From assembly GCF_003403295.1 (NCBI RefSeq), contig NZ_QUWV01000013.1:1-60835 (forward strand): a stretch of 60,835 bases of DNA, written 5' to 3'. The first letter of the stretch is position 1, and each line of letters begins with the position of its first letter. Of the stretch, positions 1-60,835 are shown one piece after another. The DNA is from Komagataeibacter melaceti. GTDB taxonomy: Bacteria; Pseudomonadota; Alphaproteobacteria; Acetobacterales; Acetobacteraceae. The notes beneath the pieces were generated by a model. It searched no databases. It was not told the origin of the DNA and saw only the letters and a program-made list of their open reading frames with translations. The translations under genes and the position numbers were made by a program.

Positions 1-17
1 GATATCTGACAAAAAAT

Positions 18-41
18 GCCGCCCCCTGAGGCGGCTTTTTT
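18..41 (+). terminator. Rho-independent terminator of a gene left of the window
   Basis: A perfect 6-bp stem, GCCGCC and GGCGGC, encloses a 6-nt loop and is followed directly by six T. It reads left to right, so it should end a transcript that starts outside the window. No convincing gene lies between it and the stop of the next gene at 310. Confidence 0.8.
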
Positions 42-309
42 GCGTCCTGAATTCCACCGCAGGAAATACATAGGAAACAGACGGAAAGATAATCCGGCGC
101 AGTTTTGTCGAAGGTCACAGATGTGTGAAGGTGGGTGCTCTCGTATTGTCTCTTTCGTAATTTGCCGCAAACGGCATTCCTTCGGATGCTGAACAGTGGG
201 ACCGGATTGTGGTGTGTCTCGTGTCCTCTGCTGGAGAATATATCCTGTAGATGGACGGTCCTGCGCCGTTTAGTGGGGATGTCCATAAAAACTCACACGA
301 GACTACATC

Positions 310-1602
310 TCATCTGTCGTGACTGAAGATTTCATGACAATGACGAATGAGAAGATTGCGGGCTACACGTCTGCGGTAAGCAGCGGTAGAGCGCATGTCG
401 TCAATGGGTGCGATTTCTGACATTGCCAGTTCTGCTGCGGATCGGATGTGTTCTGCATCCTGCGTTCCTGCTGCGAGGAGGCGGTGCGCTTCGGGGCACG
501 TCATCGGCACGGGGCCAACTGCCCCGAAAGCAAAGCTGACTCCGGCAGGATCTTCGGGGACCATGACTGTTGCCAGGGAAAGTTTTGAAATCGCTTGCGC
601 CCTGCGTGGTCCGACCTTTGTAAATCTCTGCGGCTGTGCCAGGCATTTTTCAGGAATAACGAAACCTGAAATCAGTTCACCTGGTGCGCGCTGCGTGCGC
701 CCCGCACCTGTCACGAATTCATGGACAGGCATCTCCCGGCTACCGTCGCGATGGATTAGCTTGATTCGTGCCTGCAGGGCCACCAGTGCTGGAAGGCCGT
801 CACCCGCCGGGGACGCTGTTGCGATATTGCCACCAATGGTTGCGGCATTCCTGACCTGCGGGCTGCCAACGCCGTGTGCGACATCCCGGATAATCGGGAC
901 ATGGCGCGCAATGACAGGATGATGCAGCAGGTCCTGCCAGCGCATCAGGGCGCCGATGACAAGATTGCCGCCTTCCCGAAAGACCTGATGCAGTTCGGGT
1001 GCATCCAGTCGATCAAGCGGAAAGAGACGAAGCTGATCAAGGTCATGCCCGGCACGTACCACAAGGTCAGTTCCACCAGCAATCGGGACCAGATCCGGCT
1101 CTTGGGCCAGACGGGCCAGCCCTTCTGTCATGGACAGATCTGCCCGGCGTGAAGGGCAGTCTTTTTTTCGTGGCTGACAGCCTGTCTTTTCCAGCGCGGC
1201 GCGGATTTTTACGTATCCTGTGCAGCGGCACAGATTGCCTTCAAGTGCATCGTCAGGCGTATCATCCGGGTGTCGGCCAGCCCATGCCATGACAATTCCG
1301 GGCGTGCAGAAGCCACACTGAACCGCTCCGGCGCGTGCAAGGCCAGCGCAGATTTCAGACCCGTCCGGGGCCTGCGCGAGTTCTTCAATGGTTGTGACCG
1401 TGGCACCTTCCAGTGTTTCGACTGCCTGCAGGCAGGAGCATACTGGCCTGCCATCAACCAGTACCGTGCAGGCTCCACATTCTCCCTCGCCACAGCCAGA
1501 TTTGGCACCGTTCAGGTGGAAGTCGTCGCGCAGGACCTGCAGCAATGTCCGGCCACCATGCGGAACCTGAACGGGGGCGCCATTGATCTGGAATGTAATC
1601 AT
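310..1602 (-). CDS. Xanthine dehydrogenase-like small subunit: [2Fe-2S] and FAD domains
   Basis: 430 aa. This is the electron-transfer subunit of a xanthine dehydrogenase/aldehyde oxidase family molybdoenzyme, passing electrons from the molybdenum centre through two [2Fe-2S] clusters to FAD. Cluster one cysteines are C37, C42, C45 and C55 or C57. Cluster two is C96, C99, C125 and C127 (CGFCTPG, LCRCTGY). A CO-dehydrogenase-type FAD domain follows from about residue 160, with AGGTDL at 175-180 and TIGGNIATASPAGD at 255-268. The ATG at 1602 overlaps the TGA of the molybdopterin subunit (ATGA), so the two are translationally coupled. No XdhC-type maturation gene is adjacent. The fold and cofactors are clear. 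The substrate (purine, aldehyde or N-heterocycle) cannot be read from this subunit. Confidence 0.88.
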   Translation of the reverse strand: MITFQINGAPVQVPHGGRTLLQVLRDDFHLNGAKSGCGEGECGACTVLVDGRPVCSCLQAVETLEGATVTTIEELAQAPDGSEICAGLARAGAVQCGFCTPGIVMAWAGRHPDDTPDDALEGNLCRCTGYVKIRAALEKTGCQPRKKDCPSRRADLSMTEGLARLAQEPDLVPIAGGTDLVVRAGHDLDQLRLFPLDRLDAPELHQVFREGGNLVIGALMRWQDLLHHPVIARHVPIIRDVAHGVGSPQVRNAATIGGNIATASPAGDGLPALVALQARIKLIHRDGSREMPVHEFVTGAGRTQRAPGELISGFVIPEKCLAQPQRFTKVGPRRAQAISKLSLATVMVPEDPAGVSFAFGAVGPVPMTCPEAHRLLAAGTQDAEHIRSAAELAMSEIAPIDDMRSTAAYRRRVARNLLIRHCHEIFSHDR

Positions 1603-3758
1603 GACAGCGCTTCCTCCATGACCGGCAGGATAGCTTCCGGCCTGATCGGAAATTGTGTGAACCGATGGCCCAGCAGGCGGGCCAAGGCATTGGCGACAGC
1701 CGCAGCAGCAGGTGTCAGCCCGACTTCCGCGATGCCTCGCGCGCCAAGGGGGTTTGATGCATCGGGATGGTTGAGCAGATGGACGCGCACATCTGTCGGC
1801 ACATCGCGGATGGTGGGCAGGATATAGGATGAAAACCGGTTGTTCAGGACGTGCCCGTCGCGCTGCACCAGATCTTCGCTCAGCGCAAAGCCCAATCCCT
1901 GCGCCAGCCCGCCTTCGATCTGGCCTGTCACGCCATCGGGGTTGATGACTGTTCCGGCATCAAGCCATGTTTCGACCTGTTCCACCGTCACATTGGCCGT
2001 CACGGTATCCAGCGCGAGGCGTACCACCTGTATTCCGTAGGAATAACCCACGTGAGGTGCACCAAGCACAAGCTTTTCCGGAAAGGCTGGTGCGAAATGC
2101 GCGGTTTCCTGCAGCGCGCCATTTTCACCGGCGGCAATGCGTATGGCGAGTTGTTCTGCGGCCCGCGCCACGGCATTGCCTGTTACAACCACGGAGCGGG
2201 ATGCATTGGTGGACCATGAATTCGTGTTGTCCGTTGTGCCAATATCCAGATGGATGTCCTGCGCCGTGCAGCCCAGACGTGACGCGGCGATCTGCTGGAA
2301 TGCGGACAGATTGCCCTCACCCAGATCAGCGCTTGAACAGTCCAGCCAGAACTGCCCGTTTTCATCCCGGCGCAGGGTAGCACTCGATCCTGGTTCAGCA
2401 CCGGCCCCCAACCCGAAACCCTGCCAGACGAATGCAAACCCCGTCGCACGGCATTTACCATCGGCTGCAATCTGCGGAAGTGTCCTGTCAGGGGACGAGA
2501 GTAATGGCCCCTTACGTGCTGCCGCGACCAGACGGGAGAGGGTCACATCATTGCGCACGATATGGCCCGCCCCGGCGCGATCCCCGCCGGATAAAAGGTT
2601 GCGCACCCGGAAATCGATAGGATCAATGCCGCATTTCGCCGCCAGTTCATCCATGGCCTGCTCAATGCCCAGAATGACCTGAGGATTGCCAAAACCACGG
2701 AATGCCGATGCATTCCCGGTATTGGTATGCACGACACGGCCCCGGATACGGCTGGCCTGAAAGCGGTAGGGACCGGATGCATGTTCCGCGGCAAGGACCA
2801 GAACAGGTGGCCCCAGCGTCATGTAGGCACCCGTATCAGCCAGCAGATTTGCCCGGAAACCCGTCAGCCGCCCCTGCGTATCGCACCCCACCTCAACATC
2901 GACTTCAAACCGGTGGCGTTTGACGGAATAGGCGATACTTTCCTCGCGCCCATAGACATACCGCGCGGGACGACCCGTTGCCTGCACGGCCAGTGCCAGA
3001 TGCGCCTGAACGTTCAGGTCTTCCTTGCCACCAAAAGCCCCGCCCATGGGGGGATGGGACACATGGATTTCCTCAAGGGGCACACCCAGAATGGCGGCAA
3101 TCTGTTTCTGGTCTGCAAATGGGTTCTGGCCGCCACAGATAATGGCGATCCGCTGCCTGTCGTCGCGATAGGCAATGCCCGCCTCTGGCTCCAGAAACGC
3201 ATGTTCCTGCCGGCCGGTGCTGTAGGTCAGGCGTACGACATGATCCGAGGCTGCCATGACTGCCTCGACATCGCCAAAGCCAAGATCGACCTCATGGCAG
3301 AGATTGCCATCAGGCCCGATCCGGGGTGCATCCGGCTCCAGCGCCAGCCTTGCATCCATGATGGCGGGCAGGTCTTCATATTCAACCCGGATCAGTTGGC
3401 AGGCCGCCTGTGCTTCCCGTTCGCTTTCAGCAATGACAAGGGCCACGGCATCACCACAGAAGCGTACCCTGTCATGGCACAGGACAGGTTGATCCGGGGC
3501 GATCAGGCCGAAACTGTTAAGGCCCGGAACATCGGCATGGGTCAGCACGCGCAGGACCCCCGGCGCCTGTCGGGCGGTAAGCGTATTGATTGCAAGGATA
3601 CGGGCATGGGCACGCCCGGCCCGCAGGACAGCGAGATGAACCATCTGGTCCCGATACAGGTCGGATGGATATCGGAACGTGCCGCTGGCTTTATCCAGGG
3701 CGTCCCATTTCTGGATGGATTGTCCAATCACGGCTGTGCTCCGGCGTGTTCGGGTCAT
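1599..3758 (-). CDS. Xanthine dehydrogenase-like molybdopterin-binding subunit
   Basis: 719 aa. This is the catalytic subunit that would hydroxylate a C-H bond with water at a molybdenum-cytosine-dinucleotide or molybdopterin centre. The N-terminal a/b hammerhead domain is followed by the cofactor-binding part with GGAFGGKED and RGFGNPQ. The C-terminal AEVGLTPAAAA stretch supplies the expected catalytic Glu of the family. I chose ATG 3758 over an in-frame TTG 57 nt upstream because the longer version would run through the inverted-repeat promoter region and lacks family similarity. It is the first gene of a two-gene operon divergent from a TetR gene, which probably represses it. At this length it is somewhat short for classical XDH, so an aldehyde or heterocycle oxidoreductase is possible. 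Confidence 0.85.
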   Translation of the reverse strand: MTRTRRSTAVIGQSIQKWDALDKASGTFRYPSDLYRDQMVHLAVLRAGRAHARILAINTLTARQAPGVLRVLTHADVPGLNSFGLIAPDQPVLCHDRVRFCGDAVALVIAESEREAQAACQLIRVEYEDLPAIMDARLALEPDAPRIGPDGNLCHEVDLGFGDVEAVMAASDHVVRLTYSTGRQEHAFLEPEAGIAYRDDRQRIAIICGGQNPFADQKQIAAILGVPLEEIHVSHPPMGGAFGGKEDLNVQAHLALAVQATGRPARYVYGREESIAYSVKRHRFEVDVEVGCDTQGRLTGFRANLLADTGAYMTLGPPVLVLAAEHASGPYRFQASRIRGRVVHTNTGNASAFRGFGNPQVILGIEQAMDELAAKCGIDPIDFRVRNLLSGGDRAGAGHIVRNDVTLSRLVAAARKGPLLSSPDRTLPQIAADGKCRATGFAFVWQGFGLGAGAEPGSSATLRRDENGQFWLDCSSADLGEGNLSAFQQIAASRLGCTAQDIHLDIGTTDNTNSWSTNASRSVVVTGNAVARAAEQLAIRIAAGENGALQETAHFAPAFPEKLVLGAPHVGYSYGIQVVRLALDTVTANVTVEQVETWLDAGTVINPDGVTGQIEGGLAQGLGFALSEDLVQRDGHVLNNRFSSYILPTIRDVPTDVRVHLLNHPDASNPLGARGIAEVGLTPAAAAVANALARLLGHRFTQFPIRPEAILPVMEEALS

Positions 3759-3788
3759 GGCGTTCGCTGATGTGGCATATGAACGCCA

Positions 3789-3826
3789 ATACGCTACGGA
3801 ACGTATCGTAGTCAATAATCGATACG
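3789..3826. promoter_or_regulatory. Candidate TetR operator between the XDH-like operon and tetR
   Basis: In the divergent promoter region CGTATCG (3802-3808) and CGATACG (3820-3826) form a perfect 7-bp inverted repeat. ATACG (3789-3793) and CGTAT (3802-3806) form an overlapping one. The placement between a TetR gene and its divergent neighbour is typical of autoregulatory operators. Binding by this TetR protein is inferred. Confidence 0.5.
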
Positions 3827-3887
3827 GAGCGTTGCGAAAAATATCAGGTCATGGCAGTTTCCTGATACAGACCGCCGGAGAGCCATT

Positions 3888-4469
3888 TTGAGCACCGCCA
3901 GCCCAGCCCGCGTTTCCAGCACCGCGCCCGCAGGTAGTGGACGCAGGCGAAGTCAGGAAGCCACGGACCTTGCACGTGCGGCGGCGTTGACGCTTGCATA
4001 TGATCTGGGGCCAGAGCGGGTCACGATGGAGGCGATAGCAAGCCATTCGGGCGTAGCAAAAACGACGCTCTACCGACGGTGGAACAGTGCGGCTGCCGTT
4101 ATCATGGATGCATTCCTGTCCGAACTGACACCGCGCATTGCCTATCGTGCGGGGGAGAATGTCAGGCAGACGCTCATTCTGGCGCTGCAAGACCTCAGCC
4201 ACGCCCTGGATGATTCACGGCGGCGGCTTCTGCGGCATATGATCGCCGCGGCGCAGTCCAGTCCGTCACTTGAGCAGGCATTCTGGGAACGATGGATTGA
4301 ACCGCGCAGAAAGGCCGGGATCGCCGCACTCGAGCAGTTTGGGGCGCATGCGGAGACTGGCGGGCGTATTCTCGACCTGCTGTATGGGGCGTTTTACTAC
4401 CGTATGCTGATTCCATACGCGCCCATAACGGATACATGGATTGAACAGATCGTGGATCAGGTCCTGTAA
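3888..4469 (+). CDS. TetR/AcrR family regulator, divergent from XDH-like operon
   Basis: 193 aa. The N-terminal helix-turn-helix domain (about residues 24-70) contains VTMEAIASHSGVAKTTLYRR, the standard TetR recognition region. The C-terminal half is helical ligand-binding sequence without an assignable ligand. It starts with TTG at 3888, supported by GGAG 7 nt upstream. The first 20 residues are low-complexity Ser/Ala/Arg. It is divergent from the molybdoenzyme genes and 180 bp upstream of a sugar symporter, so it may control either or both. Confidence 0.87.
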   Translation: MSTASPARVSSTAPAGSGRRRSQEATDLARAAALTLAYDLGPERVTMEAIASHSGVAKTTLYRRWNSAAAVIMDAFLSELTPRIAYRAGENVRQTLILALQDLSHALDDSRRRLLRHMIAAAQSSPSLEQAFWERWIEPRRKAGIAALEQFGAHAETGGRILDLLYGAFYYRMLIPYAPITDTWIEQIVDQVL

Positions 4470-4619
4470 GTAGTGCCGTATTCTTACGTGTAGATACAGG
4501 TATTGGGCGGCATCGAGCCACGCTGATCTCCCCTGAATGTGGACCTCTCATGACTGGACAGGGAATGAACCGCGTACGCGTGGCTTGTCGTTCTGTCAGT
4601 GTATGATAGCGTTCGTCTG

Positions 4620-4631
4620 AACCAGATATTT
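4620..4631 (+). promoter_or_regulatory. Possible weak copy of the AACCAG-type operator
   Basis: AACCAGATATTT matches 11 of 12 positions of the AACCAGATAGTT element found in the 24-39 kb island. It lies 28 nt upstream of the ATG of the GPH transporter, a similar distance to the island sites. Its AT flanks are not conserved, and CTGAA/TTCAG form a separate local inverted repeat, so it may be chance. Confidence 0.25.
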
Positions 4632-4647
4632 CAGGGGCAATGGAATA

Positions 4648-5952
4648 ATGGAAAGCCGTCAGATTCTATCCCTGAAAGAAAAGATGGCTTACGGTTGTGG
4701 TGATGCTGCCTCCAACATGATGTGGGGCATGACGTCATCCTACCTGATGTATTATTACACGGATATTTATGGCCTGCCTCTGGTTGCCGTATCGTGGATA
4801 CTGCTGGTGGCCCGTGTTGTTGATGCCTTCTGTGATCCGGCTATCGGCTATGTCGTTGACCGTGTGGGAGGTCTGGTCGTGCCGCGCCTGATCCGCGTTC
4901 TTGCCATTCCCTTCGGCCTGACGGGGTTCCTGTGTTTTCTGGCCCTGCCGCTTTCGCCTGCCGGGAAAGTCCTGTGGGCGGGGCTGACCTATATTGTGTT
5001 CGGTGCGATCTATTCGTGCATCAATACGCCCTATGGTGCGCTGGCGGTCATGATGAGCAGATCCGTCACAGGGCGTGTGGGCCTGAATGCGTTCCGTATG
5101 ATGGGCTGCCAGGCCGGATCGCTGCTTGTCGCGTTACTGACCATTCCCGCCATTACCTGGCTGGGTGGGGGCGAGAGTGCGGCGCAGCACCGGTATGGCA
5201 TGGCAGTGTATGTGCTGGGCCTGTCGGTTCTGGGCAGTGTTTTATGGCTTTGCGTGGCGCGTGGCTGCACCGTGCGGCATCCGCCAGCCCCCGTCCGGCA
5301 GAATCTGGTGGTTACACTGCGGCATCTGGGTGTAAACCGTCAGTGGGTGCTCAGTAACCTTCTTGCGTTCTTCTATTTTGTAGGGCAGGCGGCCCTTTTC
5401 GGGTTTGCCCTGTACTATGCCCGTATCATTCTTGGTGGTACGGAGCAGCTTGGCGCCAATATCATTACCTTTATCACTGTCCTGCTGTTTGCGGGCGTAC
5501 CCGCGTGTCTTCCGCTTGCCCGTCATCTAGGGAGCGTGCGCAGCGGGATCGTATGCCTGATTGCGCAGGGAGCGGCTTATCTGGCCATGGCTGTGGCAGG
5601 CGCCTCCGTGACCGGTTTTTTCCTGTCGGTCAGCCTTCTGGCGCTGGCGCAGGGTGTTATGTCGCCGCTGTATTACACCCTGCTGGCACAGGCCGTGGAT
5701 GATGGTGATCCGCGCACATCAACCGGATCGGCAGGTCTTGCATATTCGATCAATACATGGGTCACGAAACTGGCGATGGGCCTGACCGGCTTCGTTCTGG
5801 CGCAGTTCCTGTCACAGGGCCACTATGTTGAAAATGGAGTTACGCAGCCACCGGAACTGTCATCGTGGATTACAGCCGGATTTGTCTGGTTGCCGCTGGG
5901 GGCGGTCTGCATGCAGACGCTGTGCCTGCTGGCATGGCGCGACAGGGACTGA
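4648..5952 (+). CDS. GPH-family (glycoside-pentoside-hexuronide) cation symporter
   Basis: 434 aa, polytopic, with roughly 12 hydrophobic segments. The N-terminus (LSLKEKMAYGCGDAASNMMW) and the following VVDAFCDPAIGYVVDR are hallmark sequences of the MFS_2/GPH family, which imports glycosides, pentosides or hexuronides with Na+ or H+. Typical proteins in this family are 440-480 aa, so this one is full length and compact. AGGGG lies 10 nt before the ATG. It stands alone between a TetR gene and a convergent acetyltransferase gene, with no glycosidase beside it, so the sugar cannot be predicted. Confidence 0.85.
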   Translation: MESRQILSLKEKMAYGCGDAASNMMWGMTSSYLMYYYTDIYGLPLVAVSWILLVARVVDAFCDPAIGYVVDRVGGLVVPRLIRVLAIPFGLTGFLCFLALPLSPAGKVLWAGLTYIVFGAIYSCINTPYGALAVMMSRSVTGRVGLNAFRMMGCQAGSLLVALLTIPAITWLGGGESAAQHRYGMAVYVLGLSVLGSVLWLCVARGCTVRHPPAPVRQNLVVTLRHLGVNRQWVLSNLLAFFYFVGQAALFGFALYYARIILGGTEQLGANIITFITVLLFAGVPACLPLARHLGSVRSGIVCLIAQGAAYLAMAVAGASVTGFFLSVSLLALAQGVMSPLYYTLLAQAVDDGDPRTSTGSAGLAYSINTWVTKLAMGLTGFVLAQFLSQGHYVENGVTQPPELSSWITAGFVWLPLGAVCMQTLCLLAWRDRD

Positions 5953-5971
5953 GTATTCAAAGGATAAGAAG

Positions 5972-6508
5972 TCAGCTACGCAACAGCCGTGCCGGATTGC
6001 CTGCGACCTTTGTGCCAGGGGCAACATCGTGCGTAACGACACTGCCAGCCCCGATAATGGCATCATCCCCGACAGTGATCCCGGGCAGGATAATGGCGCC
6101 ACCGCCAATCCAGACATTTTTACCAATGGTGATGGGACGGCCTGATTCCAGCATTTTCCTGCGTAATTCCGGGTCGCGCGGGTGATCGGCCGCAAGGATC
6201 TGCACGCCGGGGCCAATCTGCGTGCCGTCACCGATCCTGACCGGCACCACGTCCAGCACGATGCAGCCGAAGTTCAGGAACACGTTGTTCCCCAGAAAGA
6301 TATTATAGCCGTAATCACAATGGAAAGGCGCGCGTATGGTAGCGTGCTGTCCAACTGCGCCCAGCCGTTCATGCAGGGAAGCATCCCGGCGGTTATACCG
6401 GGCCAGCCATTCGGCACATTGCGCCATGTCGTGCTGTAATTCGGGGTCGCTTGCGACATACAGGTCGCCCGCCAGCATTTTCTGTTTTTCGGTCCGTTGG
6501 GGCATCAT
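5972..6508 (-). CDS. Maltose/galactoside-type O-acetyltransferase (hexapeptide repeat)
   Basis: 178 aa. It belongs to the LacA/Maa/NodL group, which acetylates a sugar hydroxyl with acetyl-CoA in the cytoplasm. A short Mac-type N-terminal domain is followed by a left-handed beta-helix of hexapeptide repeats ending in VAGNPARLLRS. H109 in AADHPRD is the expected catalytic His. The ATG at 6508 overlaps the TGA of the DUF1349 gene (ATGA), so the two are co-translated. It converges on the GPH symporter with only 19 nt between the stop codons. Acceptor sugar unknown. Confidence 0.87.
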   Translation of the reverse strand: MMPQRTEKQKMLAGDLYVASDPELQHDMAQCAEWLARYNRRDASLHERLGAVGQHATIRAPFHCDYGYNIFLGNNVFLNFGCIVLDVVPVRIGDGTQIGPGVQILAADHPRDPELRRKMLESGRPITIGKNVWIGGGAIILPGITVGDDAIIGAGSVVTHDVAPGTKVAGNPARLLRS

Positions 6509-7200
6509 GTCAGGTCATGCAGCGCCTTGCCCAGTGGTGGGCCAAGTTGCCAGTCTGAAAACCGGACTTTCAGCCCCTGCCGTTCAGGCGTGCAGCACAT
6601 CGGCCCCACCAGATAGGATTGTGCCTGCGGGAAGGGGGCCAGACGCACAAGCGGCCAGATCTTGCCATCATTCGAGACCTGAAGCCTTAATACGCCATCG
6701 GCCACGGTCGCCCGCATCCAGAAATCCTTCGGATCGTCCGTATAGGGAGCGGTGGCCCAGTCCGAACGGCCATCCGTCAGAACGCTGCTGAGCATGGCGC
6801 GCCCATCTGACAGTTCAATCCCGGCCTTGACCCAGTGCCCTTCGTCAATACGGACCATGATACCGGCCTGATCGTACAGCTTTTCATAGGCGGCACGGAT
6901 ACGGAGTTGTGCCGTGAAACGGGCAGGGGCAGGCATGCCGTAAAAATGGCCGCTATCGCGTGTGAACCCATAAAAGGTCTCACGCCAGAAATCCGATCCC
7001 TTATCGGTTATCATGTCCAGAGTATCGGCGGTGATGGCGCTTTTGCGCGGTCGGTTCAGCCACACACCGCCACGCCACGCGCTGGCTGTCCGGGCGTGTG
7101 CCCGCGCGCCCAGAACCATGCCGCCCGCTACGGCTCCCGCCGCGATAACGGTGCGCCGTGTCATACTGGGATGCCTGTTCTTCTCGCCTCTGTCGCTCAC
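6505..7200 (-). CDS. Exported DUF1349 protein with Tat-like signal
   Basis: 231 aa. The N-terminus has a twin-arginine-like leader (SMTRRTVIAAGAVAGG), followed by a concanavalin-like DUF1349 domain of about 190 residues (GIMVRIDEGHWVKAGIE, FWMRATVADGVLRLQVS). The family is thought to bind or act on carbohydrate, but no reaction is established. The start is GTG 7200, supported by AGGAAG 7 nt upstream; an internal ATG at 7164 would keep the leader but has a poorer ribosome site. It is the first gene of a pair with the acetyltransferase and divergent from a TetR gene. An export signal on a protein coupled to a cytosolic enzyme is unusual. Confidence 0.78.
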   Translation of the reverse strand: MSDRGEKNRHPSMTRRTVIAAGAVAGGMVLGARAHARTASAWRGGVWLNRPRKSAITADTLDMITDKGSDFWRETFYGFTRDSGHFYGMPAPARFTAQLRIRAAYEKLYDQAGIMVRIDEGHWVKAGIELSDGRAMLSSVLTDGRSDWATAPYTDDPKDFWMRATVADGVLRLQVSNDGKIWPLVRLAPFPQAQSYLVGPMCCTPERQGLKVRFSDWQLGPPLGKALHDLT

Positions 7201-7235
7201 TGCTAGACTTCCTGTGTCCGTTAGGATTTTTTATT

Positions 7236-7255
7236 TATGTACGTTTGTACACATA
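7236..7255. promoter_or_regulatory. Candidate TetR operator, TGTAC-N4-GTACA
   Basis: TGTAC (7238-7242) and GTACA (7247-7251) form a perfect inverted repeat around GTTT in the 36-bp space between the divergent DUF1349 and tetR starts. If the TetR protein starts at ATG 7279 rather than ATG 7237, the palindrome lies wholly in the promoter. Binding is inferred from position. Confidence 0.5.
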
Positions 7256-7833
7256 GCGCAAGGCCAAACCGCCCCCACATGTCCAGCAACCGGAATACGA
7301 CCCGCCGCTTTGATCCTGACCGCAAGCAGCGCATTATTGATGCAGTGCTTGATGTCATTTTGGAGCATGGCGTGCAGGGCACGACACACCGGCGTGTGGC
7401 CGCAGCGGCAGGTGTGCCCCTTGGCTCCATGAGTTATCATTTCCGGGGTATGGACGAACTGCTGCATATTGCCTTTACGCAGGTTGCCCGGACCAGTTCG
7501 TCTGAATTCGTTGCGCGACTGGCCCAGGCCCGGAATCGGGAAGAGGCGATACAGGCAATCGTTGACATCATTGCCGGCAATATATGGTCAACACCGCGCA
7601 CGTTATTGCTGAGCTATGAACTTTATGCATTTGCCGCCCGCAGGCCTGAACTGACCGCCATCATGCGCGAATGGATGCAGGCCAGCAGGGATGCGCTGGG
7701 GCGCTTCTTTGATCCCCTGACATGCCGTGCGCTGGATGCTCTGGTGGAGGGGATGGGTATCCATGGGTCTGTGGACCCTTCACTACTGGACCGTAAGGAG
7801 GTGGAAGATATCATTCGTCGGGTTTGTGGATAG
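7237..7833 (+). CDS. TetR family regulator, divergent from DUF1349/acetyltransferase
   Basis: Up to 198 aa. The HTH (RRVAAAAGVPLGSMSYHF) is clear at about residues 50-70, and the remainder is an all-helical effector domain of TetR type. Two starts are possible: ATG 7237 with AGGA 10 nt upstream, or ATG 7279, which frees the palindrome at 7238-7251 from the coding sequence. The Pfam-like core (FDPDRKQRIIDAVLDVILEH) begins after the second ATG, so the shorter protein of 184 aa would be complete. It likely represses the divergent exported protein/acetyltransferase pair. Confidence 0.85.
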   Translation: MYVCTHSARPNRPHMSSNRNTTRRFDPDRKQRIIDAVLDVILEHGVQGTTHRRVAAAAGVPLGSMSYHFRGMDELLHIAFTQVARTSSSEFVARLAQARNREEAIQAIVDIIAGNIWSTPRTLLLSYELYAFAARRPELTAIMREWMQASRDALGRFFDPLTCRALDALVEGMGIHGSVDPSLLDRKEVEDIIRRVCG

Positions 7834-8906
7834 AAAATTTCAACAAATATTTATATTAAATATGTATTTTTCAATAAATAATCTGGATTGTATTTATTTA
7901 CATGTTCGCTGTGGCTGGATGAGAGGGCTGGCAATTACCTCCCATCATGGATGATGTGCTGACAGGAGGGAAGTTTTTTAACTTCTTCCAGAAGGCCGCG
8001 TTTCTATCATTCTCCATTGTGCCGGAGGCGCAAAGCTCGGAACAACACTGCCAGTCGCGATGGTTATGAGCATTTTTGCCTGTCCACATGACGGCGACAT
8101 CGTGTCCTGATCGGTCAGGTTATGGATGGGTTCGCTATCGGCACCATGGACAGGAGACCCCGGCTTGAACGGAGAACCTTGCCGGGTCTCGAGCCAGGCA
8201 GCCTCCATCTGAAGTGACATACAAAGACATGCGTACCGACTGAATTGAAGCATTCCTCATGAAGCGCCGCACCGTTCGGTCATGGTAGCGCGATGGGGGA
8301 TGTAGCTGCGATTTCCCCTAAACTGGAATTGGATAAAAGATATCCATTCCATGAGTATTTCTTTATCCATCAATGTATAGGTGGAATATAATTTATGAAA
8401 TAATTGCTGCCATGTATGGGGCAGGTGAGGGGATGAAAAATGCCTTTCCCCTCATCACGCTGGTCAGATGGTAGATTCGTGGCATCGAGTGTCTTAATTC
8501 TATTTAGACCAAACGGGCATAAAACTAAATATTTTTTCGAATATGACCGCAATAACATGCTGATATTAAACAACTTACACCGTGGCGCTTATGGCACCAG
8601 ATGTATGTATCACGTGTACGTTACATCGCGTCGGGTTGCGGGTTCGGATTCGTCTATATATCAACGGATACAGACGATGCCTCGATAACCTGTCGGGGTA
8701 TGGCAGGAAGACGATCCAGTTTGAAAAAGGGGATCATGTCCACGCGAAATGATTGTCATGCAATCTGGATAGTCACCAAGGCCGGACCCATGCCTGTTGT
8801 TTTGGGTTTACTGAAAGATCAGGAATGTTGCAGGTGTTAAATAAGTAACAATACAAATTTCCTGCATATATTTTTGATTAAAAACAATTCCCGGAGAATT
8901 ATTTCC
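7834..8906. other. Long AT-rich intergenic region without a convincing gene
   Basis: This 1.07-kb stretch separates tetR from the aldehyde dehydrogenase gene. Its base composition is clearly more AT-rich than its neighbours, notably 7835-7900 and 8320-8580. Short open frames on both strands have no recognisable domain, poor ribosome sites and atypical codon use. A near-perfect inverted repeat, TGGAATTGGATA (8324-8335) and TATCCATTCCA (8341-8351), is present. It could be decayed mobile DNA, a small RNA locus or a long leader, but nothing decides between these. Confidence 0.4.
8828..8857 (+). promoter_or_regulatory. Possible sigma70 promoter of the aldehyde dehydrogenase gene
   Basis: TTGCAG (8828-8833) and TACAAA (8852-8857) are spaced by 18 nt, about 50 nt upstream of ATG 8907. 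Both hexamers match consensus only in part, so this is a suggestion. Confidence 0.3.
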
Positions 8907-10418
8907 ATGTCAGTAGATAGTATATCAGCCGCCCCCCCGTTCAAGGCCCGCTATGGCAACTACATCGGTGGCAAGTGGGTCGCCCCTGTCGAAGGTCATT
9001 ACCTGACCAATACGTCCCCCGTTGATGGCCGCGTGCTGTGCGAAGTGCCTGCCTCCACCGCAGCCGATGTGGAGCTGGCCCTTGATGCCGCGCACAAGGC
9101 CAAGGCCGCATGGGGTGAGATGGCGCCGGCTGATCGTGCGCTGATCCTGCTCAAGGCCGCGGATATCATGGAAAAGAACCTCGACCTGCTGGCGCGGGCC
9201 GAGACATGGGACAACGGCAAGCCCATCCGTGAGACGCTGACCGCCGATATCCCGCTGGCCATTGACCATTTCCGTTACTTCGCAGGCTGCATCCGCGCAC
9301 AGGAAGGCACGCTGAGCGAAATCGACGCCACCACCATCGCCTACCATTTCCATGAGCCGCTGGGCGTCGTGGCGCAGATCATTCCGTGGAACTTCCCGCT
9401 GCTCATGGGTTCGTGGAAGCTGGCGCCCGCACTGGTTGCCGGTAACTGCGTGGTCATGAAGCCTGCCGAAAGCACGCCCGCATCCATGCTGGTGCTGATG
9501 GAACTGATCGGTGACCTGTTCCCGCCCGGAACGCTGAACATCGTCAACGGCCTTGGCAGGGATGTGGGTGCCGCCCTGTCCAACAGCGACCGTATCGCCA
9601 AGATCGCGTTCACCGGCTCCACGCCCACCGGCAAGATGATTGCCCATGCGGCGGCTGAACACCTGATCCCGGCCACGCTGGAACTGGGTGGCAAGTCCCC
9701 CAACATCTTCTTTGCCGACATCATGGACCATGATGACGATTACCTGGACAAGGCGATCGAAGGCTTCACCATGTTCGCCCTCAACCAGGGCCAGATCTGC
9801 TCGTGCCCCAGCCGTGCGCTGGTTCATGAATCGATCTATGAAAAGTTCATGGAACGTGCGCTGCCCCGCATCAAGGCCATCCGTCAGGGCAACCCGCTTG
9901 ACCCCAACACCATGATGGGTGCGCAGAACTCGGCCGGGCATCAGGAAAAGATCCTGTCCTACATCGACATCGGCAAGGGCGAAGGCGCCGAACTGCTGAC
10001 CGGTGGCGGCCGTCCGGACCTTGGTGGTGACCTGAACAAGGGGTGCTATGTGCAGCCGACCGTGTTCAAGGGCAACAACAAGATGCGCATCTTCCAGGAG
10101 GAAATCTTTGGCCCGGTTCTGGCCGTGACGACCTTCAAGACGGAAGAAGAAGCGCTGGCCATCGCCAACGACACTCCCTTCGGCCTCGGCTCGGGTGTGT
10201 GGAGCCGTGACGCCAACACCTGCTACCGTATGGGCCGCGGGCTGGAAGCCGGTCGCGTGTGGATCAACTGCTACCACGTCTATCCCGCGCATGCGGCGTT
10301 TGGCGGATACAAGAAGTCCGGCATTGGCCGTGAGACCCACAAGATGGTGCTGGAACACTACCAGCAGACCAAGAACATGCTGGTCAGCTACAGCGACAAG
10401 AAGCGCGGCTTCTTCTGA
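8907..10418 (+). CDS. NAD(P)-dependent aldehyde dehydrogenase, acetaldehyde type
   Basis: 503 aa. It oxidises aldehydes to carboxylates in the cytoplasm. All family landmarks are in place: PWNFP at 160-164, FTGSTPTG at 235-242, general-base E259 in LELGGK and catalytic C298 in GQIC. The C-terminus is typical of the AldB/chloroacetaldehyde dehydrogenase group. ATG 8907 is preferred because GGAGA lies 9 nt before it and homology begins there; an in-frame upstream start at 8874 lies in AT-rich leader. Codon use is very biased to C/G-ending codons, as in abundant proteins. With the next gene, ndh, it would couple aldehyde oxidation to NADH re-oxidation, which fits the ethanol/acetaldehyde metabolism of acetic acid bacteria. 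Confidence 0.93.
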
Positions 10419-10458
10419 TCCGCTGATGGGGTGAAAGCCCCAGGCCCATAAGGCATGG

Positions 10459-10496
10459 CATGGCGGTCGGGCTGGTTTACCGGGTCGGCCGCCATG
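10459..10496 (+). terminator. Hairpin between aldehyde dehydrogenase and ndh
   Basis: CATGGCGG (10459-10466) and CCGCCATG (10489-10496) can form an 8-bp stem with a 22-nt loop. No T run follows, so it is more likely an mRNA-processing or attenuating hairpin than a full terminator. Confidence 0.3.
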
Positions 10497-10622
10497 GCGT
10501 ATTGCCGGGGCCGTTCGTGTATGGCCCGACACTAGAACAGTTTTCGGTATTTCAGGATATGCGACAGGGTTTTCCCTACGGGACCGGAACACTGTGCGAC
10601 AGAAGTAAAAAAGAGGCATAGG

Positions 10623-11903
10623 ATGGCACAAAAGTTTCGGGTTGTAATTGTTGGGGGCGGTATTGCCGGTCTGGCGCTGGCAACCCGGCTGGGTGATTCA
10701 ATCGGCAAATCGGGCCGTGCGGAAATCACGCTGGTTGACAAGAGTTTCGCCCATGTATGGAAACCGATGCTCCACTGCTTTGCAGCGGGCACGGCCGCCA
10801 ATGAGAACGACCGCATCAGCTTCCTGTCGCAGGCCAGTCGCCATCATTTTGAATTCTGGCCCGGCGAGATTTCGGGCATGGACCGCAAGGCCAAGACCAT
10901 TACGCTTGCCCAGGTTATCGCGCCCACGGGTGAGGTGGTGCTGGATGAGCGCAAGCTGGAATATGACGCACTGGTGCTGTCCATTGGCAGTTGCGCCAAT
11001 GATTTTGGCACTCCCGGTGTGGCCAAGCACTGCCTGTTCATTGACAACCTTGTGGATGCCAGCGGCTTTAATGACCGTTTCCGCACTGAACTGCTCAAGG
11101 CCTTTGGCAATAACGAGCAGCTTGATATCGCCATTGTGGGCGGTGGCGCCACCGGCACGCAGCTTGCGGCTGAACTGCACAAGGCGCTCGATCTTGCCTC
11201 GCTCTACAGCTTTGGCAAGAAGCCGCCCAAACTGAACATTACCCTGCTTGAAGCCGGTCCCCGTATCCTGCCTGCCTTCCCCGAGGCGGTATCCGCCGCC
11301 GCGCAGAAGGAACTTGAGGCGATCGGCGTGAGTGTGAAGACATCCGCCATGGTCAGTGGTGCCGATGAAAAGGGCTTCATGCTCAAGGACGGCACGCGTA
11401 TTCCCGCAACGCTGCGTGTCTGGGCGGCGGGCGTGAAAGCACCTGAAGTCACGCGCAAATTCGGTGAACTGAAACTGTCGCGTTCCGGCCAGCTTGAAGT
11501 CCGCCCGACACTGCAGCTTGTCGAGGATGACAGCATCTTCGCCATGGGCGACTGCGCCTTCATCGCGGACAAGCCGGTAGCCCCCACCGCACAGGCGGCC
11601 CGCCAGCAGGCCCATCATCTGGCCCGCCACTTGCCCGCATGGATCAATGGCCGTGCGGTTCCGCCTTTCAAATTCTCCAACAAGGGCGCGGTTGTGGCCC
11701 TGGGTGATTACAATGGCTGGGGTACCTTTCCCGGTGGCAAGGTATTCGGTGGTGGCTGGCTGCGTGGCATCAGCGCACGCATGGTCCATCTGATGCTGTA
11801 TCGCCAGCACCAGTTCGAGATCTATGGACCGTTCCGGGGCATGATATCCTGCCTTGTGGACTGGCTGGATGTTTTTGTCCGCCCATCCGTGCGTCTGGAC
11901 TGA
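10623..11903 (+). CDS. ndh: Type II NADH dehydrogenase (NDH-2)
   Basis: 426 aa. This single-subunit, non-pumping FAD enzyme transfers electrons from NADH to ubiquinone at the inner face of the membrane. The N-terminal FAD Rossmann motif VVIVGGGIAG is at about 7-16 and a second, NADH-binding GGGATGTQLAAELH around 165. The flavin-family motif FAMGDCAF is near 305. The C-terminal region contains the hydrophobic/amphipathic membrane-contact helices usual for NDH-2. AGAGG and AGG lie just before the ATG. It is downstream of the aldehyde dehydrogenase and ends at a strong terminator. The window also encodes proton-pumping complex I, so the cell has two alternative entries for NADH electrons. Confidence 0.92.
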   Translation: MAQKFRVVIVGGGIAGLALATRLGDSIGKSGRAEITLVDKSFAHVWKPMLHCFAAGTAANENDRISFLSQASRHHFEFWPGEISGMDRKAKTITLAQVIAPTGEVVLDERKLEYDALVLSIGSCANDFGTPGVAKHCLFIDNLVDASGFNDRFRTELLKAFGNNEQLDIAIVGGGATGTQLAAELHKALDLASLYSFGKKPPKLNITLLEAGPRILPAFPEAVSAAAQKELEAIGVSVKTSAMVSGADEKGFMLKDGTRIPATLRVWAAGVKAPEVTRKFGELKLSRSGQLEVRPTLQLVEDDSIFAMGDCAFIADKPVAPTAQAARQQAHHLARHLPAWINGRAVPPFKFSNKGAVVALGDYNGWGTFPGGKVFGGGWLRGISARMVHLMLYRQHQFEIYGPFRGMISCLVDWLDVFVRPSVRLD

Positions 11904-11930
11904 CGGGTACAGACATAGAGTTTTCTTTAG

Positions 11931-11959
11931 CGCTGCCTGCTGTCAGGCAGCGTTTTTTT
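11931..11959 (+). terminator. Rho-independent terminator of ndh
   Basis: A perfect 9-bp stem, CGCTGCCTG and CAGGCAGCG, with a CTGT tetraloop is followed by seven T. It lies 28 nt after the ndh stop. Confidence 0.92.
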
Positions 11960-12431
11960 ATGCCCGTTACTTCAGGATAATGCCGGAGCCTGCATGATCC
12001 CTCTGCCAGCCGTCCATATGCCCGTTCAGGGGAAGATCGGGTGAGGGGGCAATTTCGTGGTAGCGGCACCATTCGTGCCACGGGTCATGACCCGGATTTC
12101 TTCCGCGCAGATGGGTGGACATGAACGCCAGCCATCAGCCGCGTTGCGTCACAATTGCCATAACGCAGGTTGCGATAAAGTGGGATGTCACGGCTGGCCT
12201 GCGGGTTGGGGGCCGGTTTACATCGGCTTTCAGTTCAGGATACATTTTTTTCCGGTTCGCATAGGCGGGCTATCTGAAGCTACAGCGCAACATCAGCAAG
12301 CTTGTACATGTCCGGGCCAGGTCCATTTTTGCAGGATTTTTCTTATCCGTACCTGCCCTGTCGCCATGCAGGTTTTTCGGCACGGTTTGCGCTGCTGGCC
12401 GTCCTTCCCCATTCTTTTTCTGAGTAAGATA
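11960..12431. other. Intergenic region upstream of acid phosphatase
   Basis: About 470 bp. The reading frame of the phosphatase stays open through much of it, but without family similarity, signal peptide or ribosome site. I see no RNA gene, repeat or convincing Pho box. Confidence 0.4.
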
Positions 12432-13304
12432 ATGACGCGATACTTCCCTCATGCTCCTGTCCTGCATGGCGATACCGGGCGGGGTGTGCCTGTAGCGCGG
12501 CGTGCATTGCCCGTGCTGGCGGCAGCAGCGATTTTTCTGGTCGGGGGAGCATGCCATGCGGCTGAACCGCTTTCCAACGTGCAGGATGAACCGGGTTATT
12601 TTACCGCCACCATCCCCGCGCCGGATGCAACAAAATACCTGCCGCCCCCGCCGCAGGCAGGCACGGTGCGGCAGGAAACCGATGATAAGGCCTTTACATC
12701 CACACGCGCGCAGGTGGGTAGCCAGCGCTGGGCACTGGCTACGTCCGATGCGGACCTGCATGAAAATGCGCTGCTCCATTCATTTTCCTGCGCCGCCGGG
12801 TTTGTGATTGATACCGCGCATGCGCCGCGCCTGACCGCCCTGATTCACAAGATGGACGTATCCGAAATCCCTGACATGCGCGCCAGCAAGGATTACTGGC
12901 ACCGTGCGCGCCCGTTTGTAGGGAACAAGGAACGGATCTGCACCGAGAATGATCGCGCGCATCTGGCCACGTCTGGCTCCTATCCATCCGGGCATACCAT
13001 GCTGGGCTGGAGTACGGCGCTTGTTCTGGCGGAACTGCTGCCTGACCGTGCAACGGAAATCCTGCAACGGGGCCGCGTATTCGGGGAAAGTCGCATTGTA
13101 TGCGGCGTGCATTGGGAGAGCGACGTGCAGGCCGGCTACATGCTTGGTACGGCCGAGGTTACAACCATGCATGCAAGCCCGGCTTTTCAGGCAGATATGG
13201 CGGGTGCGCGTGCGGAGCTTGATGCCCTGCGGCGTAAGGCGCCCCATCCCAAGGCTGCGACCTGCGCCAATGAGAACAGTGCGGCCACACATTCTCCCCT
13301 CTAG
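12432..13304 (+). CDS. Class A nonspecific acid phosphatase (PAP2 family), secreted
   Basis: 290 aa. This is a periplasmic phosphomonoesterase of the PhoN type, which releases phosphate through a phospho-histidine intermediate. The complete three-part signature is visible: KDYWHRARP (K-x6-RP), PSGH in SYPSGHTMLGW and SRIVCGVHWESD (SR-x5-H-x3-D). An N-terminal region with RR followed by a hydrophobic stretch (ALPVLAAAAIFLVGG) and CHAAEP looks like a signal peptide. I chose ATG 12432 because the signal peptide and homology begin there. It is monocistronic, closed by a palindromic terminator. With the phospholipase C gene nearby it suggests phosphate scavenging from organic phosphate. Confidence 0.9.
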   Translation: MTRYFPHAPVLHGDTGRGVPVARRALPVLAAAAIFLVGGACHAAEPLSNVQDEPGYFTATIPAPDATKYLPPPPQAGTVRQETDDKAFTSTRAQVGSQRWALATSDADLHENALLHSFSCAAGFVIDTAHAPRLTALIHKMDVSEIPDMRASKDYWHRARPFVGNKERICTENDRAHLATSGSYPSGHTMLGWSTALVLAELLPDRATEILQRGRVFGESRIVCGVHWESDVQAGYMLGTAEVTTMHASPAFQADMAGARAELDALRRKAPHPKAATCANENSAATHSPL

Positions 13305-13345
13305 AATCGCATGGGAAGAGGGAGACGAGACTTCTCGATTCGTGA

Positions 13346-13376
13346 ACGTGCCCGGCATGCCGGGCACGTCATTTTT
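13346..13376 (+). terminator. Terminator of the acid phosphatase gene
   Basis: A perfect 24-nt palindrome (arms ACGTGCCCGGCA and TGCCGGGCACGT, 13346-13369) is followed by CATTTTT. It sits 42 nt past the stop codon. Confidence 0.8.
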
Positions 13377-13419
13377 CCAAAAAACCGTCTAAAAATAAGA
13401 TTTAACAAAAACATAACAA

Positions 13420-13457
13420 AAGTTTTTGGGTGCCGCCTTTTTCCAAAAGGGCGGCAT
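13420..13457 (+). repeat. Dispersed hairpin repeat, copy A (GCCGCC type)
   Basis: AAAGTTTTTGGG is followed by a hairpin of TGCCGCCTTTTT (13431-13442) and AAAAGGGCGGCA (13445-13456). The same text occurs in reverse orientation at about 58973-59020, including the AACAAAAG-like flank. See copies B (19088) and C (58930). Confidence 0.75.
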
Positions 13458-13461
13458 TACA

Positions 13462-13686
13462 GATGCACTCCCAAACATGTTGGCCCGATCTTCTACAGGC
13501 TCGCGAGACTGTATTTTTGCAGCCAGATGTCGATGTGCGTCTGAGCATCCCTTGGGGATGTGCGCAGGCTTATGAAATCCGGATTGCGGCAGAGCGGATG
13601 GAATACAAACCGGTGGCGGTGATGTTCCGGTCCGATGATCCGGGCACCACGATAACGCCAATCCGCACGCTATTTATGCTCCAGTA
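13462..13686 (+). CDS. Small hypothetical protein or gene fragment
   Basis: 74 aa if it starts at ATG 13462, which has no clear ribosome site. The second half (about residues 22-70) reads like ordinary protein (DVRLSIPWGCAQAYEIRIAA), but I recognise no domain. It lies directly after a dispersed repeat and may be a fragment of a larger gene rather than an active one. Confidence 0.22.
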
Positions 13687-13920
13687 AACCTGTCCAGCGG
13701 TGTGGACGTGTTCCCCTGATTGTAGGGGGCGATTTTGGTGCGTGCAGCGCTGTTATCTCCTGATCTCAATGCAATGACCCATCCTGTTCTGGCCATAACC
13801 CGTTCATGGCGGATTTCCGGACATTCTGGCGTGCCTGTTTCCTGCATTTTTTTGTAATAGTTTAACGCAGTATCATATTGTTAATTTTTTAATAAACTTA
13901 AGTGAATTAAAAATGAAACA

Positions 13921-13941
13921 GAATTTATTCTGTATAAATTC
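13921..13941. promoter_or_regulatory. Inverted repeat in the TonB-receptor promoter
   Basis: GAATTTAT (13921-13928) and ATAAATTC (13934-13941) form a perfect 8-bp inverted repeat with a 5-nt spacer, 57 nt before the receptor ATG in AT-rich DNA. It has the geometry of a dimeric repressor or activator site. The regulator is unknown. Confidence 0.5.
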
Positions 13942-13998
13942 AATAAAGGATTTGATAGACGACCTGCATTAAGAATTAATGTGGAATAGCCCGTCGCA

Positions 13999-16374
13999 AT
14001 GAAGAAGTTTTTACTGTTAAGTGCTGTCTGGGTTTTTGCGTACGAGAGCCCGGCATTTGCTAAAGAAAAATCTGACAACCATCAGGAAGGGAAAAAACAG
14101 GCCGATCCGGCTGTAGCCAAAGCAAAAAAGCAGGACGACAAGACAAAAGAGAACGGCGAAAAAATTGCCGTTCTTTCCCGCCGGAAAGTGGCGGGCGGTG
14201 GCATGATGGTGCGGCATACGGCTGCTGAAACGGTCAGTTCGCTTTCGCATGACTACATCGCCATGCAGTCGCCCACATCAACCATCGAATCCCTTATCCA
14301 GACACTTCCTGGCGTTGTCTCCGCCAGTGAAGGGCCGCTGACCACATCCTTCTCAACCATCCATATCCGCGGCATGGCGCAGGCGGAAATTGGTGTCACG
14401 CTGGAAGGGATGCCCGCCGCCAACCCCTTTACGTACAGTACCTACACCCCGTCGCTCGTCGATAGCGAGAACATGGGGCAGGTCAATGTCATGCAGGGGG
14501 CGGTGGACATCAATTCACCGGTCTATAACGCCACTGGTGCTGAAGTCTCGGCTTCGATCCGGCGTCCTTCCAGCCACCAGAACATACATATCTCCTCCTC
14601 GGGCGGGTCTTACGGGACCAACAAGGATTTCATCCGTTATGATACGGGCGAAATCGGTCATTCCGGCGTGCGTGGTTTTGTCTCCGGTTCCTATTCCCGC
14701 AGTGACATGTGGCGTGGCGAGGGCGATATACGGCGCTGGCATGTGGATGCCGCACTGACGAAAAGCTGGTCGCCTGGCAATGAATCTGAGGCGATATTCG
14801 GCTTCACGCAGGCCGCACAGGGTGAATGGCTCTACCCATCACTGGCGAACTGGAAGACGTATGGCGTCAATTACGGCCTGAATAACCAGTATTACGCCGG
14901 GGATACGCACTATGTCGGCCTGAACGGCAAGAATACCGGGGCAATCTATGGCGCGCTGAAAAACCACTTCAGTTTCGGACATGGGCTGAGCCTTGATGCG
15001 GAAGCCTATTCCGTTGAGTTCCACGGCCCCTATTATTACGGGGAAAGCGTGCCCGTCTCGAACGGTTATGTCGGGTCAGAGAAATATTCACACCTAGATG
15101 ATTACAAGAATCTGCCGGGGTACAGCCCGAGCAACAGTAAACTGACATCTGTTGAAGTGTCGAACTGGTACACGATATCTTCCGGCCTGACACTGGTCGG
15201 GCACTGGAAGCACAAGTTCAATACACTGAACTTCAGCTATTGGTATTCTTATGCACAGGAAGCGGCTGACCAGCGCTTCTATCCCGTTAACAGCAGCGGG
15301 AAATGGAGTTCCCACAGTGCGCCGCTGACGGCAAACGGGGGAATTCCCATTGATGAAGATAACGAAAACGGCCTGCAGCAGCTCAGCAGCTTTGCCGTGG
15401 ATGACAAGATGTCGTTCTTCCATGATCGCCTGACCATTGATGGCGGCATCAGGATGGCGATGGTGAACCGCCAGTACACCCAGGACCTGACGGCCGTGAC
15501 AGCCAACAAGTCCATTCACAATGTATTCGTGCCCTCACCGCAGGTCCTGATCAGCTACCGCTTCAACCCGCGCCACCAGATCTATGTTAATGGCACAACG
15601 GGTTATCATCTTCCCGGCTCATTGAGTTCACAGCTTGCGACCTACAGTTATTCGACCGGCAAGGCTACGTCTCTGCCCATGTCGGACTACAAGCCGGAAT
15701 ACATGATTACCGAGGAAGTCGGCTATCGCTACAGCGGGCTGATGATGGCCAACCTTGCCGGGTTCCATTACAACGTCACGAACCATCAGGTCTCTGCCGA
15801 AAGTTATGAGCCGGGGTCAACGTCAACCATTTCCCAGTTGATCAACGCAGGCGGGATGGAAGCCTATGGCATCCAAGCCGAACTTGCCACGCATCCATGG
15901 CACCATCTGAGCTTCTATGCATCCGGCCAGTACATGCACACCAAGAATGGCAACAATATTGCCTATGAAGGTGACTATCTGGCGACCAAGGGAAAGCAGG
16001 AAGTCGGTGCGCCGAAATTCAGCGGGTCACTTGGCCTGACATATAATGACGGCGTCTGGTTCGGTAACTTCAACCTGCAGTACACCGACTCCCAGTATTC
16101 CACCCTCATGAACGACCAGAGCATTCCCAGCTATATAACGGCCAATCTGGGCGTGGGCAGGAACCTGCCGAAAGTGGGCAGGGTCGCGCCCAAGATCAAG
16201 CTGAACCTCATCAACCTTGGTAACGAACATTACCTGTCCTCGATGTATGGATATACGACCAACGCGACGACACAGCATGGCGTGGTGAGCGGAAAGAGCT
16301 TTTCGGGTTCGCAGCCGACTTACGTGATTGGTTCCCCGTTCGTCATCATGGCGACCCTTTCCGCTGATTTCTGA
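13999..16374 (+). CDS. TonB-dependent outer-membrane receptor
   Basis: 791 aa. A beta-barrel importer energised by TonB. A signal peptide (MKKFLLLSAVWVFAYESPAFA) is followed by a Lys-rich linker of about 35 residues, a plug domain (about 75-210: SLIQTLPGVVSASEG, IHIRGMAQAEIGVTLEGMP) and a 22-strand-type barrel. It ends in an aromatic residue (ATLSADF), as expected for barrel insertion. The start follows weak ribosome-site sequence but begins exactly at the signal peptide. The downstream gene encodes a secreted phospholipase C, so the ligand could be a product or co-substrate of that enzyme. No siderophore gene is near. Confidence 0.9.
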   Translation: MKKFLLLSAVWVFAYESPAFAKEKSDNHQEGKKQADPAVAKAKKQDDKTKENGEKIAVLSRRKVAGGGMMVRHTAAETVSSLSHDYIAMQSPTSTIESLIQTLPGVVSASEGPLTTSFSTIHIRGMAQAEIGVTLEGMPAANPFTYSTYTPSLVDSENMGQVNVMQGAVDINSPVYNATGAEVSASIRRPSSHQNIHISSSGGSYGTNKDFIRYDTGEIGHSGVRGFVSGSYSRSDMWRGEGDIRRWHVDAALTKSWSPGNESEAIFGFTQAAQGEWLYPSLANWKTYGVNYGLNNQYYAGDTHYVGLNGKNTGAIYGALKNHFSFGHGLSLDAEAYSVEFHGPYYYGESVPVSNGYVGSEKYSHLDDYKNLPGYSPSNSKLTSVEVSNWYTISSGLTLVGHWKHKFNTLNFSYWYSYAQEAADQRFYPVNSSGKWSSHSAPLTANGGIPIDEDNENGLQQLSSFAVDDKMSFFHDRLTIDGGIRMAMVNRQYTQDLTAVTANKSIHNVFVPSPQVLISYRFNPRHQIYVNGTTGYHLPGSLSSQLATYSYSTGKATSLPMSDYKPEYMITEEVGYRYSGLMMANLAGFHYNVTNHQVSAESYEPGSTSTISQLINAGGMEAYGIQAELATHPWHHLSFYASGQYMHTKNGNNIAYEGDYLATKGKQEVGAPKFSGSLGLTYNDGVWFGNFNLQYTDSQYSTLMNDQSIPSYITANLGVGRNLPKVGRVAPKIKLNLINLGNEHYLSSMYGYTTNATTQHGVVSGKSFSGSQPTYVIGSPFVIMATLSADF

Positions 16375-16573
16375 AAACGGATAGAACGGGGAGGGGAGCA
16401 TCATGACAGTCAGGCCCATGGACATGGCTGAGCGAAGGGCGGGGTTAGGCAAAATGCCTGCAATCCCGTGCACTCCCGCACGGCATCCGGCCCTTCCCCG
16501 TCAGGCCCAGAGCATTTTTGTATAAATATTGTTTTTCCGGGTTTAAATTCATATTCCCTTGCGCGAGCGAACA

Positions 16574-19078
16574 ATGACGACACGTAGAGATTTCCTGAAA
16601 TATGCCCTTCTGTCCGGTGCGGTCGGTTCGGCTTCAAGGCTGCCAGCTTCCATTAGCCGCGCATTCGCCATCGCGCCGGAGGTCGGTTCCACATGGCAGG
16701 ATGCCGAGCATGTCGTGATCCTGATGCAGGAAAACCGTTCATTCGACCATGTCTTTGGCACACTTCAGGGGGTACGCGGGTTTAACGACCCGCGTGTCAT
16801 GCGCCTGCCGGATGGAAGCCCGGCTTTTGTCCAGCGCAGTCAGGCGGGGGAGACCTATCTGCCGTGGCGGCTCAATATCCGTGACACGCGCATTACGTGG
16901 ATGGGTTCGATCCCCCATTCACGCGACAGCCAGGTCGATGCATGGAACAATGGTAGGCATGACAGGTGGATCGACGCCAAGAAGTCGCACCATAAGGAAT
17001 ATGCCAGCTACCCGATGACCATGGGTCATTACACGCGTGAGGACCTGCCATTCTATTACGCGTTGGCCGATGCGTTTACCGTCTGTGACCAGAATTACTG
17101 TGGTGCGATGACCAGCACCACGCCCAACCGCCTGCTGTTCTGGACGGGGACCGTGCGCGACAGGCAGGACCCGGCATCCAACGTCTATATGCGCAATGGC
17201 GAGATACTGGAGGGGGGGATGAAATGGACCACCTTCCCCGAGCGTCTGGAGCAGGCTGGCGTTTCATGGAAGTTCTACCAGAACGAACTTTCCCAGACCG
17301 GGGGCATGAGCCACAAGGAGCGCGGGTGGCTTTCCAATTTCGGCTGCAATGTTCTGGAGTATTTCGATCAGTATTCGGCCGCGGCCAATCCGGGGTTCAG
17401 CGTCTGGCTTGATGAGCGTATCAGCGACTGCCAGAAGCATATTGCCGGGCTGAACAATCAGGAAATGCTTGTCTCCGAGACACATGCCGAACAGCTTGCC
17501 GAGGCGCGTGCCCTGCTGGATGTGCTGACGCGCCGCCGCAAGCTGGCGAGTGGCGCTTCGGTGGAAAAACTGACGCCTGAGGAGCGCAGGCTGTTCGAGA
17601 AGGCCTTCGTCATCAACAGTGGCGACAAAAATTATCGCACGCTGGAAAAGCTGAAGTTCCATGATGGCAAAAAGACCATTCACATGGATGCGCCCAAGGG
17701 GGACGTGCTTTATCAGTTCCGTCAGGATGTGAAGAGCGGCAAGCTCCCGGCAGTGTCATGGCTGGCCGCGCCCGAGCATTTCTCGGACCATCCGACTTCG
17801 CCATGGTATGGCGCATGGTATGTTTCCGAAATCATGGACATCCTGACCGAGAACCCGGAGGTCTGGAAAAAAACGATTTTCATCATGACCTATGATGAAA
17901 ATGACGGGTATTTCGACCATTGCTGTTCCTATACCGCGCCGGACCCCAAACGGGCGGATACGGGCGTGTCATCGCACGGGATCGGACAGACAGGGCTGGA
18001 ATATACGACCGCGCAGGATGAAATAGACCGTGGCGTGCCCAAACGGCTGGCGCGCAGTGGGCCGATTGGCCTGGGCTTCCGGGTGCCGATGATCATCGCC
18101 TCCCCGTGGAGCAGGGGCGGGTATGTCAATTCCCAGCTATTCGAGCATACATCCACGCTGCGTTTTCTTGAGGCCTATGTTGAGGCGAAATTTGGCAAGA
18201 AAATCAGGGAAAGCAATATTTCGCCGTGGCGTCGGGCCATTAGTGGTGACCTGACTTCGTGCTTCCGCCCGTATGATGGCAGCATCCCGACCCTGCCGTT
18301 CCTGGAACGCGACGCCTATCTGCACACTGTGGAAGATGCCCGTGACCGGCCAATGCCGGGCGGCTTCCGGTCACTGGATACGGCCGAGATTACCGCCCTG
18401 CGTGATGATCCGGCAAAGCTGCGTGAGACGGTGCAGCAGGAAGCCGGCACCCGCCCTGCCTGCGCCCTGCCTTATGAGCCATATTGCAACGGCGGCGTAT
18501 CGGCGGATGGCAGGCGGAGTGTCATTCTCCTGCGCTCCGGGACGGGTATGTTTGGTGCCCGCTCCGCTGGCGTGCCGTTCAATATTTATCGCCATGGCGT
18601 GAAATCCGACAGCGGCATGCAGGCGGGCACCTATGCCGTGGCGGCGGGTGATACGCTCAATGTTTCCTTCCCCTTATCCGGTTTCGTGAACAGTGTTTAC
18701 GATCTGGATGTGCATGCGCCCAACGGATTTTACAGGCGCTACAAGGGGCTGAAGGGTGGCCTGCGCCTGCAGGTGGAATGTATCTACCTGCGCGGACCGG
18801 GAAAGGATCTGTGTCTGCGGATCAGCAACCACGGGCCGAAGGGTGTTGACGTGACATGCACACTGGCGGGACCGGGCACAACGCACGCCCTGCAAATTGC
18901 TGCTGGCCAGACGGTGGAAGTGCCATTTGATCTGGCGCAGAGCATGCTCTGGTACGATATTTCCCTGACCAGTCCGAACGAGCATGAATTTCTTTACCAG
19001 CTTGCCGGGCGCGTCGAGACCGGGCAGGCCGGGCGCACGGACCCTGCCATGGGCGCAGTTGCCCACGGGAAACAGTAA
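16574..19078 (+). CDS. plcC: Phosphocholine-specific phospholipase C family protein, Tat-exported
   Basis: 834 aa. It hydrolyses phospholipids to diacylglycerol and a phosphorylated head group outside the cytoplasm. The N-terminus is a Tat signal (MTTRRDFLKYALLSGAVGSA). The catalytic phosphoesterase domain starts with VVILMQENRSFDHVFGTLQG at about 38-57, and TYDENDGYFDH occurs near residue 440. Two C-terminal DUF756-like beta domains follow from about 640. An in-frame TTG 15 nt upstream is less likely than this ATG because the Tat signal begins here. It lies 200 bp after the TonB receptor and ends at a bidirectional-looking terminator. The exact head-group preference is not visible. Together with the acid phosphatase it fits phosphate acquisition. 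Confidence 0.88.
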   Translation: MTTRRDFLKYALLSGAVGSASRLPASISRAFAIAPEVGSTWQDAEHVVILMQENRSFDHVFGTLQGVRGFNDPRVMRLPDGSPAFVQRSQAGETYLPWRLNIRDTRITWMGSIPHSRDSQVDAWNNGRHDRWIDAKKSHHKEYASYPMTMGHYTREDLPFYYALADAFTVCDQNYCGAMTSTTPNRLLFWTGTVRDRQDPASNVYMRNGEILEGGMKWTTFPERLEQAGVSWKFYQNELSQTGGMSHKERGWLSNFGCNVLEYFDQYSAAANPGFSVWLDERISDCQKHIAGLNNQEMLVSETHAEQLAEARALLDVLTRRRKLASGASVEKLTPEERRLFEKAFVINSGDKNYRTLEKLKFHDGKKTIHMDAPKGDVLYQFRQDVKSGKLPAVSWLAAPEHFSDHPTSPWYGAWYVSEIMDILTENPEVWKKTIFIMTYDENDGYFDHCCSYTAPDPKRADTGVSSHGIGQTGLEYTTAQDEIDRGVPKRLARSGPIGLGFRVPMIIASPWSRGGYVNSQLFEHTSTLRFLEAYVEAKFGKKIRESNISPWRRAISGDLTSCFRPYDGSIPTLPFLERDAYLHTVEDARDRPMPGGFRSLDTAEITALRDDPAKLRETVQQEAGTRPACALPYEPYCNGGVSADGRRSVILLRSGTGMFGARSAGVPFNIYRHGVKSDSGMQAGTYAVAAGDTLNVSFPLSGFVNSVYDLDVHAPNGFYRRYKGLKGGLRLQVECIYLRGPGKDLCLRISNHGPKGVDVTCTLAGPGTTHALQIAAGQTVEVPFDLAQSMLWYDISLTSPNEHEFLYQLAGRVETGQAGRTDPAMGAVAHGKQ

Positions 19079-19087
19079 TTCTGGCCT

Positions 19088-19125
19088 AAGGAAGTTTTTG
19101 GTGAAGCTTTTTTCCAAAAGCTTCG
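19088..19125 (+). repeat. Dispersed hairpin repeat, copy B (AAGCTT type)
   Basis: AAGGAAGTTTTTGGTGAAGC begins the copy. GAAGCTTTT (19103-19111) and AAAAGCTTC (19116-19124) form the hairpin. It matches 58930-58966 with few changes. It lies between the phospholipase stop and its terminator. Confidence 0.75.
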
Positions 19126-19143
19126 GATAGTCAGAATTATAAG

Positions 19144-19185
19144 AACGGTATCAGTGGGCGCACCTCTGATACCGTTTGTTTTTTT
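19144..19185 (+). terminator. Terminator of the phospholipase C gene
   Basis: An 11-bp perfect stem, AACGGTATCAG (19144-19154) and CTGATACCGTT (19166-19176), is followed by TG and seven T. It separates the gene from the convergent OprB gene. Confidence 0.9.
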
Positions 19186-19223
19186 CGCATTTTACAGTCG
19201 GGCCGCTGTGATCTGATGGGTGC

Positions 19224-20951
19224 CTAGAGCGTGACACCCGTTTCAAAATCAATGATCAGGGGATTTTTATACCGGTTGTTGCCCCCCGTGCTCCATATGT
19301 ACTGGGCACCCGGCCTGATGAGAAGCCACGGTGTGGGGCGCCAGCCATAGTTCAGTTCAATCGCGGGCTCGCCAGATGGTTTGTACACACCCTGCACGCC
19401 CGTGCCCTGTAGCTCATGCACCCAGTTTGTAAGCTTCGGATTGACCCAGAGCATTTTCATGCCAAAACTGACAGTGTCATTGGGGCGGTTCCAGAATGTT
19501 CCCTTGCGTGTCAGGCCTGCATCCACAAAATAGGGGGCAACCGATGTGCGCGGGTCGCCCCATGTAAAGGACGCAAAAAAGGATGTTCCCCTCTGGGCGT
19601 CCTTTCTGTCACGCTCAAGCATCCGGTCGAACTGGAACCAGCCGCCATACCGCCCACGGACATTTGCAACAGGCGCAACGGCCAGATATCGGGACGCAAT
19701 CCCGAAGTTTCCCAGTTGCGCGTACACGTTCTTGGTCTCTGTCGTATCCCAGTAACCACCAATTTTGACGTTGGTCTGGAGCGGGCCAGAATAATCATCC
19801 TTCCCGCCGCGATGCCAGACCAGCTGGAACGGAAGGAACGTGCCCGTTGCCCCGTGCAGGTTCATCTTCCACCCGTTATGAGTATTCGCGATAGTCGGGT
19901 CCACGGAATAGACACCAAACTGGATCGAGTAATGGTTGTTCCCGGCCGGGTAGAATTTCACCCATCCGCCGGGATGGGCCGTGGGGTAATAACTATAGCC
20001 TGAATTGAATGCGATGGATTGCGGCATGCCGCAGATTGCGTTGCTCTGGAACTGGCAGTAATTGTTCATACCCCAGTAAATGGACCATGTTTCAAAATCC
20101 GTTTCGGCGTTGATTTCACCCACATCTGTTGTCACGTAATGATTCCACGGCATTTCCCACGCCAGAAGCGTCAGGCGCACGGTGGGAGAGCCATAGATTT
20201 CCTGCGGGCTGTCCAGTGCGGGCAGTTTTTCTCCCAGTCCCTTGCCCGCGCGGGATGTGACCGTGAAATGGAACAGCCCGAGGTGGTAGCCTGTCAGTTT
20301 CTGGAGGTTGAAGTCCACGTTGATACCGAATTCATGGGCGTAACGGACATTGCGGGACCTGCCGCCCATGGGGTTTCCGGCGCTATCCTGAAAATAATGT
20401 CCGGTAATGGTGATGCCCCTGTTTATGAGCCATGGCCTTCGCCCCGCCCAGTTGCCGGTCATGGTGTCCTGTGTCAGCCAGTCATGAAAACTGGCGGGGA
20501 AAAGGCTGTGTTCCGTCGTGTCGGACAAAAGGACCGGAGCCTGCGTCGGGCTGGGGGCGGTAACCGTTGGCAAGGGGGCAGGCTGGATGGTTTTGGTCGG
20601 GTTGGGCGCATAATATTTGCGGCGGACATCTGACAGGTCGAGCGGCTTTGCCTTGTTGACGGAAACATTGTCCGGCGCCAGTTGTGCATGTGCAGTGCCT
20701 ATATGTGAAAAGAGCAGCGTCATGCCAAGGCACAGGAAACCTGCAGCACTCTGTCGCCGGACAGGCAGGTCGCGTATATTTGCGCTGTGTTTTATAAAGT
20801 CAGGTTTATACGGATTTACTTTGATCTCTGTTCTGCCATCATCGGGCAGTCTGGTATTTATTGGCTGATATGCCCTGTTTCCGGTCGGGCCTTTGATGGA
20901 ACGGTATTTCCATTCCTCTGCCTGATATATCTGGCGTGCCTGGTATACCAT
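19224..20951 (-). CDS. OprB-family carbohydrate-selective porin
   Basis: 575 aa. An outer-membrane beta-barrel for passive sugar uptake. The mature part carries OprB landmarks (DTMTGNWAGRRPWLINRGIT, then alternating aromatic strands) and ends at LIIDFETGVTL. ATG 20951 is chosen because GGAGA sits 7 nt before it. An odd point: the hydrophobic signal sequence (GFLCLGMTLLFSHIGTAHAQ) starts only about 70 residues in, after a charged, Tyr- and Lys-rich leader, and there is no good start codon immediately before it. A Pro/Thr-rich linker (about 120-150) precedes the barrel. A large palindrome lies 84-113 nt upstream. Acetic acid bacteria use such porins for sugars and polyols. Confidence 0.88.
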   Translation of the reverse strand: MVYQARQIYQAEEWKYRSIKGPTGNRAYQPINTRLPDDGRTEIKVNPYKPDFIKHSANIRDLPVRRQSAAGFLCLGMTLLFSHIGTAHAQLAPDNVSVNKAKPLDLSDVRRKYYAPNPTKTIQPAPLPTVTAPSPTQAPVLLSDTTEHSLFPASFHDWLTQDTMTGNWAGRRPWLINRGITITGHYFQDSAGNPMGGRSRNVRYAHEFGINVDFNLQKLTGYHLGLFHFTVTSRAGKGLGEKLPALDSPQEIYGSPTVRLTLLAWEMPWNHYVTTDVGEINAETDFETWSIYWGMNNYCQFQSNAICGMPQSIAFNSGYSYYPTAHPGGWVKFYPAGNNHYSIQFGVYSVDPTIANTHNGWKMNLHGATGTFLPFQLVWHRGGKDDYSGPLQTNVKIGGYWDTTETKNVYAQLGNFGIASRYLAVAPVANVRGRYGGWFQFDRMLERDRKDAQRGTSFFASFTWGDPRTSVAPYFVDAGLTRKGTFWNRPNDTVSFGMKMLWVNPKLTNWVHELQGTGVQGVYKPSGEPAIELNYGWRPTPWLLIRPGAQYIWSTGGNNRYKNPLIIDFETGVTL

Positions 20952-21034
20952 TTTTATCTCCACGATTATTTTTGTTTTGTGGGATAGGGAGTTCAGGTTG
21001 CTTTGGGGTGCCAGACTGCACGCGCAGGGGGAGT

Positions 21035-21064
21035 GCAATGCACGATATGGCCATCATGCATTGC
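21035..21064. promoter_or_regulatory. 30-bp palindrome upstream of oprB
   Basis: GCAATGCACGA (21035-21045) and TCATGCATTGC (21054-21064) are inverted repeats matching at 10 of 11 positions around an 8-nt centre, which itself contains ATGGCC. It lies 84 nt upstream of the OprB start. Size and symmetry suggest an operator for a LacI- or GntR-type regulator; no such gene is adjacent. Confidence 0.55.
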
Positions 21065-21179
21065 TTTTCATTTACATAAAATTTCTCTGGAACTGTATTT
21101 TATTGCGTTTTTTCTGGTTTTAAACAGGAAATAACTTATGGAATTAGTGTGTTGTTATGGAAAGTACATTTCCCCGCTA

Positions 21180-22775
21180 TCATGCGTTCCCGCGTATGAA
21201 GTCACTGGCCCGTTCAGCTATCATCACTGTTGGTGCGTTTGTATTGGAACCAATGATGGACGGCATGACCGAACTGTCACAGATACGGATACCGTCCAGC
21301 CCATGAATACGTAATTCCGGGTCAACAACGGACATTGCATCCCGCCCCATCTTGCAGGTGCACGTCGGATGATACGATGTCCGGCCATGCTCACGTGCAT
21401 AATTCTGAAACGCTTCCGGTGTTACTGTGTTTGCATCAAAATATCCTATTTTCCGAATATATTTACGCAGAGAGTGCTGGTTGAATATTTCAAGGCTGAT
21501 TTTGATACCTTCACACGAAATACGCAGGTCATCCGGGTCCGCCAGAAAATTCGGGTCCACGACTGGCGCATCCGCGGGGTTGGCAGATTGCAGTTTTACC
21601 GTGCCGCGTGACTTCGGGCGCAGGGTGTAGCTGTTTAACGTAATGCCCGATACCCCTTTGGGCACGGAACATACCCCGGCCTCAGCCCCGGCCCCTGCAA
21701 GGAAATGGAACTGCAGGTCAGGGCAGGGGGCATTGCGGTCCGCGTACCAGAATGCCCCGGCCTCGACCACATTGGATGTCACGGGGCCGGAATTGAACAT
21801 GGCATATTGCAGACCGGCCCAGAACATCCAGTGCATCTGGTTGTATTTGTTGAAACTTTCATGGTTTTTCAGTTCAGCGACAATGTCGATGCCGAAGTGA
21901 TCCTGCAAGTTCTCCCCAACCCCCGGCAGGTCCTGCACCACGCGGATGTCATGCTGCCGCAGGTGGGCGGCGGGGCCTACGCCCGAGAGCATCAGCAGCT
22001 TGGGCGTGCCAATCGCACCGGATGTCACCACTACTTCCTGATCCGCCTGCACGACATGCTGCGTGCCGCGCGCGATATACTCAACGCCCGTCGCCCGGTT
22101 GCCCGTGAACAGGATGCGCAGCACGCAGGCATTGGTAATGACATGCAGGTTGCGGCGTTTCAGGGCTGGACGCAGGTAACCACTCACTGTGGAGCAGCGG
22201 CGGTTATTGCGGATGGTCATCTGGTAAATGCCCGCCCCCTCCTGCGTGGGGCCGTTGAAATCCGGGTTGTAGGGCATGCCCATTTCCTGGCAGCTCTGCA
22301 CAAAGGCGCGCGTGACCGGGTTGGGCGTTGGCAGGTTCGACACACCAAGCGGGCCATCCGTGCCATGCCACGCCCCGGCCAGAAAGGTATTGCCCTCGGA
22401 GCGCAGCAGGTATTTCTGGATGTCCCTGAACCCCCAGCCTTCCGCCCCTTCTTCCACCCAGCGGTCATAATCGGAGGGGTGGCCACGGGTATAGACCTCG
22501 GCGTTGATTGATGAACCGCCGCCCAGAACCCTGGCCTGCACATACGGGATCTGCCGGTTGTTGGCATATTTCTGCGGCGCGGTGGTCAGGCCCCATGTCA
22601 GCGGGCCGGTCGTCATCTTGGCAAAGCCGATGGGCATGTGAATGAGGGGGTTGGTATCACGCCCGCCCGCTTCAATCAGGCACACCCGCGCGCTGGGGTT
22701 TTCCGACAGGTGCGCGGCGAGTACACATCCGGCCGAGCCCCCGCCAACAATGATATAGTCGAAACCCTGGGTCAT
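21180..22775 (-). CDS. GMC-family FAD oxidoreductase (choline/alcohol dehydrogenase type)
   Basis: 531 aa. It oxidises a primary alcohol to an aldehyde with FAD. The N-terminal ADP-binding motif YIIVGGGSAGCVLAAHL is at about 6-22, ARVLGGGSSINAEVYTRG is GMC signature 1 and GAIGTPKLLMLSGVGP is signature 2. The C-terminal active-site His in SYHPTCTCKMG and Asn in SNTNAPT are present. It lacks a signal peptide, unlike periplasmic dehydrogenases. ATG 22775 overlaps the TGA of the upstream aldehyde dehydrogenase, so the two are coupled and probably act in sequence (alcohol to aldehyde to acid). It resembles BetA, but no choline transporter or BetI is present, so I do not assign choline. Confidence 0.87.
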   Translation of the reverse strand: MTQGFDYIIVGGGSAGCVLAAHLSENPSARVCLIEAGGRDTNPLIHMPIGFAKMTTGPLTWGLTTAPQKYANNRQIPYVQARVLGGGSSINAEVYTRGHPSDYDRWVEEGAEGWGFRDIQKYLLRSEGNTFLAGAWHGTDGPLGVSNLPTPNPVTRAFVQSCQEMGMPYNPDFNGPTQEGAGIYQMTIRNNRRCSTVSGYLRPALKRRNLHVITNACVLRILFTGNRATGVEYIARGTQHVVQADQEVVVTSGAIGTPKLLMLSGVGPAAHLRQHDIRVVQDLPGVGENLQDHFGIDIVAELKNHESFNKYNQMHWMFWAGLQYAMFNSGPVTSNVVEAGAFWYADRNAPCPDLQFHFLAGAGAEAGVCSVPKGVSGITLNSYTLRPKSRGTVKLQSANPADAPVVDPNFLADPDDLRISCEGIKISLEIFNQHSLRKYIRKIGYFDANTVTPEAFQNYAREHGRTSYHPTCTCKMGRDAMSVVDPELRIHGLDGIRICDSSVMPSIIGSNTNAPTVMIAERASDFIRGNA

Positions 22776-24271
22776 GATGCAATCCAGTGGGAACGGTCGC
22801 CTGTTTCGATATGGACGGATTTGGCCTGCGTGTATTCCTCCACACCCAGAAGGCCGGTTTCCCGCCCCCATCCGGACTGCTTGAAACCGCCGGTTGGCGT
22901 TTCCGGCCCACCCGCCATGATGGTGTTGACCCAGAAACGTCCGGCCCGCACACGCCGCGTTACGCATAGCGCCTGGTCTATGTTCTTGGACCATACCGAG
23001 GCTGCCAGCCCGTAAACGGTATCATTTGCCAGCGCGATGGCTTCATCCAGCGTATCGAAATGAAAGGATGACAGGACGGGGCCGAATATTTCCTCCCGCG
23101 CGATGGACATGGAGGGCGTGACACCAGAAAACAGGGTGGGAGCGATATAACGCCCCTTTCCACATTCCAGCGCATCACCCCCGGTGAGCACCCGCGCGCC
23201 TTCGGCCTTTCCCTTGGCAATGTAGCCAAGGATCGTTTCATTCTGGGCCGCGGTGGTGATGGCGCCCACCTGTGTCTGCGGGTCGAACGGGTCGCCCACC
23301 CGGATCTTCTTCATTTTCTCGGCAAGGATGCGCTCGAACCTGTCCGCCACCGTGCGCTCCACGATCAGGCGGCTGGAGGAAACACAGCACTGCCCCGTAT
23401 TGAAGCTTATGCCAAATGCCGCACCATCGGCAGCATCCTCCAGATTGGCGTCCGCGAATACGATGATGGGATTTTTGCCCCCCAGCTCAAGGCCAAGTTT
23501 CTTGAGGTTGCTGTCACCCGATGCATGAACGCATGAACGCCCCACGGCGGTTGACCCGGTAAAGGAGAGCATGTCCACATCACGGTGTTCCGCCAGTGCC
23601 TGCCCGATACTGCGCCCGGTTCCGGTCACGACGTTATAGACCCCGGCAGGCAGGCCCGCATCGGTAAGGATATCGGCCAGGATCAGGGTTGTGGCGCTTG
23701 TCACTTCGGCGGGTTTGACCACCAGCGTGCAGCCTGATGCCAGAATGAAAGGCACGCGCTCGCACAGGATGAGGAAAGGGAAGTTCCACGGCGTAATCAG
23801 CCCGACAACCCCGACCGGCTCACGCAGCACCATACCAAACAGGTTGTCGCCCAGGTTATTGAAGCTTTCACCATGAAGAAGGCGTGCGGCACCTGCCGCG
23901 GTTTCAAAGCACGCAATACAGTGGTCGATCTCCCCACGGGCCTGGGCGATCGGTTTGCCGTTTTCCAGTACTTCCCATGTGGCGATTTCATCGCGGCGCC
24001 TGCGGATGCCCTCGGCCGCGCGCAGCAGTACGCCCGCGCGCGCACCGCCCGGCAGGCCGGCCCAGCGGCGGTCTTCAAATGCCAGCCGGGCGGCGGCCAC
24101 GGCGTCATCTACATCCTCGGGCGTGCAGCGTGATGTGCGTGTGACCGGCAGATCATGGCTGGGGGAGTTGCGTTCAAACAGTTCCCGGCCCCTGCGCCAT
24201 GCGCCATTGATAAAGAAACCGAATTCGCGCGGGGTTTTCGGTAACGTAACCCCGTGTGTCATCTCGTGCAT
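22772..24271 (-). CDS. NAD-dependent aldehyde dehydrogenase, paired with GMC enzyme
   Basis: 499 aa. It has TPWNFPF, FTGSTAVG, the general-base Glu in LELGGKNP and the catalytic Cys in NTGQCCVSSSRL, so it should be active. The second Cys of the CC pair is common in betaine- and hydroxy-aldehyde dehydrogenases. ATG 24271 has GAGAGG 6 nt upstream; the frame stays open further upstream without homology. First gene of the two-gene operon with the GMC oxidoreductase, divergent from the acyl-CoA dehydrogenase operon. The combination suggests conversion of an alcohol to a carboxylic acid that the CoA-transferase of the island could then activate. Confidence 0.9.
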   Translation of the reverse strand: MHEMTHGVTLPKTPREFGFFINGAWRRGRELFERNSPSHDLPVTRTSRCTPEDVDDAVAAARLAFEDRRWAGLPGGARAGVLLRAAEGIRRRRDEIATWEVLENGKPIAQARGEIDHCIACFETAAGAARLLHGESFNNLGDNLFGMVLREPVGVVGLITPWNFPFLILCERVPFILASGCTLVVKPAEVTSATTLILADILTDAGLPAGVYNVVTGTGRSIGQALAEHRDVDMLSFTGSTAVGRSCVHASGDSNLKKLGLELGGKNPIIVFADANLEDAADGAAFGISFNTGQCCVSSSRLIVERTVADRFERILAEKMKKIRVGDPFDPQTQVGAITTAAQNETILGYIAKGKAEGARVLTGGDALECGKGRYIAPTLFSGVTPSMSIAREEIFGPVLSSFHFDTLDEAIALANDTVYGLAASVWSKNIDQALCVTRRVRAGRFWVNTIMAGGPETPTGGFKQSGWGRETGLLGVEEYTQAKSVHIETGDRSHWIAS

Positions 24272-24660
24272 TGACGGCCTCTCTGTTATCGTGAACCGCT
24301 CATTATGTTCATGGCGGCCATTGCTGTTGCGTGAACCGACCTGCTGCCGAAGCAGATTGAGAAATACCCGGACTCCCTGAACGTAAGGAAAAAGGAGTCG
24401 TTTCATGAAAATATTCATGTAACGTGACGGGGTATGTAATTTGTGTTCAGAAAAAATGCAGAACTATACCCGCATTATGGTTTGCAGATGTCTCTGCTTT
24501 CTTATGGATTTACATATAATGAGCAGCGCGTGCGCGACGGATGCTGCATGGTCTGGGCCATATCCATTGGTCGATGTCCTGTCTTCTTGTTCTGTGTTCC
24601 GCCGGTTCGAGCCGGTGGGACTTATTCGGGACAACATCACCTGATGCATCATCTGGGATG

Positions 24661-24672
24661 CACCATCTGGTT
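24661..24672 (-). promoter_or_regulatory. Weak copy of the AACCAG-type operator
   Basis: Read on the minus strand this is AACCAGATGGTG, preceded by TACGT and followed by CAT. Over a 20-bp window it agrees with the strong site at 24951 at 16 positions. It is about 390 bp from the aldehyde dehydrogenase start, so it may serve the minus-strand operon or be an auxiliary site. Confidence 0.35.
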
Positions 24673-24950
24673 ACGTATGTGATAGAGGGTACAGACCACA
24701 GGGTTAATTCATATTTATGTGATCTTTAGGTATATCTAAAAAATATGGATAGCATCGGGAATCCGTCTGGCCACAATGTCGGCCCGGCTGGCGGCGACAT
24801 GCTGGCGGGAAACCGGCACTCTGTGGAAAATTCTGTAATACGGATCATCGCACGAACACTTGCATGTGATCGTTATTATTTAAAAACACAGGAAAACAAA
24901 AAATAGACGCCCGTATTTGTACTTGCCATTCAGGGGTGAAGAATGTATGT

Positions 24951-24962
24951 AACCAGTTAGTT
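24951..24962 (+). promoter_or_regulatory. Candidate TetR operator of the acyl-CoA dehydrogenase operon
   Basis: AACCAGTTAGTT with TATGT before and CATAT after. Positions 1-3 and 10-12 are complementary (AAC/GTT). It ends 24 nt before the chosen ATG 24987, where a repressor would block transcription. Near-identical elements stand at 31862 and 38595. Confidence 0.6.
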
Positions 24963-24986
24963 CATATAAGAGCAGGAATTGCCGGA

Positions 24987-26129
24987 ATGTATCTGAACGA
25001 GACACAGGAACAGGTGCGCGACACCGCGCGCGCTTTCGCCGAGGAAGTCATCCGCCCCGCCGCCGAGGCACTGGACCGCGACGAGCGCTTCCCCTCTGAA
25101 ATATACGATGAGATGGCAAAGGTCGGCCTGTTCGGAATTGGCGTTCCGGAAGAACTGGGCGGCCCCGGATTCGATACGCTGACCTATGCCGTGGTGATGG
25201 AGGAACTCTCACGCGGCTATGCCAGCGTGGCGGATCAGTGCGGTCTGGTTGAGCTGATTTCCACGCTGCTGGTCCGCCATGGCACGCCTACGCAGCAGAA
25301 GATGCTGCCCGAAGTGATCAGCATGCAGCGCAAGGTGGCGTACTGCATTACCGAGGCGGAGGCCGGGACGGATGTCTCGGGCATCCGCACAACGGCTGAA
25401 AAGGATGGGGATGGCTGGGTCCTTAATGGCGGAAAGCTGTGGATTCATAACGCTCCCATAGCTGATACCGGCTTTGTCCTCGCCCGCACGGACAGGGAGG
25501 CAGGCAATCGTGGCATGTCGATCTTTGTCGTTGATCTTCATGCCCAGGGTGTGGAGCGCGGGCCGAAGGAGCATAAGATGGGGCAGCGCGCCAGCCAGGT
25601 TGGCGGCCTTACCTTTTCCGATGTGCGCCTTGGGTCTGATGCCCTGCTGGGGCAGGCCGGGCGCGGGTTCCATATGATGATGAGCGTGCTGGACAAGGGG
25701 CGCGTCGGGATTGCAGCACTTGCGGTCGGCATTGCGCAGGCGGGGCTTGAAGCCGCCGTGGATTACGCGGCCACGCGCAAGCAGTTTGGCAGGCAGATAT
25801 CCGAATTTCAGGGCGTGCAATGGCTGCTGGCCGATATGGCGAAGGATATCGAGGCCGCGCGCCTGCTGGTCCATTCGGCCGCCGTCAAGATCGACCGTGG
25901 GCTTGACGCGACACGTTCATGTTCCATGGCCAAATGCTTTGCGGGTGACATGGCGGTTGCCCGCACGGCTGATGCGGTGCAGGTGTTTGGCGGGTCGGGC
26001 TATATTCGCGGCTTTGAGGTCGAACGCCTGTATCGCGATGCCAAGATTACGCAGATCTATGAAGGCACCAACCAGATCCAGCGCATGATCATCGCGCGTG
26101 AACTGCTGAAAAAGGGTGCCCGCGCATGA
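24987..26129 (+). CDS. Acyl-CoA dehydrogenase family protein
   Basis: 380 aa. An FAD enzyme that introduces an alpha,beta double bond into an acyl-CoA and gives its electrons to ETF. Typical blocks are YCITEAEAGTDVSGI, KLWIHNAPIADTGFVLARTD and QVFGGSGYIRGFEVERLYRD. The catalytic Glu of the short-chain group is in IYEGTNQIQR near the C-terminus. ATG 24987 has AGGA 9 nt upstream and keeps the operator outside the gene. It leads an operon whose last two genes encode its ETF partner. Because the neighbours are sugar-type enzymes and an ABC sugar importer, the substrate is probably a short, possibly hydroxylated acyl-CoA rather than a fatty acid. The next gene overlaps by ATGA. Confidence 0.92.
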   Translation: MYLNETQEQVRDTARAFAEEVIRPAAEALDRDERFPSEIYDEMAKVGLFGIGVPEELGGPGFDTLTYAVVMEELSRGYASVADQCGLVELISTLLVRHGTPTQQKMLPEVISMQRKVAYCITEAEAGTDVSGIRTTAEKDGDGWVLNGGKLWIHNAPIADTGFVLARTDREAGNRGMSIFVVDLHAQGVERGPKEHKMGQRASQVGGLTFSDVRLGSDALLGQAGRGFHMMMSVLDKGRVGIAALAVGIAQAGLEAAVDYAATRKQFGRQISEFQGVQWLLADMAKDIEAARLLVHSAAVKIDRGLDATRSCSMAKCFAGDMAVARTADAVQVFGGSGYIRGFEVERLYRDAKITQIYEGTNQIQRMIIARELLKKGARA

Positions 26130-26893
26130 GACAGGTGGCCCTTGTTACCGGGTCGTCACGCGGGATCGGCCTTGCTGCGGCGCAGGCCCTTGCGCAGGCC
26201 GGTTTCGCGGTGGCGGTCAATGGCCCGGTGGAAGACGAGGAACTGCATGCGGCAATCGGGCAGATGCAGTCCCTTGGCGCGCCGATCATGGCGGCGGCGT
26301 TTGATGTGGGTGATGTCAGCGTGCATGCGGACAGTCTGGCGCGGATAGAAGACCAGCTTGGCCCGTTGACCACGCTGGTCAATAACGCCGGTGTGGGCGT
26401 GCTCCAGCGCGGCGACCTGCTTGATGTGACGGAGGCGAGCTGGGACCGTTGCCACGCCATCAACGCCCGCGCGCTGTTTTTCCTGTCACAGGCCTTTGCC
26501 CGCCGCCTGCTCGGGCGCAGGCGTGATGCGGAACTGTTTTATTCCATTGTGAATGTTACATCGTCCAACGCCATGGCCGTGGCGGTGCAGCGGGCCGAAT
26601 ACTGTGCATCGAAAGCGGCGGCGGCCATGGTATCAAAGGCCTTTGCGGTCAGGCTCGGCCCGGAAAACATTGCCGTTTACGATGTGCAGCCCGGCCTGAT
26701 CGCAACCGACATGACCGCATCGGTCATCGGGACGTACCGCCAGCGCGCGGAAGATGGCCTGACGCTGATGCCACGCATCGGCACGCCCGAGGACATGGGC
26801 GGCATTATCGCGACCCTTGCAACCGGCAAGCTTCCCTACACGACCGGGCAGGTCATTTCGGCTGATGCCGGAATGCTTGTGCCCCGTTTCTGA
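26126..26893 (+). CDS. Short-chain dehydrogenase/reductase (SDR), 3-ketoacyl reductase-like
   Basis: 255 aa. The cofactor motif TGSSRGIG is at 8-15 and NNAGVG near 90. The catalytic Ser is in VTSSNAM and the Tyr/Lys in EYCASKAAA. The C-terminus TGQVISADAGM is the usual SDR end. It would interconvert a hydroxyl and a keto group with NAD(P)(H), perhaps on the product of the acyl-CoA dehydrogenase after hydration. The start codon overlaps the previous stop. Three residues (REA-like charged surface) aside, nothing is unusual. Substrate unknown. Confidence 0.88.
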   Translation: MRQVALVTGSSRGIGLAAAQALAQAGFAVAVNGPVEDEELHAAIGQMQSLGAPIMAAAFDVGDVSVHADSLARIEDQLGPLTTLVNNAGVGVLQRGDLLDVTEASWDRCHAINARALFFLSQAFARRLLGRRRDAELFYSIVNVTSSNAMAVAVQRAEYCASKAAAAMVSKAFAVRLGPENIAVYDVQPGLIATDMTASVIGTYRQRAEDGLTLMPRIGTPEDMGGIIATLATGKLPYTTGQVISADAGMLVPRF

Positions 26894-26901
26894 GAACTGT
26901 C

Positions 26902-28050
26902 ATGAAAATCGCACTGCCTGACCAGACCGGGCGGAAGGTGGACTACCTTCTGGCCGGAACGCCACTCCCCCCAACCGTGCTGCCGCCCGACCCGGTGCGG
27001 GTTGTCTATTCGGCGGCCCATGTCACGGCGGACCCGTTTGCCGCGACCGATCCCTCCGGGCAGGCCGCGATTGACTGGGATACGACGCTGGCCTTCCGCC
27101 GCCACCTTGCCAGCCTGGGGCTTGGCATTGCCGAGGCAATGGACACCGCACAGCGTGGCATGGGGCTGGACTGGTCCCGCTCGCTTGAACTGATCCGACG
27201 CACAAGGGCCGAACTGCCTGATGCGCTGGTGGCGAACGGTTGCGGGACCGACCAGCTTGATCCGCGTGACGTTACATCCGTCGATCAGGTCATCCGCGCC
27301 TATCTTGAACAGGCCGAGGCCATTCAGGCGGTTGGCGGGCGCATTATCCTCATGGCCAGCCGCGCGCTCGTTCAGGTGGCGAAAACGCCCGATGATTACA
27401 TCCGGGTCTATCGCACCGTGCTGGCCAGCGCGGATGCCCCCGTCATCCTGCACTGGCTGGGGGACATGTTCGACCCGGCGCTGAAGGGATACTGGGGCAC
27501 GGATGATTTCTCGGGCGCGCTGGAAACGGTGCTGTCCATCATCGGGGAAAACAGGTCGCGCATTGACGGCATCAAGATCTCCCTGCTGGACAAGGAAAAG
27601 GAGATCATCATGCGCCGCCGCCTGCCCGCGGGCGTGCGGATGTACACGGGGGATGACTTCAATTACCCCGAACTCATCGAGGGGGATGCGCAGGGGTTCA
27701 GCCATGCGCTGCTGGGCATTTTTGATCCGCTGGCCATTGCCGCGGCACAGGCGGTCAGTAGGCTGGGGGCGGGGGACGCTGCGGGGTTTCGCGCCATACT
27801 TGACCCCACCGTACCGCTGGCGCGGCTGATCTTTCGCGCGCCAACCCAGTATTACAAGACGGGTGTGGTGTTTCTTGCATGGCTGAATGGCTTTCAGGAT
27901 CATTTCATCATGCTCAACGGTGCGCAGGCCATGCGGCCGCTGCCCTATTTTACGGAGATATTCAGGCTGGCGGATGGCTGTGGCCTGTTGCGTGAGCCTG
28001 AACTGGCCGTGCACCGCATGAAATCCCTGCTGGCAGTGTACGGGGCATGA
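26902..28050 (+). CDS. DUF993 family TIM-barrel protein, dihydrodipicolinate-synthase-like
   Basis: 382 aa. It matches the DUF993 family, annotated in many genomes as dihydrodipicolinate synthase family because of a class I aldolase-type (beta/alpha)8 fold. Segments typical of such barrels are visible: VVYSAAHVTADPF near the N-terminus, VANGCGTDQLDP, APVILHWLGDMFDP and IDGIKISLLDKEKE. The Lys in GIKISLLDK is a plausible Schiff-base residue by analogy with DapA/NanA, which is my inference. No reaction is established for the family. In this operon it sits between an SDR and an isomerase-like barrel, so it is the best candidate for carbon-carbon bond cleavage. Confidence 0.82.
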   Translation: MKIALPDQTGRKVDYLLAGTPLPPTVLPPDPVRVVYSAAHVTADPFAATDPSGQAAIDWDTTLAFRRHLASLGLGIAEAMDTAQRGMGLDWSRSLELIRRTRAELPDALVANGCGTDQLDPRDVTSVDQVIRAYLEQAEAIQAVGGRIILMASRALVQVAKTPDDYIRVYRTVLASADAPVILHWLGDMFDPALKGYWGTDDFSGALETVLSIIGENRSRIDGIKISLLDKEKEIIMRRRLPAGVRMYTGDDFNYPELIEGDAQGFSHALLGIFDPLAIAAAQAVSRLGAGDAAGFRAILDPTVPLARLIFRAPTQYYKTGVVFLAWLNGFQDHFIMLNGAQAMRPLPYFTEIFRLADGCGLLREPELAVHRMKSLLAVYGA

Positions 28051-28051
28051 G

Positions 28052-28909
28052 ATGCGTGATTTCCGTCATGACATTTCCGCCCTTGCGCTCAATACCGCAA
28101 CGCTTGGCCATAACGTGGCGGGGGCCGGGGCTGGCTGGTCGCCGGAACGGACCATGGATGCCTGTGTGGCGCGCGGCATTGGCGGGATCGTGCTGTGGCG
28201 CAGGGAGGTCGCGGGGCGGGAAGCGGCCGTTGCCGCCCATGCGCGTGCTGTCGGCATAAAGGTGGTCGGCCTGTGTCGCGCGCCGTTCTTGGTGGGGCCA
28301 CTTGCGCCGGTACGGCGGGACGACGTGGTGGATGATTTCCGTGCAGCGATTGACCAGACGGCGGAGCTGGGTGCTGACATCCTGACCATTGTGGTCGGTG
28401 GCGTACAGCCGGGAACGAAGGGTGTGGCCACCAGCCTTGGCCTTGTGGCGGAATATGTCGCAACGGCAGCGTCCTATGCGGCGGCGGCGGGTGTCAGGCT
28501 GGCGCTGGAACCGCTGCATCCCGTCTATGGCGGGGATCGCTCCTGCCTGACAACCACGCGCGATGCGCTGGATATGTGCGACCAGATCAATGCGGAAAAT
28601 CTGGGCGTGGCGATCGATGTCTATCATGTCTGGTGGGATACCGACCTGCCACGCCAGCTTGCGCGCGCGGGCAGGCGTATCTTCGGGTTTCATCTGTGTG
28701 ATTGGCTGGCCCATACGACGGATGTGCTGCTTGACCGTGGCATGATGGGCGATGGCGTGGCCGATATCGCCACTATTCGCGCAGCGGTGGAACAGGCCGG
28801 GTATGACGGCATGTGCGAGGTCGAAATCTTCTCCGCAACCAACTGGTGGAAGCGTGACCCGGCGGAGGTTCTGGACGTGATGGTCGAACGCTTCCGCACG
28901 GTATGCTGA
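28052..28909 (+). CDS. Sugar phosphate isomerase/epimerase-like TIM barrel
   Basis: 285 aa. AP-endonuclease-2/xylose-isomerase-like fold as in IolE, IolI and hydroxypyruvate isomerase. Potential metal ligands follow the family pattern: LALEPLHP (Glu), AIDVYHVWW (Asp/His), FHLCDW (His/Asp) and CEVEIFS (Glu). It starts 1 nt after the stop of the DUF993 gene. DUF993 and this type of barrel are often neighbours in other bacteria, so they probably act in one pathway. Isomerase, epimerase or dehydratase activity is possible. Confidence 0.85.
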   Translation: MRDFRHDISALALNTATLGHNVAGAGAGWSPERTMDACVARGIGGIVLWRREVAGREAAVAAHARAVGIKVVGLCRAPFLVGPLAPVRRDDVVDDFRAAIDQTAELGADILTIVVGGVQPGTKGVATSLGLVAEYVATAASYAAAAGVRLALEPLHPVYGGDRSCLTTTRDALDMCDQINAENLGVAIDVYHVWWDTDLPRQLARAGRRIFGFHLCDWLAHTTDVLLDRGMMGDGVADIATIRAAVEQAGYDGMCEVEIFSATNWWKRDPAEVLDVMVERFRTVC

Positions 28910-28924
28910 ATCTGCGAGGAAACC

Positions 28925-29686
28925 ATGAAAATCCTTGTCCCGGTAAAGCGTGTGATCGACTACAACGTGAAGGTCCGTGTCCGCATGGATGGTTCCGGGG
29001 TCGATCTGGCGAATGTCAGGATGTCCCTGAACCCGTTTGACGAGATCGCGGTGGAAGAGGCGGTCCGGCTGAAGGAAAGGGGCATCGCCTCCGAGGTCAT
29101 TGTCGTTTCCATCGGGGTGGCGCAGGCAAGGGACGTGCTGCGCACCGCGCTGGCCATGGGCGCTGACCGCGCGATCCTGATCGAGGCGACAGTGGATGTG
29201 AACCACGATATCGAGCCCCTGGCCGTGGCGAAGATCCTTGCGCGCATTGTCCGGCAGGAAAGCCCCGATCTGGTCATTGCGGGCAAGCAGGCCATTGATA
29301 ACGACATGAATGCAACGGGGCAGATGCTTGCGGGCCTGCTGGGCTGGGGGCAGGCGACCTTTGCCTCGGCCCTCCAGATCGTGGACGGGAACGCCATCGT
29401 CACACGGGAGGTGGATGGGGGGCTGCAGACCATCCGCGTTCGCCTGCCTGCGGTCATGACTGCTGACCTGCGGCTGAATGAACCGCGCTATGTCTCCCTG
29501 CCCAACATCATGAAAGCGAAGAAAAAGCCGCTGGAGGAACACGCCCTCGCCAGTCTGGGCATTGACGCCAGCCCCCGGCTGAAGGTGGTGCGCACGGTCG
29601 AGCCACCCCAGCGCGGCGCTGGCGCGCGCGTGGCGTCGGTTGATGAACTGATAGAGAAACTGAAAAACGAAGCGGGGGTCATCTGA
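28925..29686 (+). CDS. etfB: Electron transfer flavoprotein beta subunit
   Basis: 253 aa. It forms with EtfA the heterodimer that accepts electrons from acyl-CoA dehydrogenases. The beginning [20 protein letters not shown] and the following [16 protein letters not shown] are characteristic, as is the ETF-beta recognition stretch [17 protein letters not shown] strong GAGGAAA ribosome site precedes the ATG. Its stop overlaps the EtfA start (TGATG). Placement in the acyl-CoA dehydrogenase operon suggests a dedicated ETF. ETF-ubiquinone oxidoreductase is not in the window. Confidence 0.93.
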
Positions 29687-30621
29687 TGTCTGTTCTGCTG
29701 CTTGCCGAAGTCAATAACGGGCACCTGGTGGTCGATGCGGTGGCGAAAGCCCTGTCCGCGCTAGCCCCGCTTGGGGACGGGATCGATGTCCTCGTCATGG
29801 TGGGGGAAGGCGACAGTGCGGCGCGGCAGGCCGCGCGGCTGGATGGTGTGCGGCGCGTGCTGCTGGCGCAGGGGGATATGCTGGCCCATGGGCTGGCCGA
29901 GCCTGCGGCGGCACTCATTGCGTCCCTTGCCGCCGGTTACACCCATATCGCGGCGCCAGCCACGGCATGTTTCAGGAACATCCTGCCCCGTGCCGCCGCG
30001 TTGCTTGATGTCATGGTGATAACGGATGTCATTGCCATACGGGATGCCGCGACATTTGATCGCCCTGTTTACGCGGGCAACGCCGTGCAGACCGTCGTAT
30101 CAGATGACCCGATCAGGCTCCTGACCATACGGACCTCGGTATTCCATGCGGTGGGAGAGGAAAAGGGAGAGGCCGCACCGATCGAGGCCGTGCCCACGGT
30201 GCCCGATCCGCAGCTTTCCACATGGGTTGAGGACAGCACGGTTGTATCGGAACGGCCCGAACTGACATCGGCGCGGGTGGTTGTATCGGGCGGGCGTGGG
30301 GTTGGTTCGCGCGAACGGTTTGGCGATATCGTGAAACTGGCCGACAGGATCGGGGCGGCCGTGGGCGCAAGCCGTGCGGCGGTGGACCTTGGATACGCAC
30401 CCAATGACTGGCAGGTGGGGCAGACGGGCAAGGTTGTCGCGCCCGACCTGTATTTTGCGGTCGGTATTTCCGGCGCGATCCAGCACCTGGCCGGAATGAA
30501 GGATTCCCGGGTCATTGTCGCCATCAACAAGGATGCGGATGCCCCCATTTTCAGGGTGGCCGATTACGCGCTGGTCGGGGATCTCTTTTCCATCGTGCCC
30601 GAGCTTACGGCAAAACTGTAA
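29686..30621 (+). CDS. etfA: Electron transfer flavoprotein alpha subunit
   Basis: 311 aa. FAD-binding partner of EtfB. The conserved C-terminal signature GQTGKVVAPDLYFAVGISG followed by IQHLAGMKDS and AINKDADAPIFRVADY is intact, and VVSGGRGVGSRE precedes it. It ends the acyl-CoA dehydrogenase operon, 178 bp before the aldo/keto reductase. Confidence 0.94.
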   Translation: MSVLLLAEVNNGHLVVDAVAKALSALAPLGDGIDVLVMVGEGDSAARQAARLDGVRRVLLAQGDMLAHGLAEPAAALIASLAAGYTHIAAPATACFRNILPRAAALLDVMVITDVIAIRDAATFDRPVYAGNAVQTVVSDDPIRLLTIRTSVFHAVGEEKGEAAPIEAVPTVPDPQLSTWVEDSTVVSERPELTSARVVVSGGRGVGSRERFGDIVKLADRIGAAVGASRAAVDLGYAPNDWQVGQTGKVVAPDLYFAVGISGAIQHLAGMKDSRVIVAINKDADAPIFRVADYALVGDLFSIVPELTAKL

Positions 30622-30799
30622 GCAGGCTTACGGCCGGAATACTTGGCGGGGAGCAAACTGCACAGAATAATTCATGCCCATTTTCCTGTGAGGATGAAAC
30701 GTAAGCAGGGGTTATGGGGTTTATACAGGAATGACAGCCGTCCAGAAAAAGAAGCCACGGCAGATAGCACGGCGTGGCGCAAGAACAGGATGACAGGCT

Positions 30800-31843
30800 A
30801 TGAACCCTGATGAAAAACATAGGTTTGGCCGTTGTGATTTTGACGTAACGGCCTTTGCTTTCGGAACCGCGCCGCTTGGCAACTTCATGCGCGAAGTGGA
30901 TGAAGGCGTTGCCGGGGACATGATCCGCCACGCATGGGATGCGGGCATCCGGTTCTATGATACCGCGCCCATGTATGGCCACGGGCTTGCGGAACTGCGG
31001 CTGGGGCATGCGCTGCGGTGGAAAAACCGCGATGATTTCGTGGTTGCGTCCAAGGTGGGGCGTGTCCTGCATGCTGGCAGGCGTGCGGATATTGATTTCA
31101 CGCCGTGGAACAACGCAGCCCCCAACACCATGGATTTTGACTACAGCTATGACGGGACGATGCGTGCGTTTGAAGATTCGCTGCAACGTCTCGCGCTGGA
31201 GCGGATTGATATTATCTTCATCCACGACATCGACCGCTTCACCCATGGTGAAAACCAGCCCGAAGTCTTCCGGCAGGCCATGGATGGATGCTGGCGCGCC
31301 CTGGAACGGCTACGTGATGAGGGTGCCGTCAGGGCCATCGGGGTGGGGGTGAATGAATGGGAGGTATGTTACGAAGCCATCCGGCAGCATGATTTTGACT
31401 GCTGCCTGCTGGCCGGGCGCTACACATTGCTGGAGCAGGATGCGCTTGACCGGTTCCTGCCGCTGTGTGAACGCCAGGGCGTGGCGGTTGTGGTAGGTGG
31501 CGGGTTTAATTCAGGCATACTCGCCACCGGCGCGGTTGCGGGGGCAAAGTACAATTACGCGCCCGCGCCCGACCATATCATGAAACGTGTTGCCCGGATC
31601 GAGGCGGTGTGTCGGGAATATGATGTTCCGCTCCCCGCTGCTGCCCTCCAGTTCGTGGTGGCGCATCCCGCCATTCCTACATTCTGTGCTGGCACGCGCA
31701 ATATCGCGCAGCTTGAGCAGAACCTTGGCTGGTTCCGTTATCCTATCCCTGCGGAATTCTGGGGCGCGCTGAAGGAACGTGGGCTATTGCGCGTGGATGC
31801 GCCCGTGCCGCAACACGACCTTGCCCATGATGTTTCCCGATAA
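30800..31843 (+). CDS. Aldo/keto reductase, aldose-dehydrogenase type
   Basis: 347 aa. NAD(P)-dependent (beta/alpha)8 oxidoreductase. The catalytic tetrad is visible: Asp and Tyr in FYDTAPMYGHG, Lys in VVASKVGR and His in IFIHDIDRF. The sequence resembles the D-threo-aldose 1-dehydrogenase / L-fucose dehydrogenase / pyridoxal 4-dehydrogenase branch. These oxidise an aldose or cyclic hemiacetal to a lactone. It stands alone between the etf genes and the ABC genes. If the lactone branch applies, it would be the first oxidation of the imported sugar-like compound; substrate is not determined. Confidence 0.88.
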   Translation: MNPDEKHRFGRCDFDVTAFAFGTAPLGNFMREVDEGVAGDMIRHAWDAGIRFYDTAPMYGHGLAELRLGHALRWKNRDDFVVASKVGRVLHAGRRADIDFTPWNNAAPNTMDFDYSYDGTMRAFEDSLQRLALERIDIIFIHDIDRFTHGENQPEVFRQAMDGCWRALERLRDEGAVRAIGVGVNEWEVCYEAIRQHDFDCCLLAGRYTLLEQDALDRFLPLCERQGVAVVVGGGFNSGILATGAVAGAKYNYAPAPDHIMKRVARIEAVCREYDVPLPAAALQFVVAHPAIPTFCAGTRNIAQLEQNLGWFRYPIPAEFWGALKERGLLRVDAPVPQHDLAHDVSR

Positions 31844-31861
31844 TGTAGCGCGTATAATTGT

Positions 31862-31873
31862 AACTATCTGGTT
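31862..31873 (-). promoter_or_regulatory. Candidate TetR operator of the ABC transporter operon
   Basis: On the minus strand the element is AACCAGATAGTT, identical over 12 nt to the site at 38595 and followed by ACA. It is 73 nt upstream of the binding-protein start at 31946. Confidence 0.6.
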
Positions 31874-31945
31874 CGATACCAAGAGCGTCGTAAAACATGC
31901 CGGACATAACGGCATTTTCCCAAACAAGACGTCCCGGAGACAGAT

Positions 31946-33040
31946 ATGTCGTTCATCAAGGAGTATGTGGAGCGGCAGACGCTCCACCGGCGTAACCTCC
32001 TGCTCATGTCGGCCTACGGGCTGTGCGGGGCGGTGCTGGGTGCTGCGGCCGGGCCGGGCCGGGCAGGGGCCGTAACTGCCAACCCCCGGATTGCGTGGAG
32101 CTACCGCGACCGGACAAATCCGTACTGGAATGCCATCGTATCGGGGGGCAATGCCTTTGTCCGGAGCCTTGGCATGCCCGAAAGCGCCCTGATCAACCTG
32201 ATAAATGAAGGCTCGAGTGAAAAGTCACTGGCCGATATCCAGTCTCTGCTTTCACGCTATGGCAGTGGTGTCGCGCTGGCGGTGGACCCGAACGATATGC
32301 CCAACTGCCGCCCCGTGGTCGAGGCGGTCAGCAAGGCAGGGGCCTATGTTTCCACCATCTGGAACAAGACCGATGACCTGCACCCGTGGGATTTTGGCGA
32401 TAATTACGTATCGCACATGACATGGTCCGATGTCGGCCCGTCCGAGCAGACCGCCCGCGTGCTGTTCGACGCCATGGGGGGCAAGGGCGGCGTCGTGCAT
32501 CTGGGTGGCATCGCCTCGAACAATCCGGCGATCGAGCGCCTTGCGGGGTTCCGCAATGCGCTGAAGGCCTATCCGAACATCCAGTTGCTGGCCGTGCAGG
32601 CGGCCGACTGGGATACGCAGAAGGCCAATCAGGTCATGTCGGGCTTCCTTACGCGCTATGGGGATTCAATCAAGGGCGTGCACTGCGCCAGTGACACCAT
32701 GGCCTATGGCGTGATCGAGGCCCTGCGTGCCGAAGGGATCGAGGACATGCCCGTCGTATCCTATGACGGCAACCCCCAGGCGGTGGAACTGGTGACACAG
32801 GGCAAGATTCTGGCCACCGTTTTCACCAATCCCTACTGGGCGGGGGGAATTACGGCAGCACTGGCCTATTACGCTGCGACCGGGGCATTCAAGCCATCGG
32901 CGGAACCGCACGAACACCGTGAATTCCTTGGCCCCACCATCCTGGTCACGACCAAAGATGCACGTGAGTTCAAGGCCAGGTATATCGACACCAACCCGCA
33001 ATACGACTGGAAGAACTTCTGGGCGCTGGCCAGTAAGTAA
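31946..33040 (+). CDS. Sugar ABC transporter periplasmic binding protein
   Basis: 364 aa. Ribose-binding-protein-like (type I periplasmic fold). An N-terminal RR followed by a hydrophobic region (NLLLMSAYGLCGAVLGAAAG) is a Tat- or Sec-type signal. The mature protein has ligand-domain landmarks NPYWNAIVSGGNAF, VHCASDTMAYGVIEALRAEG, PVVSYDGNPQAVELV and the hinge-like IVTTKDAREF. GGAGA lies 5 nt before ATG. It is the first gene of a four-gene importer operon, with an alcohol dehydrogenase attached at the end. Ligand unknown; the fold binds sugars, polyols and autoinducer-like compounds. Confidence 0.9.
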   Translation: MSFIKEYVERQTLHRRNLLLMSAYGLCGAVLGAAAGPGRAGAVTANPRIAWSYRDRTNPYWNAIVSGGNAFVRSLGMPESALINLINEGSSEKSLADIQSLLSRYGSGVALAVDPNDMPNCRPVVEAVSKAGAYVSTIWNKTDDLHPWDFGDNYVSHMTWSDVGPSEQTARVLFDAMGGKGGVVHLGGIASNNPAIERLAGFRNALKAYPNIQLLAVQAADWDTQKANQVMSGFLTRYGDSIKGVHCASDTMAYGVIEALRAEGIEDMPVVSYDGNPQAVELVTQGKILATVFTNPYWAGGITAALAYYAATGAFKPSAEPHEHREFLGPTILVTTKDAREFKARYIDTNPQYDWKNFWALASK

Positions 33041-33085
33041 AACAATAATAAAAATCACTTCTGAAAATGGAACGAGGCTGGATCA

Positions 33086-34051
33086 ATGAACAGGTTCCTG
33101 GCCATGGATGCCCTCAGGAAATGGGTGCCGCTTCTCGTGCTTGTGGGGTTGTGCCTGTTTTTTACGGTGGTCAATCCCAACTTCCTCTCGCTGCGCAACT
33201 TCGCCCGCATCGCCATTTCCGCCACGCCTGCGCTCATGGTTGCGGTCGGGGTGACGTTTGTCATCCTGATGGGGTCGATCGACCTGTCCATGGAGGGGAC
33301 GGTCGCGGTCTGCGCGGTGCTGTTCGCGCTTGCGCTCAACGCGCTTGGCGGTTCGATTGCCGGGTGGGGGTGGGTGGCCATTCCGGGTGCGCTGCTGGTT
33401 GGCGCGGCACTGGGGGCAGTGAATGGCATGGTGCATGTCATGCTCAGGATTCCGTCCTTCATGGCCAGCCTTTCGCTGGGGTTTGTGGGGATCGGGCTGT
33501 CACTGCTGATTACGGGCGGCAACCGGATACTGATTGATGATCCGCTTTTCCGCTCCCTGCTGACGGTGCGGGTCTGGGGCTTTCCCCTCATGGCCTATGC
33601 AGCGCTGGGCTGCCTGCTGGTGGCGTGGTTCATTCAGGACCACACCACCATGGGGCGCAATTTCTATGCCGTGGGCGGGGCGGAGGATCTGGCGCGGGCA
33701 TCCGGGCTGGATGTGGGGCGGCTGCGCATTATCGGCTTTGTGCTGGCGGGTGTGTTCTATGCGCTGGGCGCGATCTTCGCGGTGGCGCGGCTTGGCATTG
33801 CCGAGACCGAGACGGGCCGCAATTTCATGTTCATGTCCATCACCTCGGTCGTGGTGGGGGGAACCGCGCTGCGGGGCGGGGCCGGTGGCGTGTGGAACAC
33901 GCTGGTGGGCGTGCTGATCGTGAATGTCATCGGCAACGGCATGGTCGTGATCGGGCTGGCTGACTACTTCCAGGACGGTGTTCTCGGGCTTCTGGTCATT
34001 GCCGCGGTCTATCTGTCCACCAACCGGCAGTCCCTCTCATTCGTAAAGTAG
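33086..34051 (+). CDS. Sugar ABC transporter permease 1
   Basis: 321 aa. RbsC-type inner-membrane permease with about 8-10 transmembrane segments. Family features are GVTFVILMGSIDLSMEGTVA, GRNFYAVGGAEDLARASG (the cytoplasmic coupling loop) and GGTALRGGAGGVWNTLVG. It pairs with a second, non-identical permease three genes on, so the channel is probably a heterodimer, whereas many ribose-type systems use one permease twice. Confidence 0.92.
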   Translation: MNRFLAMDALRKWVPLLVLVGLCLFFTVVNPNFLSLRNFARIAISATPALMVAVGVTFVILMGSIDLSMEGTVAVCAVLFALALNALGGSIAGWGWVAIPGALLVGAALGAVNGMVHVMLRIPSFMASLSLGFVGIGLSLLITGGNRILIDDPLFRSLLTVRVWGFPLMAYAALGCLLVAWFIQDHTTMGRNFYAVGGAEDLARASGLDVGRLRIIGFVLAGVFYALGAIFAVARLGIAETETGRNFMFMSITSVVVGGTALRGGAGGVWNTLVGVLIVNVIGNGMVVIGLADYFQDGVLGLLVIAAVYLSTNRQSLSFVK

Positions 34052-34057
34052 AATGTC

Positions 34058-35563
34058 ATGTTCGAGCTGAAGAATGTCGAAAAGCGCTATATGGGCGTGC
34101 ATGTGCTCAAGGGCGTGGATTTCCGTATTGATGATGGGGAGATCATCGGCCTGGTGGGGGAAAACGGCGCGGGCAAGTCCACCCTGATGAAGGTGATGTA
34201 CGGCGCGGTCCAGCATGATGCCGGGAGCGTGCTGGTGGATGGCGCGGCCGTGAATTTCCGCAGCCCGCGTGATGCCATGAAGATGGGCGTGGGCATGGTG
34301 TACCAGGAACAGTCCCTGATCCCCAACCTTACGGTCATGGAAAACATCTTTCTGGGCTTTGAAAAACCCTTTGTCCGGTTCGGCGCGATCAGGTGGAAGA
34401 AGATGGCGCAGGCCGCGCGCAGGCAACTGGCCAAGGTGAAGCTGGACATTGACCCGGCCACCATTACATCGCACCTGACCTTCGCCCAGCGCCAGCTTGT
34501 GGAACTGGCCAAGGTCCTCGCGCTTGAAGAACGGGTGGAGGGCAGGCTTGTCATCCTGCTGGATGAGCCGACATCCGTCCTGTCGCGTGATGAGATCGAC
34601 CTGCTGTTCAGCGTGGTGCGGGCGCTGCGCAGGCGGGCTTCGTTCATATTCGTCTCCCATCGGCTGGATGAAATCATTGACCTGTCCGACCGCATCTATG
34701 TGCTCAAGGACGGGTCGGTCGTGGATGTCCTTGACGCAAGGCACGCCGATATCGGCACCATCCAGAAGAAAATGGTCGGTCGCGACATCAACACCGAATA
34801 TTACCGAGAGGACAGGCAGGCCCCGTATGATGAGGACAAGGTCCTGCTGGAACTCGACCATGTCAGGATTGCCGGGCGCGGTAACGATGTTTCCCTCAGG
34901 CTCCATGCGGGTGAGGTGCTTGCCCTTGTCGGGGTGGAGGGATCAGGCCGGGAGCCGATCCTGCGCACGATATTCGGCATGCTGAAACCCGAAAAGGGCA
35001 CGCTGCGCATACGTGGCGAGCCGATGCGCGCCTTCAGCCCCGCGCGCAGTGTCGCCCATGGCGTGGGCTACGTGCCCCGGGAGCGCAAGGTCGAGGGGAT
35101 CGCGAGCGGCATGAACGTGTTTGAGAACATGACCCTGTCGCAGATGCGGAACTATTCAAGGGGTGGTGTTCTCGATATCGGGGCCGAACGGGCGCTGGCG
35201 CGTGAATGGATCGGGAAGCTCTCCATCAAGGTGCCATCCGAATACGCGGATTGCGGCAACCTGTCAGGGGGCAACCAGCAGAAGGTCGTGCTGGCGAAAT
35301 GGCGTAGCGGCGGCTCGGAAATCATTCTGCTCGACCACCCCACGCGTGGCCTCGACATCGGGGCGAAGGTGGATGTGTACGGCATGATCCGTGACATGTC
35401 CGCCGCGGGCGTGGGGATCATCCTGGTCGCGGATACGCTGGAAGAGGCCATTGGCCTCAGTCACACCATTGCTGTCATAAAAGACGGGGAAATCAGGAAA
35501 TGGTTCAACTGTCAGCCGGGCGCAAAGCCGTCCCTTTACGATCTCATCCAGCACATGGTGTGA
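34058..35563 (+). CDS. Sugar ABC transporter ATPase, two fused nucleotide-binding domains
   Basis: 501 aa. The N-terminal domain has Walker A GENGAGKST (about 39-47) and Walker B with catalytic Glu in ILLDEPTSVLS, but its signature motif is degenerate (LTFAQRQ where LSxGxQ is expected). The C-terminal domain has an intact signature (NLSGGNQQKVVLAKW), a degenerate Walker A (GVEGSGREP) and LLDHPTRGLD, with His in place of the usual catalytic Glu. One complete composite ATP site can therefore form (Walker A/B of domain 1 with the signature of domain 2). The asymmetry goes beyond that of the classical ribose-type ATPase. The stop overlaps the GTG start of permease 2. Confidence 0.92.
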   Translation: MFELKNVEKRYMGVHVLKGVDFRIDDGEIIGLVGENGAGKSTLMKVMYGAVQHDAGSVLVDGAAVNFRSPRDAMKMGVGMVYQEQSLIPNLTVMENIFLGFEKPFVRFGAIRWKKMAQAARRQLAKVKLDIDPATITSHLTFAQRQLVELAKVLALEERVEGRLVILLDEPTSVLSRDEIDLLFSVVRALRRRASFIFVSHRLDEIIDLSDRIYVLKDGSVVDVLDARHADIGTIQKKMVGRDINTEYYREDRQAPYDEDKVLLELDHVRIAGRGNDVSLRLHAGEVLALVGVEGSGREPILRTIFGMLKPEKGTLRIRGEPMRAFSPARSVAHGVGYVPRERKVEGIASGMNVFENMTLSQMRNYSRGGVLDIGAERALAREWIGKLSIKVPSEYADCGNLSGGNQQKVVLAKWRSGGSEIILLDHPTRGLDIGAKVDVYGMIRDMSAAGVGIILVADTLEEAIGLSHTIAVIKDGEIRKWFNCQPGAKPSLYDLIQHMV

Positions 35564-36516
35564 GTGGCGATCTGACCCTGACCGAACGGATGCGGCGTCA
35601 TTTCCCGTGGATCACGCTGGTCAGCGTGCTGCTGGTGGTGGGGATGAAGGACATCAATTTCCTTGCCCCGGAAAATCTGGTCAATCTGGCGTCCGATTTC
35701 GTGCCGCTGCTCATCATGGCCGTGGGCATGACCTTTGTCATCTATATTGGCGGCATAGACCTGTCTTCCCAGTCCATCGCCAATATGGCGACCGTGCTGG
35801 CCACCATTTCCCTGCCGGCTCTTGGTGTCGGCGCGGGACTGCTGGTGATCGTGGCGGGCCTTGTGGCCGGCGCGGTGTCGGGCGTGGTGACGACGCGGCT
35901 GAAGGTGCCTTCCTTCATTTCCACGCTGGCCGTGGGCGGGATCGCACTATCTGTAGGGCAGTATGCATCGGGCCAGCAGGCGCTGCATATGGACATGGCG
36001 CAGCGGCTGCATGCCTTTGGCTGGCTGGTGGGGCAGACGGCGGGCATTCCGCATGCCCTTGTGCTGGCGCTTCTGATCGTCGCAGCCGCGTGGTTCATCC
36101 AGGTACGGATGGTGCCGGGGCGGACATTCAAGGCGATTGGCGCGGCCGAGCCTGCCGTTATTGCCTCGGGCATCCGTGCGGAGCGGTACAGGGTTCTTGC
36201 CTTTGCACTGTCCGGCATGTTCGCGGCTCTTGCGGGGCTGGTGTTTTCGGTCCGGCTGTCCGGCGGTTCCCCCACATTGGCGGAGGGGTTCCTGCTGCCC
36301 GCCATCGTGGCCGTTCTTGTGGGCGGCACGCCACTGACCGGCGGCGTGGGCGGTGTGCTGAATACCCTGATCGGGACCATGATCGTCGCAGTGGTGCGCG
36401 CCAGCATGATCTATTTCAGTATTCCGGCAACCGGCCAGCAGATTTTCTTCGGCGTGGTCCTGATCATCGCAATCGCGACAACAATAGACCGCTCAAAAAT
36501 GCGGATCGTAAAATAA
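35560..36516 (+). CDS. Sugar ABC transporter permease 2
   Basis: 318 aa with GTG 35560 as start, overlapping the ATPase stop (GTGA); an ATG at 35590 is an alternative. RbsC-type permease with GMTFVIYIGGIDLSSQSIAN, GRTFKAIGAAEPAVIASGIR and GGTPLTGGVGGVLNTLIG, and about 8-10 membrane segments. It is clearly diverged from permease 1, so this is not a recent duplication. Confidence 0.9.
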   Translation: MSGDLTLTERMRRHFPWITLVSVLLVVGMKDINFLAPENLVNLASDFVPLLIMAVGMTFVIYIGGIDLSSQSIANMATVLATISLPALGVGAGLLVIVAGLVAGAVSGVVTTRLKVPSFISTLAVGGIALSVGQYASGQQALHMDMAQRLHAFGWLVGQTAGIPHALVLALLIVAAAWFIQVRMVPGRTFKAIGAAEPAVIASGIRAERYRVLAFALSGMFAALAGLVFSVRLSGGSPTLAEGFLLPAIVAVLVGGTPLTGGVGGVLNTLIGTMIVAVVRASMIYFSIPATGQQIFFGVVLIIAIATTIDRSKMRIVK

Positions 36517-36529
36517 TGGGAGAGGCATA

Positions 36530-37564
36530 ATGGAAACCATGCAGGCCGCCGTGCTGGTCGCCCCCGGCCATTTCGAGGTCAGGGACGTGCCCATACCCGA
36601 AACCGGGCCTGATGACGTGCTGGTAAAGGTGGAGCGCTGCGGAATCTGCGGCACCGATGTCCATATATTCCAGGGGCATTACGTGGCGGACAGGCTGCCG
36701 CTCATCCCGGGGCATGAGTTCAGCGGAACGCTGGCGCGTCTGGGCGCGCGGGTTACGGGGCTGCAGGTGGGGCAGAGGGTGGTGGCGGACATCAATGTCG
36801 GCTGTGGCCACTGTTACTTCTGCCGCCGCAACGAGATCCTGAACTGTAGCGAGGTCAGCCAGATCGGCATCCATCGTGATGGCGGTTTTGCCCAGTATGT
36901 CCGTGTTCCCGCCCGGCAGATCATTCCTGCCCCGCAGGATACGGCAGCCGAGGTGCTGGCCCTGACCGAACCCGTGGCCTGCGTGGTCCGTGCGGCGCGC
37001 AAGGCGGGGGCCACCTTTGGCCAGTCCGTGGTGGTGCTGGGGGCAGGGCCGGTCGGTAACCTGCACATCCAGATGATGCGGCTGATCGGGGCGGCGCCGG
37101 TCATTGCCGTTGAACTCTCCCCCGAACGCGCGGACCTTGCGGCACGGGCGGGGGCGGATGTCGTCATTACCGATCCGGCGCAGATGACGGATGTCGTGAA
37201 AATGCATACGGGTGGCCGGGGCGCGGATATCGTGATTGAAAGCATCGGTTCACCCGCGCTGTACGCCCGCGCGTTTGACCTGATCCGGCCCGGTGGCCAT
37301 GTCGCGGCCTTTGGTATTACCGGCCCCGATGACACTGTCCCGCTGAAGATACTGGACATGATCCTTAAGGAAAATTCGATAAAGGGGTCGGTGGCCGGGA
37401 TGGGTCAGGACATGCATGACGCCCTGACCCTGCTGACACATGGCCGTTTTCAGGTGGACGCCTTTACACGCGCCATTGTACCGCTTGAGCGGATACAGCA
37501 GGCATTTGATACGTTGAAAGACAGACCTGAAATCCTGAAAGTCCAGATCGCGCCGCCTGCCTGA
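36530..37564 (+). CDS. Zinc-dependent alcohol/polyol dehydrogenase (MDR family)
   Basis: 344 aa. Catalytic zinc ligands: C37 (RCGICGTD), H62 and E63 (GHEFSG). The structural zinc lobe has four Cys (GCGHCYFCRRNEILNC). The NAD motif is VVLGAGPVGN at about 165. The overall sequence is like sorbitol/threonine dehydrogenases. GGAGAGG precedes the ATG and only 13 nt separate it from the permease gene, so it belongs to the transport operon and probably acts on the imported compound or its first product. Confidence 0.92.
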   Translation: METMQAAVLVAPGHFEVRDVPIPETGPDDVLVKVERCGICGTDVHIFQGHYVADRLPLIPGHEFSGTLARLGARVTGLQVGQRVVADINVGCGHCYFCRRNEILNCSEVSQIGIHRDGGFAQYVRVPARQIIPAPQDTAAEVLALTEPVACVVRAARKAGATFGQSVVVLGAGPVGNLHIQMMRLIGAAPVIAVELSPERADLAARAGADVVITDPAQMTDVVKMHTGGRGADIVIESIGSPALYARAFDLIRPGGHVAAFGITGPDDTVPLKILDMILKENSIKGSVAGMGQDMHDALTLLTHGRFQVDAFTRAIVPLERIQQAFDTLKDRPEILKVQIAPPA

Positions 37565-37757
37565 AAAACAGGAACGTAGTGACATAAAGCAGCAGGCCCG
37601 ATGCCCGCCGGTGATGTATCCGGTATGGACGCTGGAGGTTTTCATGGCAGGTAAATGCCTTGTTACTTAGGGTGCGACAGGCTAACAGGAGGGGCATCGG
37701 GGCGTATATTCCGCCAGCCACTGCCAGCCCGGGCCCGTATCAGCCCAAGGAGAAACC

Positions 37758-38450
37758 ATGCCAAAAGTGTCGAACACCACCAGACAGGCAGCGGCACAGG
37801 GCAGGAAGGCATCCGGCAGAAAACCCGTCGTGACGCATGCGCGCGATGCGGAGGCCACGCAGCGCCGCATCCTGCAGGCTGCCAGGCAGGAATTCGCCAT
37901 GAACGGACTGGCTGGCGCGCGTGTTGATATCATAGCCGAAAAGGCCGAAGCCAATAAGCGCATGATCTACCATTATTTCGGTAGCAAGGAAGCACTGTTC
38001 GAACGTGTGCTGGAAGATGCCTATACGGATATATGCGTGGCCGAGCAGTCACTCAGGCTGAACCATCTGGACCCGAAAACAGCACTTGAAACGCTGGTCA
38101 GGTTCACATGGCAGTATTATCTGGACAATCCTGATTTCCTGACTTTGGTCAATAACGAGAACCTGCAGAAAGCCGTGCATCTCCACGGTTCCGAAGTCCT
38201 GCCCGTCATCAGCCGGAACCGGCTGGACATGATGGAGACCCTGCTGGCGCGCGGGGAAAAGGCGGGTGTGTTCCGGCCCGGCATTGACGCCATGCAACTG
38301 AACATAACGATTGCGGCCATCGGGTATTATTACATCACAAACCGTTTTACCGGCTCCATCATCTTTGAATGTGACTTCATGGAGCCCGAAATGCTGCGCA
38401 GGCGGCTTGAGTTCAATATTGAAACGGTTGTCAGAACGGTCTGTAAATAA
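37758..38450 (+). CDS. TetR family regulator, probable controller of the catabolic island
   Basis: 230 aa. A basic 30-residue N-terminal tail precedes the TetR HTH domain (about 33-80: RRILQAARQEFAMNGL, KAEANKRMIYHYFGSKEALF). The C-terminal ligand domain resembles the group with a TetR_C HrtR/RutR-like architecture (YLDNPDFLTLVNNENL). AAGGAG lies just before the ATG. It is the only regulator inside the island, lies directly upstream of the CoA-transferase gene and its palindrome, and the same 12-bp element occurs before other island operons. Members of such clusters often sense an acyl-CoA; the ligand here is unknown. Confidence 0.9.
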   Translation: MPKVSNTTRQAAAQGRKASGRKPVVTHARDAEATQRRILQAARQEFAMNGLAGARVDIIAEKAEANKRMIYHYFGSKEALFERVLEDAYTDICVAEQSLRLNHLDPKTALETLVRFTWQYYLDNPDFLTLVNNENLQKAVHLHGSEVLPVISRNRLDMMETLLARGEKAGVFRPGIDAMQLNITIAAIGYYYITNRFTGSIIFECDFMEPEMLRRRLEFNIETVVRTVCK

Positions 38451-38584
38451 ACCTTTTATTCCCCCACAGGTTATATGGTCCACTGGTCAGGCCACATGTT
38501 GGTAACAGCCTGTGTGCCGGTCATTCACATGCGCGTGGGTCGGGTGCTGACAGGGCGATAGCGCTTGAGATCAGCCCGGCCCAT

Positions 38585-38612
38585 ACATATAAATAACCAG
38601 ATAGTTATATGT
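38585..38612. promoter_or_regulatory. Candidate TetR operator of the CoA-transferase gene
   Basis: ACATATAA (38585-38592) and TTATATGT (38605-38612) are a perfect 8-bp inverted repeat. The centre holds AACCAGATAGTT (38595-38606), the element shared with 24951 and 31862. It ends 17 nt before ATG 38630, so it overlaps the likely transcription start. It is the best-formed copy of the series. Confidence 0.65.
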
Positions 38613-38629
38613 GGTGAAAGAGGTTCGGT

Positions 38630-40219
38630 ATGTCAAAAACAAGAAGCGCTGCCGCCGCCGCCGCGTTAATCGGGGATAATGCCGTCGTTGCCGTGAATTC
38701 CTCCAGCGGGCTGTGCTGCCCCGATGCGGTTCTGGCCGCCATTGGCGAGCGGTTCCGCACGGAAGGCGCGCCCCGCAATATCACGACAATCCACCCCATC
38801 GCCGCGGGCGACATGTTCGGGACCCGGGGGGTGGACCACCTTGCGCAACCGGGTCTGATTTCCCGTATTATCGGCGGGTCCTACCCTTCCGGCCCGTCAT
38901 CGGCCGAGCCGCCGCTGATCCGCCAGATGCTGGGGCGTAATGAGATCGCGGCCTATAACGTGCCCAGCGGCATCATATTCGACATCCTGCGCGAAGGGGC
39001 GGCAATGCGCCCCGGCGTGCTGACAAAGGTGGGGCTGGATACATTTGTCGATCCTGCGCACGAAGGCTGCGCCATGAATGACGCCGCGCGTGAGAAACCG
39101 CTTGTCAGCCGGGTGGAATTCCAGGGCGAGGACTGGCTGTATTTTCCCGCCATCCAGCCCGATGTGGCCATTATCCGCGCCAGCACCGCCGATGAGCGCG
39201 GCAACCTGACATTCGAGCACGAAGGCGCCTATCTTGGTGCCATGGAACTGGCGCTGGCCGCCCATAACAGTGGCGGTATCGTGATTGCACAGGTCAAATA
39301 CGTAGCCCAGTCCGGCACACTGCGCCCTCATGACGTGCGTGTGCCGGGTATTCTGGTGGATTATGTGGTTGAAGCCCCCAACCAGCTACAGACCACGGCC
39401 ACCCCGTACGACCCCGCCATTTCGGGTGAGGTGTTCCGTCCGATCGACAGTTTTACGCTGCCGCCGTTTGATGCGGCCAAGGTCATGGCGCGGCGCGTGG
39501 CGCGCGAACTCAGGCCGGGATGGGCGGTGAACATAGGCTTTGGCATATCGGCCAATGTACCGCGTATCCTGCTGGAGGAAGGCCGCCATGGCGAGGTGAC
39601 ATGGGTGATCGAGCAGGGGGCTGTTGGCGGGATTCCGCTGCTTGATTTCAAATTCGGCTGTTCATCCAACGCCGAAGCCTTTGTCGCATCGCCCCACCAG
39701 TTCACCTATTTTCAGGCAGGCGGGTTTGATGTGTCGCTTCTCTCCTTCCTCCAGATCGCGGGCAACGGGTCGGTGAATGTCTCGAAACTGTCCGCGCGGC
39801 CGCATGTAACGGCGGGGTCGGGTGGGTTTGTCGATATTACGTCGCGTGCGCGCAGGATCGTCTTTTCGGGTTATTTCAACGCAGGCGCGAAATTCGACAT
39901 CGTGGATGGTCGGCTGGTGATCGAGCGCGAGGGGCGGATTCCCAAGATCGTGGACGAGCTTGAACAGATTTCCTTCTCCGGCCCGCGCGCGGTCGCGCAG
40001 GGGCAGGAGGTGCTGTATGTGACGGAGCGCTGCGTCATGCAACTGACCCCGGACGGGCTGATGGTGACGGAAATCGCACCGGGCATTGACCTGCAGACGC
40101 AGGTGCTCGATCAGGCGCAGGCGAGCCTTCTGGTCTCGCCCACGCTGCGCCTGATGGATGCGGCCCTGTTCCAGCCCGATGGTAAAATCCCCACCCACGG
40201 CTCCCGCGTCGCGGCGTGA
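38630..40219 (+). CDS. Acyl-CoA:acid CoA-transferase (YdiF/3-oxoacid type, fused subunits)
   Basis: 529 aa. It transfers CoA between a donor acyl-CoA and a carboxylic acid. Both halves (alpha-like about 1-280, beta-like from about 285) are fused as in YdiF. The beta-half active-site Glu is in TWVIEQGAVGG; GISANVPRIL and PHVTAGSGGFVDITSRAR are further family motifs. The size is typical for the family (about 520-530 aa). AAAGAGG is 6 nt upstream of the ATG. In the island it would activate the acid formed by the aldehyde dehydrogenase so that the acyl-CoA dehydrogenase can act, which is an inference. Confidence 0.9.
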   Translation: MSKTRSAAAAAALIGDNAVVAVNSSSGLCCPDAVLAAIGERFRTEGAPRNITTIHPIAAGDMFGTRGVDHLAQPGLISRIIGGSYPSGPSSAEPPLIRQMLGRNEIAAYNVPSGIIFDILREGAAMRPGVLTKVGLDTFVDPAHEGCAMNDAAREKPLVSRVEFQGEDWLYFPAIQPDVAIIRASTADERGNLTFEHEGAYLGAMELALAAHNSGGIVIAQVKYVAQSGTLRPHDVRVPGILVDYVVEAPNQLQTTATPYDPAISGEVFRPIDSFTLPPFDAAKVMARRVARELRPGWAVNIGFGISANVPRILLEEGRHGEVTWVIEQGAVGGIPLLDFKFGCSSNAEAFVASPHQFTYFQAGGFDVSLLSFLQIAGNGSVNVSKLSARPHVTAGSGGFVDITSRARRIVFSGYFNAGAKFDIVDGRLVIEREGRIPKIVDELEQISFSGPRAVAQGQEVLYVTERCVMQLTPDGLMVTEIAPGIDLQTQVLDQAQASLLVSPTLRLMDAALFQPDGKIPTHGSRVAA

Positions 40220-40233
40220 GGAATGGCACCTGT

Positions 40234-40259
40234 CCCATCCCGGCCATGACCGGGATGGG
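40234..40259. terminator. Hairpin between convergent CoA-transferase and deaminase genes
   Basis: CCCATCCCGG (40234-40243) and CCGGGATGGG (40250-40259) form a perfect 10-bp stem with a CCATGA loop. There is no T run on either strand, but the position between two convergent stops suggests bidirectional termination. Confidence 0.6.
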
Positions 40260-40276
40260 CGGATGCTTTGGCCGTG

Positions 40277-41632
40277 TCAGTCGGTCAGCCGCTGGATGCG
40301 ACGGGCCTCGTGCATATGGGCGCGCAGGACCTCGTTCAGGCCGGACAGGCGGGGCACGCCATCTTCCACCAGGATTTTCCCGTTGACGATGGTCGTGCCC
40401 GCTACGGCGGGCGCGCAGCGCAGCCACGCCTCCACCGGGTCGGTCAGCGCACCGGCCAGCGCAACCTCCGACATTTTCCAGATCACCAGATCCGCGCAGG
40501 CACCCACGCGCAGGTGGCCCAGTTCATCTTCGCGGCCCAGACAGGCGGCGCCGCCCCGTGTCGCCATGTCCAGCGCATCGCGCGCGGACATGGAATGCGG
40601 GCCGTTCCTGAAGCGCCCAAGTAGCAGCGCCATGCGGGTTTCCAGCCACATGGAGGCATGATCGGTCGAGGCCGAACCATCACACCCCAGCCCCACGCGC
40701 ATGCCACGGGCGCGCAGGTTCATCGCATCCGCCGCGCCGCCGCCAATCATCATGTTGGAACACGGGCATTGCGCGGTACATACGCCCGCATGGGCCAGAC
40801 GGTCGATTTCACTGCTGGAGGGATAGATGTAATGGGCCACCCATGACCGGGGTGAGGCCCAGCCCACCCGCTCGAAATACTCGGTCGGGGTGCAGCCGTA
40901 CACCTCGGCGCAGTAGGTGTCTTCCTCGGGGTCTTCCGCAAGGTGGGTGTGCAGGCGCAGGTCATGCCTGTCGGCCATGGCGGCGGATTCACGCATGATC
41001 CGTTCGGATACGCTGAACAGCGAGCACGGGGCCAGCGCCACACGGTCCATGGCACCGGGGGCGGGGTCGTGAAATTTGGTGACCAGCCGTTCGCTATCGG
41101 CCAGGATCGTATCCTCATCCTGTACGACGGAGGCGGGCGGCAGGCCCCCATCCTCGACCGAGCGGGTCATGGACCCACGCGTGGCATGGAAACGGAAGCC
41201 GATTTCATGCGCGGAGCGGAACTGTGCATCAATCAGGTTGGGTCTGGGGTGGACATACATATGGTCCATCGAGGTCGTGCACCCGCCCATAAGCAGTTCC
41301 ACCATCGCGACAAAGGTGGAGAGATAGACGGATTCCTCATCCAGCCCGGCCCAGAGTGGGTACAGGCCCTGAAGCCATTCAAACAGCGTACCGTTGGTAA
41401 CGGGCGCGTAGGAACGGGTCAGGTTCTGGTACATGTGGTGGTGGGCATTGATTAGCCCCGGCGTGACAAGCTGGCCACGCGCGTCAATGGCCCGGCTGGC
41501 TACGGGCGGGGTCTGGCCCCCGGCGCCGGTGGAATGGACACGCCCGTCCTTTATGGCGATCCAGCCGTTGGGAATTTCGTGGCCACGGTCAATATAGATG
41601 TAGGCATCGGTAATCAGGAGATCGACGGTCAT
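40277..41632 (-). CDS. 8-oxoguanine deaminase-like amidohydrolase
   Basis: 451 aa. A member of the amidohydrolase superfamily, subtype TrzA/AtzB/8-oxoguanine deaminase, which removes an amino group from a purine-like ring with one bound metal. Metal ligands are HHH in NAHHHMYQNL, HTHLAE and the Asp in GCDGSASTDHASM. The stretch PCSNMMIGGG matches the PCSN block typical of guanine/8-oxoguanine deaminases. ATG 41632 follows AAGG/AGG, and a hairpin-forming palindrome lies 28-46 nt upstream. It converges on the CoA-transferase gene. It could recycle oxidised guanine or deaminate another N-heterocycle; its tie to the island is only positional. Confidence 0.82.
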   Translation of the reverse strand: MTVDLLITDAYIYIDRGHEIPNGWIAIKDGRVHSTGAGGQTPPVASRAIDARGQLVTPGLINAHHHMYQNLTRSYAPVTNGTLFEWLQGLYPLWAGLDEESVYLSTFVAMVELLMGGCTTSMDHMYVHPRPNLIDAQFRSAHEIGFRFHATRGSMTRSVEDGGLPPASVVQDEDTILADSERLVTKFHDPAPGAMDRVALAPCSLFSVSERIMRESAAMADRHDLRLHTHLAEDPEEDTYCAEVYGCTPTEYFERVGWASPRSWVAHYIYPSSSEIDRLAHAGVCTAQCPCSNMMIGGGAADAMNLRARGMRVGLGCDGSASTDHASMWLETRMALLLGRFRNGPHSMSARDALDMATRGGAACLGREDELGHLRVGACADLVIWKMSEVALAGALTDPVEAWLRCAPAVAGTTIVNGKILVEDGVPRLSGLNEVLRAHMHEARRIQRLTD

Positions 41633-41659
41633 GGACCTGCCTTCGTTCAATACCGGTTG

Positions 41660-41678
41660 CGAGATGGCTGCCATCTCG
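41660..41678. promoter_or_regulatory. Inverted repeat in the leader of the deaminase gene
   Basis: CGAGATGG (41660-41667) and CCATCTCG (41671-41678) are perfect inverted repeats with a 3-nt spacer, 28-46 nt upstream of the start codon on the minus strand. It may be a repressor site or an mRNA hairpin. Confidence 0.45.
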
Positions 41679-41811
41679 TCGCGATGAAGCCCTGTACCGG
41701 AGGTGCGAGGTCCGGATCGTCATCGTATGGGTATCGAACGGGCGTTGACTGCCCATGTCTATCATCGCCCGCACCCGGAATGCAACGATTCCGGTCGGGC
41801 TTGCCCTTAAT

Positions 41812-41833
41812 GCCCGCCCGGCACGGGGCGGGC
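41812..41833. terminator. Hairpin downstream of the nuo/CBS transcription unit
   Basis: GCCCGCCC (41812-41819) and GGGCGGGC (41826-41833) form an 8-bp GC stem 18 nt after the CBS gene stop. No strong U run follows on the minus strand, so efficiency is uncertain. Confidence 0.4.
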
Positions 41834-41850
41834 GGCATCAGGGTGCATGA

Positions 41851-42351
41851 TCAGGCATTTTTCTCCCCACACTGCATGAGTGGTGCGCTCTTTTGTGACT
41901 GGACGGAGGCATGGTCGCTGCCTGTCACATAGTCCTGCAGTTCACGCGCTTCCTGTTCGGCATTTTCCGCGCGGAGTTTGACAACATCCCCGATGCTGAC
42001 CACGCCCGCCAGCTTTCCATCCTCCACAACCGGTATGTGCCGGCTGCGGGAATAGGTCATGCGGCAGGAAAGATCATAGATACTGTCATCCGGCGTGGCG
42101 GTGGGAATGTCCGTGCGCATGATATCCCCGGCATGCAGGGTCGAGATGTCCGGGCCCTTTTGCGCCAGCGCGTTGACAATCATCTTTTCCGATACAAGGC
42201 CGACCAGCCTGCCATCGGGGTCAACAACGGGCGCACCGCCAATATTGTGCCGCGCAAGCGTATCGGCCACGGCAAGTACCGGGTCGTCCGCCTTTACGGT
42301 AATGACGTTGTTGCCCTTCTGGGCCAGGATATGAAAGACGCGTGAGGACAT
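41851..42351 (-). CDS. CBS-domain protein downstream of nuoN
   Basis: 166 aa. Two CBS motifs (about 14-68 and 80-135) form one Bateman module. NIGGAPVVDPDGRLVGLVSE and HIPVVEDGKLAGVVSIGDVV are typical. Such modules usually bind adenine nucleotides or related ligands, and stand-alone forms often sense energy charge. ATG 42351 has AAGGA 8 nt upstream. It starts 51 nt after nuoN in the same direction, so it may be read from the complex I operon. The Ser/Gln/Lys-rich C-terminal tail (about 140-166) is outside the domain. Confidence 0.85.
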   Translation of the reverse strand: MSSRVFHILAQKGNNVITVKADDPVLAVADTLARHNIGGAPVVDPDGRLVGLVSEKMIVNALAQKGPDISTLHAGDIMRTDIPTATPDDSIYDLSCRMTYSRSRHIPVVEDGKLAGVVSIGDVVKLRAENAEQEARELQDYVTGSDHASVQSQKSAPLMQCGEKNA

Positions 42352-42402
42352 GGGAAAATCCTTTCCATGTTTCCGGGGCGTGTTCCCGACTTTTCCCGTC
42401 AT

Positions 42403-43818
42403 TCAGCCGGGAAGGAACGGGTGGATGATACGGGCGGGAAACAGCCCCCCGATCACCACGATCATGGTCAGAACGATGACAAGCGTGGTCAGTTCCGGTT
42501 CCATGCGCCAGGCCGTTTTTGTGGCGGGCGTGGCAGGTGCCTTCATCATGACGCGGATGATGTTCAGGTAATAGTACAGCCCCATGATGCTGCCGGTTAC
42601 CAGTGCACCCAGCAGCAGGTCACGCTGGCGTGCGACACCGGTGGCCGCGACCCCGAATTTTGCAAAAAAACCGATACCGGGCGGAATCCCCGCAAGTGAA
42701 AGCAGCATGAGCGACATGGCCGTGGCCATAAAGGGACGTGTAAAGAACAGCCCGCCCCACTGCGTAATGGCCGCCCCATTGGGGGACAGGGACGGGGAAC
42801 ACGCGCACATGACGGCGAACACACCCAGCGTACTGACCGTATAGGCCACCAGATAGACCGTGATGACGCCGGGTTGCAGTGGACCGGGGGAGAGGAAGGC
42901 AATCAATAGATAACCCACATGCGCAATGGATGAGCACGCCATGAGCCGTGTGAGGCTGCTCTGGCGCAGCGCCAGCAGGTTGCCCCCCAGAATGGTCAGG
43001 ATGATGACCGCGTACAGCATGCCGTTGAGGGCAGGGGGCAGGGACCCGGTCCCGAAATACCGCACGAATGTGGAAAATATCGCGATTTTCGAGACCACGG
43101 CAATGAAGGCGGCCACGGGAAGCGGCGCGCCCTCCATCACGTCAGGCAGCCACATATGGAATGGAACGACCGAAAGTTTGAAGAACATGCCGACAAGGAT
43201 CATGACCGTCGCAACCATCGCCATGGCGGGCGGCATGCCGTCGGCCGGTATGGGTGGTGCAAACCGCAACGACCCGGTCAGGGCATAGGCCAGCCCCATG
43301 CCAAAAAGCAGCACGGCGGAGGACAGGCCCGAAAGGATGAGGTATTTCATCGCCGCCTCACAGCCGCGCATGAAGTGGCGATGATTGAACGCCACCAGCC
43401 CCATAAGGGAAATGCCCACTATTTCCAGCCCCAGGAAAAAGGGCACATAACTGGCGCTGAACACCATGGCGGTCGCGCCCAGCGTGCCCAGCAGCAAAAG
43501 CAGGGGATATTCCTCCGCCGGGCGCGCGCCATCATCCGTCAGGTCACGCCATGACATGAGCAGGATGCAGGCGGAGGAGAATAGGACCAGCATGGCCGTG
43601 AAGGCTGTCCAGTGGTCCTGAATGAACAGCCCCATGCTGCCATCAGGCACTGTTCCGGTATGGTGCGTCACCATGCCCAGTGCCACCAGTTCGGTCACAA
43701 GCCCGATGGACAGCCCGCGCACGACTGACCGCCGCCACGCCATGCCTGCCAGCATGAGCATGATTCCTGCGGAAAGCACCAGCAGGGGCGAGGGAAGGAA
43801 GGTATCATGCAGGGTCAT
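42403..43818 (-). CDS. nuoN: NADH-quinone oxidoreductase subunit N
   Basis: 471 aa. Antiporter-like proton-pumping membrane subunit of complex I. The charged residues of the half-channel are present: Glu in FLGLEIVGISL, Lys in MFFKLSVVPFHMWLPD and the Lys-containing loop near RQSSLTRLMACSSIAHVGY. Start ATG 43818 overlaps the NuoM stop (ATGA). Last complex I gene of the operon. Confidence 0.94.
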   Translation of the reverse strand: MTLHDTFLPSPLLVLSAGIMLMLAGMAWRRSVVRGLSIGLVTELVALGMVTHHTGTVPDGSMGLFIQDHWTAFTAMLVLFSSACILLMSWRDLTDDGARPAEEYPLLLLLGTLGATAMVFSASYVPFFLGLEIVGISLMGLVAFNHRHFMRGCEAAMKYLILSGLSSAVLLFGMGLAYALTGSLRFAPPIPADGMPPAMAMVATVMILVGMFFKLSVVPFHMWLPDVMEGAPLPVAAFIAVVSKIAIFSTFVRYFGTGSLPPALNGMLYAVIILTILGGNLLALRQSSLTRLMACSSIAHVGYLLIAFLSPGPLQPGVITVYLVAYTVSTLGVFAVMCACSPSLSPNGAAITQWGGLFFTRPFMATAMSLMLLSLAGIPPGIGFFAKFGVAATGVARQRDLLLGALVTGSIMGLYYYLNIIRVMMKAPATPATKTAWRMEPELTTLVIVLTMIVVIGGLFPARIIHPFLPG

Positions 43819-45323
43819 GATGCGTGCCCCTCCCGACCCGCTGCCGTCGTGGGGAAAGGGGAGGAAGGCGCGGAAAATGTCATGAAAGGCTGTGGGTACA
43901 GGCCAAGCACGACCAGAAAGGCCATGATACAGCCCAAAGCCATCATCTGCCGGGCCGGAAAATCCGCCATCGGCTGGAGGCTGCCCCCTTGCGGGGCAAG
44001 AAAAATGCTGTTGACCAGGCGCAGCGCATAGATGGCCGAAAGCACCAGCCCCACCGATGCCAGCACCGCAACGGGGGGGCTGACATGCCACGTTGCCAGC
44101 AGGACCAGGAATTCACCGGCGAAATTCCCCAGCCCCGGCATGCCGAGTGAGGCCACGGCAAAGAACACGCCCGCGCTGGACAGGCGCGGCATGGCGGCCC
44201 ACAATCCGCCAATGCGGCGCATGTCGCGCGTGTGCATGCGTTCCTCGATGGAACCCGCGACCAGAAAGAGCGCGCCCGTACTCAGCCCGTGCGCCAGCAT
44301 TTGCACGATCGCCCCCTCCATGCCCATCGGGGAGCTGGAAAAGATGCCCAGCAGCACAAACCCCATATGGCTGATGCTGCCATAGGCAATCAGGCGTTTG
44401 ACATCATCCTGCGAACACGACAGCCACGCCCCGTAAAGGATACCGGCCACGCCAAGCCCCATGGCCAGCGGGGCGAAGCGGGCGGCCGCATCGGGAAAGA
44501 GCATGACATTGAACCGGATCATGCCGTAGCCGCCGGTCTTGAGCAGGATGCCCGCCAGCAGCACGCTCGCCGCCGTGGGGGCCTGCGTATGGGCATCTGG
44601 TAGCCAGACATGAACCGGCACGACCGGGAGCTTGACGGCAAAGGCGGCGAAGAACCCTAGCATGAGCAGCATGGACACCGTTGGGGATAGTGGTGTGGCC
44701 GCCAGCGCAAAATAGTCGAATGTCAGCACCCCATCCGCCCGGTAGTGCATCATGACCAGCCCGAGGATGGAGAGCAGCATGAGCAGCCCGCCACCCTGCG
44801 TGAACAGGAAGAATTTCAGCGCTGCGCGCTGCCTGTCCTCATGCCCCCATACGGCAATCAGGACGAACATCGGCACCAGCATCAGTTCCCAGAAAAAGAA
44901 GAACAGGAACAGGTCGGTGGCAAGGAACGTGCCGATAACACCCGCAAGGGTCGCAAGCAGGAGGAAATGGAACACCCCCCCATTGGCCATGACCTGACGT
45001 GTCGCAAGGAACAGGCACGCAAGACACAGGATAAGGGACAGCCAGATCAGTGCGAGCGAAAGCCCATCCATATCAAGCCTGACCGCAATACCCATGGTCG
45101 GAACCCATGGCATGGAAAAATGCGCCATCCATGGCTCCGCATGGGCCGGGTGGCGCAGGGTCGCGACCAGCAGCACCAGGGTTTCCAGCACCAGTGTCAT
45201 AAGTGCGATGCGCCACGGCGCATCATGCACACGCAGCGCCGCCGCCATGCGGGAGCGGCCAGCCAGCCATGCCACGCCCCCGCCCGCAATGGGCAGCAGC
45301 ACAAGCGCGGGAAGCGGGTTCAT
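43815..45323 (-). CDS. nuoM: NADH-quinone oxidoreductase subunit M
   Basis: 502 aa. Antiporter-like membrane subunit. It carries Glu in FFFFWELMLVPMF (E. coli Glu144), Lys in FAVKLPVVPVHVWLPDAH and KTGGYGMIRFN in the discontinuous helix region. Start ATG 45323 overlaps the NuoL stop; the frame is open further upstream but that belongs to nuoL. Confidence 0.95.
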   Translation of the reverse strand: MNPLPALVLLPIAGGGVAWLAGRSRMAAALRVHDAPWRIALMTLVLETLVLLVATLRHPAHAEPWMAHFSMPWVPTMGIAVRLDMDGLSLALIWLSLILCLACLFLATRQVMANGGVFHFLLLATLAGVIGTFLATDLFLFFFFWELMLVPMFVLIAVWGHEDRQRAALKFFLFTQGGGLLMLLSILGLVMMHYRADGVLTFDYFALAATPLSPTVSMLLMLGFFAAFAVKLPVVPVHVWLPDAHTQAPTAASVLLAGILLKTGGYGMIRFNVMLFPDAAARFAPLAMGLGVAGILYGAWLSCSQDDVKRLIAYGSISHMGFVLLGIFSSSPMGMEGAIVQMLAHGLSTGALFLVAGSIEERMHTRDMRRIGGLWAAMPRLSSAGVFFAVASLGMPGLGNFAGEFLVLLATWHVSPPVAVLASVGLVLSAIYALRLVNSIFLAPQGGSLQPMADFPARQMMALGCIMAFLVVLGLYPQPFMTFSAPSSPFPTTAAGREGHAS

Positions 45324-47275
45324 GACAGCATCACCACGGCAAGTGCCACGCACAGCCCGCCAGCAACCCAGCCCGCGTACCATCGCACCCGGCCATTCTG
45401 CATCCATCCCAGCAGCAGGCTGCCTTCTGCCGTCATTATGGCCGTGCGGCGGGCCACGGTGTCGAGAATGTCCTTTCTGGTTTTTGCAAGCGCGATGCTG
45501 GCGCTACGGGTCAGCCAGCCTGCCTGCGCAACCAGGCGGTCAGGCACGTCACGTCGCGTAAGCCAGACCAGCAGGCGCAGCGGTTGTACGAAAATATGGT
45601 CATACAGCACGTCCATGCCGTGTCCGGGCCGGGCGAGGCGGATAATGGCGGCCTGCTGCGGCATTTCGCGCATGACGGCGGGCGTGCGGCCCCACAGCAC
45701 CCATGCCACGGCCAGACCGGCAAGGGGCACGATCGCGCCTGCCAGCACGGTCCATCCGGGTTCGTGCATGGGTGATGGATGGCCGGAGGGGGAAAGGAGG
45801 GCCGTAAACAGGTGAACGGGCGCAATTACATCCGGCATTTCAATGATCCCCCCGAACAGGGCGAGGAAGGTAAGACAGGCAAGTGGCACAGCCATGAGGC
45901 GCGGCGTCCCGCCGCTAACCGCGCCCTTTCCTTCCCCCGCAAAGACAATGAACACGCAGCGGAAAATATAGAGCGCGGTCAGGAAGGCCCCCAGCAATCC
46001 CGTCGCCCACAGGACGTGCGCGGACAGGGGCGTCATGAAGCGGCTGCCCCATACACCGGCAAGGATCATTTCCTTGCTGTAGAACCCGGCCGTCACCACC
46101 GGCAGACCCGCTAGCGCGGACGCCCCGGCCACAAAGGCCACGCCCAGCCCCGGCATGGTACGGCGCAGCCCCCCCATGCGGAAAATATCCTGTTCATGAC
46201 CAAGGCGCATGATGATGGCGCCCGCCGCAAGGAAGAGCAGTGCCTTGAAGCAGGCATGTGTCATCAGGTGGAAAAGGGCCGCCTGCCACGCGCCGCACCC
46301 CAGCGCGAGAAACATGTAGCCAAGCTGACTGATGGTGGACCATGCAAGAATACGCTTGAGGTCGGATTGCACCAGCGCCGTGCACGCCGCCACAAGGAGC
46401 GTGAGCGCCCCGGTCACGGCCATGACCGCCATGACGACGGGGGCCGCAGCAAACAGCACATGCAGCCGCGCAATCAGGTAAATCCCCGCCGTAACCATGG
46501 TGGCGGCATGGATCAGTGCGGATGTGGGTGTCGGCCCGGCCATGGCGTCGGGCAACCATGTCTGGAACGGGATCTGGGCCGATTTGGCCAGCGCCCCCAC
46601 CAGCACGAACGATGCTGCCGCAATAAGGGTAAATGAGGGCACAAGACCCGCCATGGTGGCCGCCAGAATGGGTTCGATCCGGAGTGACCCGGCTTGCGTG
46701 GCCAGCAGCAGCAGGCCGCACAGCAGGGCGGTATCCCCGATACGGGTCATGAAAAACGCCTTGCGCGCGGCGGCGGTATTGGCCGGGTCGTCATGCCAGA
46801 ACCCGATGAGCAGGTAGGAACACAGGCCCACCCCCTCCCACCCGATGAACAGGCACAGCAGGTCCGATGCCAGCACCAGCACGAGCATCGCGGCCACGAA
46901 CAGCGTCATGCAGCCAAAAAAGCGCGCAATACCCGGATCATCCGCCATGTAACGTGCGGCATAGACATGGATCAGCAGGCCAACGACCGTGACCACAAGG
47001 ATCATGACCATGGAAATCCGGTCCAGCGTGAAGACAATATCCGCTGAAAAACCGGATACACGCACCCATTCCCACAGTTGAGCATGCACTACGCCCCCCG
47101 GCGGCCCGGCCAGAAGCCCGGTTGCCAGCATGATGGCGGAAAGGGCGGCAAGCCCCACGCCACCACATGCCACTCCCCCCACGGCCCGCGCGGACAGGCG
47201 CCCGGCAGACAGGAACACGATGATGGATGCCGCAAGCGGGCACAGGACCGCCAAGGGGAGCAGGAGGGACATCAT
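45320..47275 (-). CDS. nuoL: NADH-quinone oxidoreductase subunit L
   Basis: 651 aa. Distal antiporter-like subunit with the long C-terminal lateral helix. Family residues: Glu in FIGWEGVGLCSY, Lys in ALAKSAQIPFQTWLPDAM, His in LIHAATMVTAG and Lys in FYSKEMILAG. At 651 aa it is longer than the E. coli protein (613 aa), mainly in the loop and linker regions before the C-terminal helix. ATG 47275 is followed at once by a second ATG; it starts 4 nt after the nuoK stop. Confidence 0.95.
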   Translation of the reverse strand: MMSLLLPLAVLCPLAASIIVFLSAGRLSARAVGGVACGGVGLAALSAIMLATGLLAGPPGGVVHAQLWEWVRVSGFSADIVFTLDRISMVMILVVTVVGLLIHVYAARYMADDPGIARFFGCMTLFVAAMLVLVLASDLLCLFIGWEGVGLCSYLLIGFWHDDPANTAAARKAFFMTRIGDTALLCGLLLLATQAGSLRIEPILAATMAGLVPSFTLIAAASFVLVGALAKSAQIPFQTWLPDAMAGPTPTSALIHAATMVTAGIYLIARLHVLFAAAPVVMAVMAVTGALTLLVAACTALVQSDLKRILAWSTISQLGYMFLALGCGAWQAALFHLMTHACFKALLFLAAGAIIMRLGHEQDIFRMGGLRRTMPGLGVAFVAGASALAGLPVVTAGFYSKEMILAGVWGSRFMTPLSAHVLWATGLLGAFLTALYIFRCVFIVFAGEGKGAVSGGTPRLMAVPLACLTFLALFGGIIEMPDVIAPVHLFTALLSPSGHPSPMHEPGWTVLAGAIVPLAGLAVAWVLWGRTPAVMREMPQQAAIIRLARPGHGMDVLYDHIFVQPLRLLVWLTRRDVPDRLVAQAGWLTRSASIALAKTRKDILDTVARRTAIMTAEGSLLLGWMQNGRVRWYAGWVAGGLCVALAVVMLS

Positions 47276-47279
47276 GCGC

Positions 47280-47591
47280 CTATCCCCGCAACAGGTTGCC
47301 GGTATCGGCATCAAGCGTGGGGCGGCCTTGTGCATGCAGGCAGAGTATGATGGCCAGCCCGACCGATGTTTCCACGGCAGCCAGCGCCAGGATCATGAGG
47401 AACATCACCTGCCCCGATGCATCATGCCAGCGCGCACCGGCAGCGACGAACAGTACGGCGGAAGCATTGAGCATGACGTCGAGCGACATCAGCATGAACA
47501 CAAGGTTACGTCGCACCAGCATCCCGGCCAGCCCCACTGAAAAGAGCATGCTGGTGAAAAGCAGGCTTTCATTAAGGGAAAGGACAGGCAT
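47280..47591 (-). CDS. nuoK: NADH-quinone oxidoreductase subunit K, with Asp at the conserved Glu site
   Basis: 103 aa, three transmembrane helices. It aligns with E. coli NuoK end to end. The second membrane Glu is kept (E74 in AAVETSVGLA, E. coli Glu72). The first one, E. coli Glu36 in GLEIMINA, is Asp here: D38 in SLDVMLNA, codon GAC at 47478-47480 on the minus strand. That position is nearly invariant and important for proton transfer in the family. The gene is otherwise normal and starts 1 nt after the nuoJ stop. Confidence 0.94.
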   Translation of the reverse strand: MPVLSLNESLLFTSMLFSVGLAGMLVRRNLVFMLMSLDVMLNASAVLFVAAGARWHDASGQVMFLMILALAAVETSVGLAIILCLHAQGRPTLDADTGNLLRG

Positions 47592-47592
47592 G

Positions 47593-48093
47593 TCAGCGGT
47601 CCTCCACGCGGTTGCGCCCGATGTGCAAAGCCGAGATCAGGCCAGCAAGAAGCAGGAATGACGCCAGTTCGACCATCAGCACGTAGTGCCCGAACAGGCC
47701 TAGCCCCACATCACGTGCCGTAAGCGGGGCAAGGGGCCACGCATGGCCGGAAAAGGGCGTGGCGGCATAAAGGAGTTCGCCGCACAGCAGGCCGGCAAGC
47801 ACACCCGGCCCCGCCCATGCGCGCGGCCTGAGCCATTCCCCCTCCCGCGCGGCATCAGGCTGGCCGCTGTTGAGCATCATGACCACGAACACGAACAGCA
47901 CCATGATGGCGCCCGCGTAGATGATGATTTCCAGCATCGCCGCGAACGCAGCCCCCAGCAGGGCCAGCACCATCGCCACGGCCAGCAGGGTCACGACCAG
48001 ATAGAGCACGGCATGCACGGCCACCCGCCGCGTGATGACCATGATGGCCCCCACGAATGCGATACCGGCGGAAAGGAGGGCCAGGGCATGCAT
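47593..48093 (-). CDS. nuoJ: NADH-quinone oxidoreductase subunit J
   Basis: 166 aa. Membrane subunit with the family core LEIIIYAGAIMVLFVFVVMM (third helix, with its pi-bulge region around the conserved Tyr). The C-terminal part is poorly conserved, as usual. It begins 6 nt after the nuoI stop. Confidence 0.94.
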   Translation of the reverse strand: MHALALLSAGIAFVGAIMVITRRVAVHAVLYLVVTLLAVAMVLALLGAAFAAMLEIIIYAGAIMVLFVFVVMMLNSGQPDAAREGEWLRPRAWAGPGVLAGLLCGELLYAATPFSGHAWPLAPLTARDVGLGLFGHYVLMVELASFLLLAGLISALHIGRNRVEDR

Positions 48094-48099
48094 GGCGCG

Positions 48100-48612
48100 T
48101 CACGGCAGCAGGGAATGGATGTCAACCGGCGGGCGCTCACGTTCGGATGCGCCACGGTCCTTGCCGGGGATGGGAATTCCGCTGACATGGTAGAAGCTGT
48201 AATCTGGATATTTCCCGGTACCGCTGATCAGCAGGTCTTCCTTTTCATATACAAGGTTGGGGCGCGAATATTCGCTCATCTCGAAATCGGGCGTGAGCTG
48301 GATGGCGTAGGTGGGGCAGGCTTCCTCGCAGAACCCGCAGAAGATGCAGCGTGAGAAATTGATCCGGAAATATTGCGGATACCACCGGCCATCGGCCTCG
48401 ACTTTCTGCAGGCTTATGCAGTCCACCGGGCAGGCGACGGCGCACAGGTTGCACGCCACACAGCGTTCCGCCCCGTCGGGATCGCGTGACAGGATGATCC
48501 GCCCCCGGTAACGCGGGGGCAGATAGGGCTGCTGCTCGGGGTACTGCACCGTCGCGCGCCGGTAAAAGGCGTGGCGGAAGGTCAGGAACAGGGTGCGCAG
48601 TGTATCAAGCAT
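48100..48612 (-). CDS. nuoI: NADH-quinone oxidoreductase subunit I (two [4Fe-4S] clusters)
   Basis: 170 aa. Ferredoxin-like subunit carrying clusters N6a and N6b: [12 protein letters not shown] and [12 protein letters not shown] each give the CxxCxxCxxxCP pattern. AAGG lies about 9 nt upstream of ATG 48612. Confidence 0.96.
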
Positions 48613-48636
48613 GGGATATGCCTTTGTACGGGGGCG

Positions 48637-49590
48637 CTAGGGAGTAGTGGCACGCAGCATCATGATGGTGCCCGTCGCCATGACATTGAGCAGCGAGAGC
48701 GGCAGCAGGATCTTCCAGCCCAGCGCCATCAACTGGTCGTAACGCGGGCGGGGCAGGGCCGCGCGCAGCAGGATGAAAAACATCACCATGCCGCAGGTCT
48801 TGAGCGTGAACCACACGGCGGCGGGCAGTACCGGCCCTAGCCCGCCACCAAGGTAAAGCGTGGTGACAAGGGCGGAGACCAGAATGATCCCGGCATATTC
48901 GGCAATGAAGAACATGCCGAATTTCAGGCCAGAATATTCGGTGTGAAAGCCCGCCCCCAGCTCGTTCTCACCCTCGGGCAGGTCAAAGGGAAGCCGGTGC
49001 GTCTCCGCAATGCCCGCCAGCATGAACACGCAAAAGCCGAGACATTGCGGGATGACGAACCATACACGCCCCTGTGCCGCCACGATGTCACGCAGGCTGA
49101 ACGAACCGGCGGCCATGACCACGCCCAGCAGGGAAACCCCCATGAACACTTCATAGCTGATCATCTGTGCCGCAGCCCGCATGCCGCCCAGCAGTGCGTA
49201 TTTGCTGTTGGACGCCCAGCCCGCAAGCACAACGGCGTAAACCCCCAGCCCCATCATGGCCAGGATGAACAGCAGCCCGACATTCATCCCGCCCGCAATG
49301 CCCCCCATGGCGGTGAAGGGTATGACGGCAAAGGACAGCAGCACCGTCATCATGCCGATGGCGGGGGCGAGGACGAACACGCCCCTGTCGGCAAACGGGG
49401 GCACCCAGTCCTGTTTGAACAATAGCTTGACCCCGTCCGCCACGGCCTGGAACACACCGCCCGGCCCCACGCGGTTGGGGCCATAACGGTCCTGCCATAA
49501 GCCAAGCAGCCGCCGCTCCACCCATGTCAGCATGGTAGCAAGCCCGAGGACCGCAAGCGGTGTCAGAACCGGAAGGGAGAGGCGCATCAT
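48637..49590 (-). CDS. nuoH: NADH-quinone oxidoreductase subunit H
   Basis: 317 aa. Membrane subunit forming the quinone chamber with NuoB and NuoD. WVERRLLGLWQDRYGPNRVG and the acidic loop RLPFDLPEGENELGAGFHTE are diagnostic. ATG 49590 overlaps the nuoG stop; a longer in-frame extension lies within nuoG and is not used. Confidence 0.95.
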   Translation of the reverse strand: MMRLSLPVLTPLAVLGLATMLTWVERRLLGLWQDRYGPNRVGPGGVFQAVADGVKLLFKQDWVPPFADRGVFVLAPAIGMMTVLLSFAVIPFTAMGGIAGGMNVGLLFILAMMGLGVYAVVLAGWASNSKYALLGGMRAAAQMISYEVFMGVSLLGVVMAAGSFSLRDIVAAQGRVWFVIPQCLGFCVFMLAGIAETHRLPFDLPEGENELGAGFHTEYSGLKFGMFFIAEYAGIILVSALVTTLYLGGGLGPVLPAAVWFTLKTCGMVMFFILLRAALPRPRYDQLMALGWKILLPLSLLNVMATGTIMMLRATTP

Positions 49591-52316
49591 GACCCACCTC
49601 CCGCACCATCCGCCATGTCCAGACGCGCCCGGCAGGGGAAATGGAAGGCGCGCGCGACCATGTGGGCCGGGCACAGCACGATGCCCGTGGGCAGTCCGAC
49701 CATTGGCGCAACAGGCAGGACATGCGGCCCGTCTTCCAGATGGAGTGTCATGTGGGTGGGAAGCCCGGGCCCTGCGGGGACCCGCAGGGTGGGGGCATCG
49801 GCACGGGCTGCGACGGGGGGCGAGAGCATGCTCAGTTCCTCGCTGCCGAACAGGCGTGTCTCGGGCAGGACAAGGACGCTGCCCTCCGATGGGGCAGACG
49901 GGGGCGGGATGTCGGTGCTGTAGGGATGGGGCGCATCCGGGGTATCGCGCCCTCCGCCCCCCGTGAACAGCCGGACACCGGATTTACCCCCACGCATTTC
50001 CCCCCCGATCTCGTTCTGGAAGCGGTTGAGCGCCTGCACCGAGTTCCATGGGGATACCTGATAGCCCGGCACCAGTGGCGCGGGCATGTCCGGGGTGTAG
50101 GCTCCTTCCATGGAACTGCTGAAAGGGGTGTCGGGGCTGGCGGGGGGCGGCTGGTCATGCACGCTTATGTAGGAGCGGATAACGGTGCGCCCGCTGGCGC
50201 GGTAGGTCTGGCTGCGCAATTTCTGGCCATCCAGCCGGTAATCGGCATGGGGGGCCGCGTCCGTGATGGCGGCAAGGGCAGGGAACGCGCGGGCCAGTGC
50301 GGTGATGACATCATCCAGATTCCGCCACGTTGTCAGCCCCGCCGGGTGGGATTGCGCCGTGTTGCGTGCCAGTTCCTGCATCCACCGCCAGCCTGCCTGT
50401 ATGGGGGCGGCAGGAAAAACCGCCTGGAAAAAGCGTTGCGCCCGGCCTTCGTGGCTGACCAGCGTGCCGCTACATTCGCTGAACGCGGCGGCAGGCAACA
50501 CAAGCTCCGCATGTTGGCAAAGCGGTGTCAGCGTGTGGTCCACAACGACGATATTGGGCACACAGGCCACAAGTTCTGCCACCATTGCGGCGGACAGGTG
50601 ACGGGTCAGGTCATTTTCCACAATGATAAGGGTGGCGATATCCCCATTTCTTGCCCGCTCCAGCACGGCCTCAAGCGGCAGGCCGCCAAGCATGGCCAGC
50701 CCCATGCTGTTACACTCCGGCATGACCAGCGACAGCCCGGCAACTTGCCCACGCCGCGCAAGGGCTGCGGCGATACTGGCCGCGGCATGCATAAGCGCGG
50801 GCGCGCCATACTGCATGCCTGATACGATAACCGGCTTCTGTGCGGCCATGAGCGTGGCGGCAATATGTTCCGCCAGTCGGGTATCTTCGTCCCCCAGTGC
50901 GGCAACGGCGGGGGCGGACGGGTCAATCAGGTGTGCGATGGCAAAGCCAAGGCGTGCAATGTCGTCAGGTGCGCCGCGATGGGGCCGGGCCGCGACATCA
51001 TCCAGATCGGTCGGGGCAGGCGTGAGTACATATAGCCCTGTGGGACATTCACTCCCCAGCGTGCGTACGGCGGCGTCCATCCAGCGCGGCACCTTGGCGG
51101 CATCCGCCGCGTGAAAGGACGCCTGCCGGACTGACTGGCGCAGGGCAAGGCCAAGCCGGGGGGCGGTGGTGCATACATCTTCGCCCAGTACCAGTGCGGC
51201 GTCAGCACTTTCCATGTCATGCACGGTGGGAACAGGGCCGGGGTGCCCGCGCAATAGGGTATGGGCCAGTTCCGCGCAGGCCTGTTCATGTTGTGTAAGG
51301 CCGGTGCAAAAATGCTGCGGCCCGACAAGCGTGTGCAAGCCGAAGCAGGTTTCCAGCGCGGCGCGGGGGGAGGCAATGCCCACAACCGGTCCCTCCACCG
51401 CCATATCTGCGAACCGTGCCAGCGCGTCGGCCACGGGTACGGGAACGTACTGGCCCGCAATGGCGCGCATGGCCGTGCGGATGCGCGTGGTGGCATTGAC
51501 AAAGCCATGCCCGAACCGCCCCCGGTCACACAGGACGTAGCGGTTTACATCGGCATTGTAGCGGTTAAGGACACGGCGCAGGGTTTCCTCACGCGCATTG
51601 ACAATGGTGTTGCACCCCACCGCGCAATGCACGCAGACGGAGGGCGCGCCGCGCATGTCCCATTTGCGGGTATAGACACTGGAAGAGGGCTTGTCGGTAA
51701 ACACGCCGGTCGGGCAGATTTCGACCAGATTACCGCTGAAGGCATTCTGCAGCGTTCCATCCGCCGCACGCCCGAAATACACATTGTCATGCGATGCGAA
51801 GGCCGCCAGGTCGTCCCCGCCCGCATAGTCACGGTAGAACCGCACGCAGCGATAGCAGGCGATGCAGCGGTTCATTTCGTGTTTGACGAACGGGCCAAGG
51901 TTCTGGTTGCGGTGGGTGCGTTTGGTAAAACGGTAGCGGCGGATGTTGTGGCCGGTCATTACCGTCATGTCCTGCAGGTGGCATTCGCCCCCTTCCTCAC
52001 AGACCGGGCAGTCATGTGGGTGGTTGACCATCATCCATTCGATCACGTCCGCGCGGAACGCCCGGGCCTCCTCATCCGCAATGGAGACGATGGCGCCATC
52101 ACTGGCCGGGGTCATGCAGGCCATCACGATGCGGCCCGTCGTGTCATCAGGGCCACTGAACTGCCGGATCGCGCACTGGCGGCACGCCCCGACGGAGCCG
52201 AGTTCGGGATGCCAGCAGAAATAGGGCAGGTCCGCGCCCGCTTCCAGACAGGCCTGCAGCAGGTTGAGGCCGGGGCGGGTGGGGCAGTCCCTTCCATCAA
52301 TGCGGATGCTGGTCAT
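49587..52316 (-). CDS. nuoG: NADH-quinone oxidoreductase subunit G
   Basis: 909 aa. Largest iron-sulfur subunit. N-terminal [2Fe-2S] Cys are in CWHPELGSVGACRQCAIRQ; the His-ligated cluster is in HPHDCPVCEEGGECHLQD. CIACYRCVRFYRD and later CPTG complete the [4Fe-4S] pair. The extra N7 cluster ligands (CVHCAVGC and a distal Cys in YVLCDRGRFG) are present, as in E. coli. The molybdopterin-oxidoreductase-like C-terminal domain is full length. It begins 23 nt after the nuoF stop. Confidence 0.95.
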   Translation of the reverse strand: MTSIRIDGRDCPTRPGLNLLQACLEAGADLPYFCWHPELGSVGACRQCAIRQFSGPDDTTGRIVMACMTPASDGAIVSIADEEARAFRADVIEWMMVNHPHDCPVCEEGGECHLQDMTVMTGHNIRRYRFTKRTHRNQNLGPFVKHEMNRCIACYRCVRFYRDYAGGDDLAAFASHDNVYFGRAADGTLQNAFSGNLVEICPTGVFTDKPSSSVYTRKWDMRGAPSVCVHCAVGCNTIVNAREETLRRVLNRYNADVNRYVLCDRGRFGHGFVNATTRIRTAMRAIAGQYVPVPVADALARFADMAVEGPVVGIASPRAALETCFGLHTLVGPQHFCTGLTQHEQACAELAHTLLRGHPGPVPTVHDMESADAALVLGEDVCTTAPRLGLALRQSVRQASFHAADAAKVPRWMDAAVRTLGSECPTGLYVLTPAPTDLDDVAARPHRGAPDDIARLGFAIAHLIDPSAPAVAALGDEDTRLAEHIAATLMAAQKPVIVSGMQYGAPALMHAAASIAAALARRGQVAGLSLVMPECNSMGLAMLGGLPLEAVLERARNGDIATLIIVENDLTRHLSAAMVAELVACVPNIVVVDHTLTPLCQHAELVLPAAAFSECSGTLVSHEGRAQRFFQAVFPAAPIQAGWRWMQELARNTAQSHPAGLTTWRNLDDVITALARAFPALAAITDAAPHADYRLDGQKLRSQTYRASGRTVIRSYISVHDQPPPASPDTPFSSSMEGAYTPDMPAPLVPGYQVSPWNSVQALNRFQNEIGGEMRGGKSGVRLFTGGGGRDTPDAPHPYSTDIPPPSAPSEGSVLVLPETRLFGSEELSMLSPPVAARADAPTLRVPAGPGLPTHMTLHLEDGPHVLPVAPMVGLPTGIVLCPAHMVARAFHFPCRARLDMADGAGGGS

Positions 52317-52339
52317 GATCGTATCTCCCCGGCCGACAT

Positions 52340-53635
52340 TCAGGCGGCGTGACGCAGCGGGCAGCGGCCCTGGGTGATGTGGGCCGCGAAATCCTGCGCA
52401 AAAAGTTTCAGCCCGCTGGCCAGCGGCGCCATGGCGCCTGGGGCATGCGCGCAGAAGGTGCGCCCCGGCAGGCCCAGCATGCGGGTGTGGCGGACAAGCT
52501 GGTCAATGTCCTCCTCCAGCCCCGTGCCTGCCTCGATCGCGTTCAGCAGGCGCTCGACCCATGGCAGCCCGTCCCGGCAGGGGGTGCACCACCCGCAGGA
52601 CTCCTGCGCGAAGAAATGTTCCAGATTGGCGATCATGCCCACGGGGCAGGTCCGGTCATCCATGACAATGGCCATGCCGGTCCCAAGGCGGCTGCCGGCT
52701 TTTTCCATCGCGCCGTAATCCATCGGTACATCCAGCGCGCTCGTGTCCACAAACGCGGTGGAGGCCCCGCCCGGCAGCAGCGCGCGCAGCCTGTAGCCGG
52801 GGCGCATGCCACCGGCCTGCTCCTCAATGATCTGGCGCAGCGGCGTGCCCATGGGCATCTCCCATGCGCCGGGGCGCACGACCCGGCCGCTTACGCCATA
52901 GATCTTGGTGCCGCCGTCCTCCCCCCGGCCCAGCGCAAGGAACCATTCCGGCCCGTTGGCAAGGATGTGGGGCAGATTGCACAGTGTCTCGACATTGTTC
53001 ACAACGCTGGGCGCGCCCCACAGCCCGCCGGTCTGGGGAAAGGGGGGTTTGCTGCGCGGTGTGGCGCGACGTCCCTCCAGCGCGGTCAGCAGGGCGGTTT
53101 CCTCCCCACATATGTAGCGCCCGGCGCTGGAATGGACGTGGATGTCGAAACTGAAATCCGTGCCCAGAATATGTTCCCCCAGCCAGCCCCGCTGCCGGGC
53201 CTCGGTTATGGCGTCCTGCAGGCGTGTGCAGGCCAGATGGTATTCCCCGCGCAGGAAAATCACGCCATGCCCGGCCTGCACGGCGTAGGCGGCCACGATC
53301 ATCCCCTCGACAAGCTGGAGGGGATTGCCCTCCATGAGCCATCGGTCCTTGAAGGTGCCCGGCTCCATTTCATCGGCATTGGCGATGAGGTATTTGCGCC
53401 GTGCGGATGCGGGTTCACGCGGCACGAAACTCCACTTCTGCCCGGTGCCGAAGCCAGCCCCGCCCCGCCCGCGCAGTCTGGAGCGGGTCACGATGTCAAT
53501 GACCTCCGCCGGGGTCATGGCCGTCAGCACCCTGCGTGCGGCCTGCCAGCCACCGGCGCGTTCATAGGCCGTGCAGTCCGGTGGCCCGGCGGCGGGATCG
53601 ATCATGGCGGTCAGCGGGCGTTCGGCGGGCGACAT
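52340..53635 (-). CDS. nuoF: NADH-quinone oxidoreductase subunit F
   Basis: 431 aa. FMN- and NADH-binding subunit. RGRGGAGFGTGQKW is the NADH/FMN loop, and GEETALLTALEGRRATPRSK is the second signature. The N3 cluster uses ESCGWCTPCR and the Cys of GRTFCAHAPGA. The ATG overlaps the nuoE stop (TGATG on the coding strand). Confidence 0.96.
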   Translation of the reverse strand: MSPAERPLTAMIDPAAGPPDCTAYERAGGWQAARRVLTAMTPAEVIDIVTRSRLRGRGGAGFGTGQKWSFVPREPASARRKYLIANADEMEPGTFKDRWLMEGNPLQLVEGMIVAAYAVQAGHGVIFLRGEYHLACTRLQDAITEARQRGWLGEHILGTDFSFDIHVHSSAGRYICGEETALLTALEGRRATPRSKPPFPQTGGLWGAPSVVNNVETLCNLPHILANGPEWFLALGRGEDGGTKIYGVSGRVVRPGAWEMPMGTPLRQIIEEQAGGMRPGYRLRALLPGGASTAFVDTSALDVPMDYGAMEKAGSRLGTGMAIVMDDRTCPVGMIANLEHFFAQESCGWCTPCRDGLPWVERLLNAIEAGTGLEEDIDQLVRHTRMLGLPGRTFCAHAPGAMAPLASGLKLFAQDFAAHITQGRCPLRHAA

Positions 53636-54126
53636 CAGGGCTGCTCCTTCAGGGCCGCGACCAGCCGGTCGAGGGTCGGGATGTCCACATCGCCATGCAG
53701 CGTGTCATCGACCAGCATGGCTGGCGCATGATCGCAATGCCCGATGCATACCGTGGGCAGGAGCGTGATGGCGTCATCCGCCGTGGTTTCACCCGGTTTC
53801 ACGCCCAGCGTCCGGCACAGATGGGCGCAGAGCCGTTCACGCCCCATGATCCAGCACGAAACGCTGTCACACAGCATGATGACATGCCGCCCCACCGGCC
53901 TGCGGAACAGCAGGTTGAAATAGGTGGCGACGCCATCCAGGTCATCGGCCGACATGCCAAGCAGTTCCGCCACCTCGCGCAGGTGCGGCGTGCTGATCCA
54001 CCTGAAATGCGCCTGCACCAGCCGCAGGGCGGCAACGGCCGCGCCGCGCGGGTGAAGCTCCGCCGCCGCAAGGGCCAGTATCTCCGCACGCACGGTGGCG
54101 GGCAGGGGGGGATCAGCGGTCAACAT
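53635..54126 (-). CDS. nuoE: NADH-quinone oxidoreductase subunit E
   Basis: 163 aa. Carries cluster N1a with Cys in [11 protein letters not shown] and CIGHCDHAP. Helical N-terminal domain with the usual [14 protein letters not shown]. Its start lies 14 nt inside the end of nuoCD, a longer overlap than elsewhere in the operon. Confidence 0.94.
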
Positions 54127-55894
54127 CGGCCATCACGAAGTCTATGCTGCCCAGAATGGCGATCAGGTCGGCAATCATGACGCCACGGCTGAGCAACGGT
54201 ATCATCTGCAGATGGGCGAAGGAGGGCGTGCGGATACGGGTGCGGTAGGATGTCGTGCCCCCGTCGCTGACCAGGGTGTAGCTGTTCAGCCCTTTCGTCG
54301 CTTCAATGCAGCAGCGTGCTTCCCCCGCCGGAATGACCGGCCCCCAGCTTACGCCGAGGAAGTGGTGGATCAGGGTTTCTATGTCATGCATCGTCCGGGG
54401 TTTGGGCGGGGGGCATGTCAGGGGGTGTTCGGCCTTGATGGGGCCTGCGGGCATGTTGTCCACGCACTGGCGCAGGATGCGCAGGCTCTGGCGGATCTCG
54501 GCTACATGCACCGCCACGCGGTCGAAGCAGTCACCATTGGCGGCGGTGGGAATGTCGAATTCAAGCTGGTCGTAACAGGCATAGGGCGCGTGGCGGCGGT
54601 AATCCCACGCCAGCCCGGTGGCGCGCAGCCCCGGCCCGGTCACGCCCCATTCCACGGCCTCGGCGGTGGTGTAGGCGCCCACGCCCTGCGTGCGGGCACG
54701 AAAGATCGGGTTGCGCATGACCATGGCGTCATATTCATCCAGCCGTTTGGGCAGGTCATTGATGAACGCGCGCACCAGCCCGTCCCACCCGGCAGGCAGG
54801 TCCATGGCGACACCGCCGATACGGAACCATGCCGGGTGCATGCGAAAGCCGCATATCGCCTCGATGATGCCGAATACGCGCTCACGGTCCGTAAACATGT
54901 AGAATACGGGAGAGAGCTGCCCCACATCCTGCGCCATCGTGCCGTAGAACACGAGGTGGCTGGCAATGCGGAACAGTTCCGCCAGCATGACGCGGATCAT
55001 CTGCGCGCGTGGCGGCACGGTTATGCCCGCCAGTGTCTCGACCGCCATGACGTAGGGAAAGTTGTTCATGACCCCGCCCAGGTAGTCCACCCGGTCGGTA
55101 TAGGGGATGTAGGTGTGCCATGACTGGCGTTCGCCCATCTTTTCCGCGCCGCGATGGTGAAAGCCGATGTCGGGCACGGCATCGACAATCCGTTCCCCCT
55201 CCAGTTGCAGCACGATGCGGAAGACCCCGTGCACGCTGGGATGGTTGGGGCCGAGGTTGAGGAACATGAAATCACTATGCGCGCTGTGCCGCTTCATGCC
55301 CCACCGGGCGGGATCGAAGCGCAGGGCGTGCTGCTCGTGCATTTCCTCATCTTCGGTCAGGCTGTAGGGCGGCATTTCCGTGGCGCGGGCGTGATGGTCC
55401 TTGCGCAGGGGGTGGCCCGTCCATGTGGGCGGCGTAAGGATGCGGCGCAGGAAGGGATGGTTGTCAAAACGGATGCCGAACAGGTCCCATACCTCGCGCT
55501 CGTACCAGTTGGCGTTGGGCCACAGGTCACTGATGGTGGGCAGGCCGGGGCTGGCTGCGCCCAGTGGCACCTTGATGCGTAATTCATCCGCGCGGGAGGT
55601 GAGGGAGAGCAGGTGATAGACTACGGTAAAGGCAGCCTGCGGCTGTCCTTCCCGATGGGTGCGGCCGCGTTCGTCTATTGCGGTCAGGTCAAACAGCATG
55701 AGCGTGGTGCTGGCGTCCTCCTTCAGCGCGGCAAGCGTGGGGCGGAGGTCGGTTGCGGCAATCCAGATGGTGCATACGCCATCCCGCGTGGGCTGGGTCG
55801 CCAGTATGCCCGGGGGCGCAAGGCGTGTGGAAATCCAGTCCGGCAGGCTTTGGGTCTGCTCACGCCTGCGTGCGGGGGAAAGGGTCGTGGCCAT
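54113..55894 (-). CDS. nuoCD: Fused NADH-quinone oxidoreductase subunit C/D
   Basis: 593 aa. NuoC occupies about 1-185 ([20 protein letters not shown]) and NuoD about 200-593. NuoD carries the quinone-site histidines in [20 protein letters not shown] and [14 protein letters not shown] near the end. The C/D fusion is typical of E. coli-type operons; many alphaproteobacteria have separate nuoC and nuoD. Confidence 0.96.
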
Positions 55895-55899
55895 GGCTG

Positions 55900-56535
55900 T
55901 CAGACCCCATCTGGTGAACGAAGGTCACGCACACCCTGGCGTTGCGCCCGTTTCGCATCGCGCAGGCTGGGGGGCGTGACGGGTTCCACACCCTGTTCAC
56001 CCACCATCCAGCTCAGCGGGCGGCGCTGTGTGCCGATGGCGTTCTGGAGCAGCATGAGCCCTTCCAGCAGGGCTTCGGGCCGGGGCGGGCAGCCGGGCAC
56101 ATACACATCAACCGGCAGGAAGCTGTCCACGCCCTGCACCACGCTGTAAATGTCGTACATGCCCCCGGAATTGGCGCACGACCCCATGGAGATCACCCAT
56201 CTGGGTTCCAGCATCTGGTCGTACAGATGCTGGATGACCGGGGCCATCTTGACGAACACGGTGCCCGAGATGACGATCAGGTCGGCCTCACGCGGGGTGG
56301 CGCGCAGGACTTCGGAACCGAAGCGCGCGATGTCAAACCGGCTGGTAAAGGCGGTCGCCATTTCCACATAACAGCACGACAGGCCGAAATTTAGCGGCCA
56401 GACGGAGTTGCTGCGCCCCCATGCCACGAAATCCTGCAGGCGCCCCATGACAAGGTTGCGCCGTATGGTCTCGGTAAAGCTGGGGCGCTCCTGCCCTGTC
56501 TGAGCGGCGGTGGGGGATGAGAGGGACCATCTCAT
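55900..56535 (-). CDS. nuoB: NADH-quinone oxidoreductase subunit B
   Basis: 211 aa. Carries terminal cluster N2. The tandem Cys pair is in [10 protein letters not shown]; the other ligands are in [11 protein letters not shown] and [15 protein letters not shown] overlaps the nuoA stop. A charged C-terminal tail (about 185-211) extends past the conserved core. Confidence 0.96.
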
Positions 56536-56957
56536 GGCGCAGGAACCTTTCCATCACCATCGGGGGTGCGAAACCGTGGGCGTGGCCCCCAGTCCAGCGC
56601 GCCCGCCCGCCACAGATAGGCGAGCGGAATGGCAAGGAAGGCAATAAAGGCCATGGCCGCGCCGTAACCGATCCATCCCACCTCGGTAACAACGGTGCCC
56701 CATGTAAATAGAAATGCGGTTTCAACATCAAATATGACGAAGAACATGGCGACCAGATAATACTGGGCGGGCAGGCGCAGATATGCCGAGCCGGTGGGAA
56801 TGATACCGGATTCAAAAGGCGTGGAGAGTGACGGCCCGCCAGCAGACTCCCTCCGCCGGGTTCCGGTCAGTGCGGATAGCCCGAGCATGCAGGCAAGAAG
56901 CACGCCTATGGCTGCGGCATAGATGAACACGGACCAGATATCGGAAGCGTTTTCCAT
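56532..56957 (-). CDS. nuoA: NADH-quinone oxidoreductase subunit A
   Basis: 141 aa, three transmembrane helices. [12 protein letters not shown] and [14 protein letters not shown] contain the conserved acidic residues. ATG 56957 has GGAAGG about 8 nt upstream and is preferred over an upstream in-frame start 7 codons earlier. It is the first gene of the complex I operon, whose promoter should lie in the gap to its right. Confidence 0.93.
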
Positions 56958-57448
56958 GACGGAGCCTTCCATTTTCATTTATTATGAACGTGAATACACG
57001 GCGTAATACTGGTGCGTGTTTATGTATGGGCAGCGGCAGTCGCGTCGTGCATTGCAGCTTCGTGCCGGACGCCATCAGGGCATAGATGCCTGAAAAAACA
57101 CTGTTGATCGCTATACGCCCCGCCGGAAAGGAAGTTCCGGCAGGAAGGCGCAGGGGCTTCTTTTTTGATCCAGCGCCAGTGGAGCAGGCGGGAGAGGATT
57201 ATGGATATTGGGGCAGAGCAGGGGATGCAGTAATCCGTGCGGCAGATAAGGTATCCACAGCTATGCTGGTATGTTCTGGGAGAATGGCAGCAGGAAGAAA
57301 ATAGTCGAGACCAGTAACCGATGGTCCGGACATGGCGCAGTCAGAAACATGCATTAAACATACAACATATATGTTATTTATGTTAATGGTTTACGGATTT
57401 ATAGAGATATCGTAAATAAGCGCCCGGCTTATTTTGATGGTATTTAAA
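56958..57448. other. Intergenic region holding the nuo promoter
   Basis: About 490 bp between divergent nuoA and a small secreted-protein gene. I see no gene in it: a 72-residue open frame at 57086-57304 has no ribosome site or recognisable features. An 11-nt TCGTGCATTGC at 57045-57055 equals one arm of the palindrome near oprB but lacks the second arm. Confidence 0.4.
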
Positions 57449-57793
57449 ATGAAATATCTGTTCGTCATTCTCGGTGTTTTTCTTGCCTGTGGTACGGCGC
57501 ATGCTGCCCCGCAGGTTTTTGATGGGCATTTTGACGGGGGGGACGGCCATCTGACCCTGAACGAACGTACGGCCTCGCTTGCCATGGATAAATCGTCCTG
57601 CGCGGAAGAAATAACCGATGTCCGCTATGTGAAACGGGGAAATATTGTCGTACTCCTGAAGCCATCGGACGATACGGATGCCAGTTGCCACATGATACTG
57701 ACCGTCAGGGGCAATACCATTATCAGCAGTTATGAAACAAAATGCATGTCCCAGCAGAGCAATAGCTGCGACTTCAACATTACATTCCACTGA
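57449..57793 (+). CDS. Small secreted protein with four cysteines, unknown function
   Basis: 114 aa. A clear signal peptide (MKYLFVILGVFLACGTAHA) is followed by a mature domain of about 95 residues with four Cys (SSCAEE, ASCHMI, TKCMSQ, NSCDFN), enough for two disulfides in the periplasm. The beta-rich pattern (YVKRGNIVVLLKPSDDTD) suggests a small sandwich. I recognise no family. An ATG 12 nt upstream (57437) is also possible. It is monocistronic and not linked in function to its neighbours by anything I can see. Confidence 0.65.
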   Translation: MKYLFVILGVFLACGTAHAAPQVFDGHFDGGDGHLTLNERTASLAMDKSSCAEEITDVRYVKRGNIVVLLKPSDDTDASCHMILTVRGNTIISSYETKCMSQQSNSCDFNITFH

Positions 57794-57993
57794 CAGGCAT
57801 GGCACCGGGCCAGGCGGATACGCGCAGGGTTGGTGCCTGAATACCATCTGACCATAACGTCAGGATTCGCGGGCTGATCCGACCGGTCAGCCTGCGTGAT
57901 GCTGTCATGCAATTACAGCATGCAGGTCCGGATATATTTACCATTGCCTGATAATAGTAAAAATATGGTGTTTTATAAAAATCGCTCCTGATC

Positions 57994-58707
57994 TTACGGG
58001 AACATGGGCGGGGGAATTTCCGTGCTGCTGAAGGGTTCGACAAAAGTCATATTGTCGATAACAGAGACAACCCCCGGCACATTTTCCGCCACGACACGTG
58101 CCGCCGCGCGCAGACGGTCATCCGTAAGCGTACCATTCAGTTCCACAACGCCGTTCCGAACATCAACATTGATAAAGTTGCCGCCCGCCCATTTGTGCTG
58201 ATTGCGGTATTCTTCCAGAATTGCTTTTTTAATGATGTCATCAGATACGGTTCCGGCTTCCTCCCTTATGGCAGGCAGCAGGGCGCGCAGTATGTCTGCG
58301 CGCGAGATTATACCCAGCAGTTGTTCATTCCTGACCACAGGCAGGCGTTTCACATGGTGGCGGATCATCAGGTCAACGGCATCCTGCAATGATGCATCGG
58401 GTGGGATCGAGACGGGCTCATGCGACATGATCTCCCCAACCTTTCGCCCATGTGTATGGACGTAATCGCTGGCGAGCTTCCCTGATGAGCGGAGAAGGCT
58501 TTGCAGCCAGGATGTCTTCTCTTCAGTTCCCAGCTCATTGCGGCGCAGCAGGTCACCTTCCGTAAGAAGCCCGACCAGTTGCCCGTTGGACGTGATTACC
58601 GGCAGGCCACTGATTTTATGCGAGAGCATAAGATGCAGGGCGGTCGTGATGGTGTCGGCTGGCGCCACGGTGATGGCTGGCGCTGTCATGATGTGTTTGA
58701 CCTGCAT
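57994..58707 (-). CDS. CBS-pair protein with BON domain
   Basis: 237 aa. Two CBS motifs (about 7-60 and 92-148; ISGLPVITSNGQLVGLLTEG, KRLPVVRNEQLLGIISRAD) are followed by a BON domain (about 165-225; VDVRNGVVELNGTLTDD). The CBS pair probably senses an adenine nucleotide, and the BON domain is linked to membrane or phospholipid contact. ATG 58707 has AAAGG 8 nt upstream. It is the last of three minus-strand stress-type genes. Confidence 0.9.
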   Translation of the reverse strand: MQVKHIMTAPAITVAPADTITTALHLMLSHKISGLPVITSNGQLVGLLTEGDLLRRNELGTEEKTSWLQSLLRSSGKLASDYVHTHGRKVGEIMSHEPVSIPPDASLQDAVDLMIRHHVKRLPVVRNEQLLGIISRADILRALLPAIREEAGTVSDDIIKKAILEEYRNQHKWAGGNFINVDVRNGVVELNGTLTDDRLRAAARVVAENVPGVVSVIDNMTFVEPFSSTEIPPPMFP

Positions 58708-58929
58708 GGCGACGTACCTTTTTTCTTTTCGAGAAAGTTTTCATAAGTACGCGACGAACAAACGGATAATGAACGTAACCACCTACCAGGTATCGTCCAT
58801 ACAGATGCCCCTATAAGGGACATGTCCGACAGGTGATTTACTGTCATGGCTAAAAAAGGGTTCTGGCGAATGAGCTCTGTATTCCCGGTACTTTCTGAAA
58901 AGCCAGTTTGCGGAACATCCTGTAATCAT

Positions 58930-59020
58930 AAGGAAGTTTCTGGTGAAGCTTTTTACAAAAAGCTTCAGGAAATGCCACCTTTCTGAAAAAAAGGCGGCAC
59001 CCAAAAACTTTTATTGTTTT
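58930..59020 (+). repeat. Dispersed hairpin repeat, composite copy C
   Basis: This copy joins both hairpin types seen singly at 19088 and 13420. The first is GAAGCTTTTT (58945-58954) with AAAAAGCTTC (58957-58966). The second is TGCCACCTTT (58973-58982) with AAAGGCGGCA (58990-58999), one mismatch. CACCCAAAAACTTTT follows, the reverse of the copy A lead. It lies downstream of hsp20 and could end its transcript. Confidence 0.8.
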
Positions 59021-59064
59021 TTATCAATCAGTAATTTTTAAACAGCCTCTAAGTCAGCTTCCTG

Positions 59065-59592
59065 TCAGGCTGGCCTGACGGGAATGATCTTTTCGTCCTT
59101 CTGGGCCTCCGGCGTTTTGGGCAGGGTAACCGTCAGCACGCCATTACTGAATGAGGCGTCAATGCCCGCCATATCCACCCCGTCAGGGATCGGGATTGAC
59201 CGCATGAACGAGCCGAAGCGACGTTCCGAGTAGTGGTAGTTCTTCTGTTCATCGCTGTTTTCTTCACATTTTTCACCGCGAATACTCAGAACATTGCCTG
59301 AAACCCTGATTTCGATGTTCTTCTCATCCATTCCGGGCAGTTCCGCCACGATGTCATAGGACCTGTCCTTTTCCACCACATCAATCGCGGGAACGATATT
59401 AAGGACCTGCTCACGTGACCACAGGCGTTCAAGCCCCGGTATGGGCCGCCGCCATAAGGTTGAGGGGAAATCCTCAAACACCCGATCCAGTTCCCGCTTC
59501 AGGGTGTCAAGCACCGGCCATGAAGGTGACTGGGGGGCAACCGTGCCTGTTTGCGTCCCTGTTTTCGGCAGTGATTTGTTGACGTCCGTCAT
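59065..59592 (-). CDS. Small heat shock protein, Hsp20 family
   Basis: 175 aa. ATP-independent chaperone that holds unfolding proteins. The alpha-crystallin domain covers about 65-165 (YDIVAELPGMDEKNIEIRVS, GSFMRSIPIPDGVD and ASFSNGVLTVTLPKT). The C-terminal IPV anchor motif is present in KIIPVRPA. The N-terminal arm is Pro/Trp-rich. AGGAG lies 8 nt before ATG 59592. Neighbours are a CBS-BON gene and a phosphoribosyltransferase gene in the same direction. Confidence 0.93.
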   Translation of the reverse strand: MTDVNKSLPKTGTQTGTVAPQSPSWPVLDTLKRELDRVFEDFPSTLWRRPIPGLERLWSREQVLNIVPAIDVVEKDRSYDIVAELPGMDEKNIEIRVSGNVLSIRGEKCEENSDEQKNYHYSERRFGSFMRSIPIPDGVDMAGIDASFSNGVLTVTLPKTPEAQKDEKIIPVRPA

Positions 59593-59728
59593 GGTTGTTT
59601 CTCCTGTTCATTGCGGCTTGTGCCGTCAGGAAACTCCGGATCGGGATAACATTACGCCAGACCTTATATGAACTAGTTGCAGGCCCACGGAACGCAAGAT
59701 TGTAGCGCAAGAATTTACGCTCAAAACA

Positions 59729-60439
59729 TCAGGGGCTATCTGAACGTCGTTCTGGTTGTCGTGCCTTACGCTCCTGCGCCATCTGATCCGCCTGCGCGAT
59801 AAGTCTGGCGACATCGGTATCCTTCACCTGCTCAAAATTCCGATAATAGGCGCCAACGGCACGGAAGCGGCGCGGTTGCAGCAGGCACACCACGTGGTCA
59901 CATTCAGTGCGGAGCATGGTCATGGTGTCGGGTGGCGCGACAGGCACAGCCATGACAAGTTGCGCGGGGGATCTCTGGCGTATGGCGCGCAGGGCCGCGT
60001 GCATCGTGCCGCCGGTCGCAATTCCATCATCAACCACAATCACGACCCGTCCGGCTACGAATGCGGGCAGACGGTTTTTGACATACAGGCGACGCTGCCG
60101 CTCAATTTCAGCAAGCTGTCGCCTTGCAATGTCCCTGATGGTCTGCGGGTCAATTCCGGCTTTCCGTACATAAGTCTCATTGACGATGACTTCTGCACCA
60201 GTCCCGTCCACAACCGCACCAAAGCCATATTCCTCATCACCGGGCAGGCCAAGCTTACGTACGAATAGCAGGTCCATGTCGGTATCAAGGGCTTTTGCAA
60301 CCTCAAACGCGACCGGAACACCCCCGCGTGGCAACGCCAGAACGAGGGGGCGGGATGCGGCAAAGGACATAAGGGATGCTGCCAGAGCAAGCCCCGCTTC
60401 CTGCCTGTCCCTGAAGGATGGAGCGTAATCTGTTGGCAT
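59729..60439 (-). CDS. Phosphoribosyltransferase-domain protein
   Basis: 236 aa. The PRPP-binding loop VVIVVDDGIATGGTMHAALR is at about 120-140, and LALPRGGVPVAFEVAKAL and LFVRKLGLPGDEEYGFGAV lie upstream. This form is common as a stand-alone protein or fused to a hydrolase, and its substrate is not known. ATG 60439 has GGAGGGG just upstream; a second ATG 12 nt earlier is possible. The C-terminal tail is basic and Gln/Arg-rich. Part of the stress-type group. Confidence 0.87.
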   Translation of the reverse strand: MPTDYAPSFRDRQEAGLALAASLMSFAASRPLVLALPRGGVPVAFEVAKALDTDMDLLFVRKLGLPGDEEYGFGAVVDGTGAEVIVNETYVRKAGIDPQTIRDIARRQLAEIERQRRLYVKNRLPAFVAGRVVIVVDDGIATGGTMHAALRAIRQRSPAQLVMAVPVAPPDTMTMLRTECDHVVCLLQPRRFRAVGAYYRNFEQVKDTDVARLIAQADQMAQERKARQPERRSDSP

Positions 60440-60554
60440 TTTCCCCTCCATGTAAAACAGCCGGGCATGCGGGAATACATGGAGGGGTGATATGAACATT
60501 CAATCTGGCGGGAACCATGCCAGTCCGGGTGAGGCGGTTGCCCTGGGGCGGCCG

Positions 60555-60835
60555 CTAACCCCTCATGCGCGATTCAAGCCGGAGCCGGGATGAAGGACCA
60601 CCTGCCCTCTGGGCTGTTCCCAAGGGGTAGGGAAGTGCGTGTCCCGCAATCATGCCCGGCATGCCTGCCGCATCACCTTCAAGCGTGAAGGAATCCAGCA
60701 GGGTATTAAGCTGCTCGGCCTCATCGGCAAGGCTGCGGCCTGCGGCCGAAGTCTGTTCGACCATGGCCGCGTTCTGCTGGGTGTTGTGGTCAATGGCGCT
60801 GACGGCCGAGTTCACATCCTGCAGGGCCGCGGCCT
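60555..60835 (-). CDS. Methyl-accepting chemotaxis protein, C-terminal fragment (cut by window end)
   Basis: About 93 residues are visible; the gene continues beyond the right edge. The sequence DHNTQQNAAMVEQTSAAGR belongs to the end of the receptor signalling domain, and AGRSLADEAEQLNTLLDSF is its usual last helix. A Gly/Pro-rich tail of about 40 residues follows, without the C-terminal pentapeptide that tethers CheR. Function of the sensor domain is outside the window. Confidence 0.88.
   Translation of the reverse strand, partial: AAALQDVNSAVSAIDHNTQQNAAMVEQTSAAGRSLADEAEQLNTLLDSFTLEGDAAGMPGMIAGHALPYPLGTAQRAGGPSSRLRLESRMRG

Follow-up and report, generated by a model that had tools for sequence, protein, structure and literature searches.

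The locus analyzed here raises the question of whether a group of sugar-import, oxidation and acyl-CoA genes in Komagataeibacter melaceti forms one catabolic unit, and what kind of compound such a unit would consume. The window, i.e., the whole stretch of DNA analyzed, comprises 60,835 nucleotides, and an earlier note based on its letters had proposed a CoA-dependent pathway for a sugar-like compound at positions 21180–41632. All of the genes named there were found as open frames by ORF reading and profile searches. They look like a cluster of about 15 bacterial genes by which a sugar-like compound is imported, linked to CoA and cut by an aldolase-like enzyme. The proposed range contains these genes, but its right end runs into an 8-oxoguanine deaminase (40277–41674, minus strand; 553.5 bits, cut-off 532), which lies outside the unit and was present in none of the 45 loci of the same type compared below, and its left end omits an OprB-type carbohydrate porin (19224–21038, minus strand; PF04966, 313 bits), the probable outer-membrane entry. 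Since this porin adjoins the GMC and ALDH genes here and in loci L053, L165, L167, L168, and L169, the unit probably starts at 19224.

Next to the porin, also on the minus strand, lie a GMC flavin oxidoreductase (21180–22775; PF00732/PF05199), for which the ATG at 22775 appears a more likely start than the ORF start at 22994, and an aldehyde dehydrogenase (ALDH, 22772–24418; PF00171, 548 bits), which would convert an alcohol to an aldehyde and the aldehyde to an acid, respectively. The plus strand carries an acyl-CoA dehydrogenase of the short-chain type (ACAD, 24936–26129; PF00441/02770/02771), an SDR of the "3-ketoacyl-ACP reductase" PRK12745 family (26126–26893; NF009386, 337 bits, cut-off 250), a DUF993 protein (26902–28050; 588 bits), a xylose-isomerase-like TIM barrel (28052–28909), presumably a metal-dependent isomerase or epimerase, and the beta (28925–29686; PF01012, 139 bits) and alpha (29686–30621; PF00766 and PF01012) subunits of an electron transfer flavoprotein (ETF). 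These are followed by an accessory aldo/keto reductase (AKR, 30800–31843; PF00248, 157 bits), whose closest solved relatives are L-galactose dehydrogenases (best chain 93 bits), and by the genes of a CUT2/ribose-type ABC importer, which together span 31946–36516: a sugar-binding protein with a Tat-like RRNLLL at its N-terminus (31946–33040; PF13407, 131 bits; closest solved chain 2rjo, 289 bits), a first permease (33086–34051; arabinose/ribose permease models, 143–144 bits, below cut-offs), a two-domain ATPase (34058–35563; AraG/XylG/RbsA models, 389–424 bits, below cut-offs) and a second permease (35500–36516; ribose permease model, 142 bits, below cut-off), the true start of which probably lies after 35563. 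An accessory zinc alcohol dehydrogenase (zinc ADH, 36530–37564; best model scyllo-inosose 3-dehydrogenase, 216 bits against a cut-off of 450), a TetR-type regulator recognized by profile search (37758–38450) and a single-chain, FadX-like CoA-transferase (CoAT, 38630–40219; NF052271, 322 bits against a cut-off of 750) complete the plus-strand genes. Motifs that we take to be catalytic were found in the ACAD (YEGT), SDR (YCASK), ALDH (GQCC), GMC (YHP), and CoAT (EQGAVGG), and also in the AKR. Scans for promoters and terminators yielded 5 and 21 sites, compared with 6.7 and 12.7 in shuffles, and no weight was given to either result.

We consider the chances about even that this cluster is one catabolic unit for a sugar-like compound, working as follows. 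The compound would enter through the OprB porin and then the CUT2 importer, with the AKR and zinc ADH providing optional early interconversions. The GMC and ALDH would turn a CH2OH group into a carboxylate, which the CoAT would convert to a CoA ester. The ACAD would desaturate this ester, passing electrons to its own ETF and on to the ETF-QO of the genome, and the SDR step would form a ketone. DUF993, through a Schiff base at Lys225, would then cut the carbon chain by a retro-aldol reaction in place of the thiolase of beta-oxidation, and the TIM-barrel isomerase would act on a cleavage product. Glycerate would exit via glycerate kinase, and the CoAT could also take CoA back from the product ester, closing the cycle without hydrolysis. 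The observed basis consists of the gene content, the conservation of the unit, the fold and lysine of DUF993, the lack of any thiolase found and the sugar-type carriers; from it we infer the substrate class, the order of the steps, the cleavage reaction and the products.

To follow the unit across genomes, 97 loci chosen for DUF993 were compared; the count of DUF993 itself is therefore by construction, and S. meliloti is counted twice (L132 and L139, the latter a pSymA stretch taken on the guess that DUF993 lay there). Many loci end at contig ends, so that the gene-presence counts are lower bounds. ACAD, SDR, and DUF993 were contiguous in 43 of the 45 ACAD-type loci, which are spread over six named orders. 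These loci also held the TIM barrel (43), GMC (34), CoAT (33), ALDH (31), AKR (27), an orthologue of the TetR regulator (20), a homologue of the binding protein (17), and the zinc ADH (16). The set is present in acetic acid bacteria, rhizobia and marine bacteria, and the gene order of the window is mostly kept in L165 (same genus) and in L167–L169 and L171 (same family). Near-complete sets lie on plasmids of S. meliloti, Paracoccus, and Sagittula, some of them cut by the end of the stretch or record; S. meliloti 1021 carries its set on pSymA. The search in other genomes that the earlier note had called for thus found the unit recurring across families, and this co-location is not chance. The ACAD link was also clustered on a DUF993 tree (46 linked and 71 unlinked rows, 11 rows uncounted), with 8 changes against a shuffled mean of 36.4 and 0 of 500 shuffles as low, a pattern that near-copies also produce. 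Distance matrices, compared without a neutral control, correlated with that of the ACAD moderately for GMC and ETFB (r 0.60) and poorly for AKR (0.44) and TetR (0.35). Of the genomes sampled, DUF993 occurred in 35 of 385 at class level and in 78 of 299 at family level, only a minority of these occurrences being of the ACAD type; in the wider class sample an ACAD orthologue was found in 1 of the 20 DUF993 stretches examined, which, like the poor correlations of AKR and TetR, counts against the reading as one unit.

The CoA chemistry of the cluster was weighed against the rest of the genome. The closest solved chains to the ACAD are CarC of caffeyl-CoA reductase and 5ol2, and its best named model is acryloyl-CoA reductase (375 bits against a cut-off of 640). 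Such an enzyme requires adjacent C–H bonds at C2 and C3 of the acid, which are not available in the usual form in ordinary aldonates. This counts against the reading unless the compound is a deoxy, branched or carbocyclic sugar or a fragment supplies the acyl group. The EtfB of the cluster carries a loop that we take to be of the respiratory, non-bifurcating type; an ETF-QO is present in the genome (on C179), and a homologue lies inside 7 of the 45 ACAD-type loci. No thiolase was found in the cluster, and the two genome-wide Thiolase_N matches (26 bits, marginally over cut-off) are beta-ketoacyl-ACP synthases, FabH (421 bits) and FabF (625 bits), both over their cut-offs. Nor does the window cluster hold an enoyl-CoA hydratase, and a genome search covering the ECH family gave a single match, which fits the model of a 3-hydroxyisobutyryl-CoA hydrolase (339 bits against a cut-off of 274). 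The absence of both enzymes that had been noted earlier is therefore real in the cluster, but for the hydratase it is only local: an ECH-family gene occurs in 23 of the 45 ACAD-type loci, which suggests that part of the relatives have a step of hydration or hydrolysis missing from the window. Glycerate kinase, which lay outside the view of the earlier note, was found in 14 of these 45 loci and beside the CoAT in the congener L166; it is not in the window cluster, and one MOFRL kinase is encoded elsewhere in the genome.

DUF993 and the isomerase-like barrel had been placed where a thiolase would stand, a view that the analysis supports. DUF993 adopts a DHDPS-type (beta/alpha)8 fold, and K225 (128 of 128 rows) aligns with DapA K161 (51 of 51 DHDPS rows, probably including the genome's own DapA twice) on strand 6 (221–227), the position of the Schiff-base lysine. 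The significance of this match came only from deeper alignments; a shallow hhalign of 41 DUF993 rows with a single DapA sequence was not significant (probability 0.2%). The GxxGE motif of DapA/NAL is absent, GTTGE being replaced by DTAQR with D/T/Q/R invariant in 128 of 128 rows, so that only the Thr44 position is retained, and the catalytic Tyr133 (Tyr in 45 of 51 DHDPS rows) is replaced by His184 in 128 of 128. DUF993 is accordingly proposed as a putative imine-forming C–C lyase acting via Lys225, and its retro-aldol activity is not assured, because GxxGE and Tyr133 are missing. The TIM barrel keeps the E, D, H, E metal-ligand set of xylose-isomerase-like metal-dependent isomerases. Tentatively, and with less than even confidence, the cluster may represent a new carbon route in which a sugar CoA ester undergoes a beta-oxidation-like desaturation, DUF993, as a new class I aldolase family with a lysine Schiff base but no GxxGE, replaces the thiolase in cutting the chain, and the transferase recycles the CoA.

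The order of the steps could also be the reverse, which we regard as possible but unlikely: the SDR (or Gfo/Idh), DUF993, and TIM barrel would cleave the sugar first, and the GMC, ALDH, CoAT, and ACAD would then handle a small fragment, such as a C3–C5 alcohol or aldehyde, as acyl-CoA. DUF993 and the TIM barrel are indeed the widespread core, the latter being present in 49 of the 51 loci without ACAD and the CoAT in only 9 of these. The similarity of the ACAD to short-chain enzymes and, among named models, to acryloyl-CoA reductase fits a small substrate, and the hydrolase-type gene of the genome could free a small hydroxyacyl-CoA. As a point against the main reading, L140, L141, L146, and L149 have Gfo/Idh beside DUF993 instead of CoAT or ACAD, so the CoA steps may serve just part of the substrate. 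Against the reverse order, GMC- and ALDH-family genes also occur in a Gfo/Idh variant without CoA genes (L141; similar names in L146), as would be expected if the substrate itself were oxidized early, and the ECH search recognized no homologue in the compact sets L057, L058, and L172.

These compact sets, found in Gluconobacter (L057 and L058) and in L172, are operons with the order ALDH-GMC-CoAT-glycerate kinase-ACAD-SDR-DUF993-TIM-ETFB-ETFA-ETFQO, which suggests a minimal pathway. No AKR, zinc ADH or ABC importer was recognized in the stretches around them, and these genes therefore look dispensable. The same observation would suit two neighboring pathways, in which an operon for sugar import and oxidation had come to lie beside an independent acyl-CoA operon by chance or through shared regulation. 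So would the presence of more than one transcription unit, the gaps measuring 178, 102, 193, and 179 bases (computed with an assumed start of permease 2 at 35578) and GMC/ALDH being divergent. Such a split is nevertheless improbable: the 17 loci in which binding-protein homologues accompany the ACAD set belong to acetic acid bacteria, rhizobia, Rhodobacterales, Variovorax, and Pseudomonas, and in L055, L057, L061, and L064, which have no ABC importer, a different sugar-type carrier adjoins the set. Among the carriers adjoining the set are a sugar porter (422 bits against a cut-off of 238), GluP types (226 and 224 bits, cut-off 203), OprB porins and D-galactonate-type MFS proteins (238 and 227 bits, below the cut-off of 395). 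Because of these types the substrate would be sugar-like, as had been proposed: in the window probably a sugar alcohol or a neutral sugar, whereas some relatives may use a sugar acid. The candidate substrates considered were carbasugars, deoxy sugars, cyclitols, apiose, 2-C-methylerythritol, and glycosylglycerols.

It is distinctly improbable that the unit is a modified form of the acyl-CoA deoxyribonate route known from Klebsiella michiganensis M5al, yielding glyceryl-CoA and glycerate. According to the parts of the source available, the two have in common an SDR of the FabG-like kind, a single-chain CoA-transferase and, for 14 of the 45 ACAD-type loci, a glycerate kinase, but the Klebsiella route depends on a thiolase, a lactonase and a CoA-synthetase, and ACAD and DUF993 are not needed (PMC6365646). 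The thiolase was not found in the genome of the window, and deoxyribose is missing from the 73 good-growth carbon sources of set-carrying S. meliloti in the available part of PMC4207669. The enzyme that cleaves the beta-keto acid in the deoxyribonate route of Pseudomonas simiae was not among the cluster proteins either. Deoxyribose or deoxyribonate breakdown is a possible relative that is not supported, since no thiolase was found. Ordinary fatty-acid or choline oxidation, the refuting case named in the earlier note, fails and is extremely improbable: the family names alone (ACAD, ETF, FadX-like CoAT, BetA/BetB-like GMC/ALDH) favor it, and it was rejected on genome searches that found no thiolase, no ordinary enoyl-CoA hydratase of the ECH family and only an SfnB/DszC-like second ACAD, and on BetA/BetB cut-offs missed by far (GMC 476 against 732 bits; ALDH 448 against 669 bits), while DUF993, the SDR, and sugar carriers recur alongside.

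Literature searches by DUF993 and by combinations of gene names found no description of the gene set, in agreement with the earlier statement that no established pathway has it. The S. meliloti locus tags of the set, SMa1344 included, are those that we presume to apply. In the portions available of the papers, SMa1344 is named once, in a symbiosis test (PMC3462710); the transport and growth studies give no substrate for this region, with the pSymA-cured strain growing on 69 of 73 carbon sources (PMC4207669, PMC4961836, PMC5929573), and PMC9007349 describes other new families.

The reading as one catabolic unit would give a function to DUF993, a widespread core gene whose solved structure (4dnh) is unexplained, as well as to the isomerase that accompanies it (3qc0), and would show acyl-CoA chemistry serving sugars. 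If the more tentative new carbon route is true, transfer and desaturation would be the sole thioester enzymology needed, and organisms that lack beta-oxidation, this acetic acid bacterium among them, could respire an otherwise unused sugar. The set is present in the model organism S. meliloti 1021, and the compact Gluconobacter-type set of eleven genes with a divergent TetR gene makes a direct test practical; judged by the genome of the window, beta-oxidation of fatty acids would not blur such a test in this group.

Compared with known systems, DUF993 shares the barrel and the lysine of DHDPS and N-acetylneuraminate lyase, but is about 90 residues longer and lacks GxxGE and Tyr133. Its solved relative, S. 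meliloti SMc04132 (4dnh, 57% identity), is titled a hypothetical protein, and that of the TIM barrel, SMc04130 (3qc0 and 3ju2, 45–47% identity), a sugar isomerase; both are distinct from the copies in the ACAD-type cluster on pSymA and, by their tag numbers, would be chromosomal neighbors. In the Klebsiella route the deoxyribonate CoA ester is oxidized by the FabG-like SDR, the 3-ketodeoxyribonyl-CoA is cleaved by thiolase and glycerate is channeled by the CoA-transferase and glycerate kinase, whereas ACAD/ETF, DUF993, and the TIM isomerase are not named for it in the available part of the source (PMC6365646). The ACAD of the cluster belongs to the same sequence family as the short-chain acyl-CoA dehydrogenases and CarC (313 bits) but, unlike them, is contiguous with an SDR and DUF993 and lies near sugar carriers.

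The window is an entire contig from a genome of 3.49 Mb assembled into 248 contigs, and was treated as Acetobacteraceae DNA. Its genes and families were assigned by ORF listing, Pfam and NCBIfam; all of the enzymes named in the earlier note were found, and they carry recognisable motifs that we take to be catalytic. From the acyl-CoA dehydrogenase (ACAD) gene through ETF alpha, neighbouring genes overlap or lie no more than 15 bases apart, and from the sugar-binding protein through the zinc alcohol dehydrogenase (ADH) the spacing is at most 45 bases, with a start assumed for permease 2. Wider gaps separate ETF alpha from the aldo/keto reductase (AKR; 178 bases), AKR from the binding protein (102), ADH from TetR (193) and TetR from the CoA-transferase (179). 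An OprB porin gene (19224-21038) adjoins the GMC oxidoreductase and aldehyde dehydrogenase (ALDH) genes, and likewise flanks GMC/ALDH in the compared loci L053, L165, L167, L168 and L169. The 8-oxoguanine deaminase gene (40277-41674, minus strand; 553.5 bits, cut-off 532), seen in none of the 45 DUF993 loci that also hold ACAD, is a separate gene outside the cluster; past it lie a CBS-domain gene and a NuoN-type gene.

The set was conserved as a unit. Among the best 80 genome loci for DUF993, an ACAD match was present in 29, together with SDR (29), the xylose-isomerase-like TIM barrel (27), CoA-transferase (22), GMC (19) and ALDH (16); the 51 loci lacking ACAD held TIM in 49, SDR in 10 and CoA-transferase in 9. 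A wider sample of 97 loci also covered plasmids and family members; 45 of the 97 had an ACAD with 60% identity or more, and ACAD, SDR and DUF993 were contiguous in 43 of these. The 45 ACAD-type loci belonged to Hyphomicrobiales (8), Acetobacterales (7), Rhodobacterales (6), Burkholderiales (4), Pseudomonadales (2) and Propionibacteriales (1), the table giving no order for the remaining 17. On a 128-row DUF993 tree (46 rows linked to ACAD, 71 unlinked, 11 not counted) the link required 8 changes versus a shuffled mean of 36.4, and none of 500 shuffles was as low. The closest named DUF993 matches among those listed were from Acetobacter and one Rhodobacterales, with Gluconobacter near behind, and in the actinobacterium Enemella (L072) an 81% identical ACAD was found in the same gene setting.

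DUF993 was detected in 35 of 385 sampled genomes of the class, 78 of 299 of the family and two of the seven same-genus genomes listed, and thus counts as accessory; among DUF993 loci, the ACAD type is the minority form (found in one of 20 stretches sampled from the class). Plasmids carry the set, whole or in large part, in Sinorhizobium, Paracoccus, Sagittula, Rhizobium and a record labelled Roseateles; in S. meliloti 1021 it lies on pSymA at ~765-785 kb, the binding-protein end falling outside the stretch compared. The cluster of Roseateles sp. XES5 (L138, marked UNVERIFIED_ORG) is mostly 60-85% identical to that of the window with a Paracoccus-like layout, and its betaproteobacterial label may be wrong. 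ParD/RelE-type toxin-antitoxin pairs are annotated in or near plasmid DUF993 stretches (L132 7554-8160, L138 23592-24139, L142 359-921). Between its ADH and ALDH genes the Sagittula plasmid cluster encodes a hypothetical protein of 189 residues (L134 9059-9628), with homologues only in L063 and L074 among the 97 loci.

A compact order, ALDH-GMC-CoA-transferase-glycerate kinase-ACAD-SDR-DUF993-TIM-ETFB-ETFA-ETFQO with a divergent TetR, was observed in Gluconobacter (L057/L058) and L172, and no AKR, ADH or ABC homologues were recognised within these stretches. Additional genes in the 45 ACAD-type loci were ECH-family (enoyl-CoA hydratase; 23), second AKR (19), glycerate kinase (14), MaoC (8), Dabb (8) and ETF-QO (7). 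Four clusters (L140, L141, L146, L149) contain Gfo/Idh, with no CoA-transferase or ACAD beside DUF993 and with TIM annotated in three, and L143, L147 and L148 combine DUF993 with CoA-transferase and ECH or MaoC, without ACAD. With partners this varied, DUF993, mostly with TIM, is a core that takes different oxidation steps. On a Rhodococcus plasmid (L145), DUF993-TIM stands between a group of genes annotated as ACAD, CoA-transferase, SDR and glycerate kinase and a Gfo/Idh gene; this arrangement is possibly an intermediate between the two variants. In Caballeronia catudaia (L090), ACAD, SDR and CoA-transferase each have two matches around a single DUF993. The TIM barrel residues E153, D189, H214 and E258, presumably metal ligands, are invariant in 25 of 25 sequences, and its predicted model (pLDDT 89) is nearest to chains 3qc0/3ju2 (SMc04130) and 7vpf, then IolI; the titles of 3qc0/3ju2/7vpf read sugar isomerase, protein SMc04130 and putative sugar isomerase.

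Since sugar-type carriers adjoin the set, the substrate is probably a sugar or sugar acid: a sugar-porter MFS in L057 (422 bits, cut-off 238), GluP-type carriers in L055 and L064 (226 and 224 bits, cut-off 203), and D-galactonate-type MFS scoring under cut-off in L061 and L088; L061 also has an OprB porin. GMC and ALDH would convert the substrate to an acid, which CoA transfer would turn into a CoA ester; desaturation via ACAD/ETF/ETF-QO, oxidation by the SDR, chain cleavage by DUF993, TIM isomerisation and exit through glycerate would follow. We consider the chances of this ordered pathway evenly balanced, and it is rather doubtful that the DUF993 cleavage is of a new kind. What the analysis shows is the gene content, its conservation, the fold of DUF993 and the lack of a thiolase match; the substrate and the sequence of steps are inferred. 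On chemical grounds the strongest objection is the need of ACAD for two adjacent C-H bonds beside the carboxylate; this favours a deoxy, branched or carbocyclic compound. The sole ECH-family match of the genome, of the 3-hydroxyisobutyryl-CoA hydrolase type (contig C64; L157 1432-2517), might be the missing CoA-ester hydrolase of the pathway; it is also compatible with the main rival, in which sugar cleavage comes first and a fragment then passes through the CoA steps.

Ordinary fatty-acid or choline oxidation is very unlikely, because the ACAD, ECH and thiolase matches elsewhere in the genome are of other types and GMC/ALDH score far under the BetA/BetB cut-offs. The second ACAD-family match passes the Pfam cut-off with 36.6 bits and scores best against the SfnB and DszC models, under the cut-offs of both. 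No thiolase was found in the genome: the Thiolase_N search gave only FabH and FabF, at ~26 bits, at cut-off. The genomic ETF-QO (C179) adjoins another ETF pair, and a third pair lies on C226 (L154, L160, L161), where its ETF-QO-like partner is distant from the cluster type (26% identity to one cluster ETF-QO); this group is possibly FixABC of nitrogen fixation.

No description of this gene set was found in the open-access papers searched. Among the pathways found there, K. michiganensis has the closest, an acyl-CoA deoxyribonate route (PMC6365646). Its logic matches that of the proposed pathway, with a CoA ester, a FabG-like SDR, CoA-transferase and glycerate kinase (the kinase recognised in 14 of the 45 ACAD-type loci), but it has a thiolase; the terms "acyl-CoA dehydrogenase" and "dihydrodipicolinate" are absent from the text of that paper. 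The cluster is filed as a variant, previously undescribed as far as found, of CoA-linked sugar-acid catabolism.
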